Origin: Pseudomonadota bacterium
Lineage (GTDB): Bacteria > Pseudomonadota > Gammaproteobacteria > Xanthomonadales > SZUA-38
DNA length: 64,000 bases
Assembly: GCA_039033415.1 (NCBI GenBank)
Contig: JBCCCR010000007.1
Location: forward strand, 125,262 to 189,261
Direction: 5' to 3'
The translations under genes were made by a program, and so were the position numbers. Under the pieces are notes generated by a model. That model was not told where the DNA came from. It did not search any database and saw only the letters and a list, made by a program, of their open reading frames with translations. Shown here piece after piece: positions 1 to 64,000 of the stretch (position 1 is the stretch's first letter; every line of letters begins with the position of its first letter).

Positions 1-2
1 TG

Positions 3-1265
3 ATCACCGAGAGCGGACACGCCGTTGGCACGCTTTGCATCATGCACACCGAGTCTCGCTCGCTGGACGACATCGAGCGACACACCCTGGAAGAGCTGGG
101 TCAGCTGGTCGTCGACCAGCTGGAACATCGTCGCCAGCAGCGCCTGTCGGAGACCCAGCAGCGGGCAGCGCAGCGATCGCAAAAGCTGGAGAGTCTGGCG
201 CAACTCACCGGCGGCATCGCGCATGATTTCAATAACTGCCTGATGGCCGTTTTGGGCAACCTGAGCCTGCTCCAAGAGACCGTCGGTCAGAATCCACAGG
301 CGACCCAGCTTCTCGGCAATATTCAGTCGGCAGCGGGCCGTGCCACGGAGATGGCGCACGAGCTGCTCACTTTTGCCGGCGAGCGGACCCCCTCGCTTGA
401 AACGATCATGCTAGGGCCGCTGCTGAAGACCACAACCGACCTGGTCAAAAGCGGACTGCCGCGCTCAGCCAGCCTGCAGCTTCGCGGCGCTGACGCCGAT
501 ATTGCGGTTCGGGCAGACGCCACGCAGCTGCGGCAGGTCCTCCTCGGCTTGATCATCAATGCGGCTGAGAGTTACGACGAACCCTCCGGCCTAGTCGAAC
601 TTCAGCTCGGCCGAGTCGGCGACCTGGCCACGATCAGCGTGACCGACCACGGCTGCGGCATGGACCCAAAGACTCGGGCCCGCGTCTTCGACCCGTTCTT
701 CTCGACCAAAACGCCGCGCCGAGGCCTCGGTCTGGCGATCGCTCAGCGGGTGATCAGCGATCACGGGGGAAGCATTGAGCTCGACTCCTCGATCGGCTCT
801 GGAACTCGCTGCACCCTCACGCTGCCCTGCAGCGCCATACCTGAAAACGTCAACACAGACCCGGCCGTGCCAGAGCCAGAGTCAGATCAGGCGCCGGCCG
901 GGAGGGTGCTCATCGTCGACGATGAGCCTGACGTACGGCGTTTCCTGGTCGCCGCCATCACCCACCTGGGGTATGAAGTGGCGGAAGCAGGCGACGGCCA
1001 CGAAGCGGTGGCGATGCTCTCGTCAGAGGCGCCGAAGCCCGACCTGGTACTGCTCGACACGAGCATGCCGGCCATCAGCGGCGAACAGACGCTGACGCTG
1101 CTCCACGAACAACTGCCCGACCTCCCGGCGGTGGTCATGAGCGGCCATGATCTGCCTCAGGTCAGAGAACGATTCAAGGGCCAGCAAGTGCGGCAGTTTC
1201 TCCAAAAGCCTTTCGGGATCAAACAACTTCGGCGATGCCTCGCCGGCATCTCCTCAACCAAGTAG
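3..1265 (+). CDS. Hybrid sensor histidine kinase / response regulator, 5' end outside the window
   Basis: The frame is open from the window edge, so the N-terminus is missing. The visible start looks like the end of a GAF domain (GTLCIMHTESRSLDDIE), then a coiled-coil linker. Numbering from the Met codon at 42: HisKA box with phospho-accepting His61 in the IAHDFNN motif; HATPase N-box around Asn173 (INAAES); G boxes GCGMD and GLGLAIA at 204-234; then a C-terminal receiver domain from about 288 with acidic pair Asp293/Asp294, phospho-acceptor Asp339 and Lys389. The HDFNN H-box is typical of hybrid kinases whose receiver is at the C-terminus. It should autophosphorylate and pass phosphate to its own receiver. 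No DNA-binding output domain or dedicated partner is visible here, and the signal cannot be inferred. Confidence 0.93.
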   Translation: MTESGHAVGTLCIMHTESRSLDDIERHTLEELGQLVVDQLEHRRQQRLSETQQRAAQRSQKLESLAQLTGGIAHDFNNCLMAVLGNLSLLQETVGQNPQATQLLGNIQSAAGRATEMAHELLTFAGERTPSLETIMLGPLLKTTTDLVKSGLPRSASLQLRGADADIAVRADATQLRQVLLGLIINAAESYDEPSGLVELQLGRVGDLATISVTDHGCGMDPKTRARVFDPFFSTKTPRRGLGLAIAQRVISDHGGSIELDSSIGSGTRCTLTLPCSAIPENVNTDPAVPEPESDQAPAGRVLIVDDEPDVRRFLVAAITHLGYEVAEAGDGHEAVAMLSSEAPKPDLVLLDTSMPAISGEQTLTLLHEQLPDLPAVVMSGHDLPQVRERFKGQQVRQFLQKPFGIKQLRRCLAGISSTK

Positions 1266-1484
1266 CCCTCAGCATCCGGACTGGCCGGCGCACCGGCTTG
1301 CTATTCCCTCCCACCTAGCCAAAGGCGTCTGTAAGGCCCGTTGGGTTCTCCCAAAAAGCATCTAGCACGCCTTTCTGGCGCTCGCCGCGACCGTCTTCGC
1401 CGAGTCCGCTGATCGGATCTGGCGGAGATTTGCGCGTTGTTGCATAGGGAAGGATTCCCTGTTCACTCAAGAAGGAGATTGACC

Positions 1485-1793
1485 GTGTATACATTGAACG
1501 AACAACAGCTCGATGCGGTTGCCGGCGGCGAGACGCCTAACAACCCAATCTGGGATGCGCCGATTGGCGCGATTTTTCAGAATTTCCGGAACGCCGGCGC
1601 GAGCGTCAGCTCAGCCACCTATCAGACGTTTCGTGTCCTGCGTGCGCCCCTCACCATTTCGGGCGCCACGGGCGCATTTGTTGGCACGCAAATTTACGAC
1701 GCGATGTCCTACGACACCCAGATGACAATCGGCGGCACCATCAGCACCGCCCTGGACAATATCCAGGACTTCTTCGGTTTACACATCCACTAG
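1485..1793 (+). CDS. Small double-glycine-leader peptide, candidate class II microcin/bacteriocin precursor
   Basis: 102 residues from a GTG start chosen because a strong Shine-Dalgarno GAAGGAG (1471-1477) lies 7 nt upstream. An in-frame TTG at 1437 would give 16 extra residues but has no ribosome site. The N-terminus MYTLNEQQLDAVAGG matches the short double-glycine leaders removed by C39-peptidase ABC exporters: hydrophobic positions at 4, 9 and 12, acidic/Gln residues between them, and GG at 14-15. The predicted core is 87 residues, Cys-free, rich in Gly/Ala/Ser/Thr, with a central weakly hydrophobic stretch, which resembles colicin V-type microcins. A small membrane protein begins 16 nt downstream and is a natural immunity candidate. 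No C39 exporter or HlyD-type adaptor is in the window. A secreted non-antimicrobial GG-leader peptide is the alternative. Confidence 0.6.
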   Translation: MYTLNEQQLDAVAGGETPNNPIWDAPIGAIFQNFRNAGASVSSATYQTFRVLRAPLTISGATGAFVGTQIYDAMSYDTQMTIGGTISTALDNIQDFFGLHIH

Positions 1794-1809
1794 GGAGATC
1801 CGGCCAACC

Positions 1810-2118
1810 ATGTCCAACTCTGCGCCCCGCTGGCACGAAAAGCGCCACTATCCGTTCAATCCAAGAGCCATCGGCCTGACGCTGGCGATAGCGGCTTCGC
1901 TGTGGCTGTTTTGGATCGCTGAGCACGAAGGCGTTGAACACGTGCTGGGCGCAGCCGGCATCATTCTACTCGGGTGTCACCTGTTCCTCGCGCCGGCCTA
2001 CTATGGCGCCGAACTGGACAAGCTCGAACGAGAAGAGCACCTGGATCGTCACCAGTTCATCAAGCTGATGGCCGCGTTTTTGCTGGCACTTTGGGTGGTC
2101 GCTGAGTTCATCGTGTAG
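1810..2118 (+). CDS. Small three-TM membrane protein, possible immunity protein of the preceding peptide
   Basis: 102 residues starting at ATG, 16 nt after the double-glycine peptide gene and on the same strand. Three hydrophobic segments are visible at about 20-37, 43-63 and 83-102, with a basic N-terminus and a charged loop (KLEREEHLDRHQ) between TM2 and TM3. I recognise no family. Its size, membrane nature and tight spacing to a candidate microcin gene are what one sees for inner-membrane immunity proteins, but that role is inferred from position only. A GGGAG ribosome-binding sequence lies about 11 nt before the ATG. It is followed by a GC-rich hairpin (2141-2174) that probably ends the two-gene transcript. 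Confidence 0.7.
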   Translation: MSNSAPRWHEKRHYPFNPRAIGLTLAIAASLWLFWIAEHEGVEHVLGAAGIILLGCHLFLAPAYYGAELDKLEREEHLDRHQFIKLMAAFLLALWVVAEFIV

Positions 2119-2140
2119 GCCGGCTCTCCGGCAACGTCGT

Positions 2141-2174
2141 AAGCGCCGGCCTCACTTGATTGCGGCCGGCGCTT
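2141..2174 (+). terminator. GC-rich hairpin after the two-gene peptide operon
   Basis: Perfect 11-bp stem, left arm 2141-2151 (AAGCGCCGGCC), right arm 2164-2174, with a 12-nt loop. It lies 22 nt after the stop codon of the small membrane protein and before the next gene. There is only a short TT/CT tract after it, so it is a weak or structure-only terminator. Confidence 0.45.
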
Positions 2175-2229
2175 CTCTGCGGCGCCGCCGAGCCTTAAGA
2201 TGGCGGACTTTTGCTAGCGCGAGTCTACG

Positions 2230-3603
2230 ATGAAAGCACTGCCGCTCCTGGTCTGTCTCCTTGCTGCTTGGGTCCTGCCCGGTACCCTCCAATTCGCTAC
2301 AGCCCAAGAGGCGCTGACCCAGGGTCGGGTCGTAAACCAGGTCCCGGCCATTTTGCCGCACCGGGAACGTGTCGCGGTGATCAATAACCTGTTGACCGAT
2401 CGACTCGATCAGCTGCTGCCGAAGCTGATGCGCGAAACCGGCATCGACATGTGGGTTGTGATCAACCGCGAGTACAACGAGGATCCGGTTTATCTGACGC
2501 TGGTACCCGAGCCGGTTTTTGCGGCGCGTCGGACAACGGTGCTGGTGTTTTTTGATCGCGGCCCTCGCAAGAGCGTAGAGCGTCTCACGGTCAGCCGCTA
2601 TCCGATTCCGGATTTTTATGAAGCCGCCTGGGAAGGTGGCGACCTCGATCAGCAGTGGGAACGGCTGGCAGAGGTCATCAGCAAACGTAAGCCGAAGAAA
2701 ATTGCCGTAAACCGGAGCGCCGATTGGCCGGTGGCTGACGGATTGAGCGCGTCGCTGCACGATCGGTTTCTGACGTCTCTGCCGGAAAGCTATCGAAGCC
2801 GGGTCGTGAGCGCTGAGGATCTCGTGATTCGCTGGATCGAAACCCGCAGCGAGAAGGAACTACAAATCTATCCTCAGGTGGTGTCTATCGCTCGCGCGGT
2901 CATCAGCGAGGCTTTTTCCGACCGGGTGATTACCCCGGGGGTCACGATGCCCTCGGACGTCGCCTGGTATATCCGCCATCGCTTTGAGGAGCTCGAACTT
3001 GCACCCTGGTTTCAGCCGTACGTCAACGTGCAGCGGCCGGGCAGCAACAGCGACCCCGACGCGCCCTTCTTCGGGCTCAACGACCAGCCCATCGAGCGTG
3101 GGGACGTGCTGCATACGGACGTCGGTATCTGCTATCTGCGCCTGTGTACCGACACGCAGGAGATGGGCTACGTGTTAAGAGCCGGCGAGGATGCGGTGCC
3201 GGAGGGACTGGTAACCGCACTGGCCGAGGGCAACCGGTGGCAGGATATCTTGACCGGGAGCTATGTCACCGGACGAACCGGCAATGAGATTCTCGCGGCG
3301 GCCCGTGAGGCCCAGCAAGAAGCGGACATCGATGGCAGCATCTATACCCATCCGCTAGGCCACTTTGGTCACGCGCCCGGGCCGACCATCGGCATGTGGG
3401 ACAACCAGGGTCCTACGCCTGTACGAGGCGATTGGCCGCTATTTCCCAATACGGTTTATGCCATCGAGGGAAACATCAAGACGCTGCTGCCGGAGTGGGA
3501 CGGCGAGCCGATCCAGATCAAGCTGGAGCAGGATGCGGTATTTACCGGAAATACGGTCCGATACCTGGCCGGGCGACAGACCCAATGGCACGTGGTGCAC
3601 TGA
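2230..3603 (+). CDS. Secreted M24 family metallopeptidase (Xaa-Pro aminopeptidase-like)
   Basis: 457 residues. An N-terminal signal peptide (about 1-26, ending ATAQ) points to export. The C-terminal half is a pita-bread M24 domain with all five metal ligands in place: Asp297 (TDVG), Asp308 (CTDT), His378 (HPLGHFGH), Glu413 (AIEGN) and Glu433 (KLEQD). The N-terminal part resembles the creatinase-type domain found in prolidases and aminopeptidase P. Expected activity is removal of an N-terminal residue before proline, in the periplasm, with two divalent metals. It stands alone between the small-peptide operon and convergent sprT. The exact substrate cannot be read from sequence. Confidence 0.9.
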   Translation: MKALPLLVCLLAAWVLPGTLQFATAQEALTQGRVVNQVPAILPHRERVAVINNLLTDRLDQLLPKLMRETGIDMWVVINREYNEDPVYLTLVPEPVFAARRTTVLVFFDRGPRKSVERLTVSRYPIPDFYEAAWEGGDLDQQWERLAEVISKRKPKKIAVNRSADWPVADGLSASLHDRFLTSLPESYRSRVVSAEDLVIRWIETRSEKELQIYPQVVSIARAVISEAFSDRVITPGVTMPSDVAWYIRHRFEELELAPWFQPYVNVQRPGSNSDPDAPFFGLNDQPIERGDVLHTDVGICYLRLCTDTQEMGYVLRAGEDAVPEGLVTALAEGNRWQDILTGSYVTGRTGNEILAAAREAQQEADIDGSIYTHPLGHFGHAPGPTIGMWDNQGPTPVRGDWPLFPNTVYAIEGNIKTLLPEWDGEPIQIKLEQDAVFTGNTVRYLAGRQTQWHVVH

Positions 3604-3645
3604 CGCCGGCGGCTCTTCAGCCACCCGCTTTGGTGCTGCCGGGCA

Positions 3646-4209
3646 TCACGGCCCGTGCGGATCGGCGGGACCATGGTGCGGCAGCGGCGCTGCAGGAGCC
3701 CCTCGCCGACTTTCGCCGATCCAATAGAGAATCGGCTCGCCGCCGGCCGTCTGGTAGCCGGTGGTACCGAGCCGGCGCAGGTTTTTCTGCGCCCGGCGAT
3801 GGCGAATACTCGACAGCCAGACGCAACCTCCGCCCGCGGTCCGATAGGCATAATAATCGAGCGTTCTGACCCGGTGTGCATGCGTATCCATTTGGTGGCA
3901 GACCTGGTCCACGCCGCCGAGTGCCCGGTTTATTCGACGCCACTGCCAACCGTGTGCCCGGCTTCGAGGGTGTAGCCGCCAGGTGATGATATGAGCCAGC
4001 TCGTGAATCACGGTGGCGGGCCAGTGTTGCGGATTGTCGTCGAGCAGGCCACGATTGAGGCGGATCAACGCGCCGCCACTCGCCTGCCCAGCGCTCTGGC
4101 CGCGCAGGTCCATCCGCACCTCGGGCGCGACTCCAACCGCCTCGCCGAACAGGTGTCTGGCTCGCGCCATGCACCTTTCGACCAAGGCCAGAACCTCAGA
4201 CTCGGTCAT
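3646..4209 (-). CDS. sprT: SprT-like zinc metalloprotease
   Basis: 187 residues. The zinc metalloprotease motif is HELAH at residues 69-73, followed by a third His at 86 (RAHGWQWRR), the arrangement of the SprT/Spartan family. The C-terminal region aligns by eye with the SprT zinc ribbon (IRHRRAQ matches the RRHNR stretch), but the cysteines that normally hold the second zinc are almost all absent; only one Cys is left in that region. The family includes DNA-protein crosslink proteases, but the function of bacterial SprT proteins is poorly defined. It converges on the M24 peptidase gene and is divergent from the YjbR gene. Intergenic 4210-4399 shows no recognisable element. Confidence 0.85.
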   Translation of the reverse strand: MTESEVLALVERCMARARHLFGEAVGVAPEVRMDLRGQSAGQASGGALIRLNRGLLDDNPQHWPATVIHELAHIITWRLHPRSRAHGWQWRRINRALGGVDQVCHQMDTHAHRVRTLDYYAYRTAGGGCVWLSSIRHRRAQKNLRRLGTTGYQTAGGEPILYWIGESRRGAPAAPLPHHGPADPHGP

Positions 4210-4399
4210 GCCGCCGCTTCAGCCACGTTGGCCCATTTTGTCGGCACACCGGAGCTGATCGAATGACAAGGGATTTTTGGGTGAAAGCGCATTACCATGA
4301 CCCGATGAATATCGCGCGCACGGTGCCATTTCGCAAGCCTTCACGTCTGCGCTCAACCAGCCGCCTGCCACGGCCGCACGGCCAGCGATCGGGACGGTC

Positions 4400-4753
4400 G
4401 TGTTAACCAACGCGGACGTGTGGAAAGTCTGCCGTGCGCTGCCCGGCAGCACGGATCAGGTGCAGTGGGAAAACGACCGTGTATTCAAGGTCGGCGGCAA
4501 GATGTTTGCCTGCACGGGCCTGAATAAAAGCCAGCCGTACTCGTTTAAGGTGGAGACGCACCGGTTTCTGGAGCTTACCGACCAGCCTGGCATCAGGCCC
4601 GCTCCGTACCTGGCTCGTTTTCACTGGGTTCAGGTCGTCCCCGGCGAGTGCGTGCTAAGCAATCAGGAACTGCGAGCGCTGCTCCGAGGGTCGCACGCCC
4701 TTGTGCTCAGCGGACTCAGCGGTAAGAAACAAAGCGAGATTATGAACACATGA
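4400..4753 (+). CDS. MmcQ/YjbR family protein
   Basis: 117 residues from a GTG start. Matches the compact MmcQ/YjbR fold: N-terminal helix with AxALPGSTDQVQWEND, then VFKVGGKMFAC, then a central strand KVETHRFLEL and the FHWVQV segment. The family is predicted to bind DNA or nucleotides, but no specific reaction is established. The stop overlaps the start of the aminotransferase by 4 nt (ATGA), so the two genes are translationally coupled. The start could be elsewhere because no clear Shine-Dalgarno precedes the GTG. Confidence 0.85.
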   Translation: MLTNADVWKVCRALPGSTDQVQWENDRVFKVGGKMFACTGLNKSQPYSFKVETHRFLELTDQPGIRPAPYLARFHWVQVVPGECVLSNQELRALLRGSHALVLSGLSGKKQSEIMNT

Positions 4754-5919
4754 AGGTTCCCAGCAAGCTTCCGAACACCGGCACGACCATCTTTACAACC
4801 ATGGCGCGCATGGCCAATGAATGTCAGGCGCTAAACCTGTCGCAGGGCGTGCCGGACTTCAACCCGCCTGCAGCACTTGTCCAGGCGGTGCGCGAACATT
4901 TTTCTGGGCCTGCAAATCAATATGCACCCATGCCGGGAGCGGCGGCGCTCCTGGAAGCCATCGCGGAAAATCTGCACCAGCGCTTCGGGCAGGCGCTCGA
5001 TCCGCAGAACGAAATCACCGTCACGCCGGGCGCAACCGAGGCCCTTTTTTGCGCCATTAATGCCCTGGTGGGCCGCGATGATGAGGTGATCGTTTTTGAC
5101 CCAGCCTATGACAGCTACGAGCCCGCCGTGACGCTGGCCGGCGGCGTGGTTCGCCACGTCCCGCTGGCAGCGCCCCACTTCGCGGTCGACTGGGATCAGG
5201 TGCGGCAGAGTATCAACCCTCGGACCCGCATGATCATCATTAACTCTCCGCACAATCCGACCGGGACCGTGCTGTCCCAGAACGACCTCGACCAGCTCGC
5301 CGAGCTCACGCGCGACAGCCGCATCCTGGTGCTCAGTGATGAGGTTTATGAACACATGGTCTACGACGGCAAAACCCACCTGAGTCTGCTGACGCACGCT
5401 GAGCTGCGTGAGCGCGGACTGGCCGTCTCGTCCTTTGGCAAGACCTTTCACGCTACGGGTTGGAAGGTGGGTTACCTGGTTGCGCCGCCGGCGCTGACCG
5501 CAGAATTCCGGAAGGTGCACCAGTTCTGCCAGTTCAGCGTGATCAACCCGGTCCAGCTTGGCCTGGCGCAGTTTCTCCGGGAGCATCCCGAACACCTGAC
5601 CGAACTCCCGGGGTTTTTTCAGGCCCGGCGAGATCGGCTTGCGAACCTCCTGGCAGAAGGCCCGCTTCGGTTGATTCCGAGCGGCGGTACCTACTTCCAG
5701 ATGGTGGACTACCGGCACCTCTCGAAGATGCCCGACGTCGAGCTGGCGGAACACCTGACCCGTGTCGCCGGCGTCGCGACCATACCGATCTCGGTCTTCT
5801 ATGCGCCCGAATCGCGTCAGCATGGGCTACGGCTGTGTTTCGCCAAGGATGACGCGACGCTTGCCGAGGCGGCGCAGCGCCTCAACCGCATCGAGCAGTA
5901 TCTGCCAGACGCTGCCTGA
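4750..5919 (+). CDS. ybdL: Methionine aminotransferase (fold-type I PLP enzyme)
   Basis: 389 residues, the usual length for the family. Class I/II aminotransferase landmarks: NLSQGVPDF near the N-terminus, QYAPMPGA, PGATEALF, the HNPTGT motif, SDEVYEH, and the PLP-binding Lys in SSFGKTFHATGWKVGY. The combination of GVPDF, QYAPM and FGKTFHATGWK is characteristic of the YbdL/kynurenine aminotransferase branch that prefers methionine and aromatic amino acids. Such an enzyme can transaminate methionine or aromatic amino acids with a 2-oxo acid. It sits directly before the aromatic-catabolic operon; if it accepts tryptophan it could supply indolepyruvate to IorAB, but this link is inference. Confidence 0.88.
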   Translation: MKVPSKLPNTGTTIFTTMARMANECQALNLSQGVPDFNPPAALVQAVREHFSGPANQYAPMPGAAALLEAIAENLHQRFGQALDPQNEITVTPGATEALFCAINALVGRDDEVIVFDPAYDSYEPAVTLAGGVVRHVPLAAPHFAVDWDQVRQSINPRTRMIIINSPHNPTGTVLSQNDLDQLAELTRDSRILVLSDEVYEHMVYDGKTHLSLLTHAELRERGLAVSSFGKTFHATGWKVGYLVAPPALTAEFRKVHQFCQFSVINPVQLGLAQFLREHPEHLTELPGFFQARRDRLANLLAEGPLRLIPSGGTYFQMVDYRHLSKMPDVELAEHLTRVAGVATIPISVFYAPESRQHGLRLCFAKDDATLAEAAQRLNRIEQYLPDAA

Positions 5920-5988
5920 CGCTGCCCGTAGAGGGCAGTACCTCGTAATCCTCTTCGCATCGGCGTGCCCAGTCCCGGCATCCCCTGA

Positions 5989-6017
5989 TTGACACCAAAA
6001 TACTTTAATACTAAAGT
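5989..6017 (+). promoter_or_regulatory. Promoter with overlapping MarR-type palindrome for catabolic operon 1
   Basis: TTGACA at 5989-5994 can act as the -35 box, with a -10 candidate TAAAGT at 6012-6017 (17-nt spacing). Overlapping it is the 16-nt inverted repeat ACTTTAATACTAAAGT (6002-6017; 6-nt arms, 4-nt spacer), similar in style to MarR operators. It lies 6 nt before the ATG of the first gene of an operon that itself encodes a MarR protein, so autorepression is likely. Confidence 0.6.
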
Positions 6018-6023
6018 TTCTCC

Positions 6024-6755
6024 ATGAATCAGAAGCGGGTGTTGGTGACGGGAGGAGGCACAGGCATCGGCCTGGCCATCGCTCAGCAGCTGGCGTCCGA
6101 TAACCATCAGGTCACCATCAGCGGGCGATCCGCCGAAACCCTGACCGAAGCCGGTTTGCCCTATATCGTCATGGACGTCACCAGCGAAGCGTCCGTCGAC
6201 CGTGCGTTCTCTGAGCTAGGCACGGTGGACATCCTCATCAGCAACGCCGGGGCCGCGAAGACCGCCCCCCTACTCAAGACTCCCCTCGCCACCTGGCAAG
6301 CCATGCTCGACGTCAACCTCACTGGCGCGTTTCTGTGCGCTCGCACTGCGCTGCCCCCGATGATTGACAGCGGCTGGGGCCGCATGGTGGTGATCGCCTC
6401 GACATCGTCGCTCAAGGCCTATCCATACACCGGCGCCTACACCGCGTCGAAACACGGGGTCATGGGCCTGGTAAAAACCCTCGCCATCGAGCTGGCCAGA
6501 ACCGGGGTGACGGTCAACGCTGTATGCCCAGGGTTCAGCGATACGCCCCTGCTCACGCGATCGGTCGAAAACATCGTCAACACCACCGGCATGAACGAGG
6601 AGCAGGCGCTCGCTGCCCTACTCAAAGACAACCCGATGAAGCGTGCGGTTGATCCCGCTGAGGTCGCGGCGGCGGTGAAATACCTCGTCAGCGACGATGC
6701 GGCGGCCACCAACGGCCAGGCGGTGGTCATCGACGGCGGTGAGCTGGCGGGCTGA
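6024..6755 (+). CDS. SDR family oxidoreductase, probable 3-hydroxyacyl-CoA dehydrogenase of operon 1
   Basis: 243 residues. Classical short-chain dehydrogenase: cofactor motif TGGGTGIG at 9-16, SNAGA, catalytic Ser in IASTSS and YTASK, with the PG motif (CPGFSDTP) following. Its position as first gene in an operon with an enoyl-CoA hydratase and acyl-CoA dehydrogenase suggests it oxidises a 3-hydroxyacyl-CoA during beta-oxidation-like processing of a ring-derived CoA ester. Its stop shares one base with the next start (TGATG). SDRs are versatile, so substrate assignment rests on context. Confidence 0.88.
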   Translation: MNQKRVLVTGGGTGIGLAIAQQLASDNHQVTISGRSAETLTEAGLPYIVMDVTSEASVDRAFSELGTVDILISNAGAAKTAPLLKTPLATWQAMLDVNLTGAFLCARTALPPMIDSGWGRMVVIASTSSLKAYPYTGAYTASKHGVMGLVKTLAIELARTGVTVNAVCPGFSDTPLLTRSVENIVNTTGMNEEQALAALLKDNPMKRAVDPAEVAAAVKYLVSDDAAATNGQAVVIDGGELAG

Positions 6756-7210
6756 TGGACGGACGCGGCAAACAGGCGCTACTGACCTGGCTGAGCCTGC
6801 TGCGGACGGCCAACCGCATCAAAAAGGATATCGACGCCCGCCTTAAGGCGAGCTTCGGTCAGTCGATCTCCCGATTTGATGCCCTCTCGGCGCTCCAACG
6901 AGCCGGCCCCGAGGGTATCCGTGCGGGTCAGCTCAGCCGTCAGATGGTGGTCAGCGAAGGCAATATCACCCAGCTGATGGGGAAGCTGTTGCGGGACCAG
7001 CTGGTCACCAAGTCGGCGGACGCGCTCGACGCGAGGGTTGTCATATACCGGCTGTCAGAGGCTGGTGTGGTCCTCTTTGACGCCATGGCGATGGAGCACC
7101 GGCAGTGGATCGAAGACATATTCGACGAGCTGTCGGATGCTGATACCGCACACCTGCAGTCGCTGATGGGCCAGCTGTCAGCCGCCTTTACGATGAAGGA
7201 AACCGCATGA
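6755..7210 (+). CDS. MarR family transcriptional regulator of operon 1
   Basis: 151 residues. The winged helix-turn-helix is seen in the segment [20 protein letters not shown] and the wing in [20 protein letters not shown] (D-x-R motif typical of MarR). It is embedded between the SDR and enoyl-CoA hydratase genes with overlaps of 1 nt and 4 nt, so it is co-expressed with the genes it probably controls. The palindrome at 6002-6017 is the likely operator. MarR repressors of aromatic catabolism are commonly released by an aryl-CoA thioester; here the inducer is unknown. Confidence 0.9.
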
Positions 7211-8022
7211 AATTTTCCGCCAGCCAGTACCAGGCAAAACATTTTTTGTGGGCGTTCGATGAGCATATCGCCACCGTTGCGCTGAACGCGCCGGAACAGA
7301 AAAACCCTCTAACGTTTGATTCGTACGCAGAGCTGCGTGACGTCTTTCGCCAGCTTGTCTACGCAAGCGAGGTCCGTGCGGTGGTATTCGCCAGCAACCA
7401 GGGCAACTTCAGTTCGGGCGGCAACGTACACGACATCATCGGACCGTTGACCCAGATGGCGATGCCCGAGCTGCTCGAGTTCACCCGCATGACCGGAGAT
7501 CTCGTCAAGGCCATGCGAGCCTGCCCTCAGCCGATCATCGCTGCAGTCGCGGGCGTCAGCGCCGGTGCCGGCGCCATCATCCCGATGGCCTCAGACTTCC
7601 GCCTGACCGAACCGGCGTCAAAGACGGCCTTCCTGTTTAACCGGGTTGGACTCGCAGGCTGCGATATGGGTGCCTGCGCCATCCTGCCCCGCCTGATCGG
7701 TCAGGGGCGAGCCAGCGAACTGCTGTTTACCGGCCGGTCGATGAGCGCCGAGGAAGGCGAGCGCTGGGGCTATTTCAATCGGGTGGTGCCCGCTGAAGAT
7801 CTTGCTGCTGAGGCCACGGCGCTGGCCAAAAAAATTGCCGCCGGCCCGGCCTTTGCGAACGGCATTACCAAGAATCAACTCAACATGGAGTGGGACATGA
7901 GCCTCGATACGGCGATCGAAGCCGAAGCGCAGGCGCAGGCGATCTGCATGCAGACCAAAGACTTTGAGCGGGCTTACCAGGCATTTCTGGAAAAGCGCCG
8001 ACCCCAGTTTGAGGGAAACTGA
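7207..8022 (+). CDS. Enoyl-CoA hydratase/isomerase family protein
   Basis: 271 residues, crotonase fold. Landmarks are the oxyanion-hole segments [10 protein letters not shown] and [19 protein letters not shown], followed by [13 protein letters not shown] and a C-terminal region typical of the superfamily. It should hydrate or isomerise an enoyl-CoA. In this operon it fits the ring-opening or beta-oxidation steps that follow 2-aminobenzoyl-CoA monooxygenase/reductase action. It overlaps marR by 4 nt and is separated from the acyl-CoA dehydrogenase gene by one base. Confidence 0.9.
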
Positions 8023-8023
8023 C

Positions 8024-9208
8024 GTGAGTGATCAGAAGTACCTGCGATGGCCATTCCTGGAGGACCACCATCGAAGTCTTGCGCGAGAGCTCGACGAGTG
8101 GGCGGCGGCCGAGATACCGCCGCTGACCGAGTCCCACGAGTCCCACGATCAGGTCGATGAGACCTGTCGCCAGCTCGTGCGCTTGCTGGGTGAAGCCGGC
8201 TGGCTGCGTTACGCGGTGCCCGCAGCTTATGGCGGCATCCATAAGAGCCTCGACGTTCGGTCGCTGTGTCTGATTCGGGAAATCCTTGCCCGCTATTCAG
8301 GGCTGGCGGATTTTGCCTTTGCGATGCAGGGGCTGGGTTCTGGCGCCATCAGCACCTTCGGCAGCGAAGCGCTCAAGGAACGCTATCTGCCTGCGGTGGC
8401 CAGTGGGGAACGCATCGCCGCCTTTGCGCTATCGGAAAAAGACGCCGGTTCTGACGTCGCGGCCATGCAAACGCACTTTACCGCCACCGGCGAGTCGCGA
8501 AGTCTGCAGGGTGAGAAAACCTGGATCTCCAACGGCGGCATTGCCGATTTTTATACCGTAGTCGCCCGCGAGGGACGCGATGGCCGGAAGATGACCGCGG
8601 CCGTGGTCGGGGCGGACAGCCCGGGCTTTTCCATCGCGGAACGAATCGACGTTATTGCGCCCCATCCGCTGGCGACCATCCGTTTTGACGGCGTGGCCGT
8701 AAACCCCGAGGACGTGATCGGCGAGCCGGAATCCGGCATGCGGGTGGCGCTCGGCACCCTGGACATCTTTCGAACGACCGTCGGGGCCGCGGCGCTCGGT
8801 TTTGCCCGGCGGGCGCTGGACGAGGCAACGGAGCGGGCACTGAGCCGCAATATGTTTGGCGCGACGCTTTCCGACCAGCCGATCGCCCAGCAGCAGCTGG
8901 CCGAAATGGCGCTTGAGGTGGACGCATCGGCCCTTCTGATCTATCGCTCCGCGTGGACCCGGGATGTGACCGGACGCCGGGTAACTCGCGAAGCCGCCAT
9001 GGCCAAGCTTTATGCAACCGATCAGGCCCAGCGCGTGATCGACCGCGCCGTCCAGCTTTTTGGCGGGCTCGGCGTCAAGCGTGGCAGCAAGGTCGAAGAA
9101 CTGTATCGAGAGGTTCGGGCGCTGCGCATCTACGAAGGCGCTTCAGAAGTTCAGAAAATTGTGATCGCCAGGCAGCACCTGAGCGATTTTCAGGGAGGAA
9201 GCTGCTGA
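8024..9208 (+). CDS. Acyl-CoA dehydrogenase family protein
   Basis: 394 residues from GTG at 8024, one base after the hydratase stop; a Shine-Dalgarno-like GAGGGA precedes it. Family signatures: [27 protein letters not shown] (FAD-binding middle domain), the C-terminal helical domain with [24 protein letters not shown] split across the dimer contact, and IYEGASEVQ carrying the catalytic Glu position of short/medium-chain enzymes. It would oxidise an acyl-CoA to an enoyl-CoA and pass electrons to ETF. It probably works on an alicyclic or ring-opened CoA intermediate of this pathway. Confidence 0.92.
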
Positions 9209-9618
9209 TGCACCAGACCCTACAGCCGCCGGACTGGCCGCGGCCCAAAGGCTACGCCAACGGCATTGCCGCCCGCGGGACTTTTGTATTCACCGCCGGC
9301 ATCGTCGGCTGGAATGCCGACGAGGTATTTGTCGCCAAAGATCTCGCCGGACAGCTGGAGCAGGCGTTGCTCAATACCGTAGCGATTCTGGACGAGGCGG
9401 GCGCCCGGCCGGAACACATCGTGCGGATGACCTGGTACATCACTGACAAGGCGGCTTACGTAGAGCATTTGCCAGAGGTCGGTGCCGTTTGGCGTCGGGT
9501 CCTGGGCAAGGTATTCCCCTGCATGGCGTGTGTGCAGGTAGTTGCCCTCGTGGAAGACGAGGCAAAAATCGAGATTGAGGTCACGGCGGTGATCCCGGAA
9601 GAGGAAACAGCACCATGA
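9208..9618 (+). CDS. RidA family protein (enamine/imine deaminase type)
   Basis: 136 residues starting at an ATG that overlaps the previous stop by one base. It fits the RidA/YjgF trimer fold: NGIAARGTFVFTAGIVGW, then QALLNTVAILDEAGARPEHIVRMTWYITD, and the C-terminal ACVQVVALVEDEAKIEIEVTA. The family hydrolyses enamines or imines to ketones and ammonia. A pathway that reduces and opens an amino-substituted ring would generate exactly such an enamine, so its place directly before the monooxygenase/reductase gene is informative. It lacks some canonical RidA residues (no clear GxxPxxxxxR motif), so specificity may differ. Confidence 0.87.
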   Translation: MHQTLQPPDWPRPKGYANGIAARGTFVFTAGIVGWNADEVFVAKDLAGQLEQALLNTVAILDEAGARPEHIVRMTWYITDKAAYVEHLPEVGAVWRRVLGKVFPCMACVQVVALVEDEAKIEIEVTAVIPEEETAP

Positions 9619-11960
9619 AAATCACGGTAATTGGTGGCGGCCCCGGCGGCATGTACTTTGCGCTGCTGACCAAAAAGCGTTGTCCGCACTTCGATATCGA
9701 GGTTGTTGAGCAAAATCGTTTCGACGACACGTTTGGTTTTGGCGTCGTGTTTTCCGACGAAACGCTGGACGAGTTTTTAAGCGCTGACCCGGAATCGTAT
9801 GATCTGATTCGCGACAGCTTTGCCTACTGGACCGACATGGTGGTCGAGCGCAATGGCAAACGCATGGTGATCGGCGGAAACGGCTTTGCCGGCTGCAGCC
9901 GGATGACACTGCTTTTGCTGCTGCAGCAGCGCTGTCGAGACGTTGGGGTCAAGCTGACGTTCGAAACGCGGATCGAGGCAGGCCAGCTGGAAAACCAGTT
10001 TCCCGACTCCGACATCATCGTGGACGCCGGCGGCGTCAACAGCCCGATCCGGCAGCGCTTTGGCGAGGCCTTCGGGGCCAACGTCGGGGAAACCCGCAAC
10101 AAGTTTACCTGGCTCGGCGCGGAGACGCCGCTGGATGCGTTCACCTTTTTCTTCCGCGAGACGCCTCAAGGCCTGATCTGCGCCCACACCTACCAGTATG
10201 AAAAAGGCCGCTCTACCTGGGTGATGGAGACCACGCCGGAGTGCTGGGAAGCCAGCGGGTTTGGCGAACTGGACGACGTGCAGAGTGCCGACCGGCTGAG
10301 CGATATCTTTGCCGAAGAGCTCAAGGGTCACAGGTTTATTACCAACCGTTCGGTCTGGCGGAACTTTCCCACCATCGCCTGCGAGAACTGGTCGCACAAA
10401 AACATAGTGCTCCTCGGCGACTGCAAGGCGACCGCGCACTGGTCGATCGGATCGGGCACCAAGCTGGCGATGGAGTGCGCGATCGCGCTGTCGGAGGCCG
10501 TGGTCAATCACGAGGGCAACGCACAGGCGGCCTTCGCCGAGTACGAGAAAGTTCGCCGTACGCCGGTGGAAATCACCCAGCACAACGCCCAGGTATCACT
10601 ACGATGGTTCGAGAACATGCCTTTGCACTGGCACAAAACCGACACGGCGTTCGCCTTCTCCTGCATGTCCCGGTCGAAGTCGGTGGACTGGGACAACCTC
10701 GGGCTGCGCGATCCTGAATTTCTGGAAAAGGCAGAAACGGACTTCTACGAGCGGTATGAGAAATCCACCGGCCGTTCCCTCAACGGGGAGCGCCCAACGC
10801 CCATGTTCACACCGTTCTCGCTGCGGGACATGACGGTCAATAACCGGGTGGTGGTGGCCCCGATGGCGCAATACAGCGCGGTCGACGGCATGCCGGGGGA
10901 GTGGCACTTCAGCCACTACACCACCCGCGCACTTGGCGGCGCCGGGCTGGTGTTCACGGAAATGACCTGCACCGCCCCGGAAGCTCGCATCACCGACGCC
11001 TGCACCGGCATCTGGAATGAAGCGCAGGCCGATCAGTGGCGGGACATTGTCGATTTTGTTCACCAAAGAAGCGAGGGGCGCATCTGCATGCAGCTCGGCC
11101 ACGCCGGACGCAAGGGTTCAACCCTCACCCCCGAGGACGGCATGGATATGCCGAAACCCGACAAAAACTGGCCGCTTATCTCTGCCTCAGCGATCCCATA
11201 TATCGAGGGGACATCCCAGGTACCGAAGGAAATGACTCGCCAGGACATGGATCGGATACGCGACGAATTTACGGCATCAGCTCAACTGGCAGAGTCAGCC
11301 GGCTTCGACATGCTGGAACTCCACTGTGCACACGGCTATCTGCTGGCCAGCTTTCTTTCGCCGCTGACCAATGCGCGCAGCGACGAGTACGGCGGCTCGA
11401 CAGAGAATGCCATGCGCTTTCCGCTCGAGGTGTTTCGCGCCGTGCGGGAGGTCTGGCCAAGCCATAAGCCGATGTCGGTTCGCCTCTCCGCCAGCGACTG
11501 GGCGCCCGGTGGCGTCACGCTGGATGCCGTGGTTGAGTATGGCAGAGCGTTCAAAGCAGCGGGTGCCGACATCCTGCACGTCTCCTCCGGAGAAACCGTT
11601 TGCTGGCAGAAGCCGATCTGGGGCCGCATGTGGCAAACGCCGTTTGCCGAGCACGTCAAACACCACGTCGAGATTCCAACGATTGCCGTGGGCGATATCA
11701 CGACGGGCGCGCAGATCAATACCATCATCGCCGACGAACGGGCGGACCTCTGTGCCCTTGCCCGACCTCACCTGAACAATCCCTACTTCACTCGGATGGC
11801 CGCGGGGCATTATGGCGTCAGGGGGCTTTCGTGGCCGTTGCAGTACGACTCAGGCTGTTACCAGCTCTTTTCGTCAGCCGCCAAAGAAAACGCCAAGGCA
11901 CTGGACCTGGCGAGCAAAGCCCGGCCCAATCGACGTCACTACCAGCAGGCGGCAACCTGA
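9615..11960 (+). CDS. 2-aminobenzoyl-CoA monooxygenase/reductase-type fusion (flavin hydroxylase + old yellow enzyme)
   Basis: 781 residues. Residues 1 to about 390 form a PHBH-type FAD monooxygenase: dinucleotide motif VIGGGPGGMY at the N-terminus and the second FAD motif in IVLLGDCKATAHWSIGSGTK. From about 397 a full NADH:flavin oxidoreductase (OYE) barrel follows: VVVAPMAQYSA, CMQLGHAGRKG, HCAHGYLLASFLSPLTNAR and EYGGSTENAMRFPLEV. This architecture is that of the Azoarcus 2-aminobenzoyl-CoA monooxygenase/reductase and of proteins named salicylyl-CoA 5-hydroxylase. It would hydroxylate and then reduce the aromatic ring of an aroyl-CoA. Neighbouring RidA, dehydrogenase and hydratase genes favour the 2-aminobenzoyl-CoA reading. 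Translationally coupled to ridA by a 4-nt overlap. Confidence 0.88.
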   Translation: MKITVIGGGPGGMYFALLTKKRCPHFDIEVVEQNRFDDTFGFGVVFSDETLDEFLSADPESYDLIRDSFAYWTDMVVERNGKRMVIGGNGFAGCSRMTLLLLLQQRCRDVGVKLTFETRIEAGQLENQFPDSDIIVDAGGVNSPIRQRFGEAFGANVGETRNKFTWLGAETPLDAFTFFFRETPQGLICAHTYQYEKGRSTWVMETTPECWEASGFGELDDVQSADRLSDIFAEELKGHRFITNRSVWRNFPTIACENWSHKNIVLLGDCKATAHWSIGSGTKLAMECAIALSEAVVNHEGNAQAAFAEYEKVRRTPVEITQHNAQVSLRWFENMPLHWHKTDTAFAFSCMSRSKSVDWDNLGLRDPEFLEKAETDFYERYEKSTGRSLNGERPTPMFTPFSLRDMTVNNRVVVAPMAQYSAVDGMPGEWHFSHYTTRALGGAGLVFTEMTCTAPEARITDACTGIWNEAQADQWRDIVDFVHQRSEGRICMQLGHAGRKGSTLTPEDGMDMPKPDKNWPLISASAIPYIEGTSQVPKEMTRQDMDRIRDEFTASAQLAESAGFDMLELHCAHGYLLASFLSPLTNARSDEYGGSTENAMRFPLEVFRAVREVWPSHKPMSVRLSASDWAPGGVTLDAVVEYGRAFKAAGADILHVSSGETVCWQKPIWGRMWQTPFAEHVKHHVEIPTIAVGDITTGAQINTIIADERADLCALARPHLNNPYFTRMAAGHYGVRGLSWPLQYDSGCYQLFSSAAKENAKALDLASKARPNRRHYQQAAT

Positions 11961-11961
11961 C

Positions 11962-13416
11962 ATGTGGAAACCCGCGGAGCGGATCAAGTACAAGGCTGAG
12001 GGGGGACGCTGGCCAAGCCACGCAGAGGCAGCTGACTCGCGGCTGTTCAGTCCGTTTCAGCGTGACCGGCTAAACCTCGCGCAGCGAACCTGGATCCCTG
12101 CGATGGTGCCCTGGCGCGCTACCGAAGAGGGTGAGGTGACCGAGCACGTCCTCGATTGGTACCGCCGCTTCGCTGAAGGGCGCCCAGGCGCCATCGTGGT
12201 TGAGGCAACAGGGATAAGGGATGTCCCCTCGGGCCCGCTGCTGCGCATCGGACACAACCGGTTCCTGCCGGGGCTGAAGCGACTCGTGGAGGTTGTCCGT
12301 GAAGCCAGTGGCGGCGAAACCCGACTGTTTATTCAGCTGATCGACTTCCTGGCAATTCGACGCCGGCCCAAGAAAGAGCGATTTCTCCGTGATTTTTTGC
12401 GGATCGATGATGCGCTCCGGTCTTCGCTGGCCGATGTCGCGAGCACGGACGACGCGCTTCGCGACTATCTGTGTGAACAAGACGACGAACGGCTCGAGGC
12501 GCTACTCAGTGCGCGCGACTTTGAAAGCCTGACGCGCGGCTTTCGCGAGCGGGTGACCGATACGGAGCAGCCCCACATCGCTGAACTGCCAAAATCTCTT
12601 CCGCGGCTCTTTGCTGACGCCGCGCGCCGAGCGGAGGAAGCGGGCTTCGACGGGGTTGAGCTGCACTATGCTCATGCTTACACGATGGCTTCGTTCCTGT
12701 CGGCGCTCAATACCCGGGACGACGGTTATGGCGGGTCGCGAGAAAACCGGGTCCGGCTGCCGCTGGAGGTTTTTACCGCCGTGCGAGAGGCGCTGAAGCC
12801 GGAGACCGTCTGCGGCTGCCGAATGCTGACCGAAGACTGCATCGAGGGTGGCTCCAAGATCGATGACAGCACCTACTTTGCCCAGCGGTTCGCCGAAGCT
12901 GGGATGGACTTTATTTCACTGTCGCGAGGCGGGAAGTTTGAGGACGCCAAAAAGCCGGGGATCGGTCAGGCGATCTATCCGTATACCGGGCCGTCTGGCT
13001 ACGAATGTATGCCGGGCTATCTGTCGGACCCGCAGGGACCCTTTGGTCGCAACGTCACGCCCGGGCGCACGATCACCCAAAACCTGCGCGCCCGAGGGAT
13101 CGAAACGCCCGTTGCGGTGGCCGGCGGCATTCACAGCTTTGAGCAGGCTGAACAGATTCTTGAGGAAGGCAGTGCCGACATCATCGGCTTTGCGCGCCAG
13201 GCGCTGGCAGATCCCGACTGGTTTATGAAGGTTAAAACTGGCTGCGGGGATCAGGTCAATCTGTGTGAGTACACCAACTACTGCGAGGGGCTGGACTCAA
13301 AACACAAGATGGTGACCTGCCAGCTTTGGGACCGGATCGATCGTGGAGCGCCCGGCAGCCGACTCACGCAAGACGGCAAACGTCGCACCACTGCCCCCGC
13401 CTGGAAACGAGACTGA
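11962..13416 (+). CDS. NADH:flavin oxidoreductase (OYE family), last gene of operon 1
   Basis: 484 residues; ATG one base after the previous stop. A stand-alone OYE-type TIM barrel: TWIPAMVPWRAT, RLFIQLIDFLAIRRRPKK, GVELHYAHAYTMASFLSALN, DGYGGSRENRVRLPLEV, and FMN-phosphate contacts in AVAGGIHS and IIGFARQALADPDW. The C-terminus carries Cys-rich sequence LCEYTNYC followed by MVTCQLWDR, possibly a partial iron-sulfur or metal site. It lacks the FAD/NAD domains of 2,4-dienoyl-CoA reductase. A second ene-reductase beside the fused one suggests two separate C=C reductions in the pathway; the substrate is unknown. The gene converges on iorB. Confidence 0.87.
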   Translation: MWKPAERIKYKAEGGRWPSHAEAADSRLFSPFQRDRLNLAQRTWIPAMVPWRATEEGEVTEHVLDWYRRFAEGRPGAIVVEATGIRDVPSGPLLRIGHNRFLPGLKRLVEVVREASGGETRLFIQLIDFLAIRRRPKKERFLRDFLRIDDALRSSLADVASTDDALRDYLCEQDDERLEALLSARDFESLTRGFRERVTDTEQPHIAELPKSLPRLFADAARRAEEAGFDGVELHYAHAYTMASFLSALNTRDDGYGGSRENRVRLPLEVFTAVREALKPETVCGCRMLTEDCIEGGSKIDDSTYFAQRFAEAGMDFISLSRGGKFEDAKKPGIGQAIYPYTGPSGYECMPGYLSDPQGPFGRNVTPGRTITQNLRARGIETPVAVAGGIHSFEQAEQILEEGSADIIGFARQALADPDWFMKVKTGCGDQVNLCEYTNYCEGLDSKHKMVTCQLWDRIDRGAPGSRLTQDGKRRTTAPAWKRD

Positions 13417-13442
13417 CAAGCCCTCCCGTGACTCGAAACGCC

Positions 13443-14981
13443 TCAGGCCGCCTGGGGAACTGGTGTCAGCGCGTCGATGGCGCGCTTGAGCGACACCCCC
13501 TCTTCGTCCTCGAGCGCCGCCAGCTTCAGTGTACGTAGCGCCACCGCCGGATCGGGCTGAGCCTTTACCTGATCAAGGAGATCGAGCAGCCGGTGATAGT
13601 TACCTAGCCCCCGGGCGTGCGTGTCACCGTAACCCTTGATCAGTCGCTGGAGCCCGGCGATCTCAGCAGCCAGCGCCTCATCACCCTGCGCCGTCTCGGC
13701 AATCCGCGTGAGCCATCTTTCAATCCGCTGGTTCTCCTGCTGGTACTTGAAGGTGAAGCGCCGCCAGAACTTGAGCGATGACAGCACGTACAGCGGGAGG
13801 TAGCCACGCAGCGTGGTCGTGGGAATCCGGCGTCCCTTACCGAGCACCAGTCCCAGCGCCCGGCGTGCCCAGGTCGATCGAAGCACCGCCCGAGCCACCA
13901 CCGGCGGCAACAGATCGCAGAACTCCTCCACCCGGGGATGCATATATTCATACACTTGGACGATTTGCTCAGGCTCAGCGACCACATCCTTGCGAAAGCG
14001 GGCGAAACGAGATGCGCGGGTCTTCAGATCCGCTACCCGAATGGTGTCGTCGAAAGCCATCGCCAACGCAAGATAGCGAGCTACCGCGTTCACCAGGACG
14101 TACCCGTCGCTGCCGTCCAGGCTGACAAAGCGGATGAGCCGATCCAGATATTGACGTCCGTAGCGAGGATCGGAGTGATCCACCACTTTTTTCAGCCCGG
14201 CGTAAGCCATCTCCTGGGCTGGACCCGGGATCTCCTTCAGCAGCCGCTCCACGAGCGGGCGAACCGCCGGCGCCGCCTGGGCTGCGCTGAACGAAGGGGC
14301 CGCCGCCTCGCCTGTCGCCGGCAGGCCTTCAGCCGACGATGACGCCTCGCGTCCGTTACTGACCGCGTCAAAGCCTGCCGAGAAGCCGGCCAGGTTGCTC
14401 TCAACGGCACGACCCAGGTTGCGGATGACTTGCTCAAACTGCGTCCGCTCAAACGGCAACGCGCCCGATCCGGCCAAAGCACCAAACAACACGGAACTGA
14501 TGATGCTGCCCGACGCCGTGGCGCAGGCGTCCATGTCGGCCAGCAACACCTGTTTAGCTGCGGTACGGGCTGCGTCCAGAACCTCGGTTGGATCCTGACG
14601 GCCGTCACCCATCTGTATCTTTTCACCGATGGCGTAAACGCGGTGGGTCGACGCGATCAGCGTCGTGCGGTCGGTCACAATGCCGCGCTCCAGCGCGCGT
14701 CCCGCCTCCATAACCTCAGACGCCAGGACGATGTCCACGTCTCCAGGTACCGGCATGAGCGCAAGCACCGGCGCTTTGCCGGCCGCGTCGGCCCGCTGCT
14801 GGGGAAACAGCTCGATGTAGTAGACGGTTGCCCCGGTACGCTGCGCCACACCCGGTACGGAGGTGGATTGCGCAAGGTAGCCACAGAGTTGACCCAGCTC
14901 CACAATCCAGCCGGCCAGCACGCCCCCGCCCTGTCCACCTAGGGCCGAGATCGCTACCTTGAAGTGTTGATCGGTTGCCAT
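13443..14981 (-). CDS. iorB: Indolepyruvate oxidoreductase subunit beta, long form with DUF6537-like C-terminus
   Basis: 512 residues, starting at the ATG of MATDQHFKVAISALGGQGGG, five bases after the iorA stop. The first ~200 residues form the pyruvate-oxidoreductase gamma-type domain (GGQGGGVLAGWIVELG, SVPGVAQRTGATVYYIEL, ASEVMEAGRALERGIV). The remaining ~300 residues are an extra helical domain found in the long aerobic-type IorB proteins. An open frame continues upstream into iorA but carries no homology. With IorA it should oxidatively decarboxylate arylpyruvates (indole-, phenylpyruvate) to aryl-acetyl-CoA. It is transcribed after iorA. Confidence 0.9.
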   Translation of the reverse strand: MATDQHFKVAISALGGQGGGVLAGWIVELGQLCGYLAQSTSVPGVAQRTGATVYYIELFPQQRADAAGKAPVLALMPVPGDVDIVLASEVMEAGRALERGIVTDRTTLIASTHRVYAIGEKIQMGDGRQDPTEVLDAARTAAKQVLLADMDACATASGSIISSVLFGALAGSGALPFERTQFEQVIRNLGRAVESNLAGFSAGFDAVSNGREASSSAEGLPATGEAAAPSFSAAQAAPAVRPLVERLLKEIPGPAQEMAYAGLKKVVDHSDPRYGRQYLDRLIRFVSLDGSDGYVLVNAVARYLALAMAFDDTIRVADLKTRASRFARFRKDVVAEPEQIVQVYEYMHPRVEEFCDLLPPVVARAVLRSTWARRALGLVLGKGRRIPTTTLRGYLPLYVLSSLKFWRRFTFKYQQENQRIERWLTRIAETAQGDEALAAEIAGLQRLIKGYGDTHARGLGNYHRLLDLLDQVKAQPDPAVALRTLKLAALEDEEGVSLKRAIDALTPVPQAA

Positions 14982-14986
14982 GAGCT

Positions 14987-17137
14987 TCAGTCGAAAGCGC
15001 AGCGCGCACGTTGACGGTCGCGGCGCTGTTGCAGATAGCCAATCACCCGAGCACGCTGCCGCTGCCACCAAAGGTCCCAGCGATTGGGGTTGTAGACGAC
15101 ATCCGCGCGGTAGAAAGAGGGGCACAGCACCGCCGCGTGCGCGTTGCCGCCGCACACTCCGCAGCCCACGCAGTCGTTGTTCACGTGCGCCACCGGGTCT
15201 TCGCGCAGCGGATCAGGGTTGTCTTTGAGGGTGAGCGACGGGCAGCCCGAGAGGCGGATGCAGGCATGGTCGCCGGTGCAGGTATCTTCATCGACACCGA
15301 AGCGACTTCTCACCACGCGCTGCCCCGCCTGGATCGCCTTTCGGCGCAGGGGCTTTTCCCGTCGCTGCCGATTGAGCATGCACTCCGACTGGGCGACGAT
15401 CACCTTGGGCCCTTTGACCTTGGTGGTCATCGCGTCGGTGAGCACCCGCGTCATTCGGCTGATGTCGTAGGTGTTGACCTCCTTAAGCCACTTCACGCCA
15501 AGACCTTTCACTGCCCGGGCAATCGGGTTGTTGGTGTTTCGGCGGGCGTTGGTGGCGGTGGACGACAAAAGGTCCTGACCGCCGGTGGCCGCCGAATAGC
15601 CGTTGTCGACGATCACCAGCACGTTGTCGTTGCGGTTGAACACCGCGTTACCGACGCCGCTGGTGAGCCCGTTGTGCCAGAAGCCGCCGTCACCCATGAC
15701 GCTGACAGTGCGCTGGCGGCTGTCTGCCTGCAGCGCGCTGGAACCAGCCCAGCCCAGGCCATAACCCATGGTGGTATTGCCGATATCAAAGGGTGGCAAA
15801 ATGGAGAAAAGGTGGCACCCGATGTCACAGCTGACGTGAAACTTACCAATGTCTTTCTGCACCAGCTTCATGGCGGAGAAGACGGGCCTCTCCGGACAGC
15901 CGGTGCAGAATCCTGAAGGTCTCGCGGGGACGGTGGGTGATACCGTTTTCACCGGGATCGTCAGCTTTTTCGATGACGGTGACTTGCTGTGTTTTGCGGG
16001 AAGGCGGTTAGGGTCGTTTTTCAGAAGGAAGGCCTTGACGCCGTCCTCCAGCACCTTGCCAGTATACTCCCCAGCGCGAGGGAAAATCGCCTTCCCTACG
16101 ACTTTACAGGACACGTCGGCATTTTTCAGGATCGTGTTGATGGCCTGCTCTATGTATTCCGGCTGGCCCTCTTCGATCATCAGCACCGCGTCTTTGTCCT
16201 GACAGAATTCGATCACCTCGTCGTCGATCATCGGATATGTGACGTTGAGGCAATAGATCGGCAGCGGGGTGTCTCCGAAGCTGTTGGAAAGCCCCAGTAG
16301 CTCAAGAGCTCTGATCAACGTGTTGTAGAGACCACCCTGCACGATGAAACCGACCTTGCCACCACTCCCACCCAGCATTTCATTCAGCTGAGCCTGTTTC
16401 AGGTACGCGATGGCCGCCGGCCACCGCTGCTCGATCTTCTCGACTTCATGTACGAAGTTCGACGGCGGCAGCACGACCCGGCTGTAATCGCGCTCCGGGT
16501 TTTCCATCGCGTCGCGCAGCTTGAACGTCGGCTGGATGTTGTCTTTGGCCACAAACGAGCCGTGTACGTGACAAGCGCGGATTCGCAGCTCCAGCATGAC
16601 CGGTGTGTTGGATGCCTCCGAAAGCTCAAAACCGCGCTCCACCATCTCGGTGATGGAGGTGAGGTTGGGCCGAGGATCGAGCAGCCACATCTGGGACTTC
16701 ATCGCAAACGGATGGGTCCGCTCCTGCATGATGGAGGACCCTTCACCGTAGTCTTCGCCGACGATGACCAGGCATCCGCCTTTGACGCCGCTCGAGGCCA
16801 CGCTTGCCAGCGCGTCGGAGGCAACGTTGGTACCCACCGTAGACTTCCAGGTGACCGCGCCCCGCAGGGGATAGTTCACCGAGGCCGCAAGCATGGCGGC
16901 AGCTGATGCCTCGCTGGCGCTGGCTTCGAAATGAATGCCCAGCTCTTCCAAGATGTCCTGAGCGTCAGCCAGGACATCCATGAGGTGAGAGATGGGGGCC
17001 CCCTGATAGCCTCCAACGTAGCTGACGCCGGATTGGAGCAACGCTTTAGTCACCGCGAGGATCCCCTCACCGTGGAAGATCTCACCGCCGCCCGCACGCA
17101 GCTTTTTTACTTCGTTGCTGAAGGAGCGCTCTGCCAT
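14987..17137 (-). CDS. iorA: Indolepyruvate (arylpyruvate) oxidoreductase subunit alpha, TPP and Fe-S
   Basis: 716 residues. The N-terminal PFOR-type domain (GYQGAPISHLMD, VTWKSTVGTNVASDALAS) is followed by the TPP site (MGDGGFWHNGLTSGVGNAVF) and a C-terminal ferredoxin-like region. That region holds one altered cluster motif, C620-x5-C-x5-CP, and one regular motif beginning CVGCGVC at about 656. It decarboxylates arylpyruvates and transfers the acyl group to CoA, reducing a low-potential or other acceptor. First gene of the iorAB operon; a 20-bp motif shared with operon 3 lies 54 nt upstream. The iron-sulfur arrangement matches the long aerobic-type enzymes rather than the archaeal form. Confidence 0.92.
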   Translation of the reverse strand: MAERSFSNEVKKLRAGGGEIFHGEGILAVTKALLQSGVSYVGGYQGAPISHLMDVLADAQDILEELGIHFEASASEASAAAMLAASVNYPLRGAVTWKSTVGTNVASDALASVASSGVKGGCLVIVGEDYGEGSSIMQERTHPFAMKSQMWLLDPRPNLTSITEMVERGFELSEASNTPVMLELRIRACHVHGSFVAKDNIQPTFKLRDAMENPERDYSRVVLPPSNFVHEVEKIEQRWPAAIAYLKQAQLNEMLGGSGGKVGFIVQGGLYNTLIRALELLGLSNSFGDTPLPIYCLNVTYPMIDDEVIEFCQDKDAVLMIEEGQPEYIEQAINTILKNADVSCKVVGKAIFPRAGEYTGKVLEDGVKAFLLKNDPNRLPAKHSKSPSSKKLTIPVKTVSPTVPARPSGFCTGCPERPVFSAMKLVQKDIGKFHVSCDIGCHLFSILPPFDIGNTTMGYGLGWAGSSALQADSRQRTVSVMGDGGFWHNGLTSGVGNAVFNRNDNVLVIVDNGYSAATGGQDLLSSTATNARRNTNNPIARAVKGLGVKWLKEVNTYDISRMTRVLTDAMTTKVKGPKVIVAQSECMLNRQRREKPLRRKAIQAGQRVVRSRFGVDEDTCTGDHACIRLSGCPSLTLKDNPDPLREDPVAHVNNDCVGCGVCGGNAHAAVLCPSFYRADVVYNPNRWDLWWQRQRARVIGYLQQRRDRQRARCAFD

Positions 17138-17190
17138 TGTTCGCTCAAAACCGAAGAGCCCGAGGAGCCTCAGAAGCTACGTGATTTTTG

Positions 17191-17210
17191 TTTACATTTC
17201 AATTAATTTT
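17191..17210 (-). promoter_or_regulatory. Shared upstream motif, copy 1 (ahead of iorA)
   Basis: Top-strand TTTACATTTCAATTAATTTT, 54 nt upstream of the iorA ATG. It matches 17 of 20 positions with 26993-27012 upstream of marR/operon 3, in the same orientation relative to the genes. It is AT-rich in an otherwise GC-rich region. A common operator or promoter element is likely. Confidence 0.5.
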
Positions 17211-17238
17211 GTGAAGTAATTTGAGGAAGTCGACGCCA

Positions 17239-18225
17239 TTACCGCACCGTGGCCAGCAGATCCTCGGCGGCCGCCTGACCAGACCGCCACGCCCCTTCAA
17301 TCCGCGAATCAACGCACCAATCTCCAGCAATCCACAGCCCACTGGCACGCTCCGCAAGCATATCTAGACCCAGCGGCTCTGCCGCCATAGCGTAGCGCCA
17401 GCGGTGCACCACCGTCTCCACCGGCGCCGCTCGTTGATTCGTCAGTCGACAGAACTCCGCAAAAAGTTCAGCGCCCACGGCGTCGGCAGGTGCTTCGAGG
17501 TGCTGCTCGCTGTACGGAGCGCTCGCGTGGACCATCCAGGTGTGGCAACCTTCCCGCCCCGCCTTCCCACGGCTGCTGGCCATCCAGGCAATCGACCGGT
17601 CAGCGACCATCGCACCGTCAAACCCCTCAACGGGATTGTTGGCAAATCCCAGCATAAGTGCCCAGCCGGGCTGCATGACCACCTGACTCACCTCCGCCGC
17701 GAGGTTCGGCTGGACATCCGTAAGCAGTTCGGCGGTTTGAGGGGGTGGTGGCGTCATCACCAGCAGTTCGGCCTCGTAGGCGTCGTCGCCGTCCGTTTTG
17801 ATGCGCCAAACGCGTTGGGTTCGCTGAAGCGAGACCACCCTATTTCCCAGGCGACAGTCCAGACCTGCCGCCATCGCTTTGGGAATGCCGTTCATGCCCG
17901 AAACACCGACGAAACGCTCCCGCCCATCGCTCAGCGGCACCCGCCCGCCCGCCGCATCGATGGTGACCAGTCGGCCTTCCCAGCGTGCGGCAACGCCCTG
18001 CTTCAGCCACTCGTCCAGCTGGCGACGAAACTCGGGCGACCGCGGCGTGAAATACTGGGCACCGTGGTCGAAGCGAAATCCCTCGTGCCGCCGGGTACTG
18101 CAGCGCCCGCCCGGACCTCGAGCTTTATCGAGGAGGGTGACCTCAAGCCCCGCTTCGTTGAGCACCGTCGCACACCGCAACCCGGCGATGCCGGCTCCGA
18201 TAATGATGACACGCTGTCCGATCAC
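17239..18225 (-). CDS. FAD-dependent amine oxidase-like protein (renalase-like)
   Basis: 328 residues from GTG at 18223-18225, preceded by AGGAG five bases away. N-terminal FAD motif VIIIGAGIAGLRCATVLNEAG, then LLDKARGPGGRCSTRR and FDHGAQYFT, which together mark the bacterial renalase-like NAD(P)/FAD family. The C-terminus closes with LWIAGDWCVDSRIEGAWRSG, the usual FAD-contact ending. Known relatives oxidise dihydronicotinamide isomers or are uncharacterised. It lies between the iorAB promoter and a divergent thioesterase gene; a role in the catabolic island is not demonstrated. Gap 18226-18429 shows only a short TCTGAC/GTCAGA stem. Confidence 0.85.
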   Translation of the reverse strand: MIGQRVIIIGAGIAGLRCATVLNEAGLEVTLLDKARGPGGRCSTRRHEGFRFDHGAQYFTPRSPEFRRQLDEWLKQGVAARWEGRLVTIDAAGGRVPLSDGRERFVGVSGMNGIPKAMAAGLDCRLGNRVVSLQRTQRVWRIKTDGDDAYEAELLVMTPPPPQTAELLTDVQPNLAAEVSQVVMQPGWALMLGFANNPVEGFDGAMVADRSIAWMASSRGKAGREGCHTWMVHASAPYSEQHLEAPADAVGAELFAEFCRLTNQRAAPVETVVHRWRYAMAAEPLGLDMLAERASGLWIAGDWCVDSRIEGAWRSGQAAAEDLLATVR

Positions 18226-18429
18226 TCTCTCCTGTTACTAGGCGTGAGAAATAGCCTGTTATTGTCTGACAACGTCAGAGAACGCGGTGTGAACCAGCGC
18301 CGCCGCTGGTCGGGACGATAGCCAGACCCCCATCGACAAAATCCGCAGGAAGGCATTTGAACCGGACCGCCACTGCGCGTATAACGCCGGATTCCCTTCG
18401 GTAATCCCAACAGGACCGTTTCTCAGGCC

Positions 18430-18870
18430 ATGAACTATTCCCGCGATCTGGTGGTGAACTGGGGCGAATCCGACCCGTTCGGCTTAGTGTATTTTCCTCG
18501 CATGCTCGCCTGGTTCAACGATACCGAGCATGAGATGTTCGCCCAGGTCGGCTATCCGGTGAACAAGATGGTCGATCAGGACCGGACCGCCTTTGTGATG
18601 GGCGAAATCAACTTCCGTTTTATCGGACCCGCGGCCTATGGTGACCGGGTGCGCTCAACGATCGAGCTCACCGAAATGCGGCGGGCGACCATCCAGTGGC
18701 AGTGTCGAGCCGTCAACATCGACTCGGGACAGCTCATCACCGAGGGTGTCGCAACCCGGATCTACGCGAGAATTCAGGAAGACGGCAATCTGAAGTCGGC
18801 GACGATCCCGGATGAAATCCGCGCCATGCTGGCCGTCACCGGCGACAGCACGGCCACCGGCGGCGCGTAG
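18430..18870 (+). CDS. Acyl-CoA thioesterase, 4-hydroxybenzoyl-CoA thioesterase-like hotdog protein
   Basis: 146 residues, single hotdog domain. The segment WGESDPFGLVYFPRMLAWFND carries the catalytic Asp position of the 4HBT family; INFRFIGPAAYGDRV and IQWQCRAVN follow as expected for the fold. It would hydrolyse an aryl- or acyl-CoA, possibly to relieve CoA sequestration when the aromatic pathway backs up. It is the only plus-strand gene between the iorAB and Rieske operons and is convergent with the oxygenase beta-subunit gene. Confidence 0.87.
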   Translation: MNYSRDLVVNWGESDPFGLVYFPRMLAWFNDTEHEMFAQVGYPVNKMVDQDRTAFVMGEINFRFIGPAAYGDRVRSTIELTEMRRATIQWQCRAVNIDSGQLITEGVATRIYARIQEDGNLKSATIPDEIRAMLAVTGDSTATGGA

Positions 18871-18899
18871 CCCGATTCTGCAGGATCAGATCGGCGCGT

Positions 18900-19394
18900 T
18901 CAAAAGTACATGGCGCTGCTGGTCAGCGTTCCGTTGCAGTTCACCAGCGTTGCCTTTTTCTGCTGAATCAGAAACGCACCATCGTCTACTAGCAGCTCAT
19001 AGCGATAGGCCCCGGCATAGCTATTGGGCTGGCCGCGCCGGAATTCGTGCATGATGAAGCGCGCGCTGACCACCAACGGCGATGTGTCCGATGACTCCTG
19101 GTCGATCATCACGTTGGAGACCAGGTGTGACGTCCGGGGAAAGGGCTGCAGCGAAAACGCGTTGGGGTGTTTGAAGCGCTGTTGACGAACCTTGCGCAGC
19201 AGCGCGTTCTCATAGATGAGCGACACGTGCTCCTCGGGATTGGGCTGGTCGTGGGCCGCCGGCGCCCAGTAGGTGCCTTCTTCGGCAAACAGCGCCTCCC
19301 AGGCCTCCCAGCAACGCTCGTCCAGGAGACGCACCTCGGCATAGACGAACTGTTCAACCTGATGCTGAAGCAGCAGCGTATCGGGCAGTGCCAT
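18900..19394 (-). CDS. Aromatic-ring-hydroxylating dioxygenase beta subunit
   Basis: 164 residues starting at MALPDTLLLQHQVEQFVY, one base after the alpha-subunit stop. It has the cystatin/NTF2-like fold of small oxygenase subunits: DERCWEAWEALFAEEGTYWAPA at the N-terminal helix and SARFIMHEFRRGQPNSYAGAYRYELL in the sheet. It forms the structural partner of the Rieske alpha subunit. Last gene of operon 3. Confidence 0.9.
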   Translation of the reverse strand: MALPDTLLLQHQVEQFVYAEVRLLDERCWEAWEALFAEEGTYWAPAAHDQPNPEEHVSLIYENALLRKVRQQRFKHPNAFSLQPFPRTSHLVSNVMIDQESSDTSPLVVSARFIMHEFRRGQPNSYAGAYRYELLVDDGAFLIQQKKATLVNCNGTLTSSAMYF

Positions 19395-19395
19395 G

Positions 19396-20718
19396 TCAGT
19401 CCTCCGCCAGCATGTATTGTTTCCACGCCTTGAGCTGGTTGCGGAAGGCCAGATCACTCGAGCCTTTGGCGTAGTAGTGGCCTGGCTCAAGCTCCTCATC
19501 ACTGTTGATATCGCGACTCAGCGGAATCCAGTCGTTGCCTTGCGTCTTGAGGCCCTCCTGCTGGCGGAGGTACGCCTCCTGGTCGTCCGGGCCGACGAGG
19601 TTGGCCGACGAATTAATCAAGTTGCAGTAAAGAATCGAGCGCTTGAGCAGCTCATCCGGCGCACCTTTCAGCCGCAGCGTGAATGACTCGATGATGGTTT
19701 TGTCGACCGCCACCGGCTTGACCACGCGGATCGTTTGAATGGCACCCTTGATGGTCAGACTCGGATAGAAAACTGTATTGTGACGATTGACGGCAAAAAT
19801 CTGCTTCACTCGCTCCTCACCGTAGGCATCGTTCATCGCGTCGTTGTAGGCCTCAACGTCGGAATAGGCCGCGTGTATGCTGTTTTTTCCGCCGGAATAG
19901 CCGTGCCCATTGTCGAAGGCATGGAGCCCCATATCGTCGAAGAACGCGTAGCTCTCTGTAAATGGCGAAATGATCTCGAGTGCCGGCGGCAGCGGCGCGT
20001 CTTTCCCGAGTTCGCGCTTGGCCACCACCCGCGCCGTCAGGCTCGAAGACTGATGCACAATCATCGGATGCATCATGTCGTTGAGGTTTTCGACAAAAAA
20101 CTTCCAGTTGCTGTCGTGCTCGTAGCGCATCACGCCCGGCACCACCTCCAGCTCGCCGTCTGGCGCACGGTCCACCATGTTGTCGATCGAAGACGCGACG
20201 CCGCCGAGCCAGGTTTCCAGATCCGGACCCTCCTGGCTGAGGCTGGCGAACACAAACCCCCTGTAGCTTCCGACTCGCGGCACCTTCCGCACGCTGGCCG
20301 CCGGATCGTCTTTGGTGAGGCCCGCGTCGGCGTAGCCATCCTCGAGCGGTATCGAAACGCAGCGGCCGTCCATCGCAAAGCGCCACGCGTGGTAGCAGCA
20401 GCGAAACTCTTTGAGGTTGCCGCACTCATCCCCGACAAGCTGGGCGCCCTTGTGAGCACATCGGTTGAACAACACATGAAGCTGCCCGTCGTGGTCGCGT
20501 GACATGATCACCGGCTGGCTGGCGACGGTCGTCGTGTAGTAGTCACCGGGTTCGGCGACCTGACTCTCATGCCCAACGTAGATCCACGTTTTTCCCCAGA
20601 TCCGGGCCATTTCCAGATCGAAGATCTCGGGGTCGGTGTAAATGCTGCGATGGACTCGATCATGCTCAACCAGTTCTGACATTTCGAATTGCCGGTAGGC
20701 AGGCCGCAGTTCACTCAT
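19396..20718 (-). CDS. Rieske aromatic-ring-hydroxylating oxygenase alpha subunit
   Basis: 440 residues from the ATG at 20716-20718, which has a GAGGGG ribosome site. Rieske cluster ligands Cys87-x-His89 and Cys107-x2-His110 are present. The mononuclear iron site shows bridging Asp214 with His217 and His222 (NDMMHPMIVH). The enzyme would insert O2 into an aromatic substrate using electrons delivered by a reductase and, often, a ferredoxin. Neither partner gene is in the window. Within operon 3 it probably initiates or continues attack on an indole- or benzoyl-type ring; the precise substrate cannot be read. Confidence 0.93.
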   Translation of the reverse strand: MSELRPAYRQFEMSELVEHDRVHRSIYTDPEIFDLEMARIWGKTWIYVGHESQVAEPGDYYTTTVASQPVIMSRDHDGQLHVLFNRCAHKGAQLVGDECGNLKEFRCCYHAWRFAMDGRCVSIPLEDGYADAGLTKDDPAASVRKVPRVGSYRGFVFASLSQEGPDLETWLGGVASSIDNMVDRAPDGELEVVPGVMRYEHDSNWKFFVENLNDMMHPMIVHQSSSLTARVVAKRELGKDAPLPPALEIISPFTESYAFFDDMGLHAFDNGHGYSGGKNSIHAAYSDVEAYNDAMNDAYGEERVKQIFAVNRHNTVFYPSLTIKGAIQTIRVVKPVAVDKTIIESFTLRLKGAPDELLKRSILYCNLINSSANLVGPDDQEAYLRQQEGLKTQGNDWIPLSRDINSDEELEPGHYYAKGSSDLAFRNQLKAWKQYMLAED

Positions 20719-20758
20719 AGCGTTCCCCTCACACAAAAAGTTTCTTGCTTCGCATCGT

Positions 20759-21493
20759 TCAAATCACCACGGTGCCGATGCTGGCACCGCCGCAAACGTA
20801 GAGCACCTGGCCGGTCACAAAGCCTGCCGCCGGACTCAGAAAAAAGCGGGTGGCGTGGGCGATGTCATCCGCGGCACCCAGTCGCCGCACAGGAATGCTG
20901 CCCGCGAGAGCGTTCACCCGCTGCGCGTCATCACCCATAATTTCATCGAACATATCGGTCACCACCGGCCCCGGGGCCACGCAGTTGGACGTGATACCCG
21001 ACGGCCCCAATTCAAGCGCCCAGGTTCGGAGCATGCCGAACATGCCAGCCTTGGTCGCCGCGTAGTTGGTACGGGTCTGAAGCCCCAACGCGCCTCGCGA
21101 TGAGATGCCGACAATCCGGCCGTAGCCGGCGTCTTTCATCGCGGGCAACGATGCCTGCACAAGCGTGACCATCGTTGCCAGGTGAAGCTCGGTGAGGTAG
21201 TCCAGGTCGGTCAAGGCCACGTCTTCGATTAGCGCTGGTCGGATCACGCCGGCGTTGTGAACGATGTTGAGCACCGGGTGGTTGGCGTTGATCTCCGCCA
21301 CTGCCTGTTTCGTTTCCTCCCGATCACCGAGATCGACAATGACGCTGTGCAGGCGCTCATGCTGAAGCTCCGGTGCCTGGCGCGACACGCACACCACCTC
21401 ACCGCCTTCTTCGAGAATACTTTGAGTGATCGCCAGGCCAATGCCACGATTGCCACCGGTCACCAGGGTGACACCCTGCGTTGCTTGACTCAT
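20759..21493 (-). CDS. SDR family oxidoreductase of operon 3
   Basis: 244 residues. TGGNRGIG cofactor motif at 13-20, HNAGV, catalytic Ser in GISSRG and YAATK with intact Lys, then APGPVVTDM. Gene order (directly ahead of the Rieske oxygenase genes in transcription) fits a cis-dihydrodiol or hydroxyacyl dehydrogenase, although cis-diol dehydrogenases usually carry other features. Its start overlaps the cyclase stop by 4 nt; a 40-nt gap separates it from the oxygenase alpha gene. Confidence 0.88.
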   Translation of the reverse strand: MSQATQGVTLVTGGNRGIGLAITQSILEEGGEVVCVSRQAPELQHERLHSVIVDLGDREETKQAVAEINANHPVLNIVHNAGVIRPALIEDVALTDLDYLTELHLATMVTLVQASLPAMKDAGYGRIVGISSRGALGLQTRTNYAATKAGMFGMLRTWALELGPSGITSNCVAPGPVVTDMFDEIMGDDAQRVNALAGSIPVRRLGAADDIAHATRFFLSPAAGFVTGQVLYVCGGASIGTVVI

Positions 21494-22269
21494 GGTGTTT
21501 CCTCCACCAGCGCCAGGACCCGCAGCGGACTGCCTGAACCCTGCTTGATTTTCAGTGGCGCACAGATGAGCATCGCGCCCACCGGGGGCAGCTGATCCAG
21601 ATTGCGCAGACACTGCAGGCCGTAGCGATTGTTGCCATGCAGCAGCAGATGAGCCGGATGAGGCGGATCAAAATGTTCCCCCTGGCCCGCATCGGTTCCA
21701 ATGGTTTCCACCCCAAAACCGACAATACCCGCTTCGTGGATCAGGTAGTCGAGCGCTCCCGCATCCGGACCCGGGGAATGCGCCCCGTCTTCGCGCAGAT
21801 TGATGTAAGCGGCGGGTTCTCGCTTGGACCAGTCGGTGCGAAACAGAAACCAGCTGCCCGCCGCAATTTTCCCGTGGCTGTCCTCCCAGGCCTTAACATG
21901 CGCGGCCGTGAGCACAAAATCTTCGTCTGCGGCGCATTCAGCGGAAAAGTCCGCGACAACCGCCGGCGCAACAAACCGCTCGACGGGAATGGTGTCTACC
22001 GAGTTGTTGGGCAGATCGCGGCCGCTGATCCAATGAATCGGCGCGTCGAAGTGAGTCCCGGTATGCTCGTTGCAGGTGAAGTTTTGCCAGTACCAGCCGG
22101 GGCCCCGCGCGTCATAGCGCGACACCTCTTCGACCCGGAACGGCTCGCACTGACCCAGCTCCTGAGGCAGTACCAGCACCGGGAAGTCCGGGTCCAGCGT
22201 AAAGGTCAGGTCGACCGTTCGGACTGACCCGCCGGCCATGGCCTGGGCCAGCGTTGCGAGGGCACCCAT
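21490..22269 (-). CDS. Cyclase-family metal hydrolase (kynurenine formamidase / isatin hydrolase fold)
   Basis: 259 residues, starting at MGALATLAQAM. The metal-binding signature HTGTHFDAPIH lies at 69-79 (His69, His73, Asp75, His79). A second conserved region, GVETIGTDAG, follows. This is the cyclase superfamily that contains kynurenine formamidase and isatin hydrolase; the length, about 50 residues above typical KynB, fits the isatin hydrolase-like branch better. Isatin hydrolase opens the lactam ring of isatin to isatinate. In this island, with an Rieske oxygenase and a 2-aminobenzoyl-CoA enzyme, hydrolysis of an oxidised indole ring is a natural role, but it is inferred. Confidence 0.82.
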   Translation of the reverse strand: MGALATLAQAMAGGSVRTVDLTFTLDPDFPVLVLPQELGQCEPFRVEEVSRYDARGPGWYWQNFTCNEHTGTHFDAPIHWISGRDLPNNSVDTIPVERFVAPAVVADFSAECAADEDFVLTAAHVKAWEDSHGKIAAGSWFLFRTDWSKREPAAYINLREDGAHSPGPDAGALDYLIHEAGIVGFGVETIGTDAGQGEHFDPPHPAHLLLHGNNRYGLQCLRNLDQLPPVGAMLICAPLKIKQGSGSPLRVLALVEETP

Positions 22270-23522
22270 CAGTCCACCTCCCGCTCGTGCTGCAGCTCGA
22301 ATTCCAGAACGCCGGGATCCTCGCGCCAGCGGTTGACGACATCCGTCGCGATATCCCCGGCCACGGCCTCCTCCAGCCCCTCGCACAGACCCTTGACGGT
22401 CACGCTGGCGAGCTTGGCAGGCGTGACCAGCGGGGGTGATACCGGCTCATACCAAGGGTCTTCGAGCGGCCCGTGAAACACGTTCATCACCTTCACGCCG
22501 CTGCCGACAAACTCTGCGCGGGCAGCCTGGGCCAGCGACAGCGCAGCAGCCTGGCTGGCGGAGCTCGTGGCGTAGGCCGGCCAGTTTGACCTCGCGTAGA
22601 CCGACAGCAGGTTGGTCCAGCAGGTGGCACTGGTAGCGCCGTCTGCCCCTCGGCTACGCATGACCGGCGCAAAATACTGAAGCAGCCGCAGCAGGCCAAA
22701 GTAGTTGGTTTCCATCTCGCGTCTGGCTTCGACGAGCGGCTGGTCGAGCGCACCGCCGGAGCGAACGTGGCTGGCCGTGTTGATGAGAATGTCCACCTTA
22801 TGGCCGATCGATGCCGCGCATTCCCGCACCGACCCGGTGTCGGTCACGTTGAGTTCCGCGAGCTGCACACACTCATCGGCCACCGCCTCGGCGACGACAT
22901 CGTTTTTTTTCCAGGGCTCTGCCAGGCCGGCAAAAATGATCGCGGCGCCGGACTCCTTGAGCATCGGGATCAGGGTCTGCGCAACCGGACTGCGGATATC
23001 GGTCAGCAGCACCCGGCGATGACGGGGGGAACAGGTCAGCTCACGCAGCTGCGGGTCGTCGTCCATATGGGGGGTCTCCTCCTCCGGGAGCGCCATCAAT
23101 ACGCCCTGCCCGGCTTTATCCGTTCGCGCGATCATGCGCACGGTGTCTCCTTCGGCCACGTCGCCGTGCACGTGCGCCAAAACACTGATCCCATCGGCCA
23201 GCCGAACCGTCCCCACTCGCCACGGCATACGCTGTCGAAAGTACACGTTGGTGCTGCTGTCCAGCACGCTGAGCGCCAGCAGCTCACCCGTCGGCTGTGC
23301 CGGCTGCCAGCGTAGGTCAACCGACCAGCAGCTCGCGCAAGCGTCGCGCGGCGGATACGCCACCGCGCCACAGTCGCCGCAGACCTGCAGCTGAAATTCG
23401 CCGCGCGCCGCCCGGGCGCTAAACGCCAGCGCGGCACGGCTGCGCGGCCGCGGAGGCATGGTGGCTACCCGCGACCGAAGCTGCGGGTTTTTGCGGCGGG
23501 GCTTGGCGAGCGGCGCCGTCAT
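22269..23522 (-). CDS. DUF35/OB-fold zinc-ribbon protein fused to a degenerate SDR domain
   Basis: 417 residues. Residues about 35-145 are the DUF35 rubredoxin-like zinc ribbon (Cys48, Cys51, Cys62, Cys65) plus OB-fold (TGELLALSVLDSSTN, GISVLAHVHGD), usually a separate partner of thiolase-like proteins. Residues about 165-417 follow the SDR fold but its active sites are eroded: the glycine-rich loop reads TDIRSPVAQ, NNAG is replaced by NTASH, and the YxxxK motif reads YATSS with Ser321 in place of Lys. The neighbouring thiolase gene overlaps by 4 nt. It may stabilise or supply the thiolase and act as a non-catalytic CoA-ester binding subunit. The fused architecture is uncommon. Confidence 0.85.
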   Translation of the reverse strand: MTAPLAKPRRKNPQLRSRVATMPPRPRSRAALAFSARAARGEFQLQVCGDCGAVAYPPRDACASCWSVDLRWQPAQPTGELLALSVLDSSTNVYFRQRMPWRVGTVRLADGISVLAHVHGDVAEGDTVRMIARTDKAGQGVLMALPEEETPHMDDDPQLRELTCSPRHRRVLLTDIRSPVAQTLIPMLKESGAAIIFAGLAEPWKKNDVVAEAVADECVQLAELNVTDTGSVRECAASIGHKVDILINTASHVRSGGALDQPLVEARREMETNYFGLLRLLQYFAPVMRSRGADGATSATCWTNLLSVYARSNWPAYATSSASQAAALSLAQAARAEFVGSGVKVMNVFHGPLEDPWYEPVSPPLVTPAKLASVTVKGLCEGLEEAVAGDIATDVVNRWREDPGVLEFELQHEREVD

Positions 23523-24727
23523 GCGGCGGCCGCCTCAACACCCGATGCAGCGCCAGGCCCGGCGAGAATGGCCGCCGCCGTGCAGACGCCCCGATCAAAG
23601 TTGATCATGCCAAAGCCGGACACGGCGGCAATGCGCGCGTCGGTAACCTGTTTGCCCAAAGCCTGGCCCGTGACCTGGCGCAACGCCTCCACCAGACCGA
23701 TGTAACCCCCGGCCGCGCCGGCCTGGCCGGTCGACAGCTGGCCGCCCGAGGTGTTGTGCGGAAAGGTACCCTCGCAGGTCATCGTGTGGCCCCGGATGAA
23801 TTCATCGGCGCCCCCTTTCTCGCAGAAGCCAAGGTCTTCTATCTGCATAGCGCAGATCACCGGATAGTCGTCGTAGGTCTGCAGCAGGTCTACCGCATCC
23901 GGACTGACGCCCGCCTGGGCCCACAGCTCGTCACGATCCATCTCCCAGCCGCCGCGCAGCTGGATCGGATCAGCGCTAAACGCGTTGTGGCGTTCGATTG
24001 TGGAGAGGATCTGCACCGCTGGCAGCGAGAGATTGCGAGCCGTGTCCTCGTGCATGACCAGAAAACCTTCCGCGCCGGCGCAAGGCATGACGCAGTCAAA
24101 CAGCCGCAGCGGGTCTGCGATAACGCGAGCATTGAGATACTGCTCCAGCGTCAGCGGCTTTTTCATCATGGCAAAAGGAATCCCCAGCGCGCTGTCCCGC
24201 TGGTCGACGCAAAGCTGGCCAAACGCCTCGCGGCTAGTGCCGTAGCGGTTCATAAACGCTTTGGTCATCAGCGCAAAGTTGGCGTTCGGTCCACCGGAAC
24301 CGTAGGGAAACGAGGCGTCCTGGGAAAAACGGCTAAAGCTGGTGAGCATGTTTTTGAACGAACTGATCTGATTCGTGTCACCCGCCACGCAGGCGACCAC
24401 CTCAGCGTCCCCGGCCTGCACCGCTCGAGCTGCCCGGCGCAGCGCCACAACGCCGCTCGCACCGCCCATCGGAATGTGGTCAAGCCAACGCGGACTCAAG
24501 CCCAGATGCTGGGTGAGTCCAACCGCCGTATCGGGCAGGAGCGAGAAGGAAGAGACGCAAAAGCCGTCGATGTCGTCAGCTCCCAGGCCACTGGCCTTTG
24601 CCAGCGCTCTCATCGCACGCCCGAGCCACCAGTGTGCGGATTGGTGAGAGTAACGCTCGTACGGAACGGTTACCGGCACCGCGGCCACCACGCCGCTATA
24701 GGGCTGACGGGCGCGCTTCAGGCTCAT
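23519..24727 (-). CDS. Thiolase-like (lipid-transfer/acetyl-CoA acetyltransferase type) protein
   Basis: 402 residues from MSLKRARQPYSG. Thiolase fold with SHQSAHWWLGRAMRAL, MGGASGVVALRRAARAVQAGD and the C-terminal HNTSGGQLSTGQAGAAGG and SGFGMINFD segments. At the nucleophile position of canonical thiolases this protein has Ser91 (GGASG), as in several DUF35-partnered thiolase-like enzymes. With its DUF35-SDR neighbour it probably forms a complex similar to the BbsAB or PhlBC-type pairs, catalysing cleavage or formation of a beta-keto acyl bond. Cleavage of 2-aminobenzoylacetyl-CoA to 2-aminobenzoyl-CoA would link operon 3 to operon 1; this is a hypothesis. Overlaps both neighbours by 4 nt. 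Confidence 0.85.
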   Translation of the reverse strand: MSLKRARQPYSGVVAAVPVTVPYERYSHQSAHWWLGRAMRALAKASGLGADDIDGFCVSSFSLLPDTAVGLTQHLGLSPRWLDHIPMGGASGVVALRRAARAVQAGDAEVVACVAGDTNQISSFKNMLTSFSRFSQDASFPYGSGGPNANFALMTKAFMNRYGTSREAFGQLCVDQRDSALGIPFAMMKKPLTLEQYLNARVIADPLRLFDCVMPCAGAEGFLVMHEDTARNLSLPAVQILSTIERHNAFSADPIQLRGGWEMDRDELWAQAGVSPDAVDLLQTYDDYPVICAMQIEDLGFCEKGGADEFIRGHTMTCEGTFPHNTSGGQLSTGQAGAAGGYIGLVEALRQVTGQALGKQVTDARIAAVSGFGMINFDRGVCTAAAILAGPGAASGVEAAAA

Positions 24728-26358
24728 GTGGCCGCCTCCTTTGCCGGGCGTTTCTTCCGCGTGGTGAAGTCCATGCACCGACCGGCCTTCACGGCCTCAG
24801 CGGCGAGCCGCTTTGCCTCACCCCGCTGAACCTTCTCGGAGGCCGTTAGCGGTATCGCGTCGACAAAGCCGATGTAACCGGGAGCCTTGTAGTACGCCAG
24901 GTCATGGCGGCAGGCCTCAAAAACCGCCTCGGCGATGGCGTCAGTTTCAGTGCCAGGTGCAGCCACAAGCAGCGCGGCAACCTCTTCCCCGCGAATCTCA
25001 TCGGACACCGGACAGACCACACAGTTGAGCACGGCCGGATCACGGATGATCACACTCTCGACCTCGATGGCAGCGATGTTCTCACCGCTGCGGCGGATAA
25101 TGTTCTTTCGCCGATCCACAAAGTAAAAGCTGCCGTCAGCCCCGACACGAACCTCGTCGCCCGTATGGAACCAGCCGCCGGCCCAGGCTTCCTCGGTCGC
25201 GTCCGGATCTTTGAGATAGCCGCTGAAGAAAAACTGCCTAGGCTTCTCGCCGTGGCGGCGAACCAGCAGTTCCCCGGTTTCGCCTGGCGGCACGTCATTG
25301 CCGGCTTCATCAACCAGCCGGTATTCAAGCCCCTCCGGCGCCTTACCAAAACAGCGTGTGCCGACATGCCGGGAGTCGTGTGATGCCGTGATCCAAGCAC
25401 CAGCGCCGGTTTCGGACATCGCCCAAGCTTCGGTCAGGGGAATGCCAAACCGCTCTTCAAACCGAGCGTGGTGCCGGGGATCACAGCCGGCGCCGAAGGC
25501 GAAACGCACCTGATGAAAGCTGCGGTCATTGTCTTGTTCCGGCGCGTTGAGCAGCATGGCCGGCATCACCCCCAGGTAATGCATGACCGTGGCGCCGCTC
25601 GCAGCCACGCTCTCCCACCAAGTCCGCGGATGAAAGCGATCCAGCTGAATCAGGCAGCTCGCGGTCTCCATCACCCCCATAAACGAGGTCGCCAGAGCAT
25701 TCATGTGAGAGACCGGCAGCGGCGTGATCAAACGATCTTCTCCGGGCCGAAAGCTGCAGTAACCGCCGATACCGGCGTAGAACCGACCGATCTCGCGGAA
25801 GTAGCTGTTGCTCAGCATGCAGCCCTTGGGTGTACCGGTGGTACCAGAGGTATAGATCAATGCGGCTTCCGTGTCTTCGTGAAGCACCCCGGAATCTTGG
25901 GTCCATCGACAGTCAAGACCGGCCAACGCCGCTGGTGTGACCACAGGCGGCCTCTGAGGGGTATCCCCTGCAACACTTGCCAGCTGCTCAGCCACGCTCG
26001 CGTGCGCAACCACTAGCGCCACCTCGCTGTGCTCGAGGAGATAACGCAGCTCGCGGTCCATCATGGCCGTATTCAGCGGGACCACGCTGCATCCCAGCGC
26101 GTTGAGCGCCAGCAGATGAAAAAAGAACTCAGGCCGGTTGTGCAGGGCTACGCCCACCCGCAGCCCCTGGCCACACCCCAGCTCCCGATAGGTTGCAAGC
26201 AGTGTTTCTACCTCTGCGGCAGTTTCGGCGTAGGTGAAGTCGGCGCGCGGCAGCTCGTACACGGCAGCCGTCTGCTCAGGAACGTGAAGGAATGGGCGCG
26301 AGGGATGATTCCCTACGACCGCCAGAAACCGGTCGTAAATGGTGCCCCGGTCGGTCAC
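24724..26358 (-). CDS. AMP-binding acyl/aryl-CoA ligase
   Basis: 544 residues from a GTG start overlapping the marR stop by 4 nt. ANL superfamily: P-loop LIYTSGTTGTPKGCM, the AWAMSETGAG motif A5, GWFHTGDEV with YFVDRRKNIIRRSGENI hinge, and the C-terminal catalytic Lys in SEKVQRGE. It activates a carboxylate to its CoA thioester via acyl-AMP. As first enzyme gene of operon 3 it probably activates the entering acid, for example an indoleacetate- or aminobenzoate-type compound; it resembles the carnitine/short-chain ligase branch, so aromatic specificity is uncertain. Confidence 0.9.
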   Translation of the reverse strand: MTDRGTIYDRFLAVVGNHPSRPFLHVPEQTAAVYELPRADFTYAETAAEVETLLATYRELGCGQGLRVGVALHNRPEFFFHLLALNALGCSVVPLNTAMMDRELRYLLEHSEVALVVAHASVAEQLASVAGDTPQRPPVVTPAALAGLDCRWTQDSGVLHEDTEAALIYTSGTTGTPKGCMLSNSYFREIGRFYAGIGGYCSFRPGEDRLITPLPVSHMNALATSFMGVMETASCLIQLDRFHPRTWWESVAASGATVMHYLGVMPAMLLNAPEQDNDRSFHQVRFAFGAGCDPRHHARFEERFGIPLTEAWAMSETGAGAWITASHDSRHVGTRCFGKAPEGLEYRLVDEAGNDVPPGETGELLVRRHGEKPRQFFFSGYLKDPDATEEAWAGGWFHTGDEVRVGADGSFYFVDRRKNIIRRSGENIAAIEVESVIIRDPAVLNCVVCPVSDEIRGEEVAALLVAAPGTETDAIAEAVFEACRHDLAYYKAPGYIGFVDAIPLTASEKVQRGEAKRLAAEAVKAGRCMDFTTRKKRPAKEAAT

Positions 26359-26882
26359 CCGCCACCTCGGCTGGTTTTGGCCGGGGCAGTTTCTCGCATC
26401 TCTTCGTAAGGCGAGCGGCTCAGGTTTTCTCGAATCTGCTTCAGCAGCAGCGTCATCTCGTCAATCTGCTCAGCGCTGATGCCGTCGAAGGCCTTGTCAA
26501 AGACGTTTTGTCCGATCGAGCGGACCAGCTGAAGCGTTTGCTCAGCCTGTGGCGTCATGGTGACCTCAACGACGCGCCGGTCGGCGCTGGATGCGTCGCG
26601 GAGCACGAGACCCGCTTTTTCCATGCGCCCCAGCATGCGGGTAATGGTCGGTAGTTTGGTCACCGAACGACGTGCCAGCTCACCCACCGTGCTGGGGCTG
26701 CGGTCCTTAAGAAGCGACAGAATGCGCCATTCGGTTGTGCTCAGGCCATAACGCTTGAGCGCGCGTTCCATTTCCGCGTTGTAGGTGGAGGACAGCCGGA
26801 TGAGGTTGTAGAGCACGTAGTCATCCAGGTGAAAGCGAGCGTGCAGGGGCCCGATCTTTTGCGGTGCTGCGCTTTCTCCCAT
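26355..26882 (-). CDS. MarR family regulator of operon 3
   Basis: 175 residues. Winged HTH: LSTTEWRILSLLKDRSPSTV, then LARRSVTKLPTITRMLGRME recognition region and the wing DASSADRRVVEVTMT. It leads operon 3, its stop overlapping the ligase start, so regulator and enzymes are co-transcribed. The upstream region (26883-27109) has AT-rich inverted repeats at 26993-27022 and is shared with the divergent DUF485-actP genes. A similar sequence precedes iorA, so this protein may coordinate all three units. The inducer is unknown. Confidence 0.9.
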   Translation of the reverse strand: MGESAAPQKIGPLHARFHLDDYVLYNLIRLSSTYNAEMERALKRYGLSTTEWRILSLLKDRSPSTVGELARRSVTKLPTITRMLGRMEKAGLVLRDASSADRRVVEVTMTPQAEQTLQLVRSIGQNVFDKAFDGISAEQIDEMTLLLKQIRENLSRSPYEEMRETAPAKTSRGGG

Positions 26883-26992
26883 CTCCCGTCCCTTCCCTCA
26901 CTGTCGTGCGACAACAGGTACAATCCGACGGTGTCAGCGAACTGGACGTTCGACGGCACCTGCTGACAACGAAGAGCGTAGCGCATTTGTGC

Positions 26993-27022
26993 TTTACAAT
27001 TCAATTGATTATTCATTCAATT
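26993..27022 (-). promoter_or_regulatory. Shared upstream motif, copy 2, with CAATTG repeats (ahead of marR/operon 3)
   Basis: TTTACAATTCAATTGATTAT (26993-27012) matches the iorA upstream motif at 17 of 20 positions. CAATTGA at 27003-27009 and TCAATTG at 27016-27022 form an inverted repeat, also readable as ATTCAATTG direct repeats. Position between divergent marR and DUF485-actP genes makes it a candidate MarR operator for both. Confidence 0.5.
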
Positions 27023-27109
27023 GTTTGCGCACACCGCGCCGCAGACCGCTTCGCCCCAGCCATAAAAACAACCAAGGCCGCCCTGCCGCTGCGGCACTGA
27101 GGAGACAGA

Positions 27110-27433
27110 ATGGATAACGCTCGCGCCCATGCCCTCATGGAATCCGACCGCTACCGGACGCTTGCGGGTAAACGCCGTAGGGTTGCTGTTGGCCTAACTC
27201 TGTTCAACATCGCCGTTTACCTGGTCTACGTATTGATGATGGGCTACGCACGACCGCTCATGTCGACGACAGTTGGGGACACCGCAATGAACGTCGGCCT
27301 GCTGGTCACCATCGGGCTGGTAGTTATGGCACCCCTGATTTCGGGTTACTACATCTGGTGGGCCAATCGAGCCTACGACCCGAACCTGAAGGCGCTGATC
27401 GCTGAAGCCGAGTTAGGGGAACAGGGCTCATGA
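27110..27433 (+). CDS. DUF485 membrane protein, partner of ActP
   Basis: 107 residues with two hydrophobic segments (about 25-45 and 62-84) and the DUF485 pattern: SDRYRTLAGKRRR before TM1, GYARPLMST between, and ISGYYIWWANRAYD after TM2. Family members (E. coli YjcH) are encoded directly before the ActP acetate/glycolate symporter, as here, with a 4-nt ATGA overlap. Function of the small protein is not established. It is divergent from operon 3. Confidence 0.9.
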   Translation: MDNARAHALMESDRYRTLAGKRRRVAVGLTLFNIAVYLVYVLMMGYARPLMSTTVGDTAMNVGLLVTIGLVVMAPLISGYYIWWANRAYDPNLKALIAEAELGEQGS

Positions 27434-29094
27434 ATCGATGGGTTGCAAGCCTCGCGGGTCTTTGGTTCATGGTCGCCGCGGAGGTGGCCCTGGCAGCGGA
27501 AGGGATTACCGGCAGCGCCGACAAGCAACCGCTCAATCAAGCGGCGATCACCATGTTTCTCACCTTCGTTCTGGTGACCCTGCTAATCACGGTATGGGCC
27601 GCCAAACGCAGTCGCTCCGCCAGCGATCTGTACGTGGCCGGCGGCGGTATTTCTGCCTGGCAAAACGGCACCGCTATCGCCGGAGATTTTATCTCCGCAG
27701 CCTCATTCCTGGGCATCACCAGCGCGCTCTTCGCGTTCGGACTGGACGGCAACCTGCTGATCATCGGCGTGATGGGCAGCTGGCCAGTGATTCTGTTCAT
27801 CATCGCCGAACGGCTGCGCAACCTCGGTCGTTTTACCCTGGTGGACGTTGTATCGTTCCGGCTCTCACCCAAACCGGTGCGGCTTGTCATCAGCATCGCC
27901 TCCCTAGCGGTAATTCTGTTTTATCTCATTGGACAGCTCGTCGGCGCCGGCAAGCTCATCCAGCTGCTGTTCGGCCTGGACTATCTGTATGCGGTCATCA
28001 CGGTCAGCGCACTGATGATCATCTACGTCAGCCTGGGGGGCATGCTGGCCACCACGTGGGTTCAGCTGATCAAGGCGATTCTGCTGATCGCCGGCGGCGT
28101 GCTTACCTGCATCCTCGTCCTGCGCTACTTCGATTTTTCGCTGTCCGAAGTCTTCTCGCGGGCCACCCGGAACCATCCGCGAGGCACTCAGCTGCTTGCG
28201 CCGGGCAACTGGATGGCCGACCCGCTTGGCGGACTCTCGCTGGGACTCACGATGCTGTTTGGCTTTATCGGCTTGCCGCACGTGCTGATGCGCATGTTCA
28301 CCGTCAAGGATGCTGCCGCCGCCCGGCAGTCGTCGTTCGTGGCGATCTGCATCATGAGCCTGTTTTATCTGATGGTGATCGTGATCGGCTTTGGCGCGGT
28401 TTCGATCCTGATCGAGAACCCCGATTCGTTCTACGACTCGGCGGGGAACCTGCTTGGCGGCGGCAACATGGTTGCGGTCCACGTGGCCCAGTTTGTGGGC
28501 GGCAACCTGCTGCTTGGCTTTATGGCGGCGGTGACGTTCGCCACCATCCTGGCGGTGGTGGCTGGGCTGACGTTATCTGGCGCGGCCACGATTGCGCACG
28601 ATCTCTATAAGACCTTCGCCGCAAGCTCGCATTCTGAAAAGACCGAGCTCATCATCATGCGCACCTCCGTGGTGGTGATCGGGGTGCTGGGCGTGATTCT
28701 CGGCCTGGCATTTGAGAACCAGAACATTGCGTTTGTCACCACCTTTGCGCTGGCGGTATCCGCTAGCGTCAACGCGCCGGTGCTGATCGCCGCGATGTAT
28801 TGGCGCGGACTGACCACCCGGGGCGTGGTGTTGTCGAGCATCATCGGCCTGGTCTTTTCGGTGGCGCTGATTGTTGCCGGCCCCGGCGTGATGGTGAGCA
28901 TCCTCGGCTTTGAGAAGCCGTGGTTCCCCTACACGTACCCAACGATCGCCACCCTGCCCGTCACCGCGCTGTGTATCTGGTTTTTCTCAGCCACAGACCG
29001 AAGCGCCAGCGCGGCCCGGGAGCGCGCACGCTTCGAAGACCAGCGCATTCGATCCGAACTCGGGATCGGCATCGACGCGGCGTCCAGTCACTAG
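27430..29094 (+). CDS. actP: Cation/acetate symporter ActP, SSS family
   Basis: 554 residues with about 13 hydrophobic segments after an N-terminal signal-like sequence. Sodium-solute symporter motifs include SASDLYVAGGGISAWQNG, AIAGDFISAASFLGI, and the long GLPHVLMRMFTVKDAAAARQ signature. It carries small monocarboxylates such as acetate with Na+. Located beside the catabolic island, it may take up acetate or an organic acid substrate, or simply be neighbouring. Coupled to the DUF485 gene. Length matches the family. Confidence 0.93.
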   Translation: MNRWVASLAGLWFMVAAEVALAAEGITGSADKQPLNQAAITMFLTFVLVTLLITVWAAKRSRSASDLYVAGGGISAWQNGTAIAGDFISAASFLGITSALFAFGLDGNLLIIGVMGSWPVILFIIAERLRNLGRFTLVDVVSFRLSPKPVRLVISIASLAVILFYLIGQLVGAGKLIQLLFGLDYLYAVITVSALMIIYVSLGGMLATTWVQLIKAILLIAGGVLTCILVLRYFDFSLSEVFSRATRNHPRGTQLLAPGNWMADPLGGLSLGLTMLFGFIGLPHVLMRMFTVKDAAAARQSSFVAICIMSLFYLMVIVIGFGAVSILIENPDSFYDSAGNLLGGGNMVAVHVAQFVGGNLLLGFMAAVTFATILAVVAGLTLSGAATIAHDLYKTFAASSHSEKTELIIMRTSVVVIGVLGVILGLAFENQNIAFVTTFALAVSASVNAPVLIAAMYWRGLTTRGVVLSSIIGLVFSVALIVAGPGVMVSILGFEKPWFPYTYPTIATLPVTALCIWFFSATDRSASAARERARFEDQRIRSELGIGIDAASSH

Positions 29095-29105
29095 TCGAAG
29101 AAGCG

Positions 29106-29840
29106 TTAGCGGATCCGCCGCCAGCTGCGCGTTGGCAGCCGCTGCTGACGCCAGCCGTAGTATGGGTGGCGTGCCAGCAGGCGCTCGTCTTTGAAGGCGA
29201 GCACCAGCAAAGCACCCGCTACAAATCCGCCGACGTGCGCCCAGAACGCTACGCCGCCGGCGCCCCCGCTGCCGAACCCTCCCAGCAACTGCAGCAGCAG
29301 CCAATAGCCGAGCATCAGCACCGCTGGCACGGCGATGGTGGTGACAAAAAACAGGATATGCACGTTCACCCGCGGGTAGAGCACAATGTACGCCCCCATC
29401 ACACCGCCGATAGCGCCGGACGCGCCGACCATCGGCACGGCCGAGGCCGGGTCGGCGACCGCCTGGGCAGCGGCGGCAGCAATGCCGCACAGCACGTAAA
29501 ACGCGAGAAAGCGTCCGTGGCCCATCGCGTCTTCGACGTTGTTCCCGAAGATCCAGAGAAACCACAGGTTGCCGAGAATGTGCATCCAGCTGCCGTGCAT
29601 AAACATGCTGCTGATGACGGTCACCCAGCCACCGCCTTCGATGGGACAGACCACCGGGCCGCTGGGACGAAGGTTAAGTACATCAGCAGGAATCAGGCCC
29701 AGGGTGCAGATCGACACCGACAGGCCGGGCTCGCGACCAGCCTGCTGCAGCCCAAGCCACACCAGCACGTTTACGACGATGAGCGCCAGCGTGACGAAGG
29801 GCGTCAGATTGGTCGGATTGTCGTCTCGTATCGGAAGCAG
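29106..29840 (-). CDS. Rhomboid family intramembrane serine protease
   Basis: 244 residues if started at CTG 29838-29840. Homologous sequence LPIRDDNPTNLTPFVTLAL lies upstream of the first conventional start (GTG at 29766-29768), and in-frame there is no ATG/GTG/TTG between that GTG and a stop just upstream. Six TM helices; catalytic Ser in GASGAIGGVMG and His in HVGGFVAG. The N-terminal cytosolic LPIRDDNPT is typical of bacterial rhomboids. It cleaves TM helices of membrane proteins within the bilayer. It converges on actP. Confidence 0.88.
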   Translation of the reverse strand: MLPIRDDNPTNLTPFVTLALIVVNVLVWLGLQQAGREPGLSVSICTLGLIPADVLNLRPSGPVVCPIEGGGWVTVISSMFMHGSWMHILGNLWFLWIFGNNVEDAMGHGRFLAFYVLCGIAAAAAQAVADPASAVPMVGASGAIGGVMGAYIVLYPRVNVHILFFVTTIAVPAVLMLGYWLLLQLLGGFGSGGAGGVAFWAHVGGFVAGALLVLAFKDERLLARHPYYGWRQQRLPTRSWRRIR

Positions 29841-29971
29841 GGTGACAGGACCATTTGGTGATCACACACTCTAGCGAATGACGCGTGATGTTGCTGTAAC
29901 GGACCCTCGCCGCGCGACGTTGGCGGCGCGTTGTGCATAAGGGTTGACCCCCCTGCTCGTTCCTGCCACGA

Positions 29972-30063
29972 TCCCCGTCCTCATTAAGACCAGCTGAGGG
30001 ACAGGCCCTTTGACGCTGGGGCAACCTGCTACTTCGTAGCTTTGGTGCCAAGTCCTGCGGGGA
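29972..30063 (+). ncRNA. SAM-I (S-box) riboswitch upstream of metX
   Basis: The core motifs of the S-box appear in order: TTAAGACCAGCTGAGGGA, then CAGGCCCTTTGACGCTGGGG, CAACC, a small stem (GCTAC-TTC-GTAGC), and GGTGCCAAGTCCTGC. Stem P1 pairs CCCCG (29973-29977) with CGGGG (30058-30062), extended by one U-A pair. The metX ATG lies 14 nt after the P1 3' strand. There is no obvious terminator between, so control is likely translational: SAM binding would stabilise P1, hiding the GGGGA that serves as ribosome site. Control of methionine synthesis follows naturally. Confidence 0.88.
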
Positions 30064-30077
30064 ACTTCCACCGAGCA

Positions 30078-31097
30078 ATGAGCCAGACCGAACTATCATC
30101 ACGCGCCCCGGGCGTCATCACTTCGATCGTGAATGCGGGTGAGCTTCGTCTGGAATCCGGCGAGAAAATTCCCGATCTTCAGATCAGCTTTGAGTGTGTA
30201 GGCCCCGCGGACGCGCCGGCTGTTGTGGTGCTGGGGGGAATCTCAGCGACTCGCCATGCCGGCAGCCACGAAGGCGACCCCTCCCCCGGCTGGTGGGAAC
30301 CCTTGGTCGGACCGGGCAAGGGGCTGGATACCACACAGTTCCGTGTCGTTGGGATCGACTTCCTCGGCGGCAACGGGCAGACGAGCGGCCCCCGCAACAG
30401 CGACGGCTGGCCACGCACCGTATCGCCTGCCGACCAGGCCACCTGTATCGCACGGTTGATGGATCAGCTGGAGATTACCCGACTGCACCACTTCGTCGGC
30501 GCCTCTTACGGCGGCATGGTCGCCCTCGAGTTCGCCCGGCACTTTGGCGAACGGTGCAAACAGGCGGTGGTGCTCGGCGCGGCGCACCGACCGACCGCTA
30601 TGGCCACCGCACTGCGCTGCGTCCAGCGCGAGGCGGTTCGCGCCTGCAGTGACCTTGGGGACAGCGCCGCGGGGCTGAGGCTATCCCGAGCGATCGGCAT
30701 GTCCACCTATCGATCCAACCGGGAGTTCGAGGAGCGTTTCTCTCGAAAGCCGACACCCGGGCAACCGGTGAGCTTCGAGGTCGAAAACTATCTGTTTGCC
30801 CGCGGCCATCAGTTCGCCAGCGAGTTCCATCCCGACGCCTACCTCACCCTGTCGACCTCCATCGATCTGCTGGATCTCGAACCGGAGGCCGTCAAGCTAC
30901 CGGTTGCGCTGCTCGCCTTTCAGGATGACTTTGTCGCGCCGCCGGCGCTGATGCGGGAACTCAATGAGCGGCTTGGGGGCCTCTCGACGCTCACAGAGCT
31001 TCCAACGCTCTACGGACACGACGCCTTTTTGAAAGAGAGTATCGCCGTCAGCCAATGGCTGAAGAACGTGCTCGGCAATGATGCAATAACGGAGTGA
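30078..31097 (+). CDS. metX: Homoserine O-acyltransferase MetX family
   Basis: 339 residues from the ATG at 30078. A TTG at 30042 in the same frame lies inside the riboswitch and is unlikely. Alpha/beta hydrolase: oxyanion loop in VLGGISATRH, nucleophile Ser in GASYGGMVAL, Asp in FQDDFVAPP and His in YGHDAFLK. This is the MetX fold; the acyl donor (acetyl- or succinyl-CoA) cannot be decided by eye. The next gene encodes MetY, 9 nt downstream. The SAM-I riboswitch controls this pair. The protein is somewhat shorter than typical 370-residue MetX. Confidence 0.88.
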   Translation: MSQTELSSRAPGVITSIVNAGELRLESGEKIPDLQISFECVGPADAPAVVVLGGISATRHAGSHEGDPSPGWWEPLVGPGKGLDTTQFRVVGIDFLGGNGQTSGPRNSDGWPRTVSPADQATCIARLMDQLEITRLHHFVGASYGGMVALEFARHFGERCKQAVVLGAAHRPTAMATALRCVQREAVRACSDLGDSAAGLRLSRAIGMSTYRSNREFEERFSRKPTPGQPVSFEVENYLFARGHQFASEFHPDAYLTLSTSIDLLDLEPEAVKLPVALLAFQDDFVAPPALMRELNERLGGLSTLTELPTLYGHDAFLKESIAVSQWLKNVLGNDAITE

Positions 31098-31106
31098 TAA
31101 ACCAAC

Positions 31107-32378
31107 ATGAAGATTGAAACCCTGGCCGTCCACGGTGGCTATCAGCCTGACCCGACAACCAACGCGGTAGCGGTGCCTGTTTACCAGACCACGTCCTACG
31201 CGTTTGACGATACACAGCACGGGGCAGATCTTTTTGACCTCAAGGTCCAGGGGAATATATATACCCGGATCATGAACCCCACCACCGACGTGCTGGAACA
31301 GCGCCTTGCGGCGATGGAAGGCGGGGTCGGCTCACTGGCCTTCGGTTCGGGCATGGCCGCGATCACGGCTGCACTCATGACGGTGGCCGAAAGTGGCGAC
31401 AACATCGTGTCGACCGCGTCACTCTACGGCGGCACGTACAACCTGTTCGCCCACACGCTGCCGAACTTTGGTATCGAGGTGCGGTTTGTTGACGCCGACG
31501 ACCACGCTGGCATGGCGGCAGCGATGGACAACCGCACCAAGGCGGTTTTTTGTGAATCGATCGGCAACCCGGCTGGTGATGTGATGGACCTCAAAGCGCT
31601 GGCGGATATCGCCCACAGTGGCGGCGCGCCCCTGATTGTCGACAACACCGTCCCCTCGCCTTACCTGTGCCGACCCTTCGAGCATGGCGCCGATATTGTG
31701 ATCCACTCGCTGACCAAGTATCTCGGAGGCCACGGCACCACCATCGGCGGCGTGCTGATCGACTCCGGTAAATTTCCCTGGGCAGACCACGCAGAGCGCT
31801 TTCCGAAGTTCAACGAGCCCGATCCGTCCTATCACGGCGTGGTCTACGCCGAAGCGCTGGGCGAGGCGGCGTTTATCGGCCGCGCCCGCGTGGTGCCGCT
31901 GCGCAACATGGGTGCCGCCATTTCACCCTTTAACAGTTTCCTGGTGCTCCAGGGCATCGAGACGCTCCCGCTCCGGATGGACAAACATTGCGAAAACGCG
32001 GTGGCGGTTGCCAACCATCTTAAGTCGCACGACAAGGTGGGCTGGGTCCGCTACGCCGGACTGCCCGATCACCCCCACCACGGCCGAACCCAGCAATACA
32101 CCAGCGGCAAAGCTTCGGGCATCCTCACCTTCGGGCTGAAGGGCGGCCGAGAGGCGGGTACGAAGTTCATCGACGCCCTGAAGCTGATCGTCAGGCTGGT
32201 CAACATCGGGGACGCCAAGTCGCTGGCCTGTCACCCGGCCTCAACTACCCACCGTCAGCTCAATGAGGAGGAGCTGGCGAAGGCGGGCGTGAGTGAAGAC
32301 CTCGTGCGTCTGTCGGTGGGTATCGAGCACATCGACGACATCCTTCAGGATATCGATCAGGCGCTGGAACACTGCTGA
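31107..32378 (+). CDS. metY: O-acetylhomoserine sulfhydrylase MetY (Cys/Met metabolism PLP enzyme)
   Basis: 423 residues. N-terminal TLAVHGGYQPDPTTNAVAVP, PLP-binding Lys in SLTKYLGGHGTTIGG, and the C-terminal SLACHPASTTHRQ and RLSVGIEH motifs match MetY rather than MetB. It makes homocysteine from O-acyl homoserine and sulfide. A gene for MetX just upstream under the same riboswitch gives a direct-sulfhydrylation route to methionine. Confidence 0.92.
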   Translation: MKIETLAVHGGYQPDPTTNAVAVPVYQTTSYAFDDTQHGADLFDLKVQGNIYTRIMNPTTDVLEQRLAAMEGGVGSLAFGSGMAAITAALMTVAESGDNIVSTASLYGGTYNLFAHTLPNFGIEVRFVDADDHAGMAAAMDNRTKAVFCESIGNPAGDVMDLKALADIAHSGGAPLIVDNTVPSPYLCRPFEHGADIVIHSLTKYLGGHGTTIGGVLIDSGKFPWADHAERFPKFNEPDPSYHGVVYAEALGEAAFIGRARVVPLRNMGAAISPFNSFLVLQGIETLPLRMDKHCENAVAVANHLKSHDKVGWVRYAGLPDHPHHGRTQQYTSGKASGILTFGLKGGREAGTKFIDALKLIVRLVNIGDAKSLACHPASTTHRQLNEEELAKAGVSEDLVRLSVGIEHIDDILQDIDQALEHC

Positions 32379-32479
32379 CAGAGCCATAGTTGCAGCGGCT
32401 GGCGGCGGGCCTTGACGGCCCGCACGCCGGCGTGTCCCAATGCCCGACTGATCAAGCCACCGGAAGCTCGTACAACCTC

Positions 32480-33331
32480 ATGTCAGAACGTTTTGAAACC
32501 ACCGACCGCTATGTGGTCACCGAAGATCTGAAAATGGCGGTCAACGCCGCGGTTACCCTTGAGCGACCCATTTTGGTCAAAGGCGAACCCGGCACCGGCA
32601 AAACCCAGCTCGCTTACGAGGTGGCACAGTCCCTCGGCAAAAACCTGATCCAGTGGCACATCAAATCCACCACCAAGGCCCAGCAGGGGCTGTACGAATA
32701 CGACGCGGTCGCCCGCCTGCGCGATAGCCAGCTCGGTGACGACAAGGTTCACGACATCAGCAACTACATCGTGCAGGGCAAGCTATGGGAAGCGTTTGAC
32801 GCGGAAGCGCAGCCGGTGCTGCTGATCGACGAAATCGACAAGGCCGACATCGAGTTTCCCAACGACCTTTTGCTTGAGCTCGACCAGATGTCATTTTACG
32901 TCTACGAGACCCAGCAGACGGTCAAAGCCCGTCAGCGGCCCATCGTGATTATCACGAGCAACAACGAAAAGGAGCTGCCGGACGCGTTCCTGCGCCGCTG
33001 CTTCTTCCACTACATTCAGTTCCCTGACGAGGACACGATGAAGCAGATCGTCGAGCTGCACTATCCGGGGCTGAAAAAGGAGCTGCTCAACGAAGCGCTA
33101 AACGCCTTCTACAAGCTGCGCGATGTTCCAGGCCTCAAGAAGAAGCCCAGCACCTCGGAGCTTCTCGACTGGATCAAGCTGCTGCTGGCCGAGGACATCC
33201 CGCCGGAGGCGCTGCGTACCGACGACAAGCGCAGCGCCATCCCGCCGCTGTATGGTGCGCTGCTGAAAAACGAGCAGGACGTCCATCTGTTTGAACAGCT
33301 GGTGTTTCTGGACCGACGCAACCGCTCCTGA
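32480..33331 (+). CDS. MoxR-family AAA+ ATPase
   Basis: 283 residues starting at the ATG at 32480 (MSERFETTDRYVVTED). Walker A GEPGTGKTQ, Walker B LLIDEIDKAD, sensor 1 TSNNEKELPDAFLRRCF. MoxR ATPases work with VWA proteins encoded next door to remodel or metal-load a partner protein. The stop shares a base with the start of the VWA gene (TGATG), so the pair is coupled. Which client protein is served is not clear from the neighbourhood. Gap 32379-32479 shows no evident element. Confidence 0.9.
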   Translation: MSERFETTDRYVVTEDLKMAVNAAVTLERPILVKGEPGTGKTQLAYEVAQSLGKNLIQWHIKSTTKAQQGLYEYDAVARLRDSQLGDDKVHDISNYIVQGKLWEAFDAEAQPVLLIDEIDKADIEFPNDLLLELDQMSFYVYETQQTVKARQRPIVIITSNNEKELPDAFLRRCFFHYIQFPDEDTMKQIVELHYPGLKKELLNEALNAFYKLRDVPGLKKKPSTSELLDWIKLLLAEDIPPEALRTDDKRSAIPPLYGALLKNEQDVHLFEQLVFLDRRNRS

Positions 33332-34509
33332 TGCTCCTGAAGTTCTTTTTTATGCTGCGCGATGCGGGCCTGAAGTGCTCGATCACGGAATTGCTGACCC
33401 TGCATGAATCCATGAAGCTCGGGGTCGCCGGCCACAGCATTGACAATTTTTACTACCTGGCGCGTTCATGCCTGATCAAAGACGAGACGCACTTCGACCG
33501 CTTCGATCAGGTGTTTGCCGCCCACTTCCGCGGCATCGAGTCAGCCTTCGCCAAGCTCGGCAGCACGGAGCTGCCCGAGGAGTGGCTTCGGCGGCAGGCG
33601 GAGCTCGATCTCACCGAGGAGCAACGAAGGCAGATCGAAGCGATGGGTGGCTTCGAGGAGCTGATGAAGGCGCTGCGCGAACGGCTGGAGAAGCAGGAGA
33701 AGCGTCATCAGGGCGGCAGCAAGATGATCGGGACCGCCGGCACCTCGCCCTTCGGCGCCTACGGCTACAACCCCGAGGGCGTGCGCATTGGGCAGGACCG
33801 CAGCCGCCACCGTCGGGCGGTCAAGGTCTGGGACAAACGCGAGTTCCGCAATCTAGACGACTCGGTTCAGCTGGGCACGCGTAACATCAAGGTGGCACTG
33901 CGCAAGCTCCGACGGTTCGCGCGGGAGGGAGCGCAGGATCAGCTGGACCTGGACGATACGATCCACAGCACCGCCCGCAACGGCGGACTGCTCGACATCA
34001 AGATGGTCCCCGAGCGGCATAACGCGATCAAAGTCCTACTGTGCCTGGACGTGGGCGGCTCGATGGATGACCACGTGCGCATCTGCGAAGAGCTCTTCTC
34101 CGCCGCGCGCAGCGAGTTCAAGCACATGGAGTACTTCTACTTCCACAACTTCACTTACGAGAGCTTTTGGAAGGACAACCATCGACGCCACAACGAGCGG
34201 ATCGGTCTGATGGAAGTTCTCCATAAGTTTGGTCCCGATTACAAACTGATTTTTGTCGGCGACGCCACCATGAGCCCCTACGAGATCAGCTATCCCGGCG
34301 GCTCGGTGGAGCACTGGAACGAAGAAGCCGGTGCCGTGTGGATCCGCCGCCTGCTGGAGCACTACCGCAAAGCCGTCTGGCTGAACCCCGAACCCGTGCA
34401 GCGCTGGGAATACACCCCATCGATCAAGATGACGCGCGAGATCATGGAAGACCGGATGTATCCGCTGACCCTCAACGGGTTGGATAACGCCATCAAAGCC
34501 CTGCGATGA
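33331..34509 (+). CDS. VWA domain protein (CoxE-like) partner of MoxR
   Basis: 392 residues. The N-terminal helical region (FFFMLRDAGLKCSITELL) and a charged middle precede a VWA domain. The MIDAS starts at Asp240 in DVGGSMD, the variant DxGxS seen in this family, and later FVGDATMSPYEI completes the metal site. It normally acts as the adapter of the MoxR ATPase. Overlaps sirtuin by 4 nt (ATGA), so the three genes are likely co-translated. Confidence 0.9.
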   Translation: MLLKFFFMLRDAGLKCSITELLTLHESMKLGVAGHSIDNFYYLARSCLIKDETHFDRFDQVFAAHFRGIESAFAKLGSTELPEEWLRRQAELDLTEEQRRQIEAMGGFEELMKALRERLEKQEKRHQGGSKMIGTAGTSPFGAYGYNPEGVRIGQDRSRHRRAVKVWDKREFRNLDDSVQLGTRNIKVALRKLRRFAREGAQDQLDLDDTIHSTARNGGLLDIKMVPERHNAIKVLLCLDVGGSMDDHVRICEELFSAARSEFKHMEYFYFHNFTYESFWKDNHRRHNERIGLMEVLHKFGPDYKLIFVGDATMSPYEISYPGGSVEHWNEEAGAVWIRRLLEHYRKAVWLNPEPVQRWEYTPSIKMTREIMEDRMYPLTLNGLDNAIKALR

Positions 34510-35249
34510 GGGTGCCTGACGCGGTCACCCGGGCGCTTCAGGACGCTCGCAGCATCGGCGTGCTCACGGGCGCCGGCGTTTCCGCGGAGAGCGGTATTGC
34601 CACCTTTCGTGACGCGCAAACGGGCCTGTGGTCACAATTTCGTCCCGAGGATCTCGCAACACCCGAAGCCTTTGAGCGCGACCCCGAACTGGTCTGGAAA
34701 TGGTACGCCTGGCGCCGTGAGCAGGTGACGGAAGCTGACCCCAATCCAGGGCATCGGGCCCTCGCTCAGCTACAGCAGCTGCGCCCTACCCACATCGTGA
34801 CGCAGAACGTTGACGGGCTTCATCAGCGGGGTGGCGCGAAGGACGTGATTGAGCTGCACGGGAGCATCATGCGCACGCTCTGTCACCGAACGTTAGAACC
34901 GGTCGACGACGACTACCTGGCAAAGCAGACCGCCCTCCCGCCACCTTCGCCCCATCACCCTGACGGACTCTGCCGTCCGGGCGTCGTCTGGTTCGGCGAG
35001 GCGCTGCCCGGGGTTGCTCTGCAGCGAGCCTTCGATATCGCAGAAGCCAGCGACGTCTTTATCTCTGCCGGCACGTCAACGGTGGTTGAGCCCGCCGCTT
35101 CTCTGCCGCTTGCGGCCAAGCGCGCCGGCGCTTTCCTGATTGAAATCAATCCCGCGCAGACGCCACTGAGCCCCCATTGTGACGCCACGCTGCTCGGGCC
35201 CTCCGGCGAGGTTTTGCCTCAGCTGGTGGAATCCCTCGCAACGACCTGA
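34506..35249 (+). CDS. cobB: Sir2-family NAD-dependent protein deacylase with reduced zinc site
   Basis: 247 residues. Rossmann motifs GAGVSAESGIATFRD, TQNVDGLHQ, catalytic His118 (ELHGS) and GTSTVVEPAA. Tyr67 and Arg70 (YAWR) match the YxxR pair of class III desuccinylases. The zinc site is unusual: only Cys126 and Cys156 are left of the four Cys, with nearby His127 and His150/151 as possible substitutes. It should remove acyl groups (succinyl, malonyl or acetyl) from Lys. Co-transcribed with the MoxR-VWA pair. Confidence 0.88.
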   Translation: MRVPDAVTRALQDARSIGVLTGAGVSAESGIATFRDAQTGLWSQFRPEDLATPEAFERDPELVWKWYAWRREQVTEADPNPGHRALAQLQQLRPTHIVTQNVDGLHQRGGAKDVIELHGSIMRTLCHRTLEPVDDDYLAKQTALPPPSPHHPDGLCRPGVVWFGEALPGVALQRAFDIAEASDVFISAGTSTVVEPAASLPLAAKRAGAFLIEINPAQTPLSPHCDATLLGPSGEVLPQLVESLATT

Positions 35250-35264
35250 CGGTATAATTACGCC

Positions 35265-36314
35265 ATGAGCATTCCCCAAACCATGCAGGCCCTCGTCAAG
35301 CGTGAGGCGGGCCCAGGCATCTGGCTCGAAGAGGTTCCTGTACCTGAGGTCGGCACCAACGATGTGCTGATCCAGCTGGAAAAGACGGCCATCTGCGGCA
35401 CCGACGTGCACATTTACGCGTGGGATGAGTGGTCCAGCCAAACCATCAAGCCTGGGCTGGTCATCGGCCATGAGTTTGTCGGCCGCATCGCCGCGCTCGG
35501 CCCAGGCGTCGTGGGTTATCAGGTCGGGGAGCGGGTCTCCGCTGAAGGCCACGTGGCGTGTGGGGTCTGCCGCAACTGCAAGCGAGGCAAGCAGCATCTG
35601 TGTCCCTACACCGAAGGCATCGGCGTCAACCGCAACGGGGCGTTTGCTGAATATGTTGCCGTACCGGCATCCAACCTGTGGCGGATTCCAGAAGCGGTGC
35701 CTTCCGAGCTGGCGGCGTTTTTTGACCCCTTTGGCAACGCGGCGCACTGCGCGCTGAGATTCGATCTTGTTGGCGAAGATGTTTTGATCACCGGCGCCGG
35801 ACCCATCGGCATCATCGCCGCGGGCATCTGCCGCCACGTGGGGGCGCGCAATGTGGTTGTCAGCGACGTCAACGACTACCGGCTGGAGCTGGCGGCCAGT
35901 ATGGGGGCCAACCGAACGGTGAACGTCACCCGCGAATCGCTGCAGGAGGCCACCAGCGAGCTCCAGCTGGAGGGATATGACGTTGGGCTTGAGATGTCGG
36001 GTAACGGTCAGGCCTTCGACGACATGCTCGAACTGATGTACCCCGCCGGCAAAATCGCCATGCTGGGCATCCTGCCACGCGAATCGCAGGTCAACTGGCA
36101 CCAGGTGATTTTCAAAGGCCTGGAGCTGCATGGCATCTACGGTCGGCTCATGTACGAGACCTGGTACAAGATGACCCAGATGCTGCTGACCGGCTTTCCC
36201 TTGGAAAAAGTGTTGACTCACCAAATCCCCATCAGCGACTACGAACAGGGCTTTGCCCTGATGCTGGAAGGACGCTGCGGGAAGGTGGTCTGTGACTGGA
36301 GTGAACGGGCATGA
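35265..36314 (+). CDS. tdh: L-threonine 3-dehydrogenase
   Basis: 349 residues, medium-chain Zn alcohol dehydrogenase. Catalytic zinc region [13 protein letters not shown] and GHEFVG; structural zinc Cys cluster [15 protein letters not shown]; Rossmann [11 protein letters not shown]. It oxidises threonine to 2-amino-3-ketobutyrate. Its stop overlaps kbl by 4 nt, giving the standard two-step threonine-to-glycine pathway. A TATAAT lies just before the gene in the 16-nt gap. Confidence 0.95.
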
Positions 36315-37492
36315 GCGCTGCGCAGGACCGATTGAAACTCGAACTAAAACAGATTCAGGCTGACGGCCTGTACAAAACCGAGCGGGTGATCAGCACCCCG
36401 CAGCGCGTCGCCATTGTGGCTGACGGCCAGGAGGTGTTGAATTTCTGCGCCAACAACTATCTCGGGCTAGCCGACCATCCCGAGGTGATTGCGGCAGCCC
36501 ACCAGGCGCTGGACGAGCACGGATTCGGTCTGGCCTCCGTCAGGTTTATCTGCGGGACCCAGGATCTTCACAAGCAGCTTGAGCGGCAGATCAGCGAGTT
36601 TTTTGGCACCGAGGACACCATCCTCTATCCCTCGTGCTTCGACGCTAACGGCGGGCTTTTCGAAACAATTCTGGGGCCCGAGGACGCGGTCATTTCCGAT
36701 GCCCTGAACCACGCGTCAATCATCGACGGCATACGGCTTTGCAAGGCCCAGCGCTACCGCTATGCCAACAGCGACATGGCGGATCTGGAAACGCAGCTCA
36801 GGAATGCGGCTGACGCCCGAACCCGGCTGATCGCCACCGACGGCGTCTTTTCGATGGACGGGTACATCGCCAAGCTGGACCAGATTTGTGAGCTTGCTGA
36901 GCGCTACGACGCGCTCGTGATGATCGACGACTGTCACGCCACCGGTTTTGTCGGTCCGACAGGTCGGGGTTCAGCAGAGCACCACGGCGTCATGGATCGG
37001 GTCGATATCTTTACATCCACCCTGGGCAAAGCGCTTGGGGGAGGCTCCGGCGGGTTTACCACCGGACGCCAGCCCGTGATCGACATGCTGCGTCAGCGAT
37101 CGCGCCCTTACCTCTTCTCCAACACCCTTGCACCCGCGATTGTCGGTGCCAGCATCAAGGTGTTTGAGCTTATGGACTCAAGCGACGGCCTTCGCCGACA
37201 GCTCAACGAGAACACGCGCTATTTTCGGGAGCAGATGACGGCCGCCGGGTTTACGATCCTGCCCGGAGAGCACCCGATTTGTCCGGTCATGCTGGGTGAC
37301 GCTGAGCTATCCCAGGAGATGGCCCGCCGCTTAATGGACGAAGGCATCTACTGCATTGGCTTCTTCTACCCCGTCGTGCCGAAAGGTCAGGCCCGCATTC
37401 GGCTGCAGATCTCGGCGGCCCACACGCGGGAGCACCTGGATCGGGCTATTGCGGCCTTTGGCAAGGTGGGTAATGCACTTGGGGTTGTTTAG
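36311..37492 (+). CDS. kbl: Glycine C-acetyltransferase (2-amino-3-ketobutyrate CoA ligase)
   Basis: 393 residues, alpha-oxoamine synthase family. [38 protein letters not shown], and PLP Lys in [14 protein letters not shown]. It splits 2-amino-3-ketobutyrate with CoA to glycine and acetyl-CoA. Second gene of the tdh-kbl operon, as in E. coli but with order tdh first. Length is normal. Confidence 0.95.
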
Positions 37493-37524
37493 CTAATCCC
37501 TGCGAAGCGAACGCCAGAATGGAG

Positions 37525-38067
37525 CTAGCCGGACCTGTCGTATGCCTCTGTCACCCAAGCTTTGACTTCCCTGTCGAAGTCCGAGGCAGACTCGAGGCGG
37601 ACCCGGTGGCTGCACATGGCGTTGTAGCTCTCCAGGCGACCTTCGGCAGGGTCGCCCTTGAGAGCGAGGCCCAGATCGATCCGGGTCTTGGTGGCCGGGG
37701 TAACCAGCGCAAACTGCTTTTTTCGCCGCAGGCTGACGCTGCCCTTCTTGGGCGCCACCTCCACGTCCGGACCCAGCGCGGCGGCGAATTTCACGATGGC
37801 GTCATGCAGGGGCCTGAGGCCCGCTTTCGGGCCAGCGTACTGGGCCGCAACCAGGTCAACGGGTTCGGCAACCTTGAGGCTTTCCGAAGCAATCAGATTG
37901 GCGAAGCCATGGGTGATACCGTGTTCTGACTTGAGCATCTTGACGACCTGCCCGTGTTTCCCCAGACCGCTTTGGGCAACCATTTTTTTCCATTCTTCCA
38001 GGTTCTTACCGGTTTTAACTGGGAGATTTTTGAACATTGTTTCGAGCTGTTTTTCAACGCTGGACAT
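37525..38067 (-). CDS. DUF4287/DUF5655 domain protein
   Basis: 180 residues. Residues 1 to about 60 form a helical DUF4287-type region (NLPVKTGKNLEEWKKMVAQS, KSEHGITHGFANLIA); the rest (DAIVKFAAALGPDVEVAPKKGSV, FALVTPATKTRIDLGLALKG) fits DUF5655, which is often predicted to bind ligands or nucleic acids. Function is not known. It follows the AHSA1-type gene on the same strand, 9 nt downstream, and is the third gene of an ArsR-led operon. It converges on kbl. Confidence 0.82.
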   Translation of the reverse strand: MSSVEKQLETMFKNLPVKTGKNLEEWKKMVAQSGLGKHGQVVKMLKSEHGITHGFANLIASESLKVAEPVDLVAAQYAGPKAGLRPLHDAIVKFAAALGPDVEVAPKKGSVSLRRKKQFALVTPATKTRIDLGLALKGDPAEGRLESYNAMCSHRVRLESASDFDREVKAWVTEAYDRSG

Positions 38068-38076
38068 GACTTCTCC

Positions 38077-38616
38077 TCAAAGTTCCATGATCTTTTCGAA
38101 CGACCAGTTTTCCGAGCGACAGACCTTCGGCGTCAGCGGCTGAACCAGTCCGATGATGCCCAGCATCAGGCGGCCTCCGAACGTCGGACGGCCGTTCTCC
38201 ACCACCGACTTGAATGTATTGACGATGAAGGGTCCGCCCTGAGCCATACCTTTCTCGGTTTTGGTGCCCACCGGAACGTTGGTAGTGATGAGCGAAAACT
38301 CGACGCCCTCGGCCACCTCTTTAAGTTCATAAGTCACCGTGCACGGTGCATCGTCATGGTTCGTGAATTTGAAGGTATGTGCGTAACGATGCGGCGGGCT
38401 GAAGTCCAACACTTTGCCAACCACGCTTCGGTATTTCCCGTTGGTGGTCTGCATCGCCACCGGGGCACCAACCTCAAGCTGTTCGGGGGTCTTGCATACC
38501 GCCCCAAAGAAAAATGCCAGGACCTGATCCGTCTTTACCAGCTCCGACCAGACGGTTTCAATCGGTGCGTTGATCACAACCCGGTAGATGGCCTTATTGC
38601 TGTCGCTTGTTGTCAC
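38077..38616 (-). CDS. SRPBCC/AHSA1-like START-domain protein
   Basis: 179 residues. Start of a SRPBCC fold: YRVVINAPIETVWSELVKTDQVLAFFF, then YELKEVAEGVEFSLITTNVP. Such proteins bind hydrophobic ligands and are often encoded with an ArsR-type repressor, as here: the stop of arsR overlaps its start by 4 nt. The ligand is unknown. Confidence 0.87.
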   Translation of the reverse strand: MTTSDSNKAIYRVVINAPIETVWSELVKTDQVLAFFFGAVCKTPEQLEVGAPVAMQTTNGKYRSVVGKVLDFSPPHRYAHTFKFTNHDDAPCTVTYELKEVAEGVEFSLITTNVPVGTKTEKGMAQGGPFIVNTFKSVVENGRPTFGGRLMLGIIGLVQPLTPKVCRSENWSFEKIMEL

Positions 38617-38936
38617 TTTTTTTCCTTCGCGGCCTGCTCGGCCGCGTATTTGATGGAGGCCAAACGCTCTGCCCAGTGGCCGCTGTAGTCGTCGGTCCAG
38701 CGGTCATAAATCAGCTGGATGGGCATGATGTTGAGATAAAGCCGACGCGACCGGCGGTCTTTTTCGCTGGCAACCAGGCCCGCTTTTTCCAGGACACCAA
38801 GGTGATTCATGACGGCAATGCGGCTGACGTCGAAATGAGACGCCAGCTGGCCAACGGTCAAGCCGGGATGCTCGCGGAGCAAATCCAGAATGGTCCGCCG
38901 GGTTTCATGCGCTAACGCCTGGAAGATGGAATCCAT
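38613..38936 (-). CDS. ArsR-family regulator of the SRPBCC operon
   Basis: 107 residues from MDSIFQALAHETRRTIL; an upstream in-frame ATG (38952-38954) adds six residues but overlaps the operator-like palindrome. HTH region VGQLASHFDVSRIAVMNHL and wing GLVASEKDRRSRRLYLN. It has no clear metal-binding Cys, as is usual for the ArsR group paired with AHSA1-like proteins. It overlaps the SRPBCC gene by 4 nt, and likely represses its own operon via 38953-38972. Confidence 0.87.
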   Translation of the reverse strand: MDSIFQALAHETRRTILDLLREHPGLTVGQLASHFDVSRIAVMNHLGVLEKAGLVASEKDRRSRRLYLNIMPIQLIYDRWTDDYSGHWAERLASIKYAAEQAAKEKK

Positions 38937-38952
38937 ACTGTTACTAGTCAAC

Positions 38953-38989
38953 ATGTAATTACATTATTACATATTGAAATACAGTTCAA
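38953..38989 (-). promoter_or_regulatory. Promoter and ArsR-type operator of the SRPBCC operon
   Basis: The inverted repeat ATGTAAT-N6-ATTACAT spans 38953-38972 and contains the 12-nt palindrome ATGTAATTACAT (38953-38964). TTGAAC (complement of 38984-38989) gives a -35 box and TAATGT 17 nt later a -10 box overlapping the repeat. The overlap fits repression by the ArsR protein encoded just downstream. Confidence 0.55.
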
Positions 38990-39059
38990 GCCCGACCTTG
39001 AGGCATCGAATCACGGTGCCAGTTGCACCGCCGACAACAACACCTGGCGAGTGGGTTCT

Positions 39060-40133
39060 TTAGGAGTTTTGAGTCTCCGCGAGCAGGTCACCCTGCGCGG
39101 GGAAGTACGAGCGGGTTCGATTGGCCAGAGCAACCAAGGACAGCATGACCGGCACCTCCACCAGCACGCCAACCACCGTCGCCAGCGCAGCGCCGGAGTC
39201 AAGGCCAAACAAACTGATGGCTACAGCCACAGCCAGTTCGAAAAAGTTGGACGTGCCAATGAGCGCCGCGGGCGCCGCGGTCTCAAAAGGCACGCGCCAC
39301 CAGTACGCCCAGCCGTACGCGACAACAAAGATGCCATAGCTCTGAATGATGAGCGGCACAGCGATCAACGCGATCACCCCCGGCTGCCCGAGGATTTTCT
39401 CGGCCTGAAAACCAAACAGCAGCACTACCGTAGCGACAAGTCCGACGACGGAGAAAGGCTTGATCCGATCGGTGAATGCAGCGACCCGTTCTGGCTTTTG
39501 AGCCGAACCCAGCAGTCGCCGAGTGACGTAGCCGGCCACAAGCGGCGTGACCACGTAAAGCAGCACCGACAGCAGCAACGTCTGCCAGGGCACCACCACC
39601 TCCGTGATACCAAGCAGCATCGCGGCCAGCGGCGCAAAAGCAAAGACCATAATCAAATCGTTAATCGACACCTGAACCAGCGTGTAGTTGGCATCCCCGC
39701 GCACCAGCTGGCTCCAGACAAACACCATCGCCGTACAGGGCGCAACACCCAGCAGGATCATGCCCGCGATGTACTCCCGGGCCGTTTCCGGCGCAACGAG
39801 GCCAGCAAAGAAATATTCAAAAAGCAATACGCCGAGGGCGGCCATGGAAAAGGGTTTGATCAGCCAGTTGACCACCAGCGTGATGCACAGCCCCCGGGGA
39901 CGGCGCCCGACGTCGCGTAGTGACGCGAAGTCTACGTTCACCATCATCGGGTAGATCATGGCCCAGATCAGGACCGCGACTACCAGATTGACGCTGGCAT
40001 ATTCAACGCCCGCAACGGCCTCAAAAACACCCGGAAACTGGGCGCCCAGCGCAATACCTGCAGCAATGCCGAGGCCAACCCACAGGGAAAGCCAGCGTTC
40101 AAAGAGCCCCATGGGGGAGGCGTCCGTGTTCAT
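39060..40133 (-). CDS. acr3: ACR3-family arsenite efflux transporter
   Basis: 357 residues, about 10 TM segments. Signature of ACR3: [16 protein letters not shown] (from PMMVNVDF), then the [17 protein letters not shown] motif with the essential Cys, and [14 protein letters not shown]-like TM. It exports As(III) across the inner membrane. Last gene of the arsR-arsI-acr3 cassette. It follows arsI by 47 nt. Confidence 0.92.
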
Positions 40134-40180
40134 CGGTTGTTCCCTGCGTATGATTTTAGGCGGTGGAGGCTGTCAGGCGC

Positions 40181-40606
40181 TCAGCAGCAGCGGGTTGACT
40201 CAGGCTGACCTTGATCAAGCTCGTGACGCTCGTGCCCATAGACCGCCGTGCGACCGTGGGTCAGGAACGTCTCCCAGGCCACGCCCTGCGGGTCGGTGAT
40301 CCATCGTTTGGTGGATCGGGCATAGCAACAGGTTGTGGTTCCCTCATCGAGAATGGCGCCGTTGGCCGAGTCCAGTCGCTGGTAAACCTCCTCCAGCTCG
40401 TTCTCATCTTCAACCTGAATGCCGAGGTGGCTGACCCCTTGGCTACTGGCGCGCGTGCTGACCGCAAAATTGATCCGAGGATCGTCCAGCATCCAGCTGG
40501 CGTAGTCCTTTTCGATGACCTCTGGGTCCGCCGCAAAAAGGGTTGTGTAAAACCCGATCGACGTCTGGAGGTCTTCTACGTCCAGGTGTACGTGGAGTCG
40601 TTTCAT
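40181..40606 (-). CDS. arsI: ArsI/CadI-family VOC protein (possible C-As lyase)
   Basis: 141 residues, a vicinal-oxygen-chelate fold. LHVHLDVEDLQTSIGFYTTLF opens the domain, SHLGIQVEDENEL carries a second metal His, and TTTCCYARSTKRWITDPQGV has the vicinal Cys pair and the ending Glu (VAWETF) of ArsI. ArsI cleaves the C-As bond of trivalent organoarsenicals. CadI proteins share the fold, so the assignment is supported mainly by the arsR and acr3 neighbours. Overlaps arsR by one base. Confidence 0.87.
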   Translation of the reverse strand: MKRLHVHLDVEDLQTSIGFYTTLFAADPEVIEKDYASWMLDDPRINFAVSTRASSQGVSHLGIQVEDENELEEVYQRLDSANGAILDEGTTTCCYARSTKRWITDPQGVAWETFLTHGRTAVYGHERHELDQGQPESTRCC

Positions 40607-40983
40607 CAGTGATTCCTCTTCTGTTGTGCGGGCTCAGCGCCTTGAACTGGACAGCAGGCGGTCAGGACGCTGTCGATGGCCGGCGAACACACCTCCGGTT
40701 GTCCCTGACAGCAGTCCTCAAGCAAAAACGCCAGCAGCTCCCGCGTGCCGGCGAAGTCCACCCGATAGATGATGCTTCGGCTTTGGCGCCGGGACGTCAC
40801 CAGGCCGCTCCTCGCCAGGCAGGCCAAATGACTGGACAGCGTGTTGTGAGGCACGCCCAGCTCTCGCGCGATGTCACCAGCGGCCATTCCCGTTTCGCCG
40901 GCTCTGACGAGCAGGCGAAAGGTCGCGAGTCGACTTTCTTGTGCCAGCGCGCCCAGCGCGTTGATGGCGTTTAATAAATCCAT
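40606..40983 (-). CDS. arsR: ArsR-family arsenic-responsive repressor
   Basis: 125 residues starting with MDLLNAINALGALAQESR; a longer reading frame exists upstream but passes through the operator. HTH MAAGDIARELGVPHNTLSSHLACL and wing LVTSRRQSRSIIYRVD. The C-terminal DCCQGQPEVC and a further ACC can bind As(III), similar to the C-terminal Cys set of the Acidithiobacillus ArsR. First gene of the arsR-arsI-acr3 operon, controlled by the inverted repeat at 40981-41006 that overlaps its start codon. Confidence 0.92.
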   Translation of the reverse strand: MDLLNAINALGALAQESRLATFRLLVRAGETGMAAGDIARELGVPHNTLSSHLACLARSGLVTSRRQSRSIIYRVDFAGTRELLAFLLEDCCQGQPEVCSPAIDSVLTACCPVQGAEPAQQKRNH

Positions 40984-41006
40984 ATGTCGACGATAATCGA
41001 CATATG
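40981..41006 (-). promoter_or_regulatory. ArsR operator, 10+6+10 perfect inverted repeat across the arsR start
   Basis: CATATGTCGA (40981-40990), a 6-nt spacer CGATAA, then TCGACATATG (40997-41006). All ten positions of each arm pair. The arsR ATG lies at the first three bases, so bound ArsR would block translation initiation region and transcription start together. The sequence resembles known ars operators with ATCGACATAT cores. Confidence 0.72.
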
Positions 41007-41074
41007 GAAATAAAGCAAGGCTCTTTGCTAATTCGATAGAAAAACGCGACGCGGAACGCGCCACTTAGAGGGTC

Positions 41075-43717
41075 TCAGCCTTCGATTTGTGCCTTCACCC
41101 AAGGCACCACGCTGTCGAGCGCCGTGGCGAGATTGCCGGGCTCGCTGCCACCGGCTTGAGCCATGTCCGGTCGACCACCCCCTTTACCACCCACCTGTGC
41201 AGCCACGTGATTCACGAGATCACCCGCCTTGACCCGGTCGGTGGTATCAGCGGTTACGCCGGCCGCAAGCTGCACCTTCGCGTCGTCAGCCACGGCGAGC
41301 ACAATTGCCGCGGTCTGAAGCTTGTCTTTCAGCTTGTCGACCATTTGCCGTAACTCCTGCGGCTTAACCCCCTCCAGCCGGGCTGCCACAACCTTGATGC
41401 CACCGACATCAACGGCCTGCTCAGACAGATCACCGCCCGCTTTGCTCGCCAGACTCGCACGAGCGGCAGCCAGCGCTTTTTCCAGCTCGCGCGACTTCTC
41501 CATAATCTGCCGCACCTTCGCCGGCACGTCCGCCGCGGAGCCTTTAACCAATGATGCCGCCTCACTGAGCGCGGCCTCCTGGCTCGCAACATAGTCGAGC
41601 GCGCCGTCGCCGGTCACCGCCTCGATACGCCGAACACCCGCCGCGATCCCCGATTCGCTCACGATCTTGAGCAGACCGATATCCCCCACCCGCTGGACGT
41701 GCGTACCGCCGCAAAGCTCGATGGAGAAATCGCCAAAGCGAAGCACGCGAACCTCGTCGCCATATTTCTCGCCGAACAGCGCCATGGCGCCGGTTTCGAG
41801 CGCCTGGTCAAAGCTCATCAGGTTGACGTCCGCGGCAGCGTTAGCCCGAATCTCCCGATTCACCATGCGTTCAAGCTGCAGGATCTCGTCGGGCGTCACC
41901 GGTTCAAAATGCGAGAAATCAAAGCGGAGCCTGTCTGGCGCCACCAACGATCCCTTCTGCTCCACGTGCTCCCCCAGCACCTGTCGCAACGCCGCGTGCA
42001 GCAGGTGCGTTCCGCTGTGGTTCAGGACAATGGCTTCGCGGCGTGCCACGTCGATACTGGCGTTAACCACTTGCCCCACGGACAGCTCACCCGATTTCAG
42101 CCTGCCGATATGCGCGTGGTGCACACCGGCCAGTTTCTGGGTGTCGTCAACGGTAAAAACCAGTCCGTCACCGGTCAGAGCGCCCTGATCACCGACCTGT
42201 CCACCCGATTCGGCATAAAACGGCGTCTGGGTCAAAAAGACCGTCGCTTCCACGTCACCGGCGACGCGTGCCACCGACCGACCGTCCACCATCAAGCCGG
42301 TCACCTGCGCGGAAACCCCTTCCAGGTGCTGGTAGCCCAAAAACTCTGGCGCCGGTAGGTTGGCCAGCAGCTCGCCGTCCACGGCGCCGCCGGTCTTAAA
42401 CTGGCTGGCGGCCTGGGATTGTTTGCGCTGCACGTCCATAGCGGCATCGAAGCCCGGCTGATCCACCGTCAGGCCTCGCTCGCGGGCCACATCGGCAGTC
42501 AGGTCCACAGGAAAACCGTAGGTGTCGTAGAGTTTGAAGGCGGTGTCTCCTGGAATCTGCTCGCCCGAGAGCCCAGCAATGGCGTCGTCCAGCAGCTTCA
42601 TGCCGTTTTCGAGCGTTTCGGAGAAGCGCTCTTCTTCGGTTGTCAGCACACGCTGAACGAAGGCCACCTTGGCGCGGAGTTCCGGGTACGCTTCGCCCAT
42701 CTGCGCGTCGAGCGCTGGCACCAGCGCGGCAAAGAAGGGCCCTTTCTGACCCAGCTTATAGCCGTGCCGAATCGCGCGCCGGATGATGCGGCGCAGCACA
42801 TAGCCGCGACCCTCGTTAGCCGGCAGTACGCCGTCGACAATGAGAAACGCGCAGGCGCGAATGTGGTCGGCGATGACCTTCAGCGAGTTGTCGTCCCGAT
42901 CATCGGTGTCGGTGAGCTCCGCCGCAGCGGTGATCAGGACCTGAAAGGTGTCCGTTTCGTAGTTGGAGTGTTTGCCCTGCAGAATCGCCGCCAGGCGCTC
43001 CAGCCCCATGCCCGTGTCCACACAGGGTTTGGGCAGCGGCCGCATCTCGCCGCTGGCGTCGCGGTCGAACTGCATGAATACCAGATTCCAGATCTCGATA
43101 AAGCGATCGCCGTCTTCATCCGCTGACCCCGGCGGGCCGCCGGCCACATGATCTCCGTGGTCATAAAAAATCTCTGAGCACGGACCGCACGGCCCGGTGT
43201 CGCCCATGGCCCAGAAGTTGTCGCTCTCAAAAGGCTTGCCCCCGGGCTTATCGCCGATGCGTAGGACCTTATCCGGCGATATGCCCATCTTGCCGGTCCA
43301 TAGATCAAACGCCTCGTCATCGCTTTCATACACGGTGACCAGCAGCTTTTCTTCCGGAAGCTTGAGCACCTCCGTCAGGAACTGCCAAGCGTAGGCGATC
43401 GCTTCCTCTTTGAAATAGTCGCCGAAGCTGAAATTGCCCAGCATTTCAAAGAACGTGTGATGCCGCGCGGTGTAGCCCACCTCGTCCAAATCGTTGTGCT
43501 TGCCTCCGGCCCGCACGCAGCGCTGCGACGAGACCGCCCGCTGGTACGGTCGCTGCTCCGCGCCCAGAAACACGTCTTTGAATTGCACCATGCCGGCGTT
43601 GGTGAACAGCAAGGTAGGGTCGTTGGCGGGCACCAGCGGGCTGCTGGCCACCACCTGATGTTCGTGCTCGGCAAAAAATTGAATAAAGCTGGCCCGAAGG
43701 TCGGAGCTACTGGTCAT
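41075..43717 (-). CDS. alaS: Alanyl-tRNA synthetase
   Basis: 880 residues, normal length. Class II catalytic domain with [20 protein letters not shown] (motif 2 region), then editing domain zinc ligands in [12 protein letters not shown] and CGGTHVQR, then the C-terminal C-Ala domain. It attaches alanine to tRNA-Ala and corrects mischarging. It follows recX on the same strand, an order conserved in many gammaproteobacteria (recA-recX-alaS). Confidence 0.97.
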
Positions 43718-43732
43718 GGAACAATGATCGGC

Positions 43733-44221
43733 TTATCGGATAACAGTGCGGATGATATCGTGGCTGAAGCCCCGCTGCGCAAGGTATTTTTGCTGCCGGG
43801 CCCGCTCTTTGGCGCTCTCCGGCGACACGGACTTAAACCGTTTGTGCCACGCCGTCTGCGCCGCTTCCTGCCAGCTTTCCGCCTCCAGCGCCAGGCTCAC
43901 CAGCGCTGACGGGACGCCCCGCTGCCGAAGCTCCATCCGCACCCTTTGAGGTCCATAACCCTGCCGCGCCCGCCGTCGACAGAACGCCTCGCTGAAACGC
44001 TCGTTGCTGATCAGATCGTTGCGGAGCAGCCATTCCATGGTGTGCTGCGCCACGTCGCTGGGAAATGCCCCCTGCTGCTCAAGCTTTTGGCGCATCTCGC
44101 CGGTGGCATACTCCCGGCGAGATAACCAACCGACCGCCCGATGCCTGGCCTGACGAAACGCTTCGTCAAACTCGGCTTCCGGATTGGTCTCAGAACGCTG
44201 CTGCGGTACCTCGTCCGACAG
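43733..44221 (-). CDS. recX: RecX regulatory protein, probable CTG start
   Basis: About 162 residues if started at CTG 44219-44221. The first ATG in frame (44093-44095) would give 120 residues and cut off conserved sequence: ARHRAVGWLSRREYATGE is encoded upstream and matches the RecX N-terminal helices (E. coli DRAVRILAVRDHSEQE). No ATG, GTG or TTG exists in this frame between that ATG and the recA stop. The rest includes LISNERFSEAFCRRRARQGY and GPQRVRMELRQRGV, then GFSHDIIRTVIR. It modulates RecA filaments. It starts 2 nt after the recA stop. Confidence 0.85.
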   Translation of the reverse strand: MSDEVPQQRSETNPEAEFDEAFRQARHRAVGWLSRREYATGEMRQKLEQQGAFPSDVAQHTMEWLLRNDLISNERFSEAFCRRRARQGYGPQRVRMELRQRGVPSALVSLALEAESWQEAAQTAWHKRFKSVSPESAKERARQQKYLAQRGFSHDIIRTVIR

Positions 44222-44223
44222 CT

Positions 44224-45258
<1,035 letters not shown>

Positions 45259-45354
45259 TGATACCTCGAAACTGTGGTGGGGGGTTGGCGGGAAAGCGTG
45301 TCATTATCCCACAGCCCTTCAGTTTTGGGTATCAGTCAACCTCCGGTAAAAACG

Positions 45355-45858
45355 TCAGTTTTCGCTCAGATGCCGGGTCAGCGCCTGCTGTAAGTGATTG
45401 AATGCAAAGGCGACCGACTGGCGCCTGACCTGTTCTCGGTCGCCGTCGAAGCGACACCTTTCCGCCCAGCAGCGGCCAGCCAGGAAAAAACCAAACCAGA
45501 CCAGCCCCACCGGCTTTTCTTCGCTGCCGCCACCGGGGCCGGCCACGCCGCTGACGGCGATGGCGGCATCGCAGGCGCCAAGGGCCGCCGCCCCCTGCGC
45601 CATGGCCCGCACAACCGGCTCGCTCACGGCACCATGCGCGGCTAGCACCGCTTCCTCCACACCCAGCAAGCGCGTCTTGAGCGCATTGCTGTAGGAGACC
45701 ACCCCGCCCTCAAACCAGTCGGAGCTGCCCGCCAGGTCGGTGGCGGCCTTGGCCATCCAGCCCCCGGTGCAGGATTCGGCGGTCATCAGCCGGATGCGCG
45801 CCTCTTGCAGCGAGCCGGAGAGCCTGCGGGCATATTCGGAAAGCGACGGTTCCTGCAT
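45355..45858 (-). CDS. pncC: PncC-type nicotinamide-nucleotide amidohydrolase (CinA C-terminal)
   Basis: 167 residues, the stand-alone CinA C-terminal domain. TAESCTGGWMAKAATDLAGSS, GGVVSYSNALKTRLLGV, and SGVAGPGGGSEEKPVGLVWFG are characteristic. It deamidates NMN to NaMN. Immediately upstream of recA on the same strand and divergent from mutS, a common gammaproteobacterial arrangement. Confidence 0.93.
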   Translation of the reverse strand: MQEPSLSEYARRLSGSLQEARIRLMTAESCTGGWMAKAATDLAGSSDWFEGGVVSYSNALKTRLLGVEEAVLAAHGAVSEPVVRAMAQGAAALGACDAAIAVSGVAGPGGGSEEKPVGLVWFGFFLAGRCWAERCRFDGDREQVRRQSVAFAFNHLQQALTRHLSEN

Positions 45859-45941
45859 GATCGGGTGCCTCCTGGGGGCCGCTTACTGTACACTTTCGCC
45901 TCCCCGATCCGAAGACTGACAGGCCCCGCCCGACGTCCACT

Positions 45942-48560
45942 ATGCCCTCCACAGCGACCCAAAAACCGGCCGCGAACACCGCCGGTCACACGCCGCTGAT
46001 GAAGCAGTATCTGGCGATCAAGGCCGAGTTTCCCGACATTCTGCTGCTCTTTCGTATGGGGGACTTCTACGAGGTGTTCTTCGAGGACGCTCGGCGCGCC
46101 GCCAGCTTGCTCGATATCACGCTGACCAAACGTGGCGTATCGCCGGACGGCCAGCCCATTCCGATGGCAGGCGTGCCGTATCACGCGGTGGACAACTACC
46201 TCGCCCGGCTGATCCGTCTGGGTGAGTCCGCTGCCATCTGCGAACAGGTTGGCGACCCGAATACCGCGAAAGGGCCCGTCGAGCGCAAGGTTGTCCGGGT
46301 CGTCACGCCGGGGACCGTCACCGACGAAGCGCTGCTGCCAGACCGGCAGGACAACTTTCTGCTGGCCGTTGCGGGGAGCAACCCAATCGGCCTGGCTTGG
46401 CTGGACATGGCGAGCGGACGCTTTCATTTGATGGAGGTTCCGGATCAGGAGGCGATGCTGGCAGAGCTGGAGCGCCTCGATCCGGCTGAGGTGCTCACCA
46501 GCGAAGACGCTTCCCCGCCGAAGCTGCTGACCCGGGGCCGCGGCCACAGCACCTTGCCGCCATGGCACTTCGAACGCGACGCCGCCGAGCGCGCGCTGTG
46601 TGAGCATTTTGCGACGCGCGATCTCTCGGGCTTCGGCTGCGATGCCTTGAGTGCCGCCCTCGGTGCCGCCGGCGCCCTGCTCCAATACGTCAAACAAACG
46701 CAGCGAAGCGCCCTCCCCCACCTGTCGAGCCTGCGGGTTGAACGGCGCGACAGTCTGCTGGCAATCGACGCCGCCACCCGGCGCAATCTCGAGCTGACCC
46801 AGCACCCGGAAGGACGCGATGCACATACGCTCGCGGGCGTCCTGGACAGCAGCGTCACCCCCATGGGATCCCGGATGCTGCGCCGCTGGCTCGGCCAGCC
46901 GATACGCCGGCAGCAGACGCTGAAACTCCGCTATCAGGCCATTGAGGTGCTGCTGATCAACGGTCGCTTCGAATCGCTCCGCGAGGTTCTGCGGGCGGTT
47001 GGAGACATCGAACGAATCATCACCCGGATCGGTCTCAGGAGCGCGCGGCCGCGCGATCTGGCGACCCTGCGCGACGCGCTGGGCTTGCTGCCGGAGCTTG
47101 CGCCGCAGCTGGCTGCCCTCGACAGCCCAAGAATTGCGGAACTGGCCATCGCCACCGCACCCCAGCCGGCGCTTCAGGATTTGCTGACGCGAGCACTGGT
47201 GGAAACGCCGCCCGTGCTGATCCGCGACGGCGGCGTGGTGGCGGAAGGTTTTGACGCTGAGCTCGACGAGCTGCGAAACCTGTCGCGTGACGCCAACCAG
47301 TATCTGGACGACCTGGAGCAGCGCGAGCGAGAGGCCTCCGGCATCGCCACGCTGAAGGTCGGCTACAACCGGGTTCACGGCTATTACCTGGAGGCCGGTC
47401 GGCAGTATGCCGATCAGATTCCGGCGCACTACACCCGGCGCCAGACGCTGAAGGCCGCGGAGCGCTACATCACCGAGGAGCTGAAATCGTTCGAAGACAA
47501 GGTGCTGTCGAGCCGCGAGCGGGCGCTTGCGCGGGAGAAAGCCCTTTACGAAAACCTGCTGGACCAGCTCAACGAAGCGCTTCACGCGCTGGCGGGATGT
47601 GCCGAAGCCGTCGCAGAGCTCGACGTGCTGTGCAGCTTTGCTGAGCGGGCTGAAACCCTCAACTACACCGCGCCGACGTTGGTCGACGAACCCGGCCTGC
47701 ATATTGTCGATGGCCGACACCCGGTGGTGGAGGTGGTCTCGGACAAGCCGTTCCAGCCCAACAATTCGATTCTTGAGCCCGGCCGCCACATGCAGATTGT
47801 GACCGGACCCAATATGGGCGGTAAATCGACCTATATGCGGCAAACGGCCCTGATTGTGCTGCTCGCCCACGTCGGCAGCTTTGTTCCCGCGGCCCGGGCA
47901 GAGCTCGGGCCTGTGGATCGCATCTTCACCCGCATCGGCGCGGGTGACGACCTCACGCGCGGCCATTCAACGTTTATGGTGGAGATGACCGAAACCGCCA
48001 ACATCCTGCATCACGCCACCGATCGCAGCCTGGTGCTGATGGATGAGATTGGCCGGGGCACCAGCACCTACGACGGACTGGCGCTTGCCCGAGCTGTTGC
48101 CGAGTCTCTCGCCCAGACCCGTGCGTTGACCCTCTTTGCCACGCATTACTTCGAGCTCACCAGCCTGCCCGAGCTGCTTGAGGGCGTGGTCAACGTCCAC
48201 CTCGACGCCGCTGAACATGGCGACAGCATCGTGTTCCTGCACACCGTCAAGCAGGGGCCAGCCAACCGCAGCTACGGGCTGCAGGTTGCGGCGCTCGCCG
48301 GTATCAACGCCGCGGTGGTGGCCCGTGCCCGGACCCTGCTGTCGGAGCTGGAAGCGGGCGCCATTGACGCGGCCCAAGGCCGTTCTCAGCAGCTGTCGCT
48401 TTTTGCCTCGACGCCCACGCAGGCCGCAGAACCGCCAGCGCCGGATAAGCGTGCTGTCGATCCGCTGCGAGAAACGCTCCAGGAAACCGATCCCGATCAG
48501 CTCACCCCGCGGCAGGCCCTGGAGCTGCTCTACCAGCTTGTGGACCAGGCCAAAGACTGA
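45942..48560 (+). CDS. mutS: DNA mismatch repair protein MutS
   Basis: 872 residues. N-terminal mismatch-recognition motif [12 protein letters not shown] with the Phe-x-Glu wedge, connector and lever domains, then ABC ATPase: Walker [28 protein letters not shown], Walker [18 protein letters not shown]-terminal tail matches the beta/tetramer motif ([17 protein letters not shown]). It recognises mismatches and starts repair. Divergent from pncC over an 83-nt gap. Confidence 0.97.
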
Positions 48561-48654
48561 CGAGACACGTCGCAACCCCTTGCGGTGCGATACACTAGCG
48601 GGCTTACGCGAACACCGCCGTCCGGGGCGCCACCCACAACACTCGAGGCAAGCA

Positions 48655-49854
48655 ATGAGCGAAGACATTCTGGTATTTGCAGACCCGGAAGAGGTCAAGA
48701 AAGAACTGGCGATGACGCCCCCGGAGTCAGTGCAGGCGGAAACCGGGGCCGACCCCGAACTCGAAAAACAGGCCGACGCTCTGGTCGAAAAGATTCTGGC
48801 CATGGATCCCGCCAGCGATGCGGCCACCAACGCCAAAAACGCCATCGAGAACATGGGCATGGATCTCCAGGAGAAAGCATCCAACCGTAGCGCCATGCTG
48901 CAGGAGCCCATTCGCAAACTGACGGCGCGGGCCGACGACGGCGGTGAGGTGGCCAATGCGCTGGTCGATCTGAAGCTGCAGGTCGAGGAACTCGATCCGG
49001 GCAAAGTCGACCTGGAGCCCGGCTGGTTTGCGCGGCTGCTGGGCATGATTCCAGGCGTTGGAACGCCAATCAAACGCTATTTCACCAAGTTCGAGTCTTC
49101 GCAGACCGTCATCGACGCCATCATCCGGTCGATGGAGGACGGTAAGGAACAGCTGGTCAAAGACAACACCACGCTGGCAGAAGACCAGAAGTTCATGCGG
49201 GACGTTACCCGCAAGCTCGAAAAGGCCATCAAGGTGGCTCAGCTGCTGGACGCCAAGCTGACGCACCGCGTGGAACGCGAGCTGACGGGTTCACCCGACC
49301 GGGCGCGGTTCATCCAGGAGGAGCTGCAGTTCCCGCTGCGTCAACGGATCATGGACCTGCAGCAGCAGCTCGCCGTCAACCAGCAGGGCATCGTCACCCT
49401 GGAAGTGGTGATGCGCAATAACAAGGAGCTGGTGCGCGGCGTTAACCGGGCGCGACACGTCACCGTCAACGCGCTGCAGGTGGCGGTCACGCTCGCGGTG
49501 GCGCTGGCCAATCAGAAGATTGTGTTGGACAAGGTGCAGGCGGTGAACGAGACCACCTCCGATCTGATTGCGGGCACGGCCGAGCGGCTGCGCCAGCAGG
49601 GCACCGAAATCCACAAGCAGGCGTCGTCATCCCAGATTGACATGGATGCGCTCAAGAAAGCCTTTACCGACATCCACGCTGCGCTGGATGATATTTCGGC
49701 CTATCGCCAGGAAGCGCTGCCCAAGATGGCGGCCACCATCAAAGAAATGGACGTCATGACGGCCGCCGGCGAGAAAAAGATTCAGGAGATGGAGCGAGCC
49801 GAAATCGCCGCCGAGGACGTCTTCGAGATCATCCCGGACGACGAGAACTTCTAG
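48655..49854 (+). CDS. TelA/KlaA-type toxic anion resistance protein
   Basis: 399 residues from MSEDILVFADPEEVK. A TelA-family protein: GWFARLLGMIPGVGTPIKRY, then long coiled-coil helices (LAEDQKFMRDVTRKLEKAIK, then VTVNALQVAVTLAVALANQK). Members are linked to tellurite or cell-wall stress resistance; no activity is proven. The usual XpaC-like partner is not adjacent. No signal peptide or TM segment. Confidence 0.88.
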   Translation: MSEDILVFADPEEVKKELAMTPPESVQAETGADPELEKQADALVEKILAMDPASDAATNAKNAIENMGMDLQEKASNRSAMLQEPIRKLTARADDGGEVANALVDLKLQVEELDPGKVDLEPGWFARLLGMIPGVGTPIKRYFTKFESSQTVIDAIIRSMEDGKEQLVKDNTTLAEDQKFMRDVTRKLEKAIKVAQLLDAKLTHRVERELTGSPDRARFIQEELQFPLRQRIMDLQQQLAVNQQGIVTLEVVMRNNKELVRGVNRARHVTVNALQVAVTLAVALANQKIVLDKVQAVNETTSDLIAGTAERLRQQGTEIHKQASSSQIDMDALKKAFTDIHAALDDISAYRQEALPKMAATIKEMDVMTAAGEKKIQEMERAEIAAEDVFEIIPDDENF

Positions 49855-49951
49855 GCGTCGCGCTGCCAGGATCGCGGCATACCCGCAACGCATTAGCGGG
49901 CCTCGGGGTCTCCTAGTAGTCGAGCTCAGTAGCTACCGGGAGGACCTTGCC

Positions 49952-51634
49952 ATGTCAAAGACCGTCGCTGTCGCCAGTCTTTCATTTTTTTGTCGCGTCG
50001 TCGCTGCCGCCTGCCTAGCAACCGCGTGCCTTGCGGCGCCGATAACGGTTGCGGCTCAGTCACAGGTTCAGAGCACAATCAGCGCGGTGACGGTCTATCC
50101 GCGGGGCTCGGAGATCACCCGGCGCGCCAGCGTCAGATTGGAGGCCGGCAGTCAGACCATCGTATTAGTCGGGCTCTCGCCCCTGATTGATGAGCGGCAG
50201 CTCAACATGTCGGTCAGCACAAGTGGGGTTGAGCTGGGTGATATCCGGCTCAGCAGCGTGGAACAGGTCGATACCGCAAACGTTGACGCCAATCGACTTG
50301 AGGCAAAGCTGACAGCGATTCGAGACGACATCGCCGCACTGAACGACGCGATCGCCACCGCACGGCTGCAGCTCCAGCTGCTGGAAAGTGTCGCCAAGGG
50401 CCCCTCCGATGTGGGAGCCGGGACGCGCTCAGGCAACGCAACAGATCTCGCGGCAACCGTCGATTATCTCGGCGAAGGCGCCAGCCGTGCCTATCAGGCT
50501 ATCCGCGATCACCAGCGAGAACAGCGGGAGCTCAAAGCTCGCGAAAATCAGCTGGAACGCGACCTGGCCAAAGCGCAGGAACAGGAGCGCCGGTACGCTC
50601 AGCTGGAGGTTGGCCTGTACTCCCCAACACTGGTAGAAACCACGCTGGAGCTACAGTATTTTTTCGAACGAGCTGGCTGGCAACCGACCTATGAAGCCAG
50701 GCTGGACAGCAGCCAGCCTGAGCTCGCGCTGATTCAGAAAGCCCGCGTTTACCAGGCCAGCAACGAGCCCTGGGATTCAGTGGCGCTAACGCTCGCTACG
50801 AGCCGTCCGGGCGGCGAGCTTCAGGCGCCGAATGTCGGCAGTGAGACACTTGAGCTACAAGATCCAATGGCCGCGGTACGTGCGCCGTCGGCCGTATTGG
50901 AGGAAGTAACCGTAACGGGGGGCCGGAGAACGAGCCCAAGGAATCTCAGACAAAAACCAGACCTGGATCGCGCCCCTGTTGATATGGACGCCGGCAACTT
51001 TGCTACCAGCTACCGGCTTTCCGGCCGCGTGAGCATCGGCAACCGCCGCGACGACAGTAGCGTTTTCGAGCTGACGCGGTTTGAGGTGGAGCCGAAACTG
51101 ATCACCACCGTTGTACCGCGTTCGTCCCTGACCGCTTTTTTGACGGCGCGTTTTGTCTATACCGGCCCTGCCAGACTGGCCGGCGGCGACCTGCGTATCT
51201 TCGTCGATGGGCGCTACAGTGGGGTGACTCGTATCAGTGCACTGAATCGAAACGCGGATGTCGTTCTACCCATGGGCGTGGACCCCAGCATCGAACTGAA
51301 GGTCAACGACCAGTTCGGTGCGAGCAGGGACCAAGGTTTGCTCGGCAAACGTCGACAGGAGAGCACCGATTACCTGTTCACATTGGTCAACCGACGCGAC
51401 GGTGAGTCACAGGTTGAGGTACTTGACCGAATTCCAGTGGCGGTGGATCGCAGCGTCAAGGTGAGCGTCCCGGACACCGCAACCGAGCCCGCCGCGACGG
51501 ACATCGATGATCTTGGCGGTGTTTTGGCTTGGCGCAAAACGCTGGGCAGAAACGAAACGTGGACCATCCGACACCAGTACAGCATCACCTACCCCGCCGA
51601 CCAGGAGCTGGTGCGGCGAGTCATTCGGAACTAG
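49952..51634 (+). CDS. MuiA-family protein (DUF4139 / DUF4140) with signal peptide
   Basis: 560 residues. Signal peptide about 1-36 (ending VAAQ). N-terminal DUF4140 region (VQSTISAVTVYPRGSEITR), a coiled-coil (DHQREQRELKARENQLERD) and the C-terminal DUF4139 (GWQPTYEARLDS, GSRNETWTIRHQYSITYPAD). Around 313-345 an inserted linker reads LEEVTVTGGRR, which resembles the Ton-box/plug start motif of TonB receptors. MuiA was named from mucoidy inhibition in E. coli-related work, but the mechanism is unknown. Converges on the secreted protein gene. Confidence 0.87.
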   Translation: MSKTVAVASLSFFCRVVAAACLATACLAAPITVAAQSQVQSTISAVTVYPRGSEITRRASVRLEAGSQTIVLVGLSPLIDERQLNMSVSTSGVELGDIRLSSVEQVDTANVDANRLEAKLTAIRDDIAALNDAIATARLQLQLLESVAKGPSDVGAGTRSGNATDLAATVDYLGEGASRAYQAIRDHQREQRELKARENQLERDLAKAQEQERRYAQLEVGLYSPTLVETTLELQYFFERAGWQPTYEARLDSSQPELALIQKARVYQASNEPWDSVALTLATSRPGGELQAPNVGSETLELQDPMAAVRAPSAVLEEVTVTGGRRTSPRNLRQKPDLDRAPVDMDAGNFATSYRLSGRVSIGNRRDDSSVFELTRFEVEPKLITTVVPRSSLTAFLTARFVYTGPARLAGGDLRIFVDGRYSGVTRISALNRNADVVLPMGVDPSIELKVNDQFGASRDQGLLGKRRQESTDYLFTLVNRRDGESQVEVLDRIPVAVDRSVKVSVPDTATEPAATDIDDLGGVLAWRKTLGRNETWTIRHQYSITYPADQELVRRVIRN

Positions 51635-51644
51635 CGGGCGCTGC

Positions 51645-54600
51645 TTAAGGGTTTTCGAAAGAATCCTCGAAGATAAGCACGCCGCCGCTGCCCGCCGTTG
51701 CGGGCTGCAGGCACCAGGTATCAAGTGTGCCTGTGTCAAGCGCGGCGTTATCGCTGACCGTCAGCACCCAGTTGCCGGCAGCCGACTCTCCGTTAAAGGT
51801 AGTGAGTGGCTCCTGCGGCGAGACGCTACCGGCAATCGCCGGCGACGCATCACAAACATCCTCGACGGGTCGCGTGGCGCTGTCGCTGAACACGGCGTCG
51901 ATATTGTCGTTGGCGCAGCCGACGAGCGACGGCGGGATCCCGGGGCGGTCCATGAGCGTGATGCTGGTGCCCGTGCTTTCGTTGCGCAGACTGATGATCA
52001 GGTCACCGACGAAGCTGTGGCTGATCTCAACCGTGGTCTGAAGCTCTATCAGCGACCCGCCCGTGGGAATGTTAAGCGTGCTGCTGGCGCCGCCGGGCGA
52101 ATTGTCGGGAATCGTCAGGTTTGGGCTAACGCATACCAGCCCGCCCTGATTAACGTTGATCTGCACCGTCGCACTGCTGCAGCGCTGCGGGCTGCCGTCA
52201 TCACACACGCTGTAGACAAAGCTGTCGTTCGAGGACAGCGACCCATCGTGGGTATAGCTGAAACTGCCGTTGCCGTTGAGGGTGACCGAACCTGAGCTGG
52301 GGCCGCTGAGCGGCGTCGGCTGGAGGGTCAGATTTCCACCCTCGGGATCTGAGTCGTTGGCGAGCAGGGATGTCTGGCCTCCGTTTAGTGTCGTCGTCGT
52401 CGCTCCCGCATCAACGGTGGTAGCGTCGTTTACGGCGATCGGCGCCTGGTTGGCGCTGCCGGAGAGCTGCAGCAGAAACGTGCCCCGACCGAGCGTAAAC
52501 GCCGCCAAGCGATTGGCGTTGAGATCGTAGTCGAGATCAAAGACCGGCGAGTTCGGCAGCTCGGTGCCAGACTGCGCCCAGTCGCTGAAGCCGCCGCCGC
52601 TGGTGGATAGGTAGACGCCGCGGTCGGTGCCGACCGCCAGGACGTCGCCGCCCGGCGTTTCCATGAATTCTAGCGACCGCAGCGATCCAGGCGAAAACAG
52701 GGTTAGCAGGTTCCCGGTGATGTTGTTGAACGTGCCGTTGTCCCCGTCGTCGGTGCTGCGCAGAACGCGGCCCAGTTCCAGCACAAACACCTGGCTGGCG
52801 TCGGAGGGGTCGATCACCACCGCCTGCAGCTGATTCCCGTCGCTGCTCGAATAAACCGACGCCAGGCTGTCGCCGGAATTTTCTCGTCGATAGAGCTGGT
52901 TGTCGCTGGCGGCAACAAACAAGAGGTCAGCATTACCGCTAGCCCCGTAGGCCAGGGAGCGCCTACCACCCTGGGATGCCTGGATACCGGTCGGGAGAAG
53001 TTCCGTGACCGTATCTCCCTGATCCAGTGACTCGTAAACGGAGTTTGATCCGCCGATTACCAGCCGCCCGCCAACCACCCGATTGACCGCCAGCGGCGTT
53101 ACAAACTGGCCCTCAAGCTGCGCACCACCCGCGAGTGGAGTCAGCGCCAGCTGCGTCTGGCCGAGAAAATTACCGCTCGCATCATAGGTGAGTCGACGCG
53201 CACCGCCGAAGTTCTGGGAGCTCGCGTAGCGCACGCTGTTCCCGGAGTTTGCTAGATAATCAATCTCTATATCGCCGCCGTCGCCGCCGCCAAACGACCG
53301 CCAAATCACAGAATTCAGGGCCTGTTGACGGGTTGACCCATTGTCCTGATTTCCGCTCACAGAGATGGCGGACAGCCGGTCAAAGTTGCCGCTGTGCTGT
53401 TCGGTCACCTGCATATTGCCATTGACGTCTACCCAGACACCGGTGCTGCTGCGCGGCGCTATGCGCCGGTAGATACCACCATCGTCCACCTCCAGCAGGT
53501 TGCCATTGGCGTCGAAAGCCATGTCGCGAGAGTCCGGATGGGGTGCCGTGCCGTTGGCGTTGTTGCAGCTGGTCGCCGCCACCCCGTCAGGGTCTGAAAA
53601 ATCGTGCGTGATCGGTGTCCACACGTTGGCCGGCGATTGGCTCGCATCACCGCGAAACAGCCGGCCGGCGAACGAGCAGGCACCGACGGAGTTGGGGTTA
53701 GAGAAGTTGCCGGTCTCGTCGTTGCCGAAGGGTTGGCGATCGCCGCCAACATAAACCAGGTTATCATTGGTCGGATCGGCAGCCAGCGACGCATGCAGTC
53801 CACCCTGCCGGCCGGGATTCACGCCAAAGGTTCCGGCGCCCTCCACCGTCTCGGGTATGCCAAGGTCTTGCCAGGTGCCGGACCCCGCGGGCAGCCGAAA
53901 CACGCCGGCCAGTTCGCCTGACGCCACCACCGACAAAAACACGGTGCCGGTTGGGGCCACGGCCAGCTCGAAGTGTGAACCCCCGCTGTCGATCACATTG
54001 GTGATAATGGGTGCGGTAATGTCGGTCCAGGTGGCGCCGGTATCGGTACTGCGAAAGACCCCGTTTCCGGTGCCACAGCCGCCGTTGAAGTCGATGATGG
54101 TGGCGTAGAACACCGCGTTATTCGTTGGGTCTTCTGCCAGCGCGGCCACCCGACTGCCAAACAGCTCGTTGGTGACGAGATTCCAGGTTGCCCCGGTGTC
54201 GATAGAGCGGAACAGGCCGATACCGCCCCCCGGTCCACAGCTGAAGGCATCGTCAGCGTCGCTAGCGGCCAGCAGCACGTTGCCGCGAGCCGCCACCTTG
54301 GCGATGTTGCGCCCCTGCATCACGTTGCCCAGCGGCGTCCAGGTGGTACCGCCGTTGGTGGTGCGGATCACGCCCGATCGCGAGCCGCCCCGGCCGCCGA
54401 AGGCGCTGAACCGGCCATAGCCGGCGATCAAAGTCTGTCTGGTGGCGTCGGTTGGGTCGAAAGCGATATCACCCACGGAACCCGTAAGCTGGCCGTCCGT
54501 CTGCTGCGTCCACTGGGGTACCAATGCGGTTGCGTTTCCCGTCCGCCACACGCCGCCATTGACGCTGCCGACATAGATGATGTCCGGATTGGTGGGGTGC

Positions 54601-54806
54601 GGAGCCACCGCGTGAATCGCCCCACTCGCCGGACTGTTGGTGCCGACGTTATCCACGTTGTTGCCGCCGGTGGGCGCCTCGATCGGCGCTGGACCCAGCG
54701 GGATCCAAATCCCGACGCTCCCCTTTTGTTCACCGCTTCTTTCGTTACCGAACGCCGCGGCCGAAACCAAGGCTACCGTGAGTATCACTGCAGGGGGTTT
54801 TTTCAT
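51645..54806 (-). CDS. Large secreted protein: BNR-like beta-propeller, cadherin-like domain and P-domain
   Basis: 1053 residues from MKKPPAVILTVALVSAAAFG (signal peptide); an alternative ATG ten codons upstream exists. Residues about 30-780 are repeats of the sortilin/BNR type (GVWRTGNATA, TRGNGVIRTTNGGTTWTP-like, IFRSTDTGATW). Next is a cadherin-like domain at about 786-890 (NQAPIAVNDATT). The end (892-1040) fits a proprotein-convertase P-domain (DLIISLRNESTG, GNWVLTVSDNAALDTGTLD). The terminal GVLIFEDSFENP resembles short C-terminal motifs seen in secreted proteins of related lineages. Probably surface or secreted; partners unknown. Confidence 0.85.
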   Translation of the reverse strand: MKKPPAVILTVALVSAAAFGNERSGEQKGSVGIWIPLGPAPIEAPTGGNNVDNVGTNSPASGAIHAVAPHPTNPDIIYVGSVNGGVWRTGNATALVPQWTQQTDGQLTGSVGDIAFDPTDATRQTLIAGYGRFSAFGGRGGSRSGVIRTTNGGTTWTPLGNVMQGRNIAKVAARGNVLLAASDADDAFSCGPGGGIGLFRSIDTGATWNLVTNELFGSRVAALAEDPTNNAVFYATIIDFNGGCGTGNGVFRSTDTGATWTDITAPIITNVIDSGGSHFELAVAPTGTVFLSVVASGELAGVFRLPAGSGTWQDLGIPETVEGAGTFGVNPGRQGGLHASLAADPTNDNLVYVGGDRQPFGNDETGNFSNPNSVGACSFAGRLFRGDASQSPANVWTPITHDFSDPDGVAATSCNNANGTAPHPDSRDMAFDANGNLLEVDDGGIYRRIAPRSSTGVWVDVNGNMQVTEQHSGNFDRLSAISVSGNQDNGSTRQQALNSVIWRSFGGGDGGDIEIDYLANSGNSVRYASSQNFGGARRLTYDASGNFLGQTQLALTPLAGGAQLEGQFVTPLAVNRVVGGRLVIGGSNSVYESLDQGDTVTELLPTGIQASQGGRRSLAYGASGNADLLFVAASDNQLYRRENSGDSLASVYSSSDGNQLQAVVIDPSDASQVFVLELGRVLRSTDDGDNGTFNNITGNLLTLFSPGSLRSLEFMETPGGDVLAVGTDRGVYLSTSGGGFSDWAQSGTELPNSPVFDLDYDLNANRLAAFTLGRGTFLLQLSGSANQAPIAVNDATTVDAGATTTTLNGGQTSLLANDSDPEGGNLTLQPTPLSGPSSGSVTLNGNGSFSYTHDGSLSSNDSFVYSVCDDGSPQRCSSATVQINVNQGGLVCVSPNLTIPDNSPGGASSTLNIPTGGSLIELQTTVEISHSFVGDLIISLRNESTGTSITLMDRPGIPPSLVGCANDNIDAVFSDSATRPVEDVCDASPAIAGSVSPQEPLTTFNGESAAGNWVLTVSDNAALDTGTLDTWCLQPATAGSGGVLIFEDSFENP

Positions 54807-54877
54807 CGCTGGCTTCAGCCCGTAACGGTCACTCACAGTCTATACTAGGCAGGTCCGAAGCGGCAGGTGACGCAAAA

Positions 54878-55804
54878 ATGCTGAGCAAAAAGGTTCTGAC
54901 TCTGGCGGCAGCAAGCCTATTTTCCACGGGAGGCGCGGTGGCCAACGACGCGTTGACGCTCGGCGACGGCCTGCTTGTGGACGCGGCTAATGGCCAGGTC
55001 GTATTGATGCGCGAAGGTGGAGGTCTCGAGCAGGTCAATATCGCCTCGGGCAAAGCAAGCTGGGTGAGCGATGCCGCCGATCGGCCCGTGATGCTGCTCG
55101 GTGGAGAGCTGACCGCCCAGGTCGACACCTCCATCCCCGGCCGCATGGACCTCAGGCTGTTGGACGCCAACTCCGGCACTGAGAAAAGCGCGTTTGCGGT
55201 CGAACTGCCGGCTGACGTCCGACCGTCAATCGACGACGGTCTTGGCCAGACCTTCACGATGCGGCCGTCCAGCGGCAGCAAAGCCGGGCTCGTATGGCGC
55301 TACGAAAAGCGCCTGGTCCAGGGCGCCTTTATGGCCGACGCACCTAAACCCACCCGGCACACGGGCCTGCTGAGCCCCGAGTCAGGAAGCTGGAAAAATC
55401 GGCCGATTAGTGACGCGGAAAGCCGCAAGGCTCAGGAGGCCCTGGCGGCGACCCAGCCAAACCGACCCATTGCGGGCGTGGAGGGCCGGCAGTTTTCTGC
55501 CGTCAACGGTTCGCACGTGCTGGTCAGTCTGCATCAGCCCGAACAGCAGCTGCCGTATCGTTGGCAGGTATTTGACGCCGCGGGAAATCCGCTCGGCGAA
55601 ACCCGCAGCCGTATGTCTTTTTCGCCGTTTGTCGTGCTCGACGGAACCCTTCTGTACGTGTCGCAGCCGTACAGCGAGCGGCAAGGCGACGGTGTTATGC
55701 GTGGCGAAGGGCTGACCCTGCGGGCGATGGACCTGACTACCGGCAAGCAGCGGTGGCAAAAGACAATCCGCGACACGCGCTACACCGGTCCCTATCCCAC
55801 CTGA
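54878..55804 (+). CDS. Exported PQQ-like beta-propeller protein of unknown function
   Basis: 308 residues. N-terminal signal peptide (about 1-23, ending GGAVA). Segments such as LLVDAANGQVVLMREGG and LRAMDLTTGKQRWQKTIRD look like blades of PQQ-type propellers. The C-terminal repeat at LTTGKQRWQK is the most telling. No catalytic signature is seen, so it may be a structural or binding protein. Located between the secreted P-domain gene (divergent) and tRNA-Pro. Confidence 0.75.
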   Translation: MLSKKVLTLAAASLFSTGGAVANDALTLGDGLLVDAANGQVVLMREGGGLEQVNIASGKASWVSDAADRPVMLLGGELTAQVDTSIPGRMDLRLLDANSGTEKSAFAVELPADVRPSIDDGLGQTFTMRPSSGSKAGLVWRYEKRLVQGAFMADAPKPTRHTGLLSPESGSWKNRPISDAESRKAQEALAATQPNRPIAGVEGRQFSAVNGSHVLVSLHQPEQQLPYRWQVFDAAGNPLGETRSRMSFSPFVVLDGTLLYVSQPYSERQGDGVMRGEGLTLRAMDLTTGKQRWQKTIRDTRYTGPYPT

Positions 55805-55824
55805 TTGCGCGGCAACGCCAAATG

Positions 55825-55852
55825 GTGACAACCGACCACAATCAAGTACAAT
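55825..55852 (+). promoter_or_regulatory. Promoter of tRNA-Pro
   Basis: GTGACA at 55825-55830 and TACAAT at 55847-55852 are separated by 16 nt; transcription should begin about 7 nt later, just before the tRNA at 55866. Confidence 0.6.
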
Positions 55853-55865
55853 GCGCGGCCTTGAT

Positions 55866-55942
55866 CGGAGCGTAGCGCAGCCTGGTAGCGCACCACAATG
55901 GGGTTGTGGGGGTCGGGAGTTCGAATCTCCCCGCTCCGACCA
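55866..55942 (+). tRNA. tRNA-Pro (anticodon GGG)
   Basis: 77 nt including the encoded CCA. Acceptor arms CGGAGCG/CGCTCCG pair over 7 bp, D arm GCGC...GCGC, anticodon stem CCACA/TGTGG with loop ATGGGGT, giving anticodon GGG after the universal T33. T arm GGGAG/CTCCC with TTCGAAT loop. The whole reads as an intact tRNA-Pro. Confidence 0.95.
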
Positions 55943-55948
55943 AGTTTT

Positions 55949-55997
55949 AAAAGGGGCAGGTAACTCTTTCTTTCTTAAGAGTTACCTGCCCCTTTTT
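55949..55997 (+). terminator. 20-bp perfect hairpin after tRNA-Pro (terminator; REP-like)
   Basis: AAAAGGGGCAGGTAACTCTT at 55949-55968 pairs fully with 55977-55996; loop is TCTTTCTT and the 3' arm ends in TTTTT. It works as a factor-independent terminator for the tRNA. Its AAAAGGGGCAGGTAAC arm also resembles the ends of REP sequences associated with REP tyrosine transposases. Confidence 0.75.
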
Positions 55998-56024
55998 CTT
56001 TTGACGCAGAGAATAGGGGGGCTT

Positions 56025-57722
56025 ATGTGCTCGCGCGCGCAATGCCTGATGCTGTTGGCCGCGGCAACGCTGCTCGGCTGTACCTCCCAGGAGCCGGAAA
56101 CCGCTTACGACACAATCATCGTCAACGGCCAAATCTATGACGGAACCGGCGCCGCCCCGATTCAAGCGGATCTCGCGTTCACCGACGACCGCATCGTGGC
56201 GATCGGTGACCTGGACGAAACCCAGGCCAAAACCGTCATCGACGCAGCGGGCAAAGCCGTCGCCCCCGGCTTTATCAACATGCTCAGCTGGGCCACCGAG
56301 AGCCTGATCGAAGATGGCCGCGCGCTCTCTGATATCCGCCAAGGCGTCACGCTCGAGATTTTGGGCGAAGGATGGTCGATGGGTCCGCTCAACCCACAAA
56401 TGAAAGCCGACGCGCTCGCGCAACAGTGGGACATTAAATACGCAATCGATTGGACAACGCTGGGAGAATACCTGGAGTTCCTTGAACAGCGGGGGGTGTC
56501 GCCAAACGTCGCCTCGTTTGTGGGTGCCACAACGGTTCGGGTTCACGAACTGGGCGAAGAAGATCGGGCCCCGACGGATGCTGAGCTTAAGCGAATGCAG
56601 CAACTGGTTCGAGACGCCATGCGCGAGGGCGCTATGGGCGTTAGCACGGCATTGATCTACGCGCCCGCGTTTTACGCCCAGACGCCCGAACTGATTGCGC
56701 TGACGGCTGCCGCCGCCCAATTTGGGGGGGGTTATGTCACCCACCTCCGCTCAGAAGGCAACGGGCTCTTGGAGGGCATCGATGAAGTGCTGGAAATCGC
56801 TGAGGCCACCGGGTCCGCCGTCGAAATCTATCATTTGAAAGCCGCTGGTGAGTCGAACTGGCCCAAGATGGCAACCGTCATCGAAACGATCGAGACGGCA
56901 CGCGCGGCCGGCGTCAACATTCGGGCCAACATGTATACCTACACCGCAGGTGCAACGGGCCTGGACGCCGCGATGCCGCCATGGGTGCAGGAGGGAGGGC
57001 ACGACGCCTGGGTTGAACGCCTCAAGGATCCTGCCATCCGCGCCCGGGTTCTGACGGAAATCGAGACGCCGACAAATGATTGGGAAAACCTCTACCTCGC
57101 GGCCGGCGACCCTTCGCGCCTGCTCTTCTCCGCTTTTAAGAACGAGGCGCTCAAGCCACTGACCGGGATGACCCTGGCGGAGGTTTCGGCGCAGCGCGGG
57201 ACCAGCCCGGCCGACACGATGATCGATCTGGTCATCGAGGACAACAGCCGGGTCGGCACCGTCTATTTCCTGATGTCAGAGGAAAACGTCGCGACGCAGG
57301 TAGCGCTGCCCTGGGTCAGCTTTGGCTCGGACGCGGAAGCACCTGCGCCCGAAGGTATCTTCCTAGAATCTGGCGTACATCCAAGGGCTTACGGAAACTT
57401 TGTGAGAGTACTTGGGAAGTATGTGCGTGAGGAACGCGTGATCAGCCTGGAGGAGGCGGTCCGCAAGCTGACGTCGCTGCCAGCGGAAAACCTGCAGCTG
57501 CGCGAGCGAGGAATGCTCAAGCCCGGCTATTTTGCGGACCTGGTGGTTTTTGATCCCGAAACCGTCACCGACCACTCAACTTTCGATGAGCCCCACCAGC
57601 TATCCACGGGTGTGACCGACGTTTGGGTCAACGGTACTCAGGTACTCAAGAACAGCGAACACACCGGCGAGACGCCTGGGCGAGTGGTAAGGGGGCCCGG
57701 CTGGGACGGCTGGACGGAGTAA
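56025..57722 (+). CDS. Amidohydrolase-family lipoprotein, N-acyl-D-amino acid deacylase-like, N-terminal HxH lost
   Basis: 565 residues, start MCSRAQCLMLL gives a lipoprotein signal with lipobox LLGC at 16-19. A longer frame through the tRNA is not plausible. D-aminoacylase layout: composite-sheet start TIIVNGQIYDGTG, then PGFINMLSWA at 81-90 where the family has GFIDxHxH; Leu87 and Trp89 replace both metal-binding His. Later residues are kept: His in YVTHLRSEG, His in IYHLKAAGESNW, Asp in FGSDAEAP and HPRAYGNFVRVLGKYVRE. It may be a single-metal or altered enzyme of the subfamily. Confidence 0.87.
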   Translation: MCSRAQCLMLLAAATLLGCTSQEPETAYDTIIVNGQIYDGTGAAPIQADLAFTDDRIVAIGDLDETQAKTVIDAAGKAVAPGFINMLSWATESLIEDGRALSDIRQGVTLEILGEGWSMGPLNPQMKADALAQQWDIKYAIDWTTLGEYLEFLEQRGVSPNVASFVGATTVRVHELGEEDRAPTDAELKRMQQLVRDAMREGAMGVSTALIYAPAFYAQTPELIALTAAAAQFGGGYVTHLRSEGNGLLEGIDEVLEIAEATGSAVEIYHLKAAGESNWPKMATVIETIETARAAGVNIRANMYTYTAGATGLDAAMPPWVQEGGHDAWVERLKDPAIRARVLTEIETPTNDWENLYLAAGDPSRLLFSAFKNEALKPLTGMTLAEVSAQRGTSPADTMIDLVIEDNSRVGTVYFLMSEENVATQVALPWVSFGSDAEAPAPEGIFLESGVHPRAYGNFVRVLGKYVREERVISLEEAVRKLTSLPAENLQLRERGMLKPGYFADLVVFDPETVTDHSTFDEPHQLSTGVTDVWVNGTQVLKNSEHTGETPGRVVRGPGWDGWTE

Positions 57723-57753
57723 ACTCTTGCGGGAAAGCTGGGCCCGCGTCGCG

Positions 57754-58119
57754 CTAGCGCTTGAGAATCTGCAGGACTTCTTCGAGCTCGCCGCGAATCT
57801 GGCGAATAATCTGGTGTGAGCGGCTGACGTCGCTTTTGGCTTGATCGCCCTCCAGCCGCTGGCGCGCGCCGGTGATCGTGAAACCCTGCTCGTACAGGAG
57901 GCTCCGGATTTGGCGAATCATGATGACGTCGTGGCGCTGGTAGTACCGCCGGTTGCCGCGACGCTTAACCGGTTTCAGGTGAGGAAATTCCTGCTCCCAG
58001 TATCGCAGCACGTGGGGCTTGACCCCACAAAGATCGCTGACCTCGCCGATGGTGAAGTAGCGCTTGGCCGGAATGGCCGGCAGTTCGTTGTTACTGCCCG
58101 GATCCAGCATAAGCTTCAA
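57754..58119 (-). CDS. MerR family regulator
   Basis: 121 residues, alternatively starting nine bases later at MLDPGS. MerR HTH ([25 protein letters not shown]) near the N-terminus, then a coiled-coil region. This is the small MerR protein usually found after ihfA in the pheST-ihfA block of gammaproteobacteria. It overlaps the end of ihfA. The ligand or signal is unknown. Its 3' end is 31 nt from the convergent amidohydrolase. Confidence 0.9.
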
Positions 58120-58390
58120 CTCTCGACTTTAGTTTTTGTCCCGGCCTGAAGGTCACCACAGTCCGGGCAGAAATCGGGATTTCTTCCCCGGTCTTGGGGT
58201 TTCGCCCCGGCCGTTCGTTTTTTCTACGGAGATCGAAGTTTCCGAAGCCCGACAGCTTCACCTGCTCGCCGTCCTCCAGTGAGGTCCGGACGGTTTCGAA
58301 AAACGCGTCGACAAATTCTTTTGCCTCACGCTTGTTCAGTCCCACTTCTTCAAACAGCCTTTCGGCCAGATCCGCTTTAGTCAGCGCCAT
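58091..58390 (-). CDS. ihfA: Integration host factor alpha subunit
   Basis: 99 residues. HU/IHF fold: [22 protein letters not shown] at the N-terminus, the beta arm [21 protein letters not shown] with the intercalating Pro. It pairs with IhfB to bend DNA. It follows pheT with 2 nt between, a conserved location in gammaproteobacteria. Confidence 0.96.
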
Positions 58391-58392
58391 CC

Positions 58393-60771
58393 CTACCCTC
58401 GCAACTCCGCGCCCAATTGATCATGCAAGCGGGTAATTACCGTACTCATGACCCCATCGACCGTCTCATCGGTCAATGTCGTATCTTGATCTTGCATTAC
58501 CAGCCCGAAGGACAGACTGCGCTGGCTAGCGTCGATTCCCTTACCCGTATATTCGTCAAAAACCACAAGACTTGTCAATAAGTTACCCACGGTTTCTTCA
58601 ACAATTTGTTGAATCGACCGCCAGTTGACACTTTTATTCACAACCACATTGAGATCTCGACGGATCGACGGGTACCGAGACACAGGCAGCGCTTTAGGCA
58701 CCCTTCCGCCCACGATCGCTGCAAGATCGACCTCAAACGCCACCACAGGGCCCCGACAGTCGGCTTTTTTCTGCCAGTTCGGGTGGAGCGTTCCAACCCA
58801 GCCAACGGGGTCGCCGTCGCGCAAAACCTCCGCCTGCTGCCCGGGATGGAGCCAGGCTCGATTCCCGACCTCATACGAAAATTCTCCCGCTAACCCGGAC
58901 AGAGCAATCAGCCCCTGGAGCCAACCCTTGACGTCAAAAAAGTCGAGGGTTTGTTCAGACTCCAGCCACTGTTCCGGATCACGACGCCCGGCAGCAACCA
59001 CCGCAATACGATCTCGCTCCCTGACCGACCCGTCGGCTTCGGGCAGGAAACAGCGTCCCGTTTCGAAAAGCGCTACCCGATTCTGCTGGCGTTTCTGGTT
59101 GTGCTCCAGGGCCTTGAGCAGGCCTGGAATCAGGCTGGTGCGCATGGCAGACATCTCCCGCGAAAGCGGATTGGCCAGCATCAGCGGGTGGTCGACGCCC
59201 ATCGGCAGGAGTTCGTCCGGAGACCGAAAGCTGTAGGACACAACCTCGCTGACGCCCGCCTCGTTCAACACCTGAGCAATTCGGGCCAAAGGAACCTGCG
59301 CTTCGGGGATGGATACCGGCGGCAGGTCACCGCCCGGTATCGCCTCGTTCAAACGGTCATAGCCGTAGACGCGAGCCACCTCTTCGATCAGGTCGACTTC
59401 CAGCTCGATGTCAAAACGCCGTCCGGGAGGCGTTACCTCCCAGCCGCCTTCGACCGTTTTCACGGCCATACCGAGATCGGAAAACGTTCGGCTGACCTGT
59501 GCGTCATCCACGGTCAAACCGACAAGCCGGTCGAGCCGTCTTCGGCGCAGCGTGACCGGAGGACGCGTCGGTATTTCGGCCTCGCGAACCGCTTCGACGA
59601 CCGGACCGCAGGCACCGCCCGCAATCTCCAGCAGCAGAGCGGTCGCGCGCTCTATCGCCTGATGCTGTCCCGTCGGGTCGACACCGCGTTCGAAGCGGTG
59701 AGCTGCGTCGGAGTGCACCCCCAGATCGCGGGCTCGGCCGATGATGCTGGCCGGATCGAACCAGGCGGCTTCAAAGAACACGTCGGTGGTATCCGGCGTC
59801 ACGGCCGACGCCATGCCGCCCATCAGCCCAGCCAGCGCCACCGGCTCATCACCATCGGTGATCACCAGCAGCTTTTCGGTGAGGTCGACGTCCGTACCGT
59901 CGAGGAGCTTGAGCGCCTCGCCCTGCCTCGCCCGGCGAACCGACACTGGCCCTGAGATCGCGCTGGCGTCAAAAGCGTGCATCGGCTGACCGAGCTCAAG
60001 CATCACATAGTTGGTAACGTCGACCACGGGATGGATCGATCGCAGTCCACAGCGACGCAGCTTCTCGACCATCCAGAGGGGCGTTTCGGCCCGGTTGTCG
60101 ATCCCGCATACCATCCGCCCGAGGTATCGAGGGCATTCATCCGGATGAGTCAGCTCGATCCCTCGTTGCTCATCGAGCGTGGGGGCCACCGGCGCAGCCG
60201 TTTTCGGCGTGAACTTGCCACCCGCCAGAGCCGCTACGTCCTGGGCAATTCCGGCGATCGACAGACAGTCCCCCCGGTTTGGCGTCAGATCGATTTCGAT
60301 GCAGGTGTCGTCCAGCTGCAGCAGCTCAGCCAGCGGCTGACCAGGCGTTGCGTCCGCCGGCAGCTCCATCAGGCCAGCCGCGTCGTCAGCCAGCGCAAGT
60401 TCGCTGGCCGAACACAACATCCCCTGGGAGGCGACGCCGCGCAGCTTGGCGGGTTTGATCTTCATGCCAGAAGGCAGCACCGCACCGACAGTGGCCAGTG
60501 GCGCAACCAGCCCCGGCCGGGCGTTGGCCGCGCCACAAACAATCGTGACCGGCTGTTCGTCGCCGCAGTCCACCGCACATACCTGCAGCTTATCTGCGTC
60601 CGGATGCGGTTGGGTGCCCGTGATCCGAGCCACTACAACGCCATCCAGGGTGGCGCCGGCCGGGCTGACCTCGTCCACCTCCAGACCACCCATGGTGAGC
60701 CGCTCAGCCAAAGCGGTGGGGTCGAGGTCTACCTCAACCCACTCTCTCAGCCAGTTCACGCTAAATTTCAT
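58393..60771 (-). CDS. pheT: Phenylalanyl-tRNA synthetase beta subunit
   Basis: 792 residues. tRNA-binding domain ([19 protein letters not shown]) at about 45-150, B3/4 editing domain, B5, and the C-terminal anticodon-binding FDX-ACB domain ([18 protein letters not shown]). With PheS forms the heterotetramer that charges tRNA-Phe. Follows pheS by 19 nt. Confidence 0.97.
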
Positions 60772-60790
60772 GTGTCAGTCCCGCCCTGAC

Positions 60791-61830
<1,040 letters not shown>

Positions 61831-61836
61831 GCCTGA

Positions 61837-62196
61837 TCAGGCGCTGAGAACGGCTTTGGCTTTTTCCGCCACGGCGGCAAAAGCGGCTTTGTCACGCACC
61901 GCCATGTCGGCCAGCACCTTGCGGTCCAGGCTGATGTTGGCGCGCTTCAGGCCATTCATGAACCGGCTGTAGGACAAGCCACACTCACGCGCCGCTGCAT
62001 TGATCCGGACGATCCACAGCGCGCGGAATTCGCGCTTGCGCACCCGCCGATCGCGGTAGGCATATTGAGCGGCTTTGGTGACCGCCTGATAGGCAACACG
62101 ATAGACCTTACGCCGGGCGTTATAGTAGCCCTTGGCCTGCTTCAGTACTTTCTTGTGTCGCCGCCGAGCGACAACACCGCGCTTTACTCTAGCCAT
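61837..62196 (-). CDS. rplT: Ribosomal protein L20
   Basis: 119 residues. Basic N-terminus [40 protein letters not shown], and [20 protein letters not shown] are typical of L20. It binds 23S rRNA and, in enterics, controls the rpmI-rplT mRNA. It follows rpmI by 12 nt. Confidence 0.97.
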
Positions 62197-62208
62197 TGCT
62201 CACACTCC

Positions 62209-62403
62209 TCAGGCGTACGGAAGCATGCGCTTCACGGATTTTACGTCGGCGGCGTCCACCTGGGTGGTGCCGCGCAGGTTGCGCTTACGCTTCTGACTCA
62301 TTTTGGTCAGGATGTGTGAGGTGAACGCGTGTCCACGCTTGAAGCCGGAAGCCGTCTTCTTGAAGCGTTTTGCCGCGCCACGATTCGTTTTCATCTTTGG
62401 CAT
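62209..62403 (-). CDS. rpmI: Ribosomal protein L35
   Basis: 64 residues from [20 protein letters not shown]. The ORF continues upstream in frame, but the short L35 start is the conserved one and has GGAGAAG ahead of it. Basic protein of the large subunit. First gene downstream of the structured region 62404-62678. Confidence 0.96.
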
Positions 62404-62678
62404 GGGTCTTCTCCATTTTTCATTTATTTGACGTCGACAAGTGGCCCAAAGGCGCTTTCTGTCCGTACTCGCCGCCGCGTATAGTCCCTCGCGGGATGCT
62501 TTTTGCCGCCGGCCCATGGGGCCGGTGAGGCTAGTTCTTGCTGTCGCCTGGCCTAACGGCCCAGAAACAAAATGGCGACAAATCCAGCTGCCGCCATTTT
62601 CCGGCCCGAGGGCCTGCAAAGTGTGAAGGCTGGCGACAGCCTGAAGTGCAGGCTCGCCGTCAGCGTCTCTGCAATTTC
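62404..62678 (-). promoter_or_regulatory. Structured infC-rpmI intergenic region, candidate L20 control leader
   Basis: 275 nt rich in stems: AAAATGGCG (62569-62577) with CGCCATTTT (62592-62600); CCGGCCC (62509-62515) with GGGCCGG (62519-62525); GGCCC/GGGCC at 62603-62614. In E. coli the corresponding region holds a pseudoknot where L20 represses rpmI. The first stem, flanked by A and T runs, could also act as a terminator or attenuator after infC. No ORF of note is present. Confidence 0.45.
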
Positions 62679-63197
62679 TTAAGTTTTCGGCGGTGAGAGC
62701 ATCATCACCATGACCCGGCCTTCCATCGACGGCCGCTGTTCCACCACCACTTCGTCGGTCAAGTCCTCTTCAATCCGCTGCAGCAGCTTGGTTCCAAGCT
62801 CCTGGTGGGCCATCTCCCGACCCCGGAATCGCAGACTGACTTTGACCTTATCGCCCTGTTCAATGAAGCGCCGCAGGTTCCGCATCTTGACCTGATAGTC
62901 GGCTTCTTCGGTCCCCGGCCGGAATTTAATTTCCTTCACCTGGGTCTGTTTTTGTTTCTTCTTGGCCGCCTGCGCCTTCTTGGACATCTCAAAACGGTAT
63001 TTACCGTAGTCCATGATGCGGCACACGGGCGGTTCGGCGTTGGGCACTACCTCTACGAGATCCAGCCCGGCCTCCTTGGCCAGCGCCTGGGCTTCTTCGA
63101 TGGACTTGATGCCCACCTGTTCACCGTCCTCTGCAATGACTCGCACTTCCGGGGCGATGATTTTCTCGTTACGCCGAGTCTGTTTATGTTGGGCGAT
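62679..63197 (-). CDS. infC: Translation initiation factor IF-3 with ATC start
   Basis: 172 residues. The chosen start is ATC at 63195-63197 (reading [20 protein letters not shown]), 8 nt after a strong GGAGG. The first conventional codon (GTG, 63144-63146) would remove the conserved N-terminal [16 protein letters not shown]-3 signatures: [20 protein letters not shown] and [20 protein letters not shown], then the C-terminal domain. E. coli infC uses ATT, on which IF-3 represses its own mRNA; ATC allows the same control. Confidence 0.95.
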
Positions 63198-63232
63198 TAG
63201 CTATTCCTCCAAATGGCGCGGCTCCGGCCGCG

Positions 63233-64000
63233 TTACTCAGTGTCTTTCTCAAGCCCCGTACCGCGGGCATCTACTTGCTCTTTCAACAACGCGCAGAACT
63301 GCTCTAGGGGCATCGCTCCCAGGTCAGTTCCATCTCGCTGGCGGACGGCAACGGCGCCGTTCTCCACCTCGCGGTCGCCGATGACCAACAGATAAGGCAC
63401 CTTCTGCAAAGTGCGCTCGCGGATTTTAAAGCCGATTTTTTCGTTTCTCAAGTCACTTTCGACCCGAAACCCTTGTGATTCAAGGGTTTTTATGACCTTT
63501 TCGCAATATTCTGCCTGCCGGTCCGTAATATTCATCACCACGGCCTGCAGCGGACTCAGCCAGACCGGCATGGCGCCGGCATATTGCTCAATCAAAATCC
63601 CGATAAACCGCTCCATCGAGCCGAGGATCGCGCGGTGGAGCATTACCGGCACCACCCGCTCGCTGGACTCGTCGATGTAGTAGGCCCCCAACCGGTCAGG
63701 CATCGAGAAATCCACCTGCATGGTGCCGCATTGCCACACGCGATCCAGACAGTCTTTCAGGCTGTACTCGATCTTCGGCCCGTAGAATGCCCCTTCGCCA
63801 GGCTGCAGCTCCCAGTTGACACCCTTATCGTTGAGGACAGCTTCGAGCGCGGCCTCGGCTTTGTCCCAGATGGCGTCGTCTCCCACCCGCTGCTCAGGCC
63901 GCGTAGAGAGCCGGACGATGATCTCGTCGAAGCCAAAATCGCGGTAGATCGATTCGACGAGGTCATGAGATCGCGCGACCTCCTCCGCGATCTGGTCTTC
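63233..64000 (-). CDS. thrS: Threonyl-tRNA synthetase, 5' part outside the window
   Basis: C-terminal 256 residues visible; the frame is open to the window edge. [18 protein letters not shown], then motif 2 region and [20 protein letters not shown] (motif 3), followed by the anticodon-binding domain ([18 protein letters not shown]). It charges tRNA-Thr. It precedes infC by 35 nt, the standard thrS-infC-rpmI-rplT order. Confidence 0.96.

Follow-up and report, generated by a model that had tools for sequence, protein, structure and literature searches.

Positions 6024 to 29094 of the window (the whole stretch of 64,000 nucleotides that was analyzed) contain a gene island that, with a probability of about 0.6, encodes a complete aerobic route from indole-3-acetate (IAA) to central metabolites, in which IadAB would convert isatinate to 2-aminobenzoyl-CoA. 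With slightly less confidence, we favor the assignment of IadAB as an isatinate:ferredoxin oxidoreductase (CoA-acylating) that, together with the isatin hydrolase, forms a portable module converting isatin, derived from IAA or from indole, into 2-aminobenzoyl-CoA in aerobic bacteria, thereby bypassing free anthranilate and an ATP-dependent ligase. Our inference of the IadAB reaction and of all the substrates combines genomic data with chemical reasoning and a single metabolite pattern taken from the literature.

Gene content of the island

All of the genes listed for the three units in the preliminary description are present, with open frames. Operon 1 is carried by the plus strand (6024-13416), and iorAB (17137 to 13443) and operon 3 (26882 to 18900) are carried by the minus strand. 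Starts located inside the longest open reading frames were corrected on the plus strand (8024, 9208, and 11962) and on the minus strand (14981, 19394, 20718, 21493, 22269, and 24727). The span also includes an FAD oxidoreductase, a 4HBT thioesterase, and a DUF4212/sodium:solute symporter pair. The features are as follows.

6024-6755, +, SDR dehydrogenase of the abm-type operon (PHB_DH-like, under the cut-off; relatives in abm operons)
6755-7210, +, MarR regulator of the abm-type operon (position; relatives in abm operons)
7207-8022, +, enoyl-CoA hydratase, ECH (PRK08258, 466.7 bits, above the cut-off of 330)
8024-9208, +, acyl-CoA dehydrogenase, ACAD (conserved in abm operons)
9208-9618, +, RidA-family protein (Pfam Ribonuc_L-PSP, 71.5 bits; enamine/imine hydrolase by family)
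9615-11960, +, ACMR, 2-aminobenzoyl-CoA monooxygenase/reductase-type fusion (PRK08255, 992.8 bits, below the cut-off of 1078)
11962-13416, +, OYE2, second Old-Yellow-Enzyme-family protein (Pfam Oxidored_FMN)
13443-14981, -, IadB/IorB, beta subunit (PRK08312, 641 bits, above the cut-off of 348; POR domain and DUF6537)
14987-17137, -, IadA/IorA, TPP and Fe-S subunit (TPP_enzyme_C)
17239-18225, -, FAD-dependent amine-oxidase-like oxidoreductase, between the iad and ior genes (Pfam Amino_oxidase)
18430-18870, +, 4HBT acyl-CoA thioesterase (4HBT_2)
18900-19394, -, IadE, Rieske oxygenase small subunit (7yls_A, 95 bits)
19396-20718, -, IadD, Rieske oxygenase large subunit, IAA oxygenase (7yls/8h2t, 473 bits; 9o71, 471 bits)
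20759-21493, -, IadJ, SDR (order and homology in iad loci)
21490-22269, -, IadI, isatin hydrolase (5nnb, isatin hydrolase A, 371 bits)
22269-23522, -, IadH, zinc-ribbon/OB (DUF35-type, ChsH2-type) domains fused to an SDR (Pfam; 417 aa)
23519-24727, -, IadG, thiolase-like (Thiolase_C_1; NCBIfam thiolases under cut-off)
24724-26358, -, IadF, side-chain CoA ligase (PRK06155, 338 bits, below the cut-off of 722; IadF slot)
26355-26882, -, MarR, presumed iad-operon repressor (top PDB hits 7kua, 7l19, 7kki, and 7kfo, all MarR entries, which we take to be published IAA-operon MarRs)
27110-29094, +, DUF4212 protein and sodium:solute symporter (presumed family names), divergent from the iad operon

Operon 1, which combines the two-domain ACMR fusion with SDR, ECH, ACAD, and RidA genes, is an operon of the aerobic 2-aminobenzoyl-CoA (abm) type and is without the CoA ligase usual in such operons. 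ACMR is composed of a VioD-like flavin monooxygenase half and an Old-Yellow-Enzyme half, and the gene context suggests 2-aminobenzoyl-CoA as its substrate. OYE2 is a recurrent partner of iad/ior/abm loci: 12 others carry a relative at 60-69%, and cysteines 286, 349, 435, 441, and 453 are invariant in 13/13 sequences.

Operon 3 and iorAB together are an iad-like IAA operon, comprising IadA/B (= IorA/B), D, E, F, G, H, I, J, and MarR, that is predicted from sequence to act in IAA conversion. Both marker genes of iad-like operons, iorB/iadB and iotA/iadA (PMC9613470), are present at 13443-17137. The preliminary description knew of no pathway with this gene set, a statement superseded by the match to published iad-like IAA operons. 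The gene order is F-G-H-I-J-D-E in a single operon, with F, G, H, and J assigned by order and homology rather than by a curated model. IadD is well separated from the next oxygenase family (175 versus 473 bits for 7yls/8h2t). The cyclase-family protein of the preliminary description is IadI, and its alignment with 5nnb revealed the His/His/Asp metal motif, the catalytic His and Asp, and the Gln ligand, residues whose roles in isatin hydrolase have been published (PMC6117287). The DUF35 domains initially described as a separate partner of the thiolase do exist, but as part of the 417-aa SDR fusion IadH. No IadC reductase gene was found within the island.

IorA scored 299 bits against the IOR_alpha equivalog model for indolepyruvate oxidoreductase, missing the cut-off of 650.9. 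In favor of the proposed reaction, 12 of its cysteines (189; 411, 414, 441, and 586; seven between 620 and 672) are invariant in 54/54 sequences. The traits of 2-oxoacid:ferredoxin oxidoreductases (TPP domain, POR domain, and conserved cysteines) are all present, the cluster assignment being putative. A second DUF6537 protein, encoded elsewhere in the genome by a 1153-aa frame, is probably a fused indolepyruvate enzyme and could serve arylpyruvates.

Relatives of the FAD protein (17239-18225) were not found in the fetched loci, and the thioesterase (18430-18870) is only distantly related (21-28%) to those of other ior/abm operons. Relatives of the symporter (46-52%) adjoin several IadD loci, and the DUF4212/symporter pair is a candidate uptake system.

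Conservation of the three units across genomes

Operon 1, iorAB, and operon 3 are co-conserved and often interleaved, the outcome looked for in the test that had been named beforehand. Among 398 Pseudomonadota genomes, ACMR was present in 27 of the 29 genomes encoding IorB versus 44 of the 369 others. Fisher's test gave 1.6e-20; leaving out the window's genome changed this to 9e-20, and counting by genus gave 6.6e-12. These values overstate the evidence because the sampled genomes are related. IorB and ACMR were less than 20 kb apart in 14 of the 27 genomes having both. A full-length IadD match (at least 40%) was found in only 5/70 ACMR genomes, and IorB in 26/70.

Neighborhoods were counted for 58 IorAB units from chosen loci, after removal of four duplicates. 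Isatin hydrolase was encoded in the same-strand run in 29 units, 14 of which contained no other iad or abm genes there. Six units had abm genes and no iad gene in the run, and one further unit had both. Runs were of the types IadI-IorA-IorB (L049, L055, and L195), IorA-IorB-IadI (L148 and L196), IorA-IorB-SDR-ECH-ACAD-RidA (L210-L212), and IorA-IorB-thioesterase-ACMR (L188). On an Alloyangia plasmid, the place of the IAA oxygenase beside IorAB, isatin hydrolase, and ACMR is taken by an indole monooxygenase. Whole island blocks were seen again in other genomes, indicating that the arrangement is beyond chance.

Several observations speak against the proposal. Six of the 58 units had no pathway gene in the stretch. 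IorAB and ACMR occur with no isatin hydrolase in the operon of Azospirillum thermophilum or within the stretch in two other genomes (G645 and G575). Conversely, no IorAB was found within 15 kb of the iad operons of Roseibium and Sulfitobacter or of the IadCDE locus of the Variovorax SPNA7 plasmid.

Proposed route from IAA to central metabolites

IadDE and IadJ would oxidize the indole ring to dioxindole-3-acetate, which is formed by IadJ in Variovorax (PMC12633357), IadF, IadG, and IadH would remove the acetyl side chain, and IadI would hydrolyze isatin to isatinate. In published work on relatives, these steps have been demonstrated or proposed; we assign them to the island genes from homology. 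Isatinate (2-aminophenylglyoxylate) belongs to the 2-oxo acids and would be the substrate of IadAB. In a reaction analogous to the formation of benzoyl-CoA by phenylglyoxylate oxidoreductase, this TPP- and Fe-S-dependent enzyme would convert isatinate and CoA to 2-aminobenzoyl-CoA, CO2, and reduced ferredoxin. Since this oxidative decarboxylation would yield the CoA thioester, no anthranilate-CoA ligase would be needed. ACMR would hydroxylate and reduce the ring of 2-aminobenzoyl-CoA, and the remaining enzymes of operon 1 would complete a beta-oxidation-like sequence, with RidA hydrolyzing an enamine or imine.

The iadAB genes are used to recognize auxin operons, and no step assigned to IadAB was found in the excerpts of the iad literature (PMC12633357 and PMC9613470), in which the Variovorax route ends at free anthranilate, not 2-aminobenzoyl-CoA. 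In Variovorax, C8H7NO3 and C7H7NO build up strongly only under iadC-K2 overexpression (PMC12633357). C8H7NO3 is the formula of isatinate, and the iadC-K2 segment, by its name, lacks iadAB, a pattern in line with the proposal. In the same preprint, iadC-K2 without iadAB fully restored anthranilate in a deletion strain (PMC12633357); another step can therefore turn isatinate into anthranilate, which speaks against a strict need for IadAB. A single indole-type aerobic route via 2-aminobenzoyl-CoA, as initially envisaged, is the best reading of these co-conserved units. The related claim that operon 3 itself yields 2-aminobenzoyl-CoA requires amendment, as the thioester would need either IadAB, as proposed, or a ligase, which was not found.

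Origin of the CoA thioester and alternative explanations

No AbmG-type ligase, a family assigned by context, was detected in the window's genome at 1e-60, and none of the 21 matches to the benzoate-CoA-ligase model TIGR02262 exceeded the cut-off (best, 231 versus 375 bits). The genome is 98.67% complete, and 2-aminobenzoyl-CoA could come from any of the numerous other AMP-binding ligases encoded there. In 52 iad-selected genomes (thresholds, ACMR of at least 580 bits and AbmG of at least 48%), ACMR was present in 48, of which 32 lacked AbmG; these 32 included 30 with IorB and 31 with IadI. IorAB is no simple substitute for the ligase, because IorB was also present in 14 of the 16 AbmG-positive ACMR genomes. 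Against the proposal, IorAB and AbmG are both nearby in G202, G741, G786, G758, and Alloyangia. Among ACMR genomes of the phylum sample, IorB was present in 5/6 ligase-less versus 22/65 ligase-bearing genomes, a weak contrast (P = 0.027, or 0.06 once the window's genome is left out).

An unlikely alternative, though the strongest of those considered, is that IorAB converts tryptophan-derived indolepyruvate to indoleacetyl-CoA, from which a thioesterase, perhaps that at 18430-18870, frees IAA for conversion to anthranilate by the iad enzymes, some ligase then providing 2-aminobenzoyl-CoA to operon 1. The IOR family name and the activity of IOR-type enzymes on arylpyruvates, as cited for Aromatoleum IorAB (PMC9765128), are in its favor, as are the thioesterase adjoining the operon and a methionine-type aminotransferase (4750-5919; PRK09082, 569 bits, above the cut-off of 420) just upstream of the island. 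However, the aminotransferase is not conserved beside related loci, the thioesterase is kept only at L072 and L094, and the AbmG-type ligase that could close this route was not found. IorB tracks ACMR more than the IAA oxygenase and also tracks isatin hydrolase, and the upstream enzyme of the Alloyangia plasmid is an indole monooxygenase. The arylpyruvate role originally given to iorAB is thus probably wrong, because the context places these genes between isatin hydrolase and abm.

The lack of IadC in the window's operon raised the explanation, which we regard as very improbable, that IadAB chiefly reduces ferredoxin for the Rieske oxygenase, its carbon substrate being secondary. IadC is likewise missing from window-type operons (L018, L024, L029, L031, and L084). 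In five loci (L063, L070, L096, L116, and L202), by contrast, IadC follows IorB. Against this explanation, IadC and IorAB coexist in those five operons, IorAB is found with ACMR where IadD was not found, and IadC is reported to be dispensable in Variovorax, likely owing to other reductases (PMC12633357). Scarcely more credible is a chance juxtaposition of two independent islands, with operon 1 serving salicylyl-CoA or another aryl-CoA. The NCBI family is named salicylyl-CoA 5-hydroxylase, with the window's ACMR under the cut-off of that model. Against such a juxtaposition, abm genes, whole or partial, adjoin iad/ior genes in L024, L026, L029, L031, L148, and L213, both sets form one continuous run in L116, and the iad operons of L047, L051, L053, L057, L061, and L212 have ACMR inserted between IadJ and IadD. 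The RidA gene of the operon would also suit an amino-substituted substrate.

Comparison with known systems

Auxin breakdown by root bacteria shapes root growth. If the isatinate reading is correct, IadAB gains a specific, easily assayed reaction, and the path of indole-ring carbon into central metabolism is explained. Making the CoA thioester oxidatively rather than by a ligase would save ATP, and IAA and indole degraders would have one isatin-to-CoA module in common.

The island shares IadA/B, IadD to IadJ, and MarR with the iad-like operons of Variovorax paradoxus CL14, Achromobacter, and Bradyrhizobium, and its IadDE and isatin hydrolase match solved relatives. It differs in that neither the IadC reductase nor ABC/IadK genes were seen in it, in the location of iadAB downstream of iadDE, and in the abm operon alongside; the published product of the iad-like operon is free anthranilate. 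The aerobic abm pathway is known in Azoarcus evansii. As in related genomes, operon 1 unites the ACMR fusion, SDR, MarR, ECH, ACAD, and RidA, but it lacks the CoA ligase and has the additional OYE2. An aerobic anthranilate-CoA (abm) pathway also occurs in an indole degrader (PMC6221969). IadAB resembles indolepyruvate and phenylglyoxylate oxidoreductases in its TPP and POR domains, its conserved cysteines, and the proposed decarboxylation yielding an aryl-CoA from an aryl 2-oxo acid, and differs in the DUF6537 extension of IorB, in isatinate as the proposed substrate, and in the runs shared with isatin hydrolase and abm genes. The anaerobic iaa pathway of Aromatoleum has 2-aminobenzoyl-CoA as an intermediate (PMC9613470), as would the route proposed here; in contrast to the oxygen-independent first attack of that pathway, the island route would start with a Rieske oxygenase, and its genes are those of the iad type.

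Gene content of the island

All genes listed in the preliminary description were found in the window with open reading frames. The genome to which the window belongs (G000) comprises 6.42 Mb in 62 contigs and is 98.67% complete.

Features of the island
4750-5919, aminotransferase of the methionine type (PRK09082), upstream of operon 1
6024-13416, + strand, operon 1
11962-13416, second Old Yellow Enzyme protein (OYE2)
17137-13443, - strand, iorAB
18430-18870, 4HBT thioesterase, convergent with iadE
26882-18900, - strand, operon 3
27110-29094, DUF4212-like protein and sodium:solute symporter, transcribed away from the iad operon

The aminotransferase was not conserved beside related loci. Close relatives of the 4HBT thioesterase were limited to loci L072 and L094, the thioesterase of other ior/abm operons being a different, distantly related protein. 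OYE2, which contains five invariant cysteines, three of them close to the C terminus, has relatives (60-69% identity) in 12 other loci, where they adjoin genes of iad, iorAB or ACMR, the last being the monooxygenase/reductase fusion of operon 1. Relatives of the symporter (46-52%) adjoin IadD in several gammaproteobacterial loci, and the DUF4212-like/symporter pair is a candidate indole-3-acetate (IAA) uptake system in place of an ABC transporter. A second DUF6537 match of this genome (G000:C2:267657-268250; L001) is located away from the window in a 1,153-residue frame, probably a fused indolepyruvate-type oxidoreductase.

Operon 3 and iorAB constitute an iad operon

In the structure database, the Rieske large subunit scored 473 bits against 7yls/8h2t and 471 against 9o71, versus 175 for the next family, and the small subunit matched the partner chain of the same structures. 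The entry names are generic, but these structures are probably those of Variovorax IadDE, an identification that agrees with the two structure papers (PMC10374108, PMC12633357). With 371 bits against isatin hydrolase A, the protein of the cyclase family is an isatin hydrolase, and its His/His/Asp motif and a further His, Asp and Gln all align with that enzyme; the roles of these residues are described in PMC6117287. A PDB search with IorA retrieved nothing beyond acetolactate synthases (~1e-3). According to Conway and colleagues (PMC9613470), iorB/iadB and iotA/iadA serve as exclusive markers of iad-like loci. The matches to solved relatives and the published marker genes led us to drop the view that operon 3 encodes an undescribed pathway: an iad-like operon type is already in print, and operon 3 almost certainly belongs to it.

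In Variovorax, dioxindole, isatin, isatinic acid and anthranilate were detected (PMC9613470), and Jiang and colleagues assign steps to IadCDE, J, F, G, H and I (PMC12633357). The accessible portions of PMC9613470, PMC12633357, PMC10374108 and PMC11630574 give no step for IadAB. The iadA/iadB genes of Pseudomonas LY1 follow a different naming scheme, and we read that cluster (iadHABICDEFG) as iac-like.

Operon 1, an abm-type operon lacking the CoA ligase

In 26 of 40 Pseudomonadota ACMR stretches (the best-scoring 40 of 73 places, apart from that of G000), a member of a single CoA ligase family was encoded no more than 7.3 kb from ACMR, typically following SDR, MarR, ECH and ACAD genes. We refer to this family as AbmG, by its putative link to the Azoarcus enzyme. 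With L152:5448-7067 as the query, AbmG was present at ≥48% identity in 65 of 70 ACMR genomes (G000 left out), and it lies inside an abm-type operon on plasmid 1 of Paracoccus denitrificans PD1222. No AbmG match was obtained in the window's genome at 1e-60, and none of the 21 matches to a benzoate-CoA ligase model exceeded the cut-off of 375 bits (best, 231). The ACMR of the window scored 993 bits against the NCBI model for salicylyl-CoA 5-hydroxylase, below the cut-off of 1,078. The genomic context and the presence of RidA in the operon suggest that its substrate is 2-aminobenzoyl-CoA.

The iad, ior and abm units belong together

The preliminary description had placed the three units in one route, and comparison across genomes bore out their association. 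In many of the 80 named loci fetched with IadD as the query, iorAB adjoins iad, and in several of them abm genes are present as well. Locus L029 (Marinicaulis) displays IorA-IorB-MarR-IadFGHIJDE-OYE2 together with a convergent ACMR-RidA-ACAD-ECH-MarR-SDR run, and L116 (Azospirillum thermophilum plasmid) a single run of IorA-IorB-IadCDEF-J-ACMR-SDR-ECH-ACAD-thioesterase-RidA. In high-GC loci, genes were called by homology ranking and tblastn maps, not as longest ORFs.

In 398 Pseudomonadota picked regardless of iad, ACMR was found in 71 genomes, IorB in 29 and both in 27 (fragmentary IorB pieces G107:C3, the second of G741 and G668:C44 were excluded). The Fisher values, 1.6e-20 and, by genus, 6.6e-12, are inflated by kinship and shared lifestyle and have no control gene for comparison; for this reason, physical linkage weighs more. 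IorB and ACMR were at most 20 kb apart in 14 of the 27 genomes, representing five families, with 10 of the 14 from family f220.

The apparent absence of IorAB from Woeseiaceae-type iad loci (L053, L057, L066) was set aside, since it reflected 10-kb flanks only; IorAB is located elsewhere in these genomes, with abm genes. In nine loci (L036, L037, L042, L044, L046, L056, L073, L074 and L094), an IadD relative (50-59%) directly follows an ACMR relative (43-45%), and no isatin hydrolase was found in the stretch. A different substrate is perhaps involved.

Isatinate as the proposed substrate of IadAB

Isatinate, the product of isatin hydrolase, is chemically 2-aminophenylglyoxylate. IorAB (IadAB) would act on it as a 2-oxoacid:ferredoxin oxidoreductase, yielding 2-aminobenzoyl-CoA, the presumed substrate of ACMR. 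Isatinate is suggested by the association of IorAB with isatin hydrolase, its association with abm genes and the dispensability of the IAA oxygenase to the latter. Weighed against the contrary observations given below, we give this reading a probability of about 0.6.

The direct partner that recurs beside IorAB is isatin hydrolase, which shares a same-strand run with it in 29 of 58 units; in 14 of these, the run contains no other iad or abm genes. The IorB stretches came from genomes that we chose; four loci repeating a genome and L189, in which IorA is split into two matches, were excluded, and the window's own run was counted despite the opposite-strand thioesterase gene inside. Genome G751 carries an isatin hydrolase next to IorA-IorB, and another copy is located on a different contig; the iad locus of this genome (L028) has its own. 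The abm genes are the other partner, as in IorA-IorB-SDR-ECH-ACAD-RidA (L210-L212) and IorA-IorB-thioesterase-ACMR (L188, L189 and a Caballeronia plasmid). Full-length IadD at ≥40% was found in just 5 of 70 ACMR genomes (71 less G000, searched for IadD, IorB and AbmG) and IorB in 26. The IAA oxygenase is thus dispensable to the IorAB-ACMR association.

An Alloyangia plasmid combines the IorAB/isatin hydrolase/ACMR module with an indole monooxygenase and an AbmG-type ligase. This stretch (L229, Alloyangia pacifica), which also holds a flavin reductase, the ACMR operon and FAD oxidoreductases, is an indole version of the module. On plasmids of Caballeronia sp. SBC1 (L231) and Ruegeria pomeroyi DSS-3 (megaplasmid; L228), IorA-IorB-thioesterase neighbors cupin, fumarylacetoacetate hydrolase, carbon-nitrogen hydrolase and Asp/Glu racemase genes, which looks like a gentisate-type ring-cleavage variant downstream of IorAB. 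Twelve cysteines of IorA are kept in 54 of 54 sequences. In the IorA tree (midpoint root, for drawing only), L203 and L204, both without pathway neighbors, fall outside the rest; L224, L225 and L197 fall inside, though also without such neighbors.

Several observations argue against isatinate as the substrate. Anthranilate was fully restored without iadAB, according to PMC12633357, and PMC9765128 cites the IorAB of Aromatoleum as acting on phenylpyruvate. IorAB occurs with ACMR but no isatin hydrolase in the stretch in Azospirillum, G645 and G575, and no IorAB was detected within 15 kb of IadCDE in Roseibium, Sulfitobacter or the Variovorax SPNA7 plasmid. On the Sulfitobacter faviae plasmid (L117, L230), an isatin hydrolase-MarR-IorA-IorB unit lies ~33 kb from the iad operon and carries a second isatin hydrolase, the operon having its own. 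That IorAB simply replaces the ligase is too strong a statement, both being present together in many genomes. IorB occurs in 14 of 16 AbmG-positive ACMR genomes of an iad-selected set, and in the phylum sample in 5 of 6 ligase-less versus 22 of 65 ligase-bearing ACMR genomes, a weak contrast (P = 0.027; 0.06 without the window's genome). The iad-selected set comprised 52 genomes, from 50 of the 80 named loci plus G000, G725 and G202, minus L062; the 50 were hand-picked as 33 of the 34 showing isatin hydrolase or IorAB (not L087) and 17 of the 46 showing neither.

The Variovorax metabolites are compatible with isatinate as the substrate of IadAB. In the available sections of PMC12633357, C8H7NO3 and C7H7NO accumulated strongly only in overexpressers of iadC-K2, a segment that, judged by its name, is without iadAB. 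The formulas fit isatinate and 2-aminobenzaldehyde, respectively, the latter plausibly a non-oxidative by-product. The authors do not, in those sections, link this build-up to missing iadAB.

Comparison with known systems

No report of the proposed step was found in the accessible literature on isatinic acid and 2-aminobenzoyl-CoA, which leaves subscription journals mostly uncovered and absence unproven. Coupling of indole degradation via anthranilate to a 2-aminobenzoyl-CoA cluster is in print (PMC6221969). The island is a conserved joining of a known operon type to a known pathway, and where the iad operon meets the abm pathway, a new reaction probably takes place.
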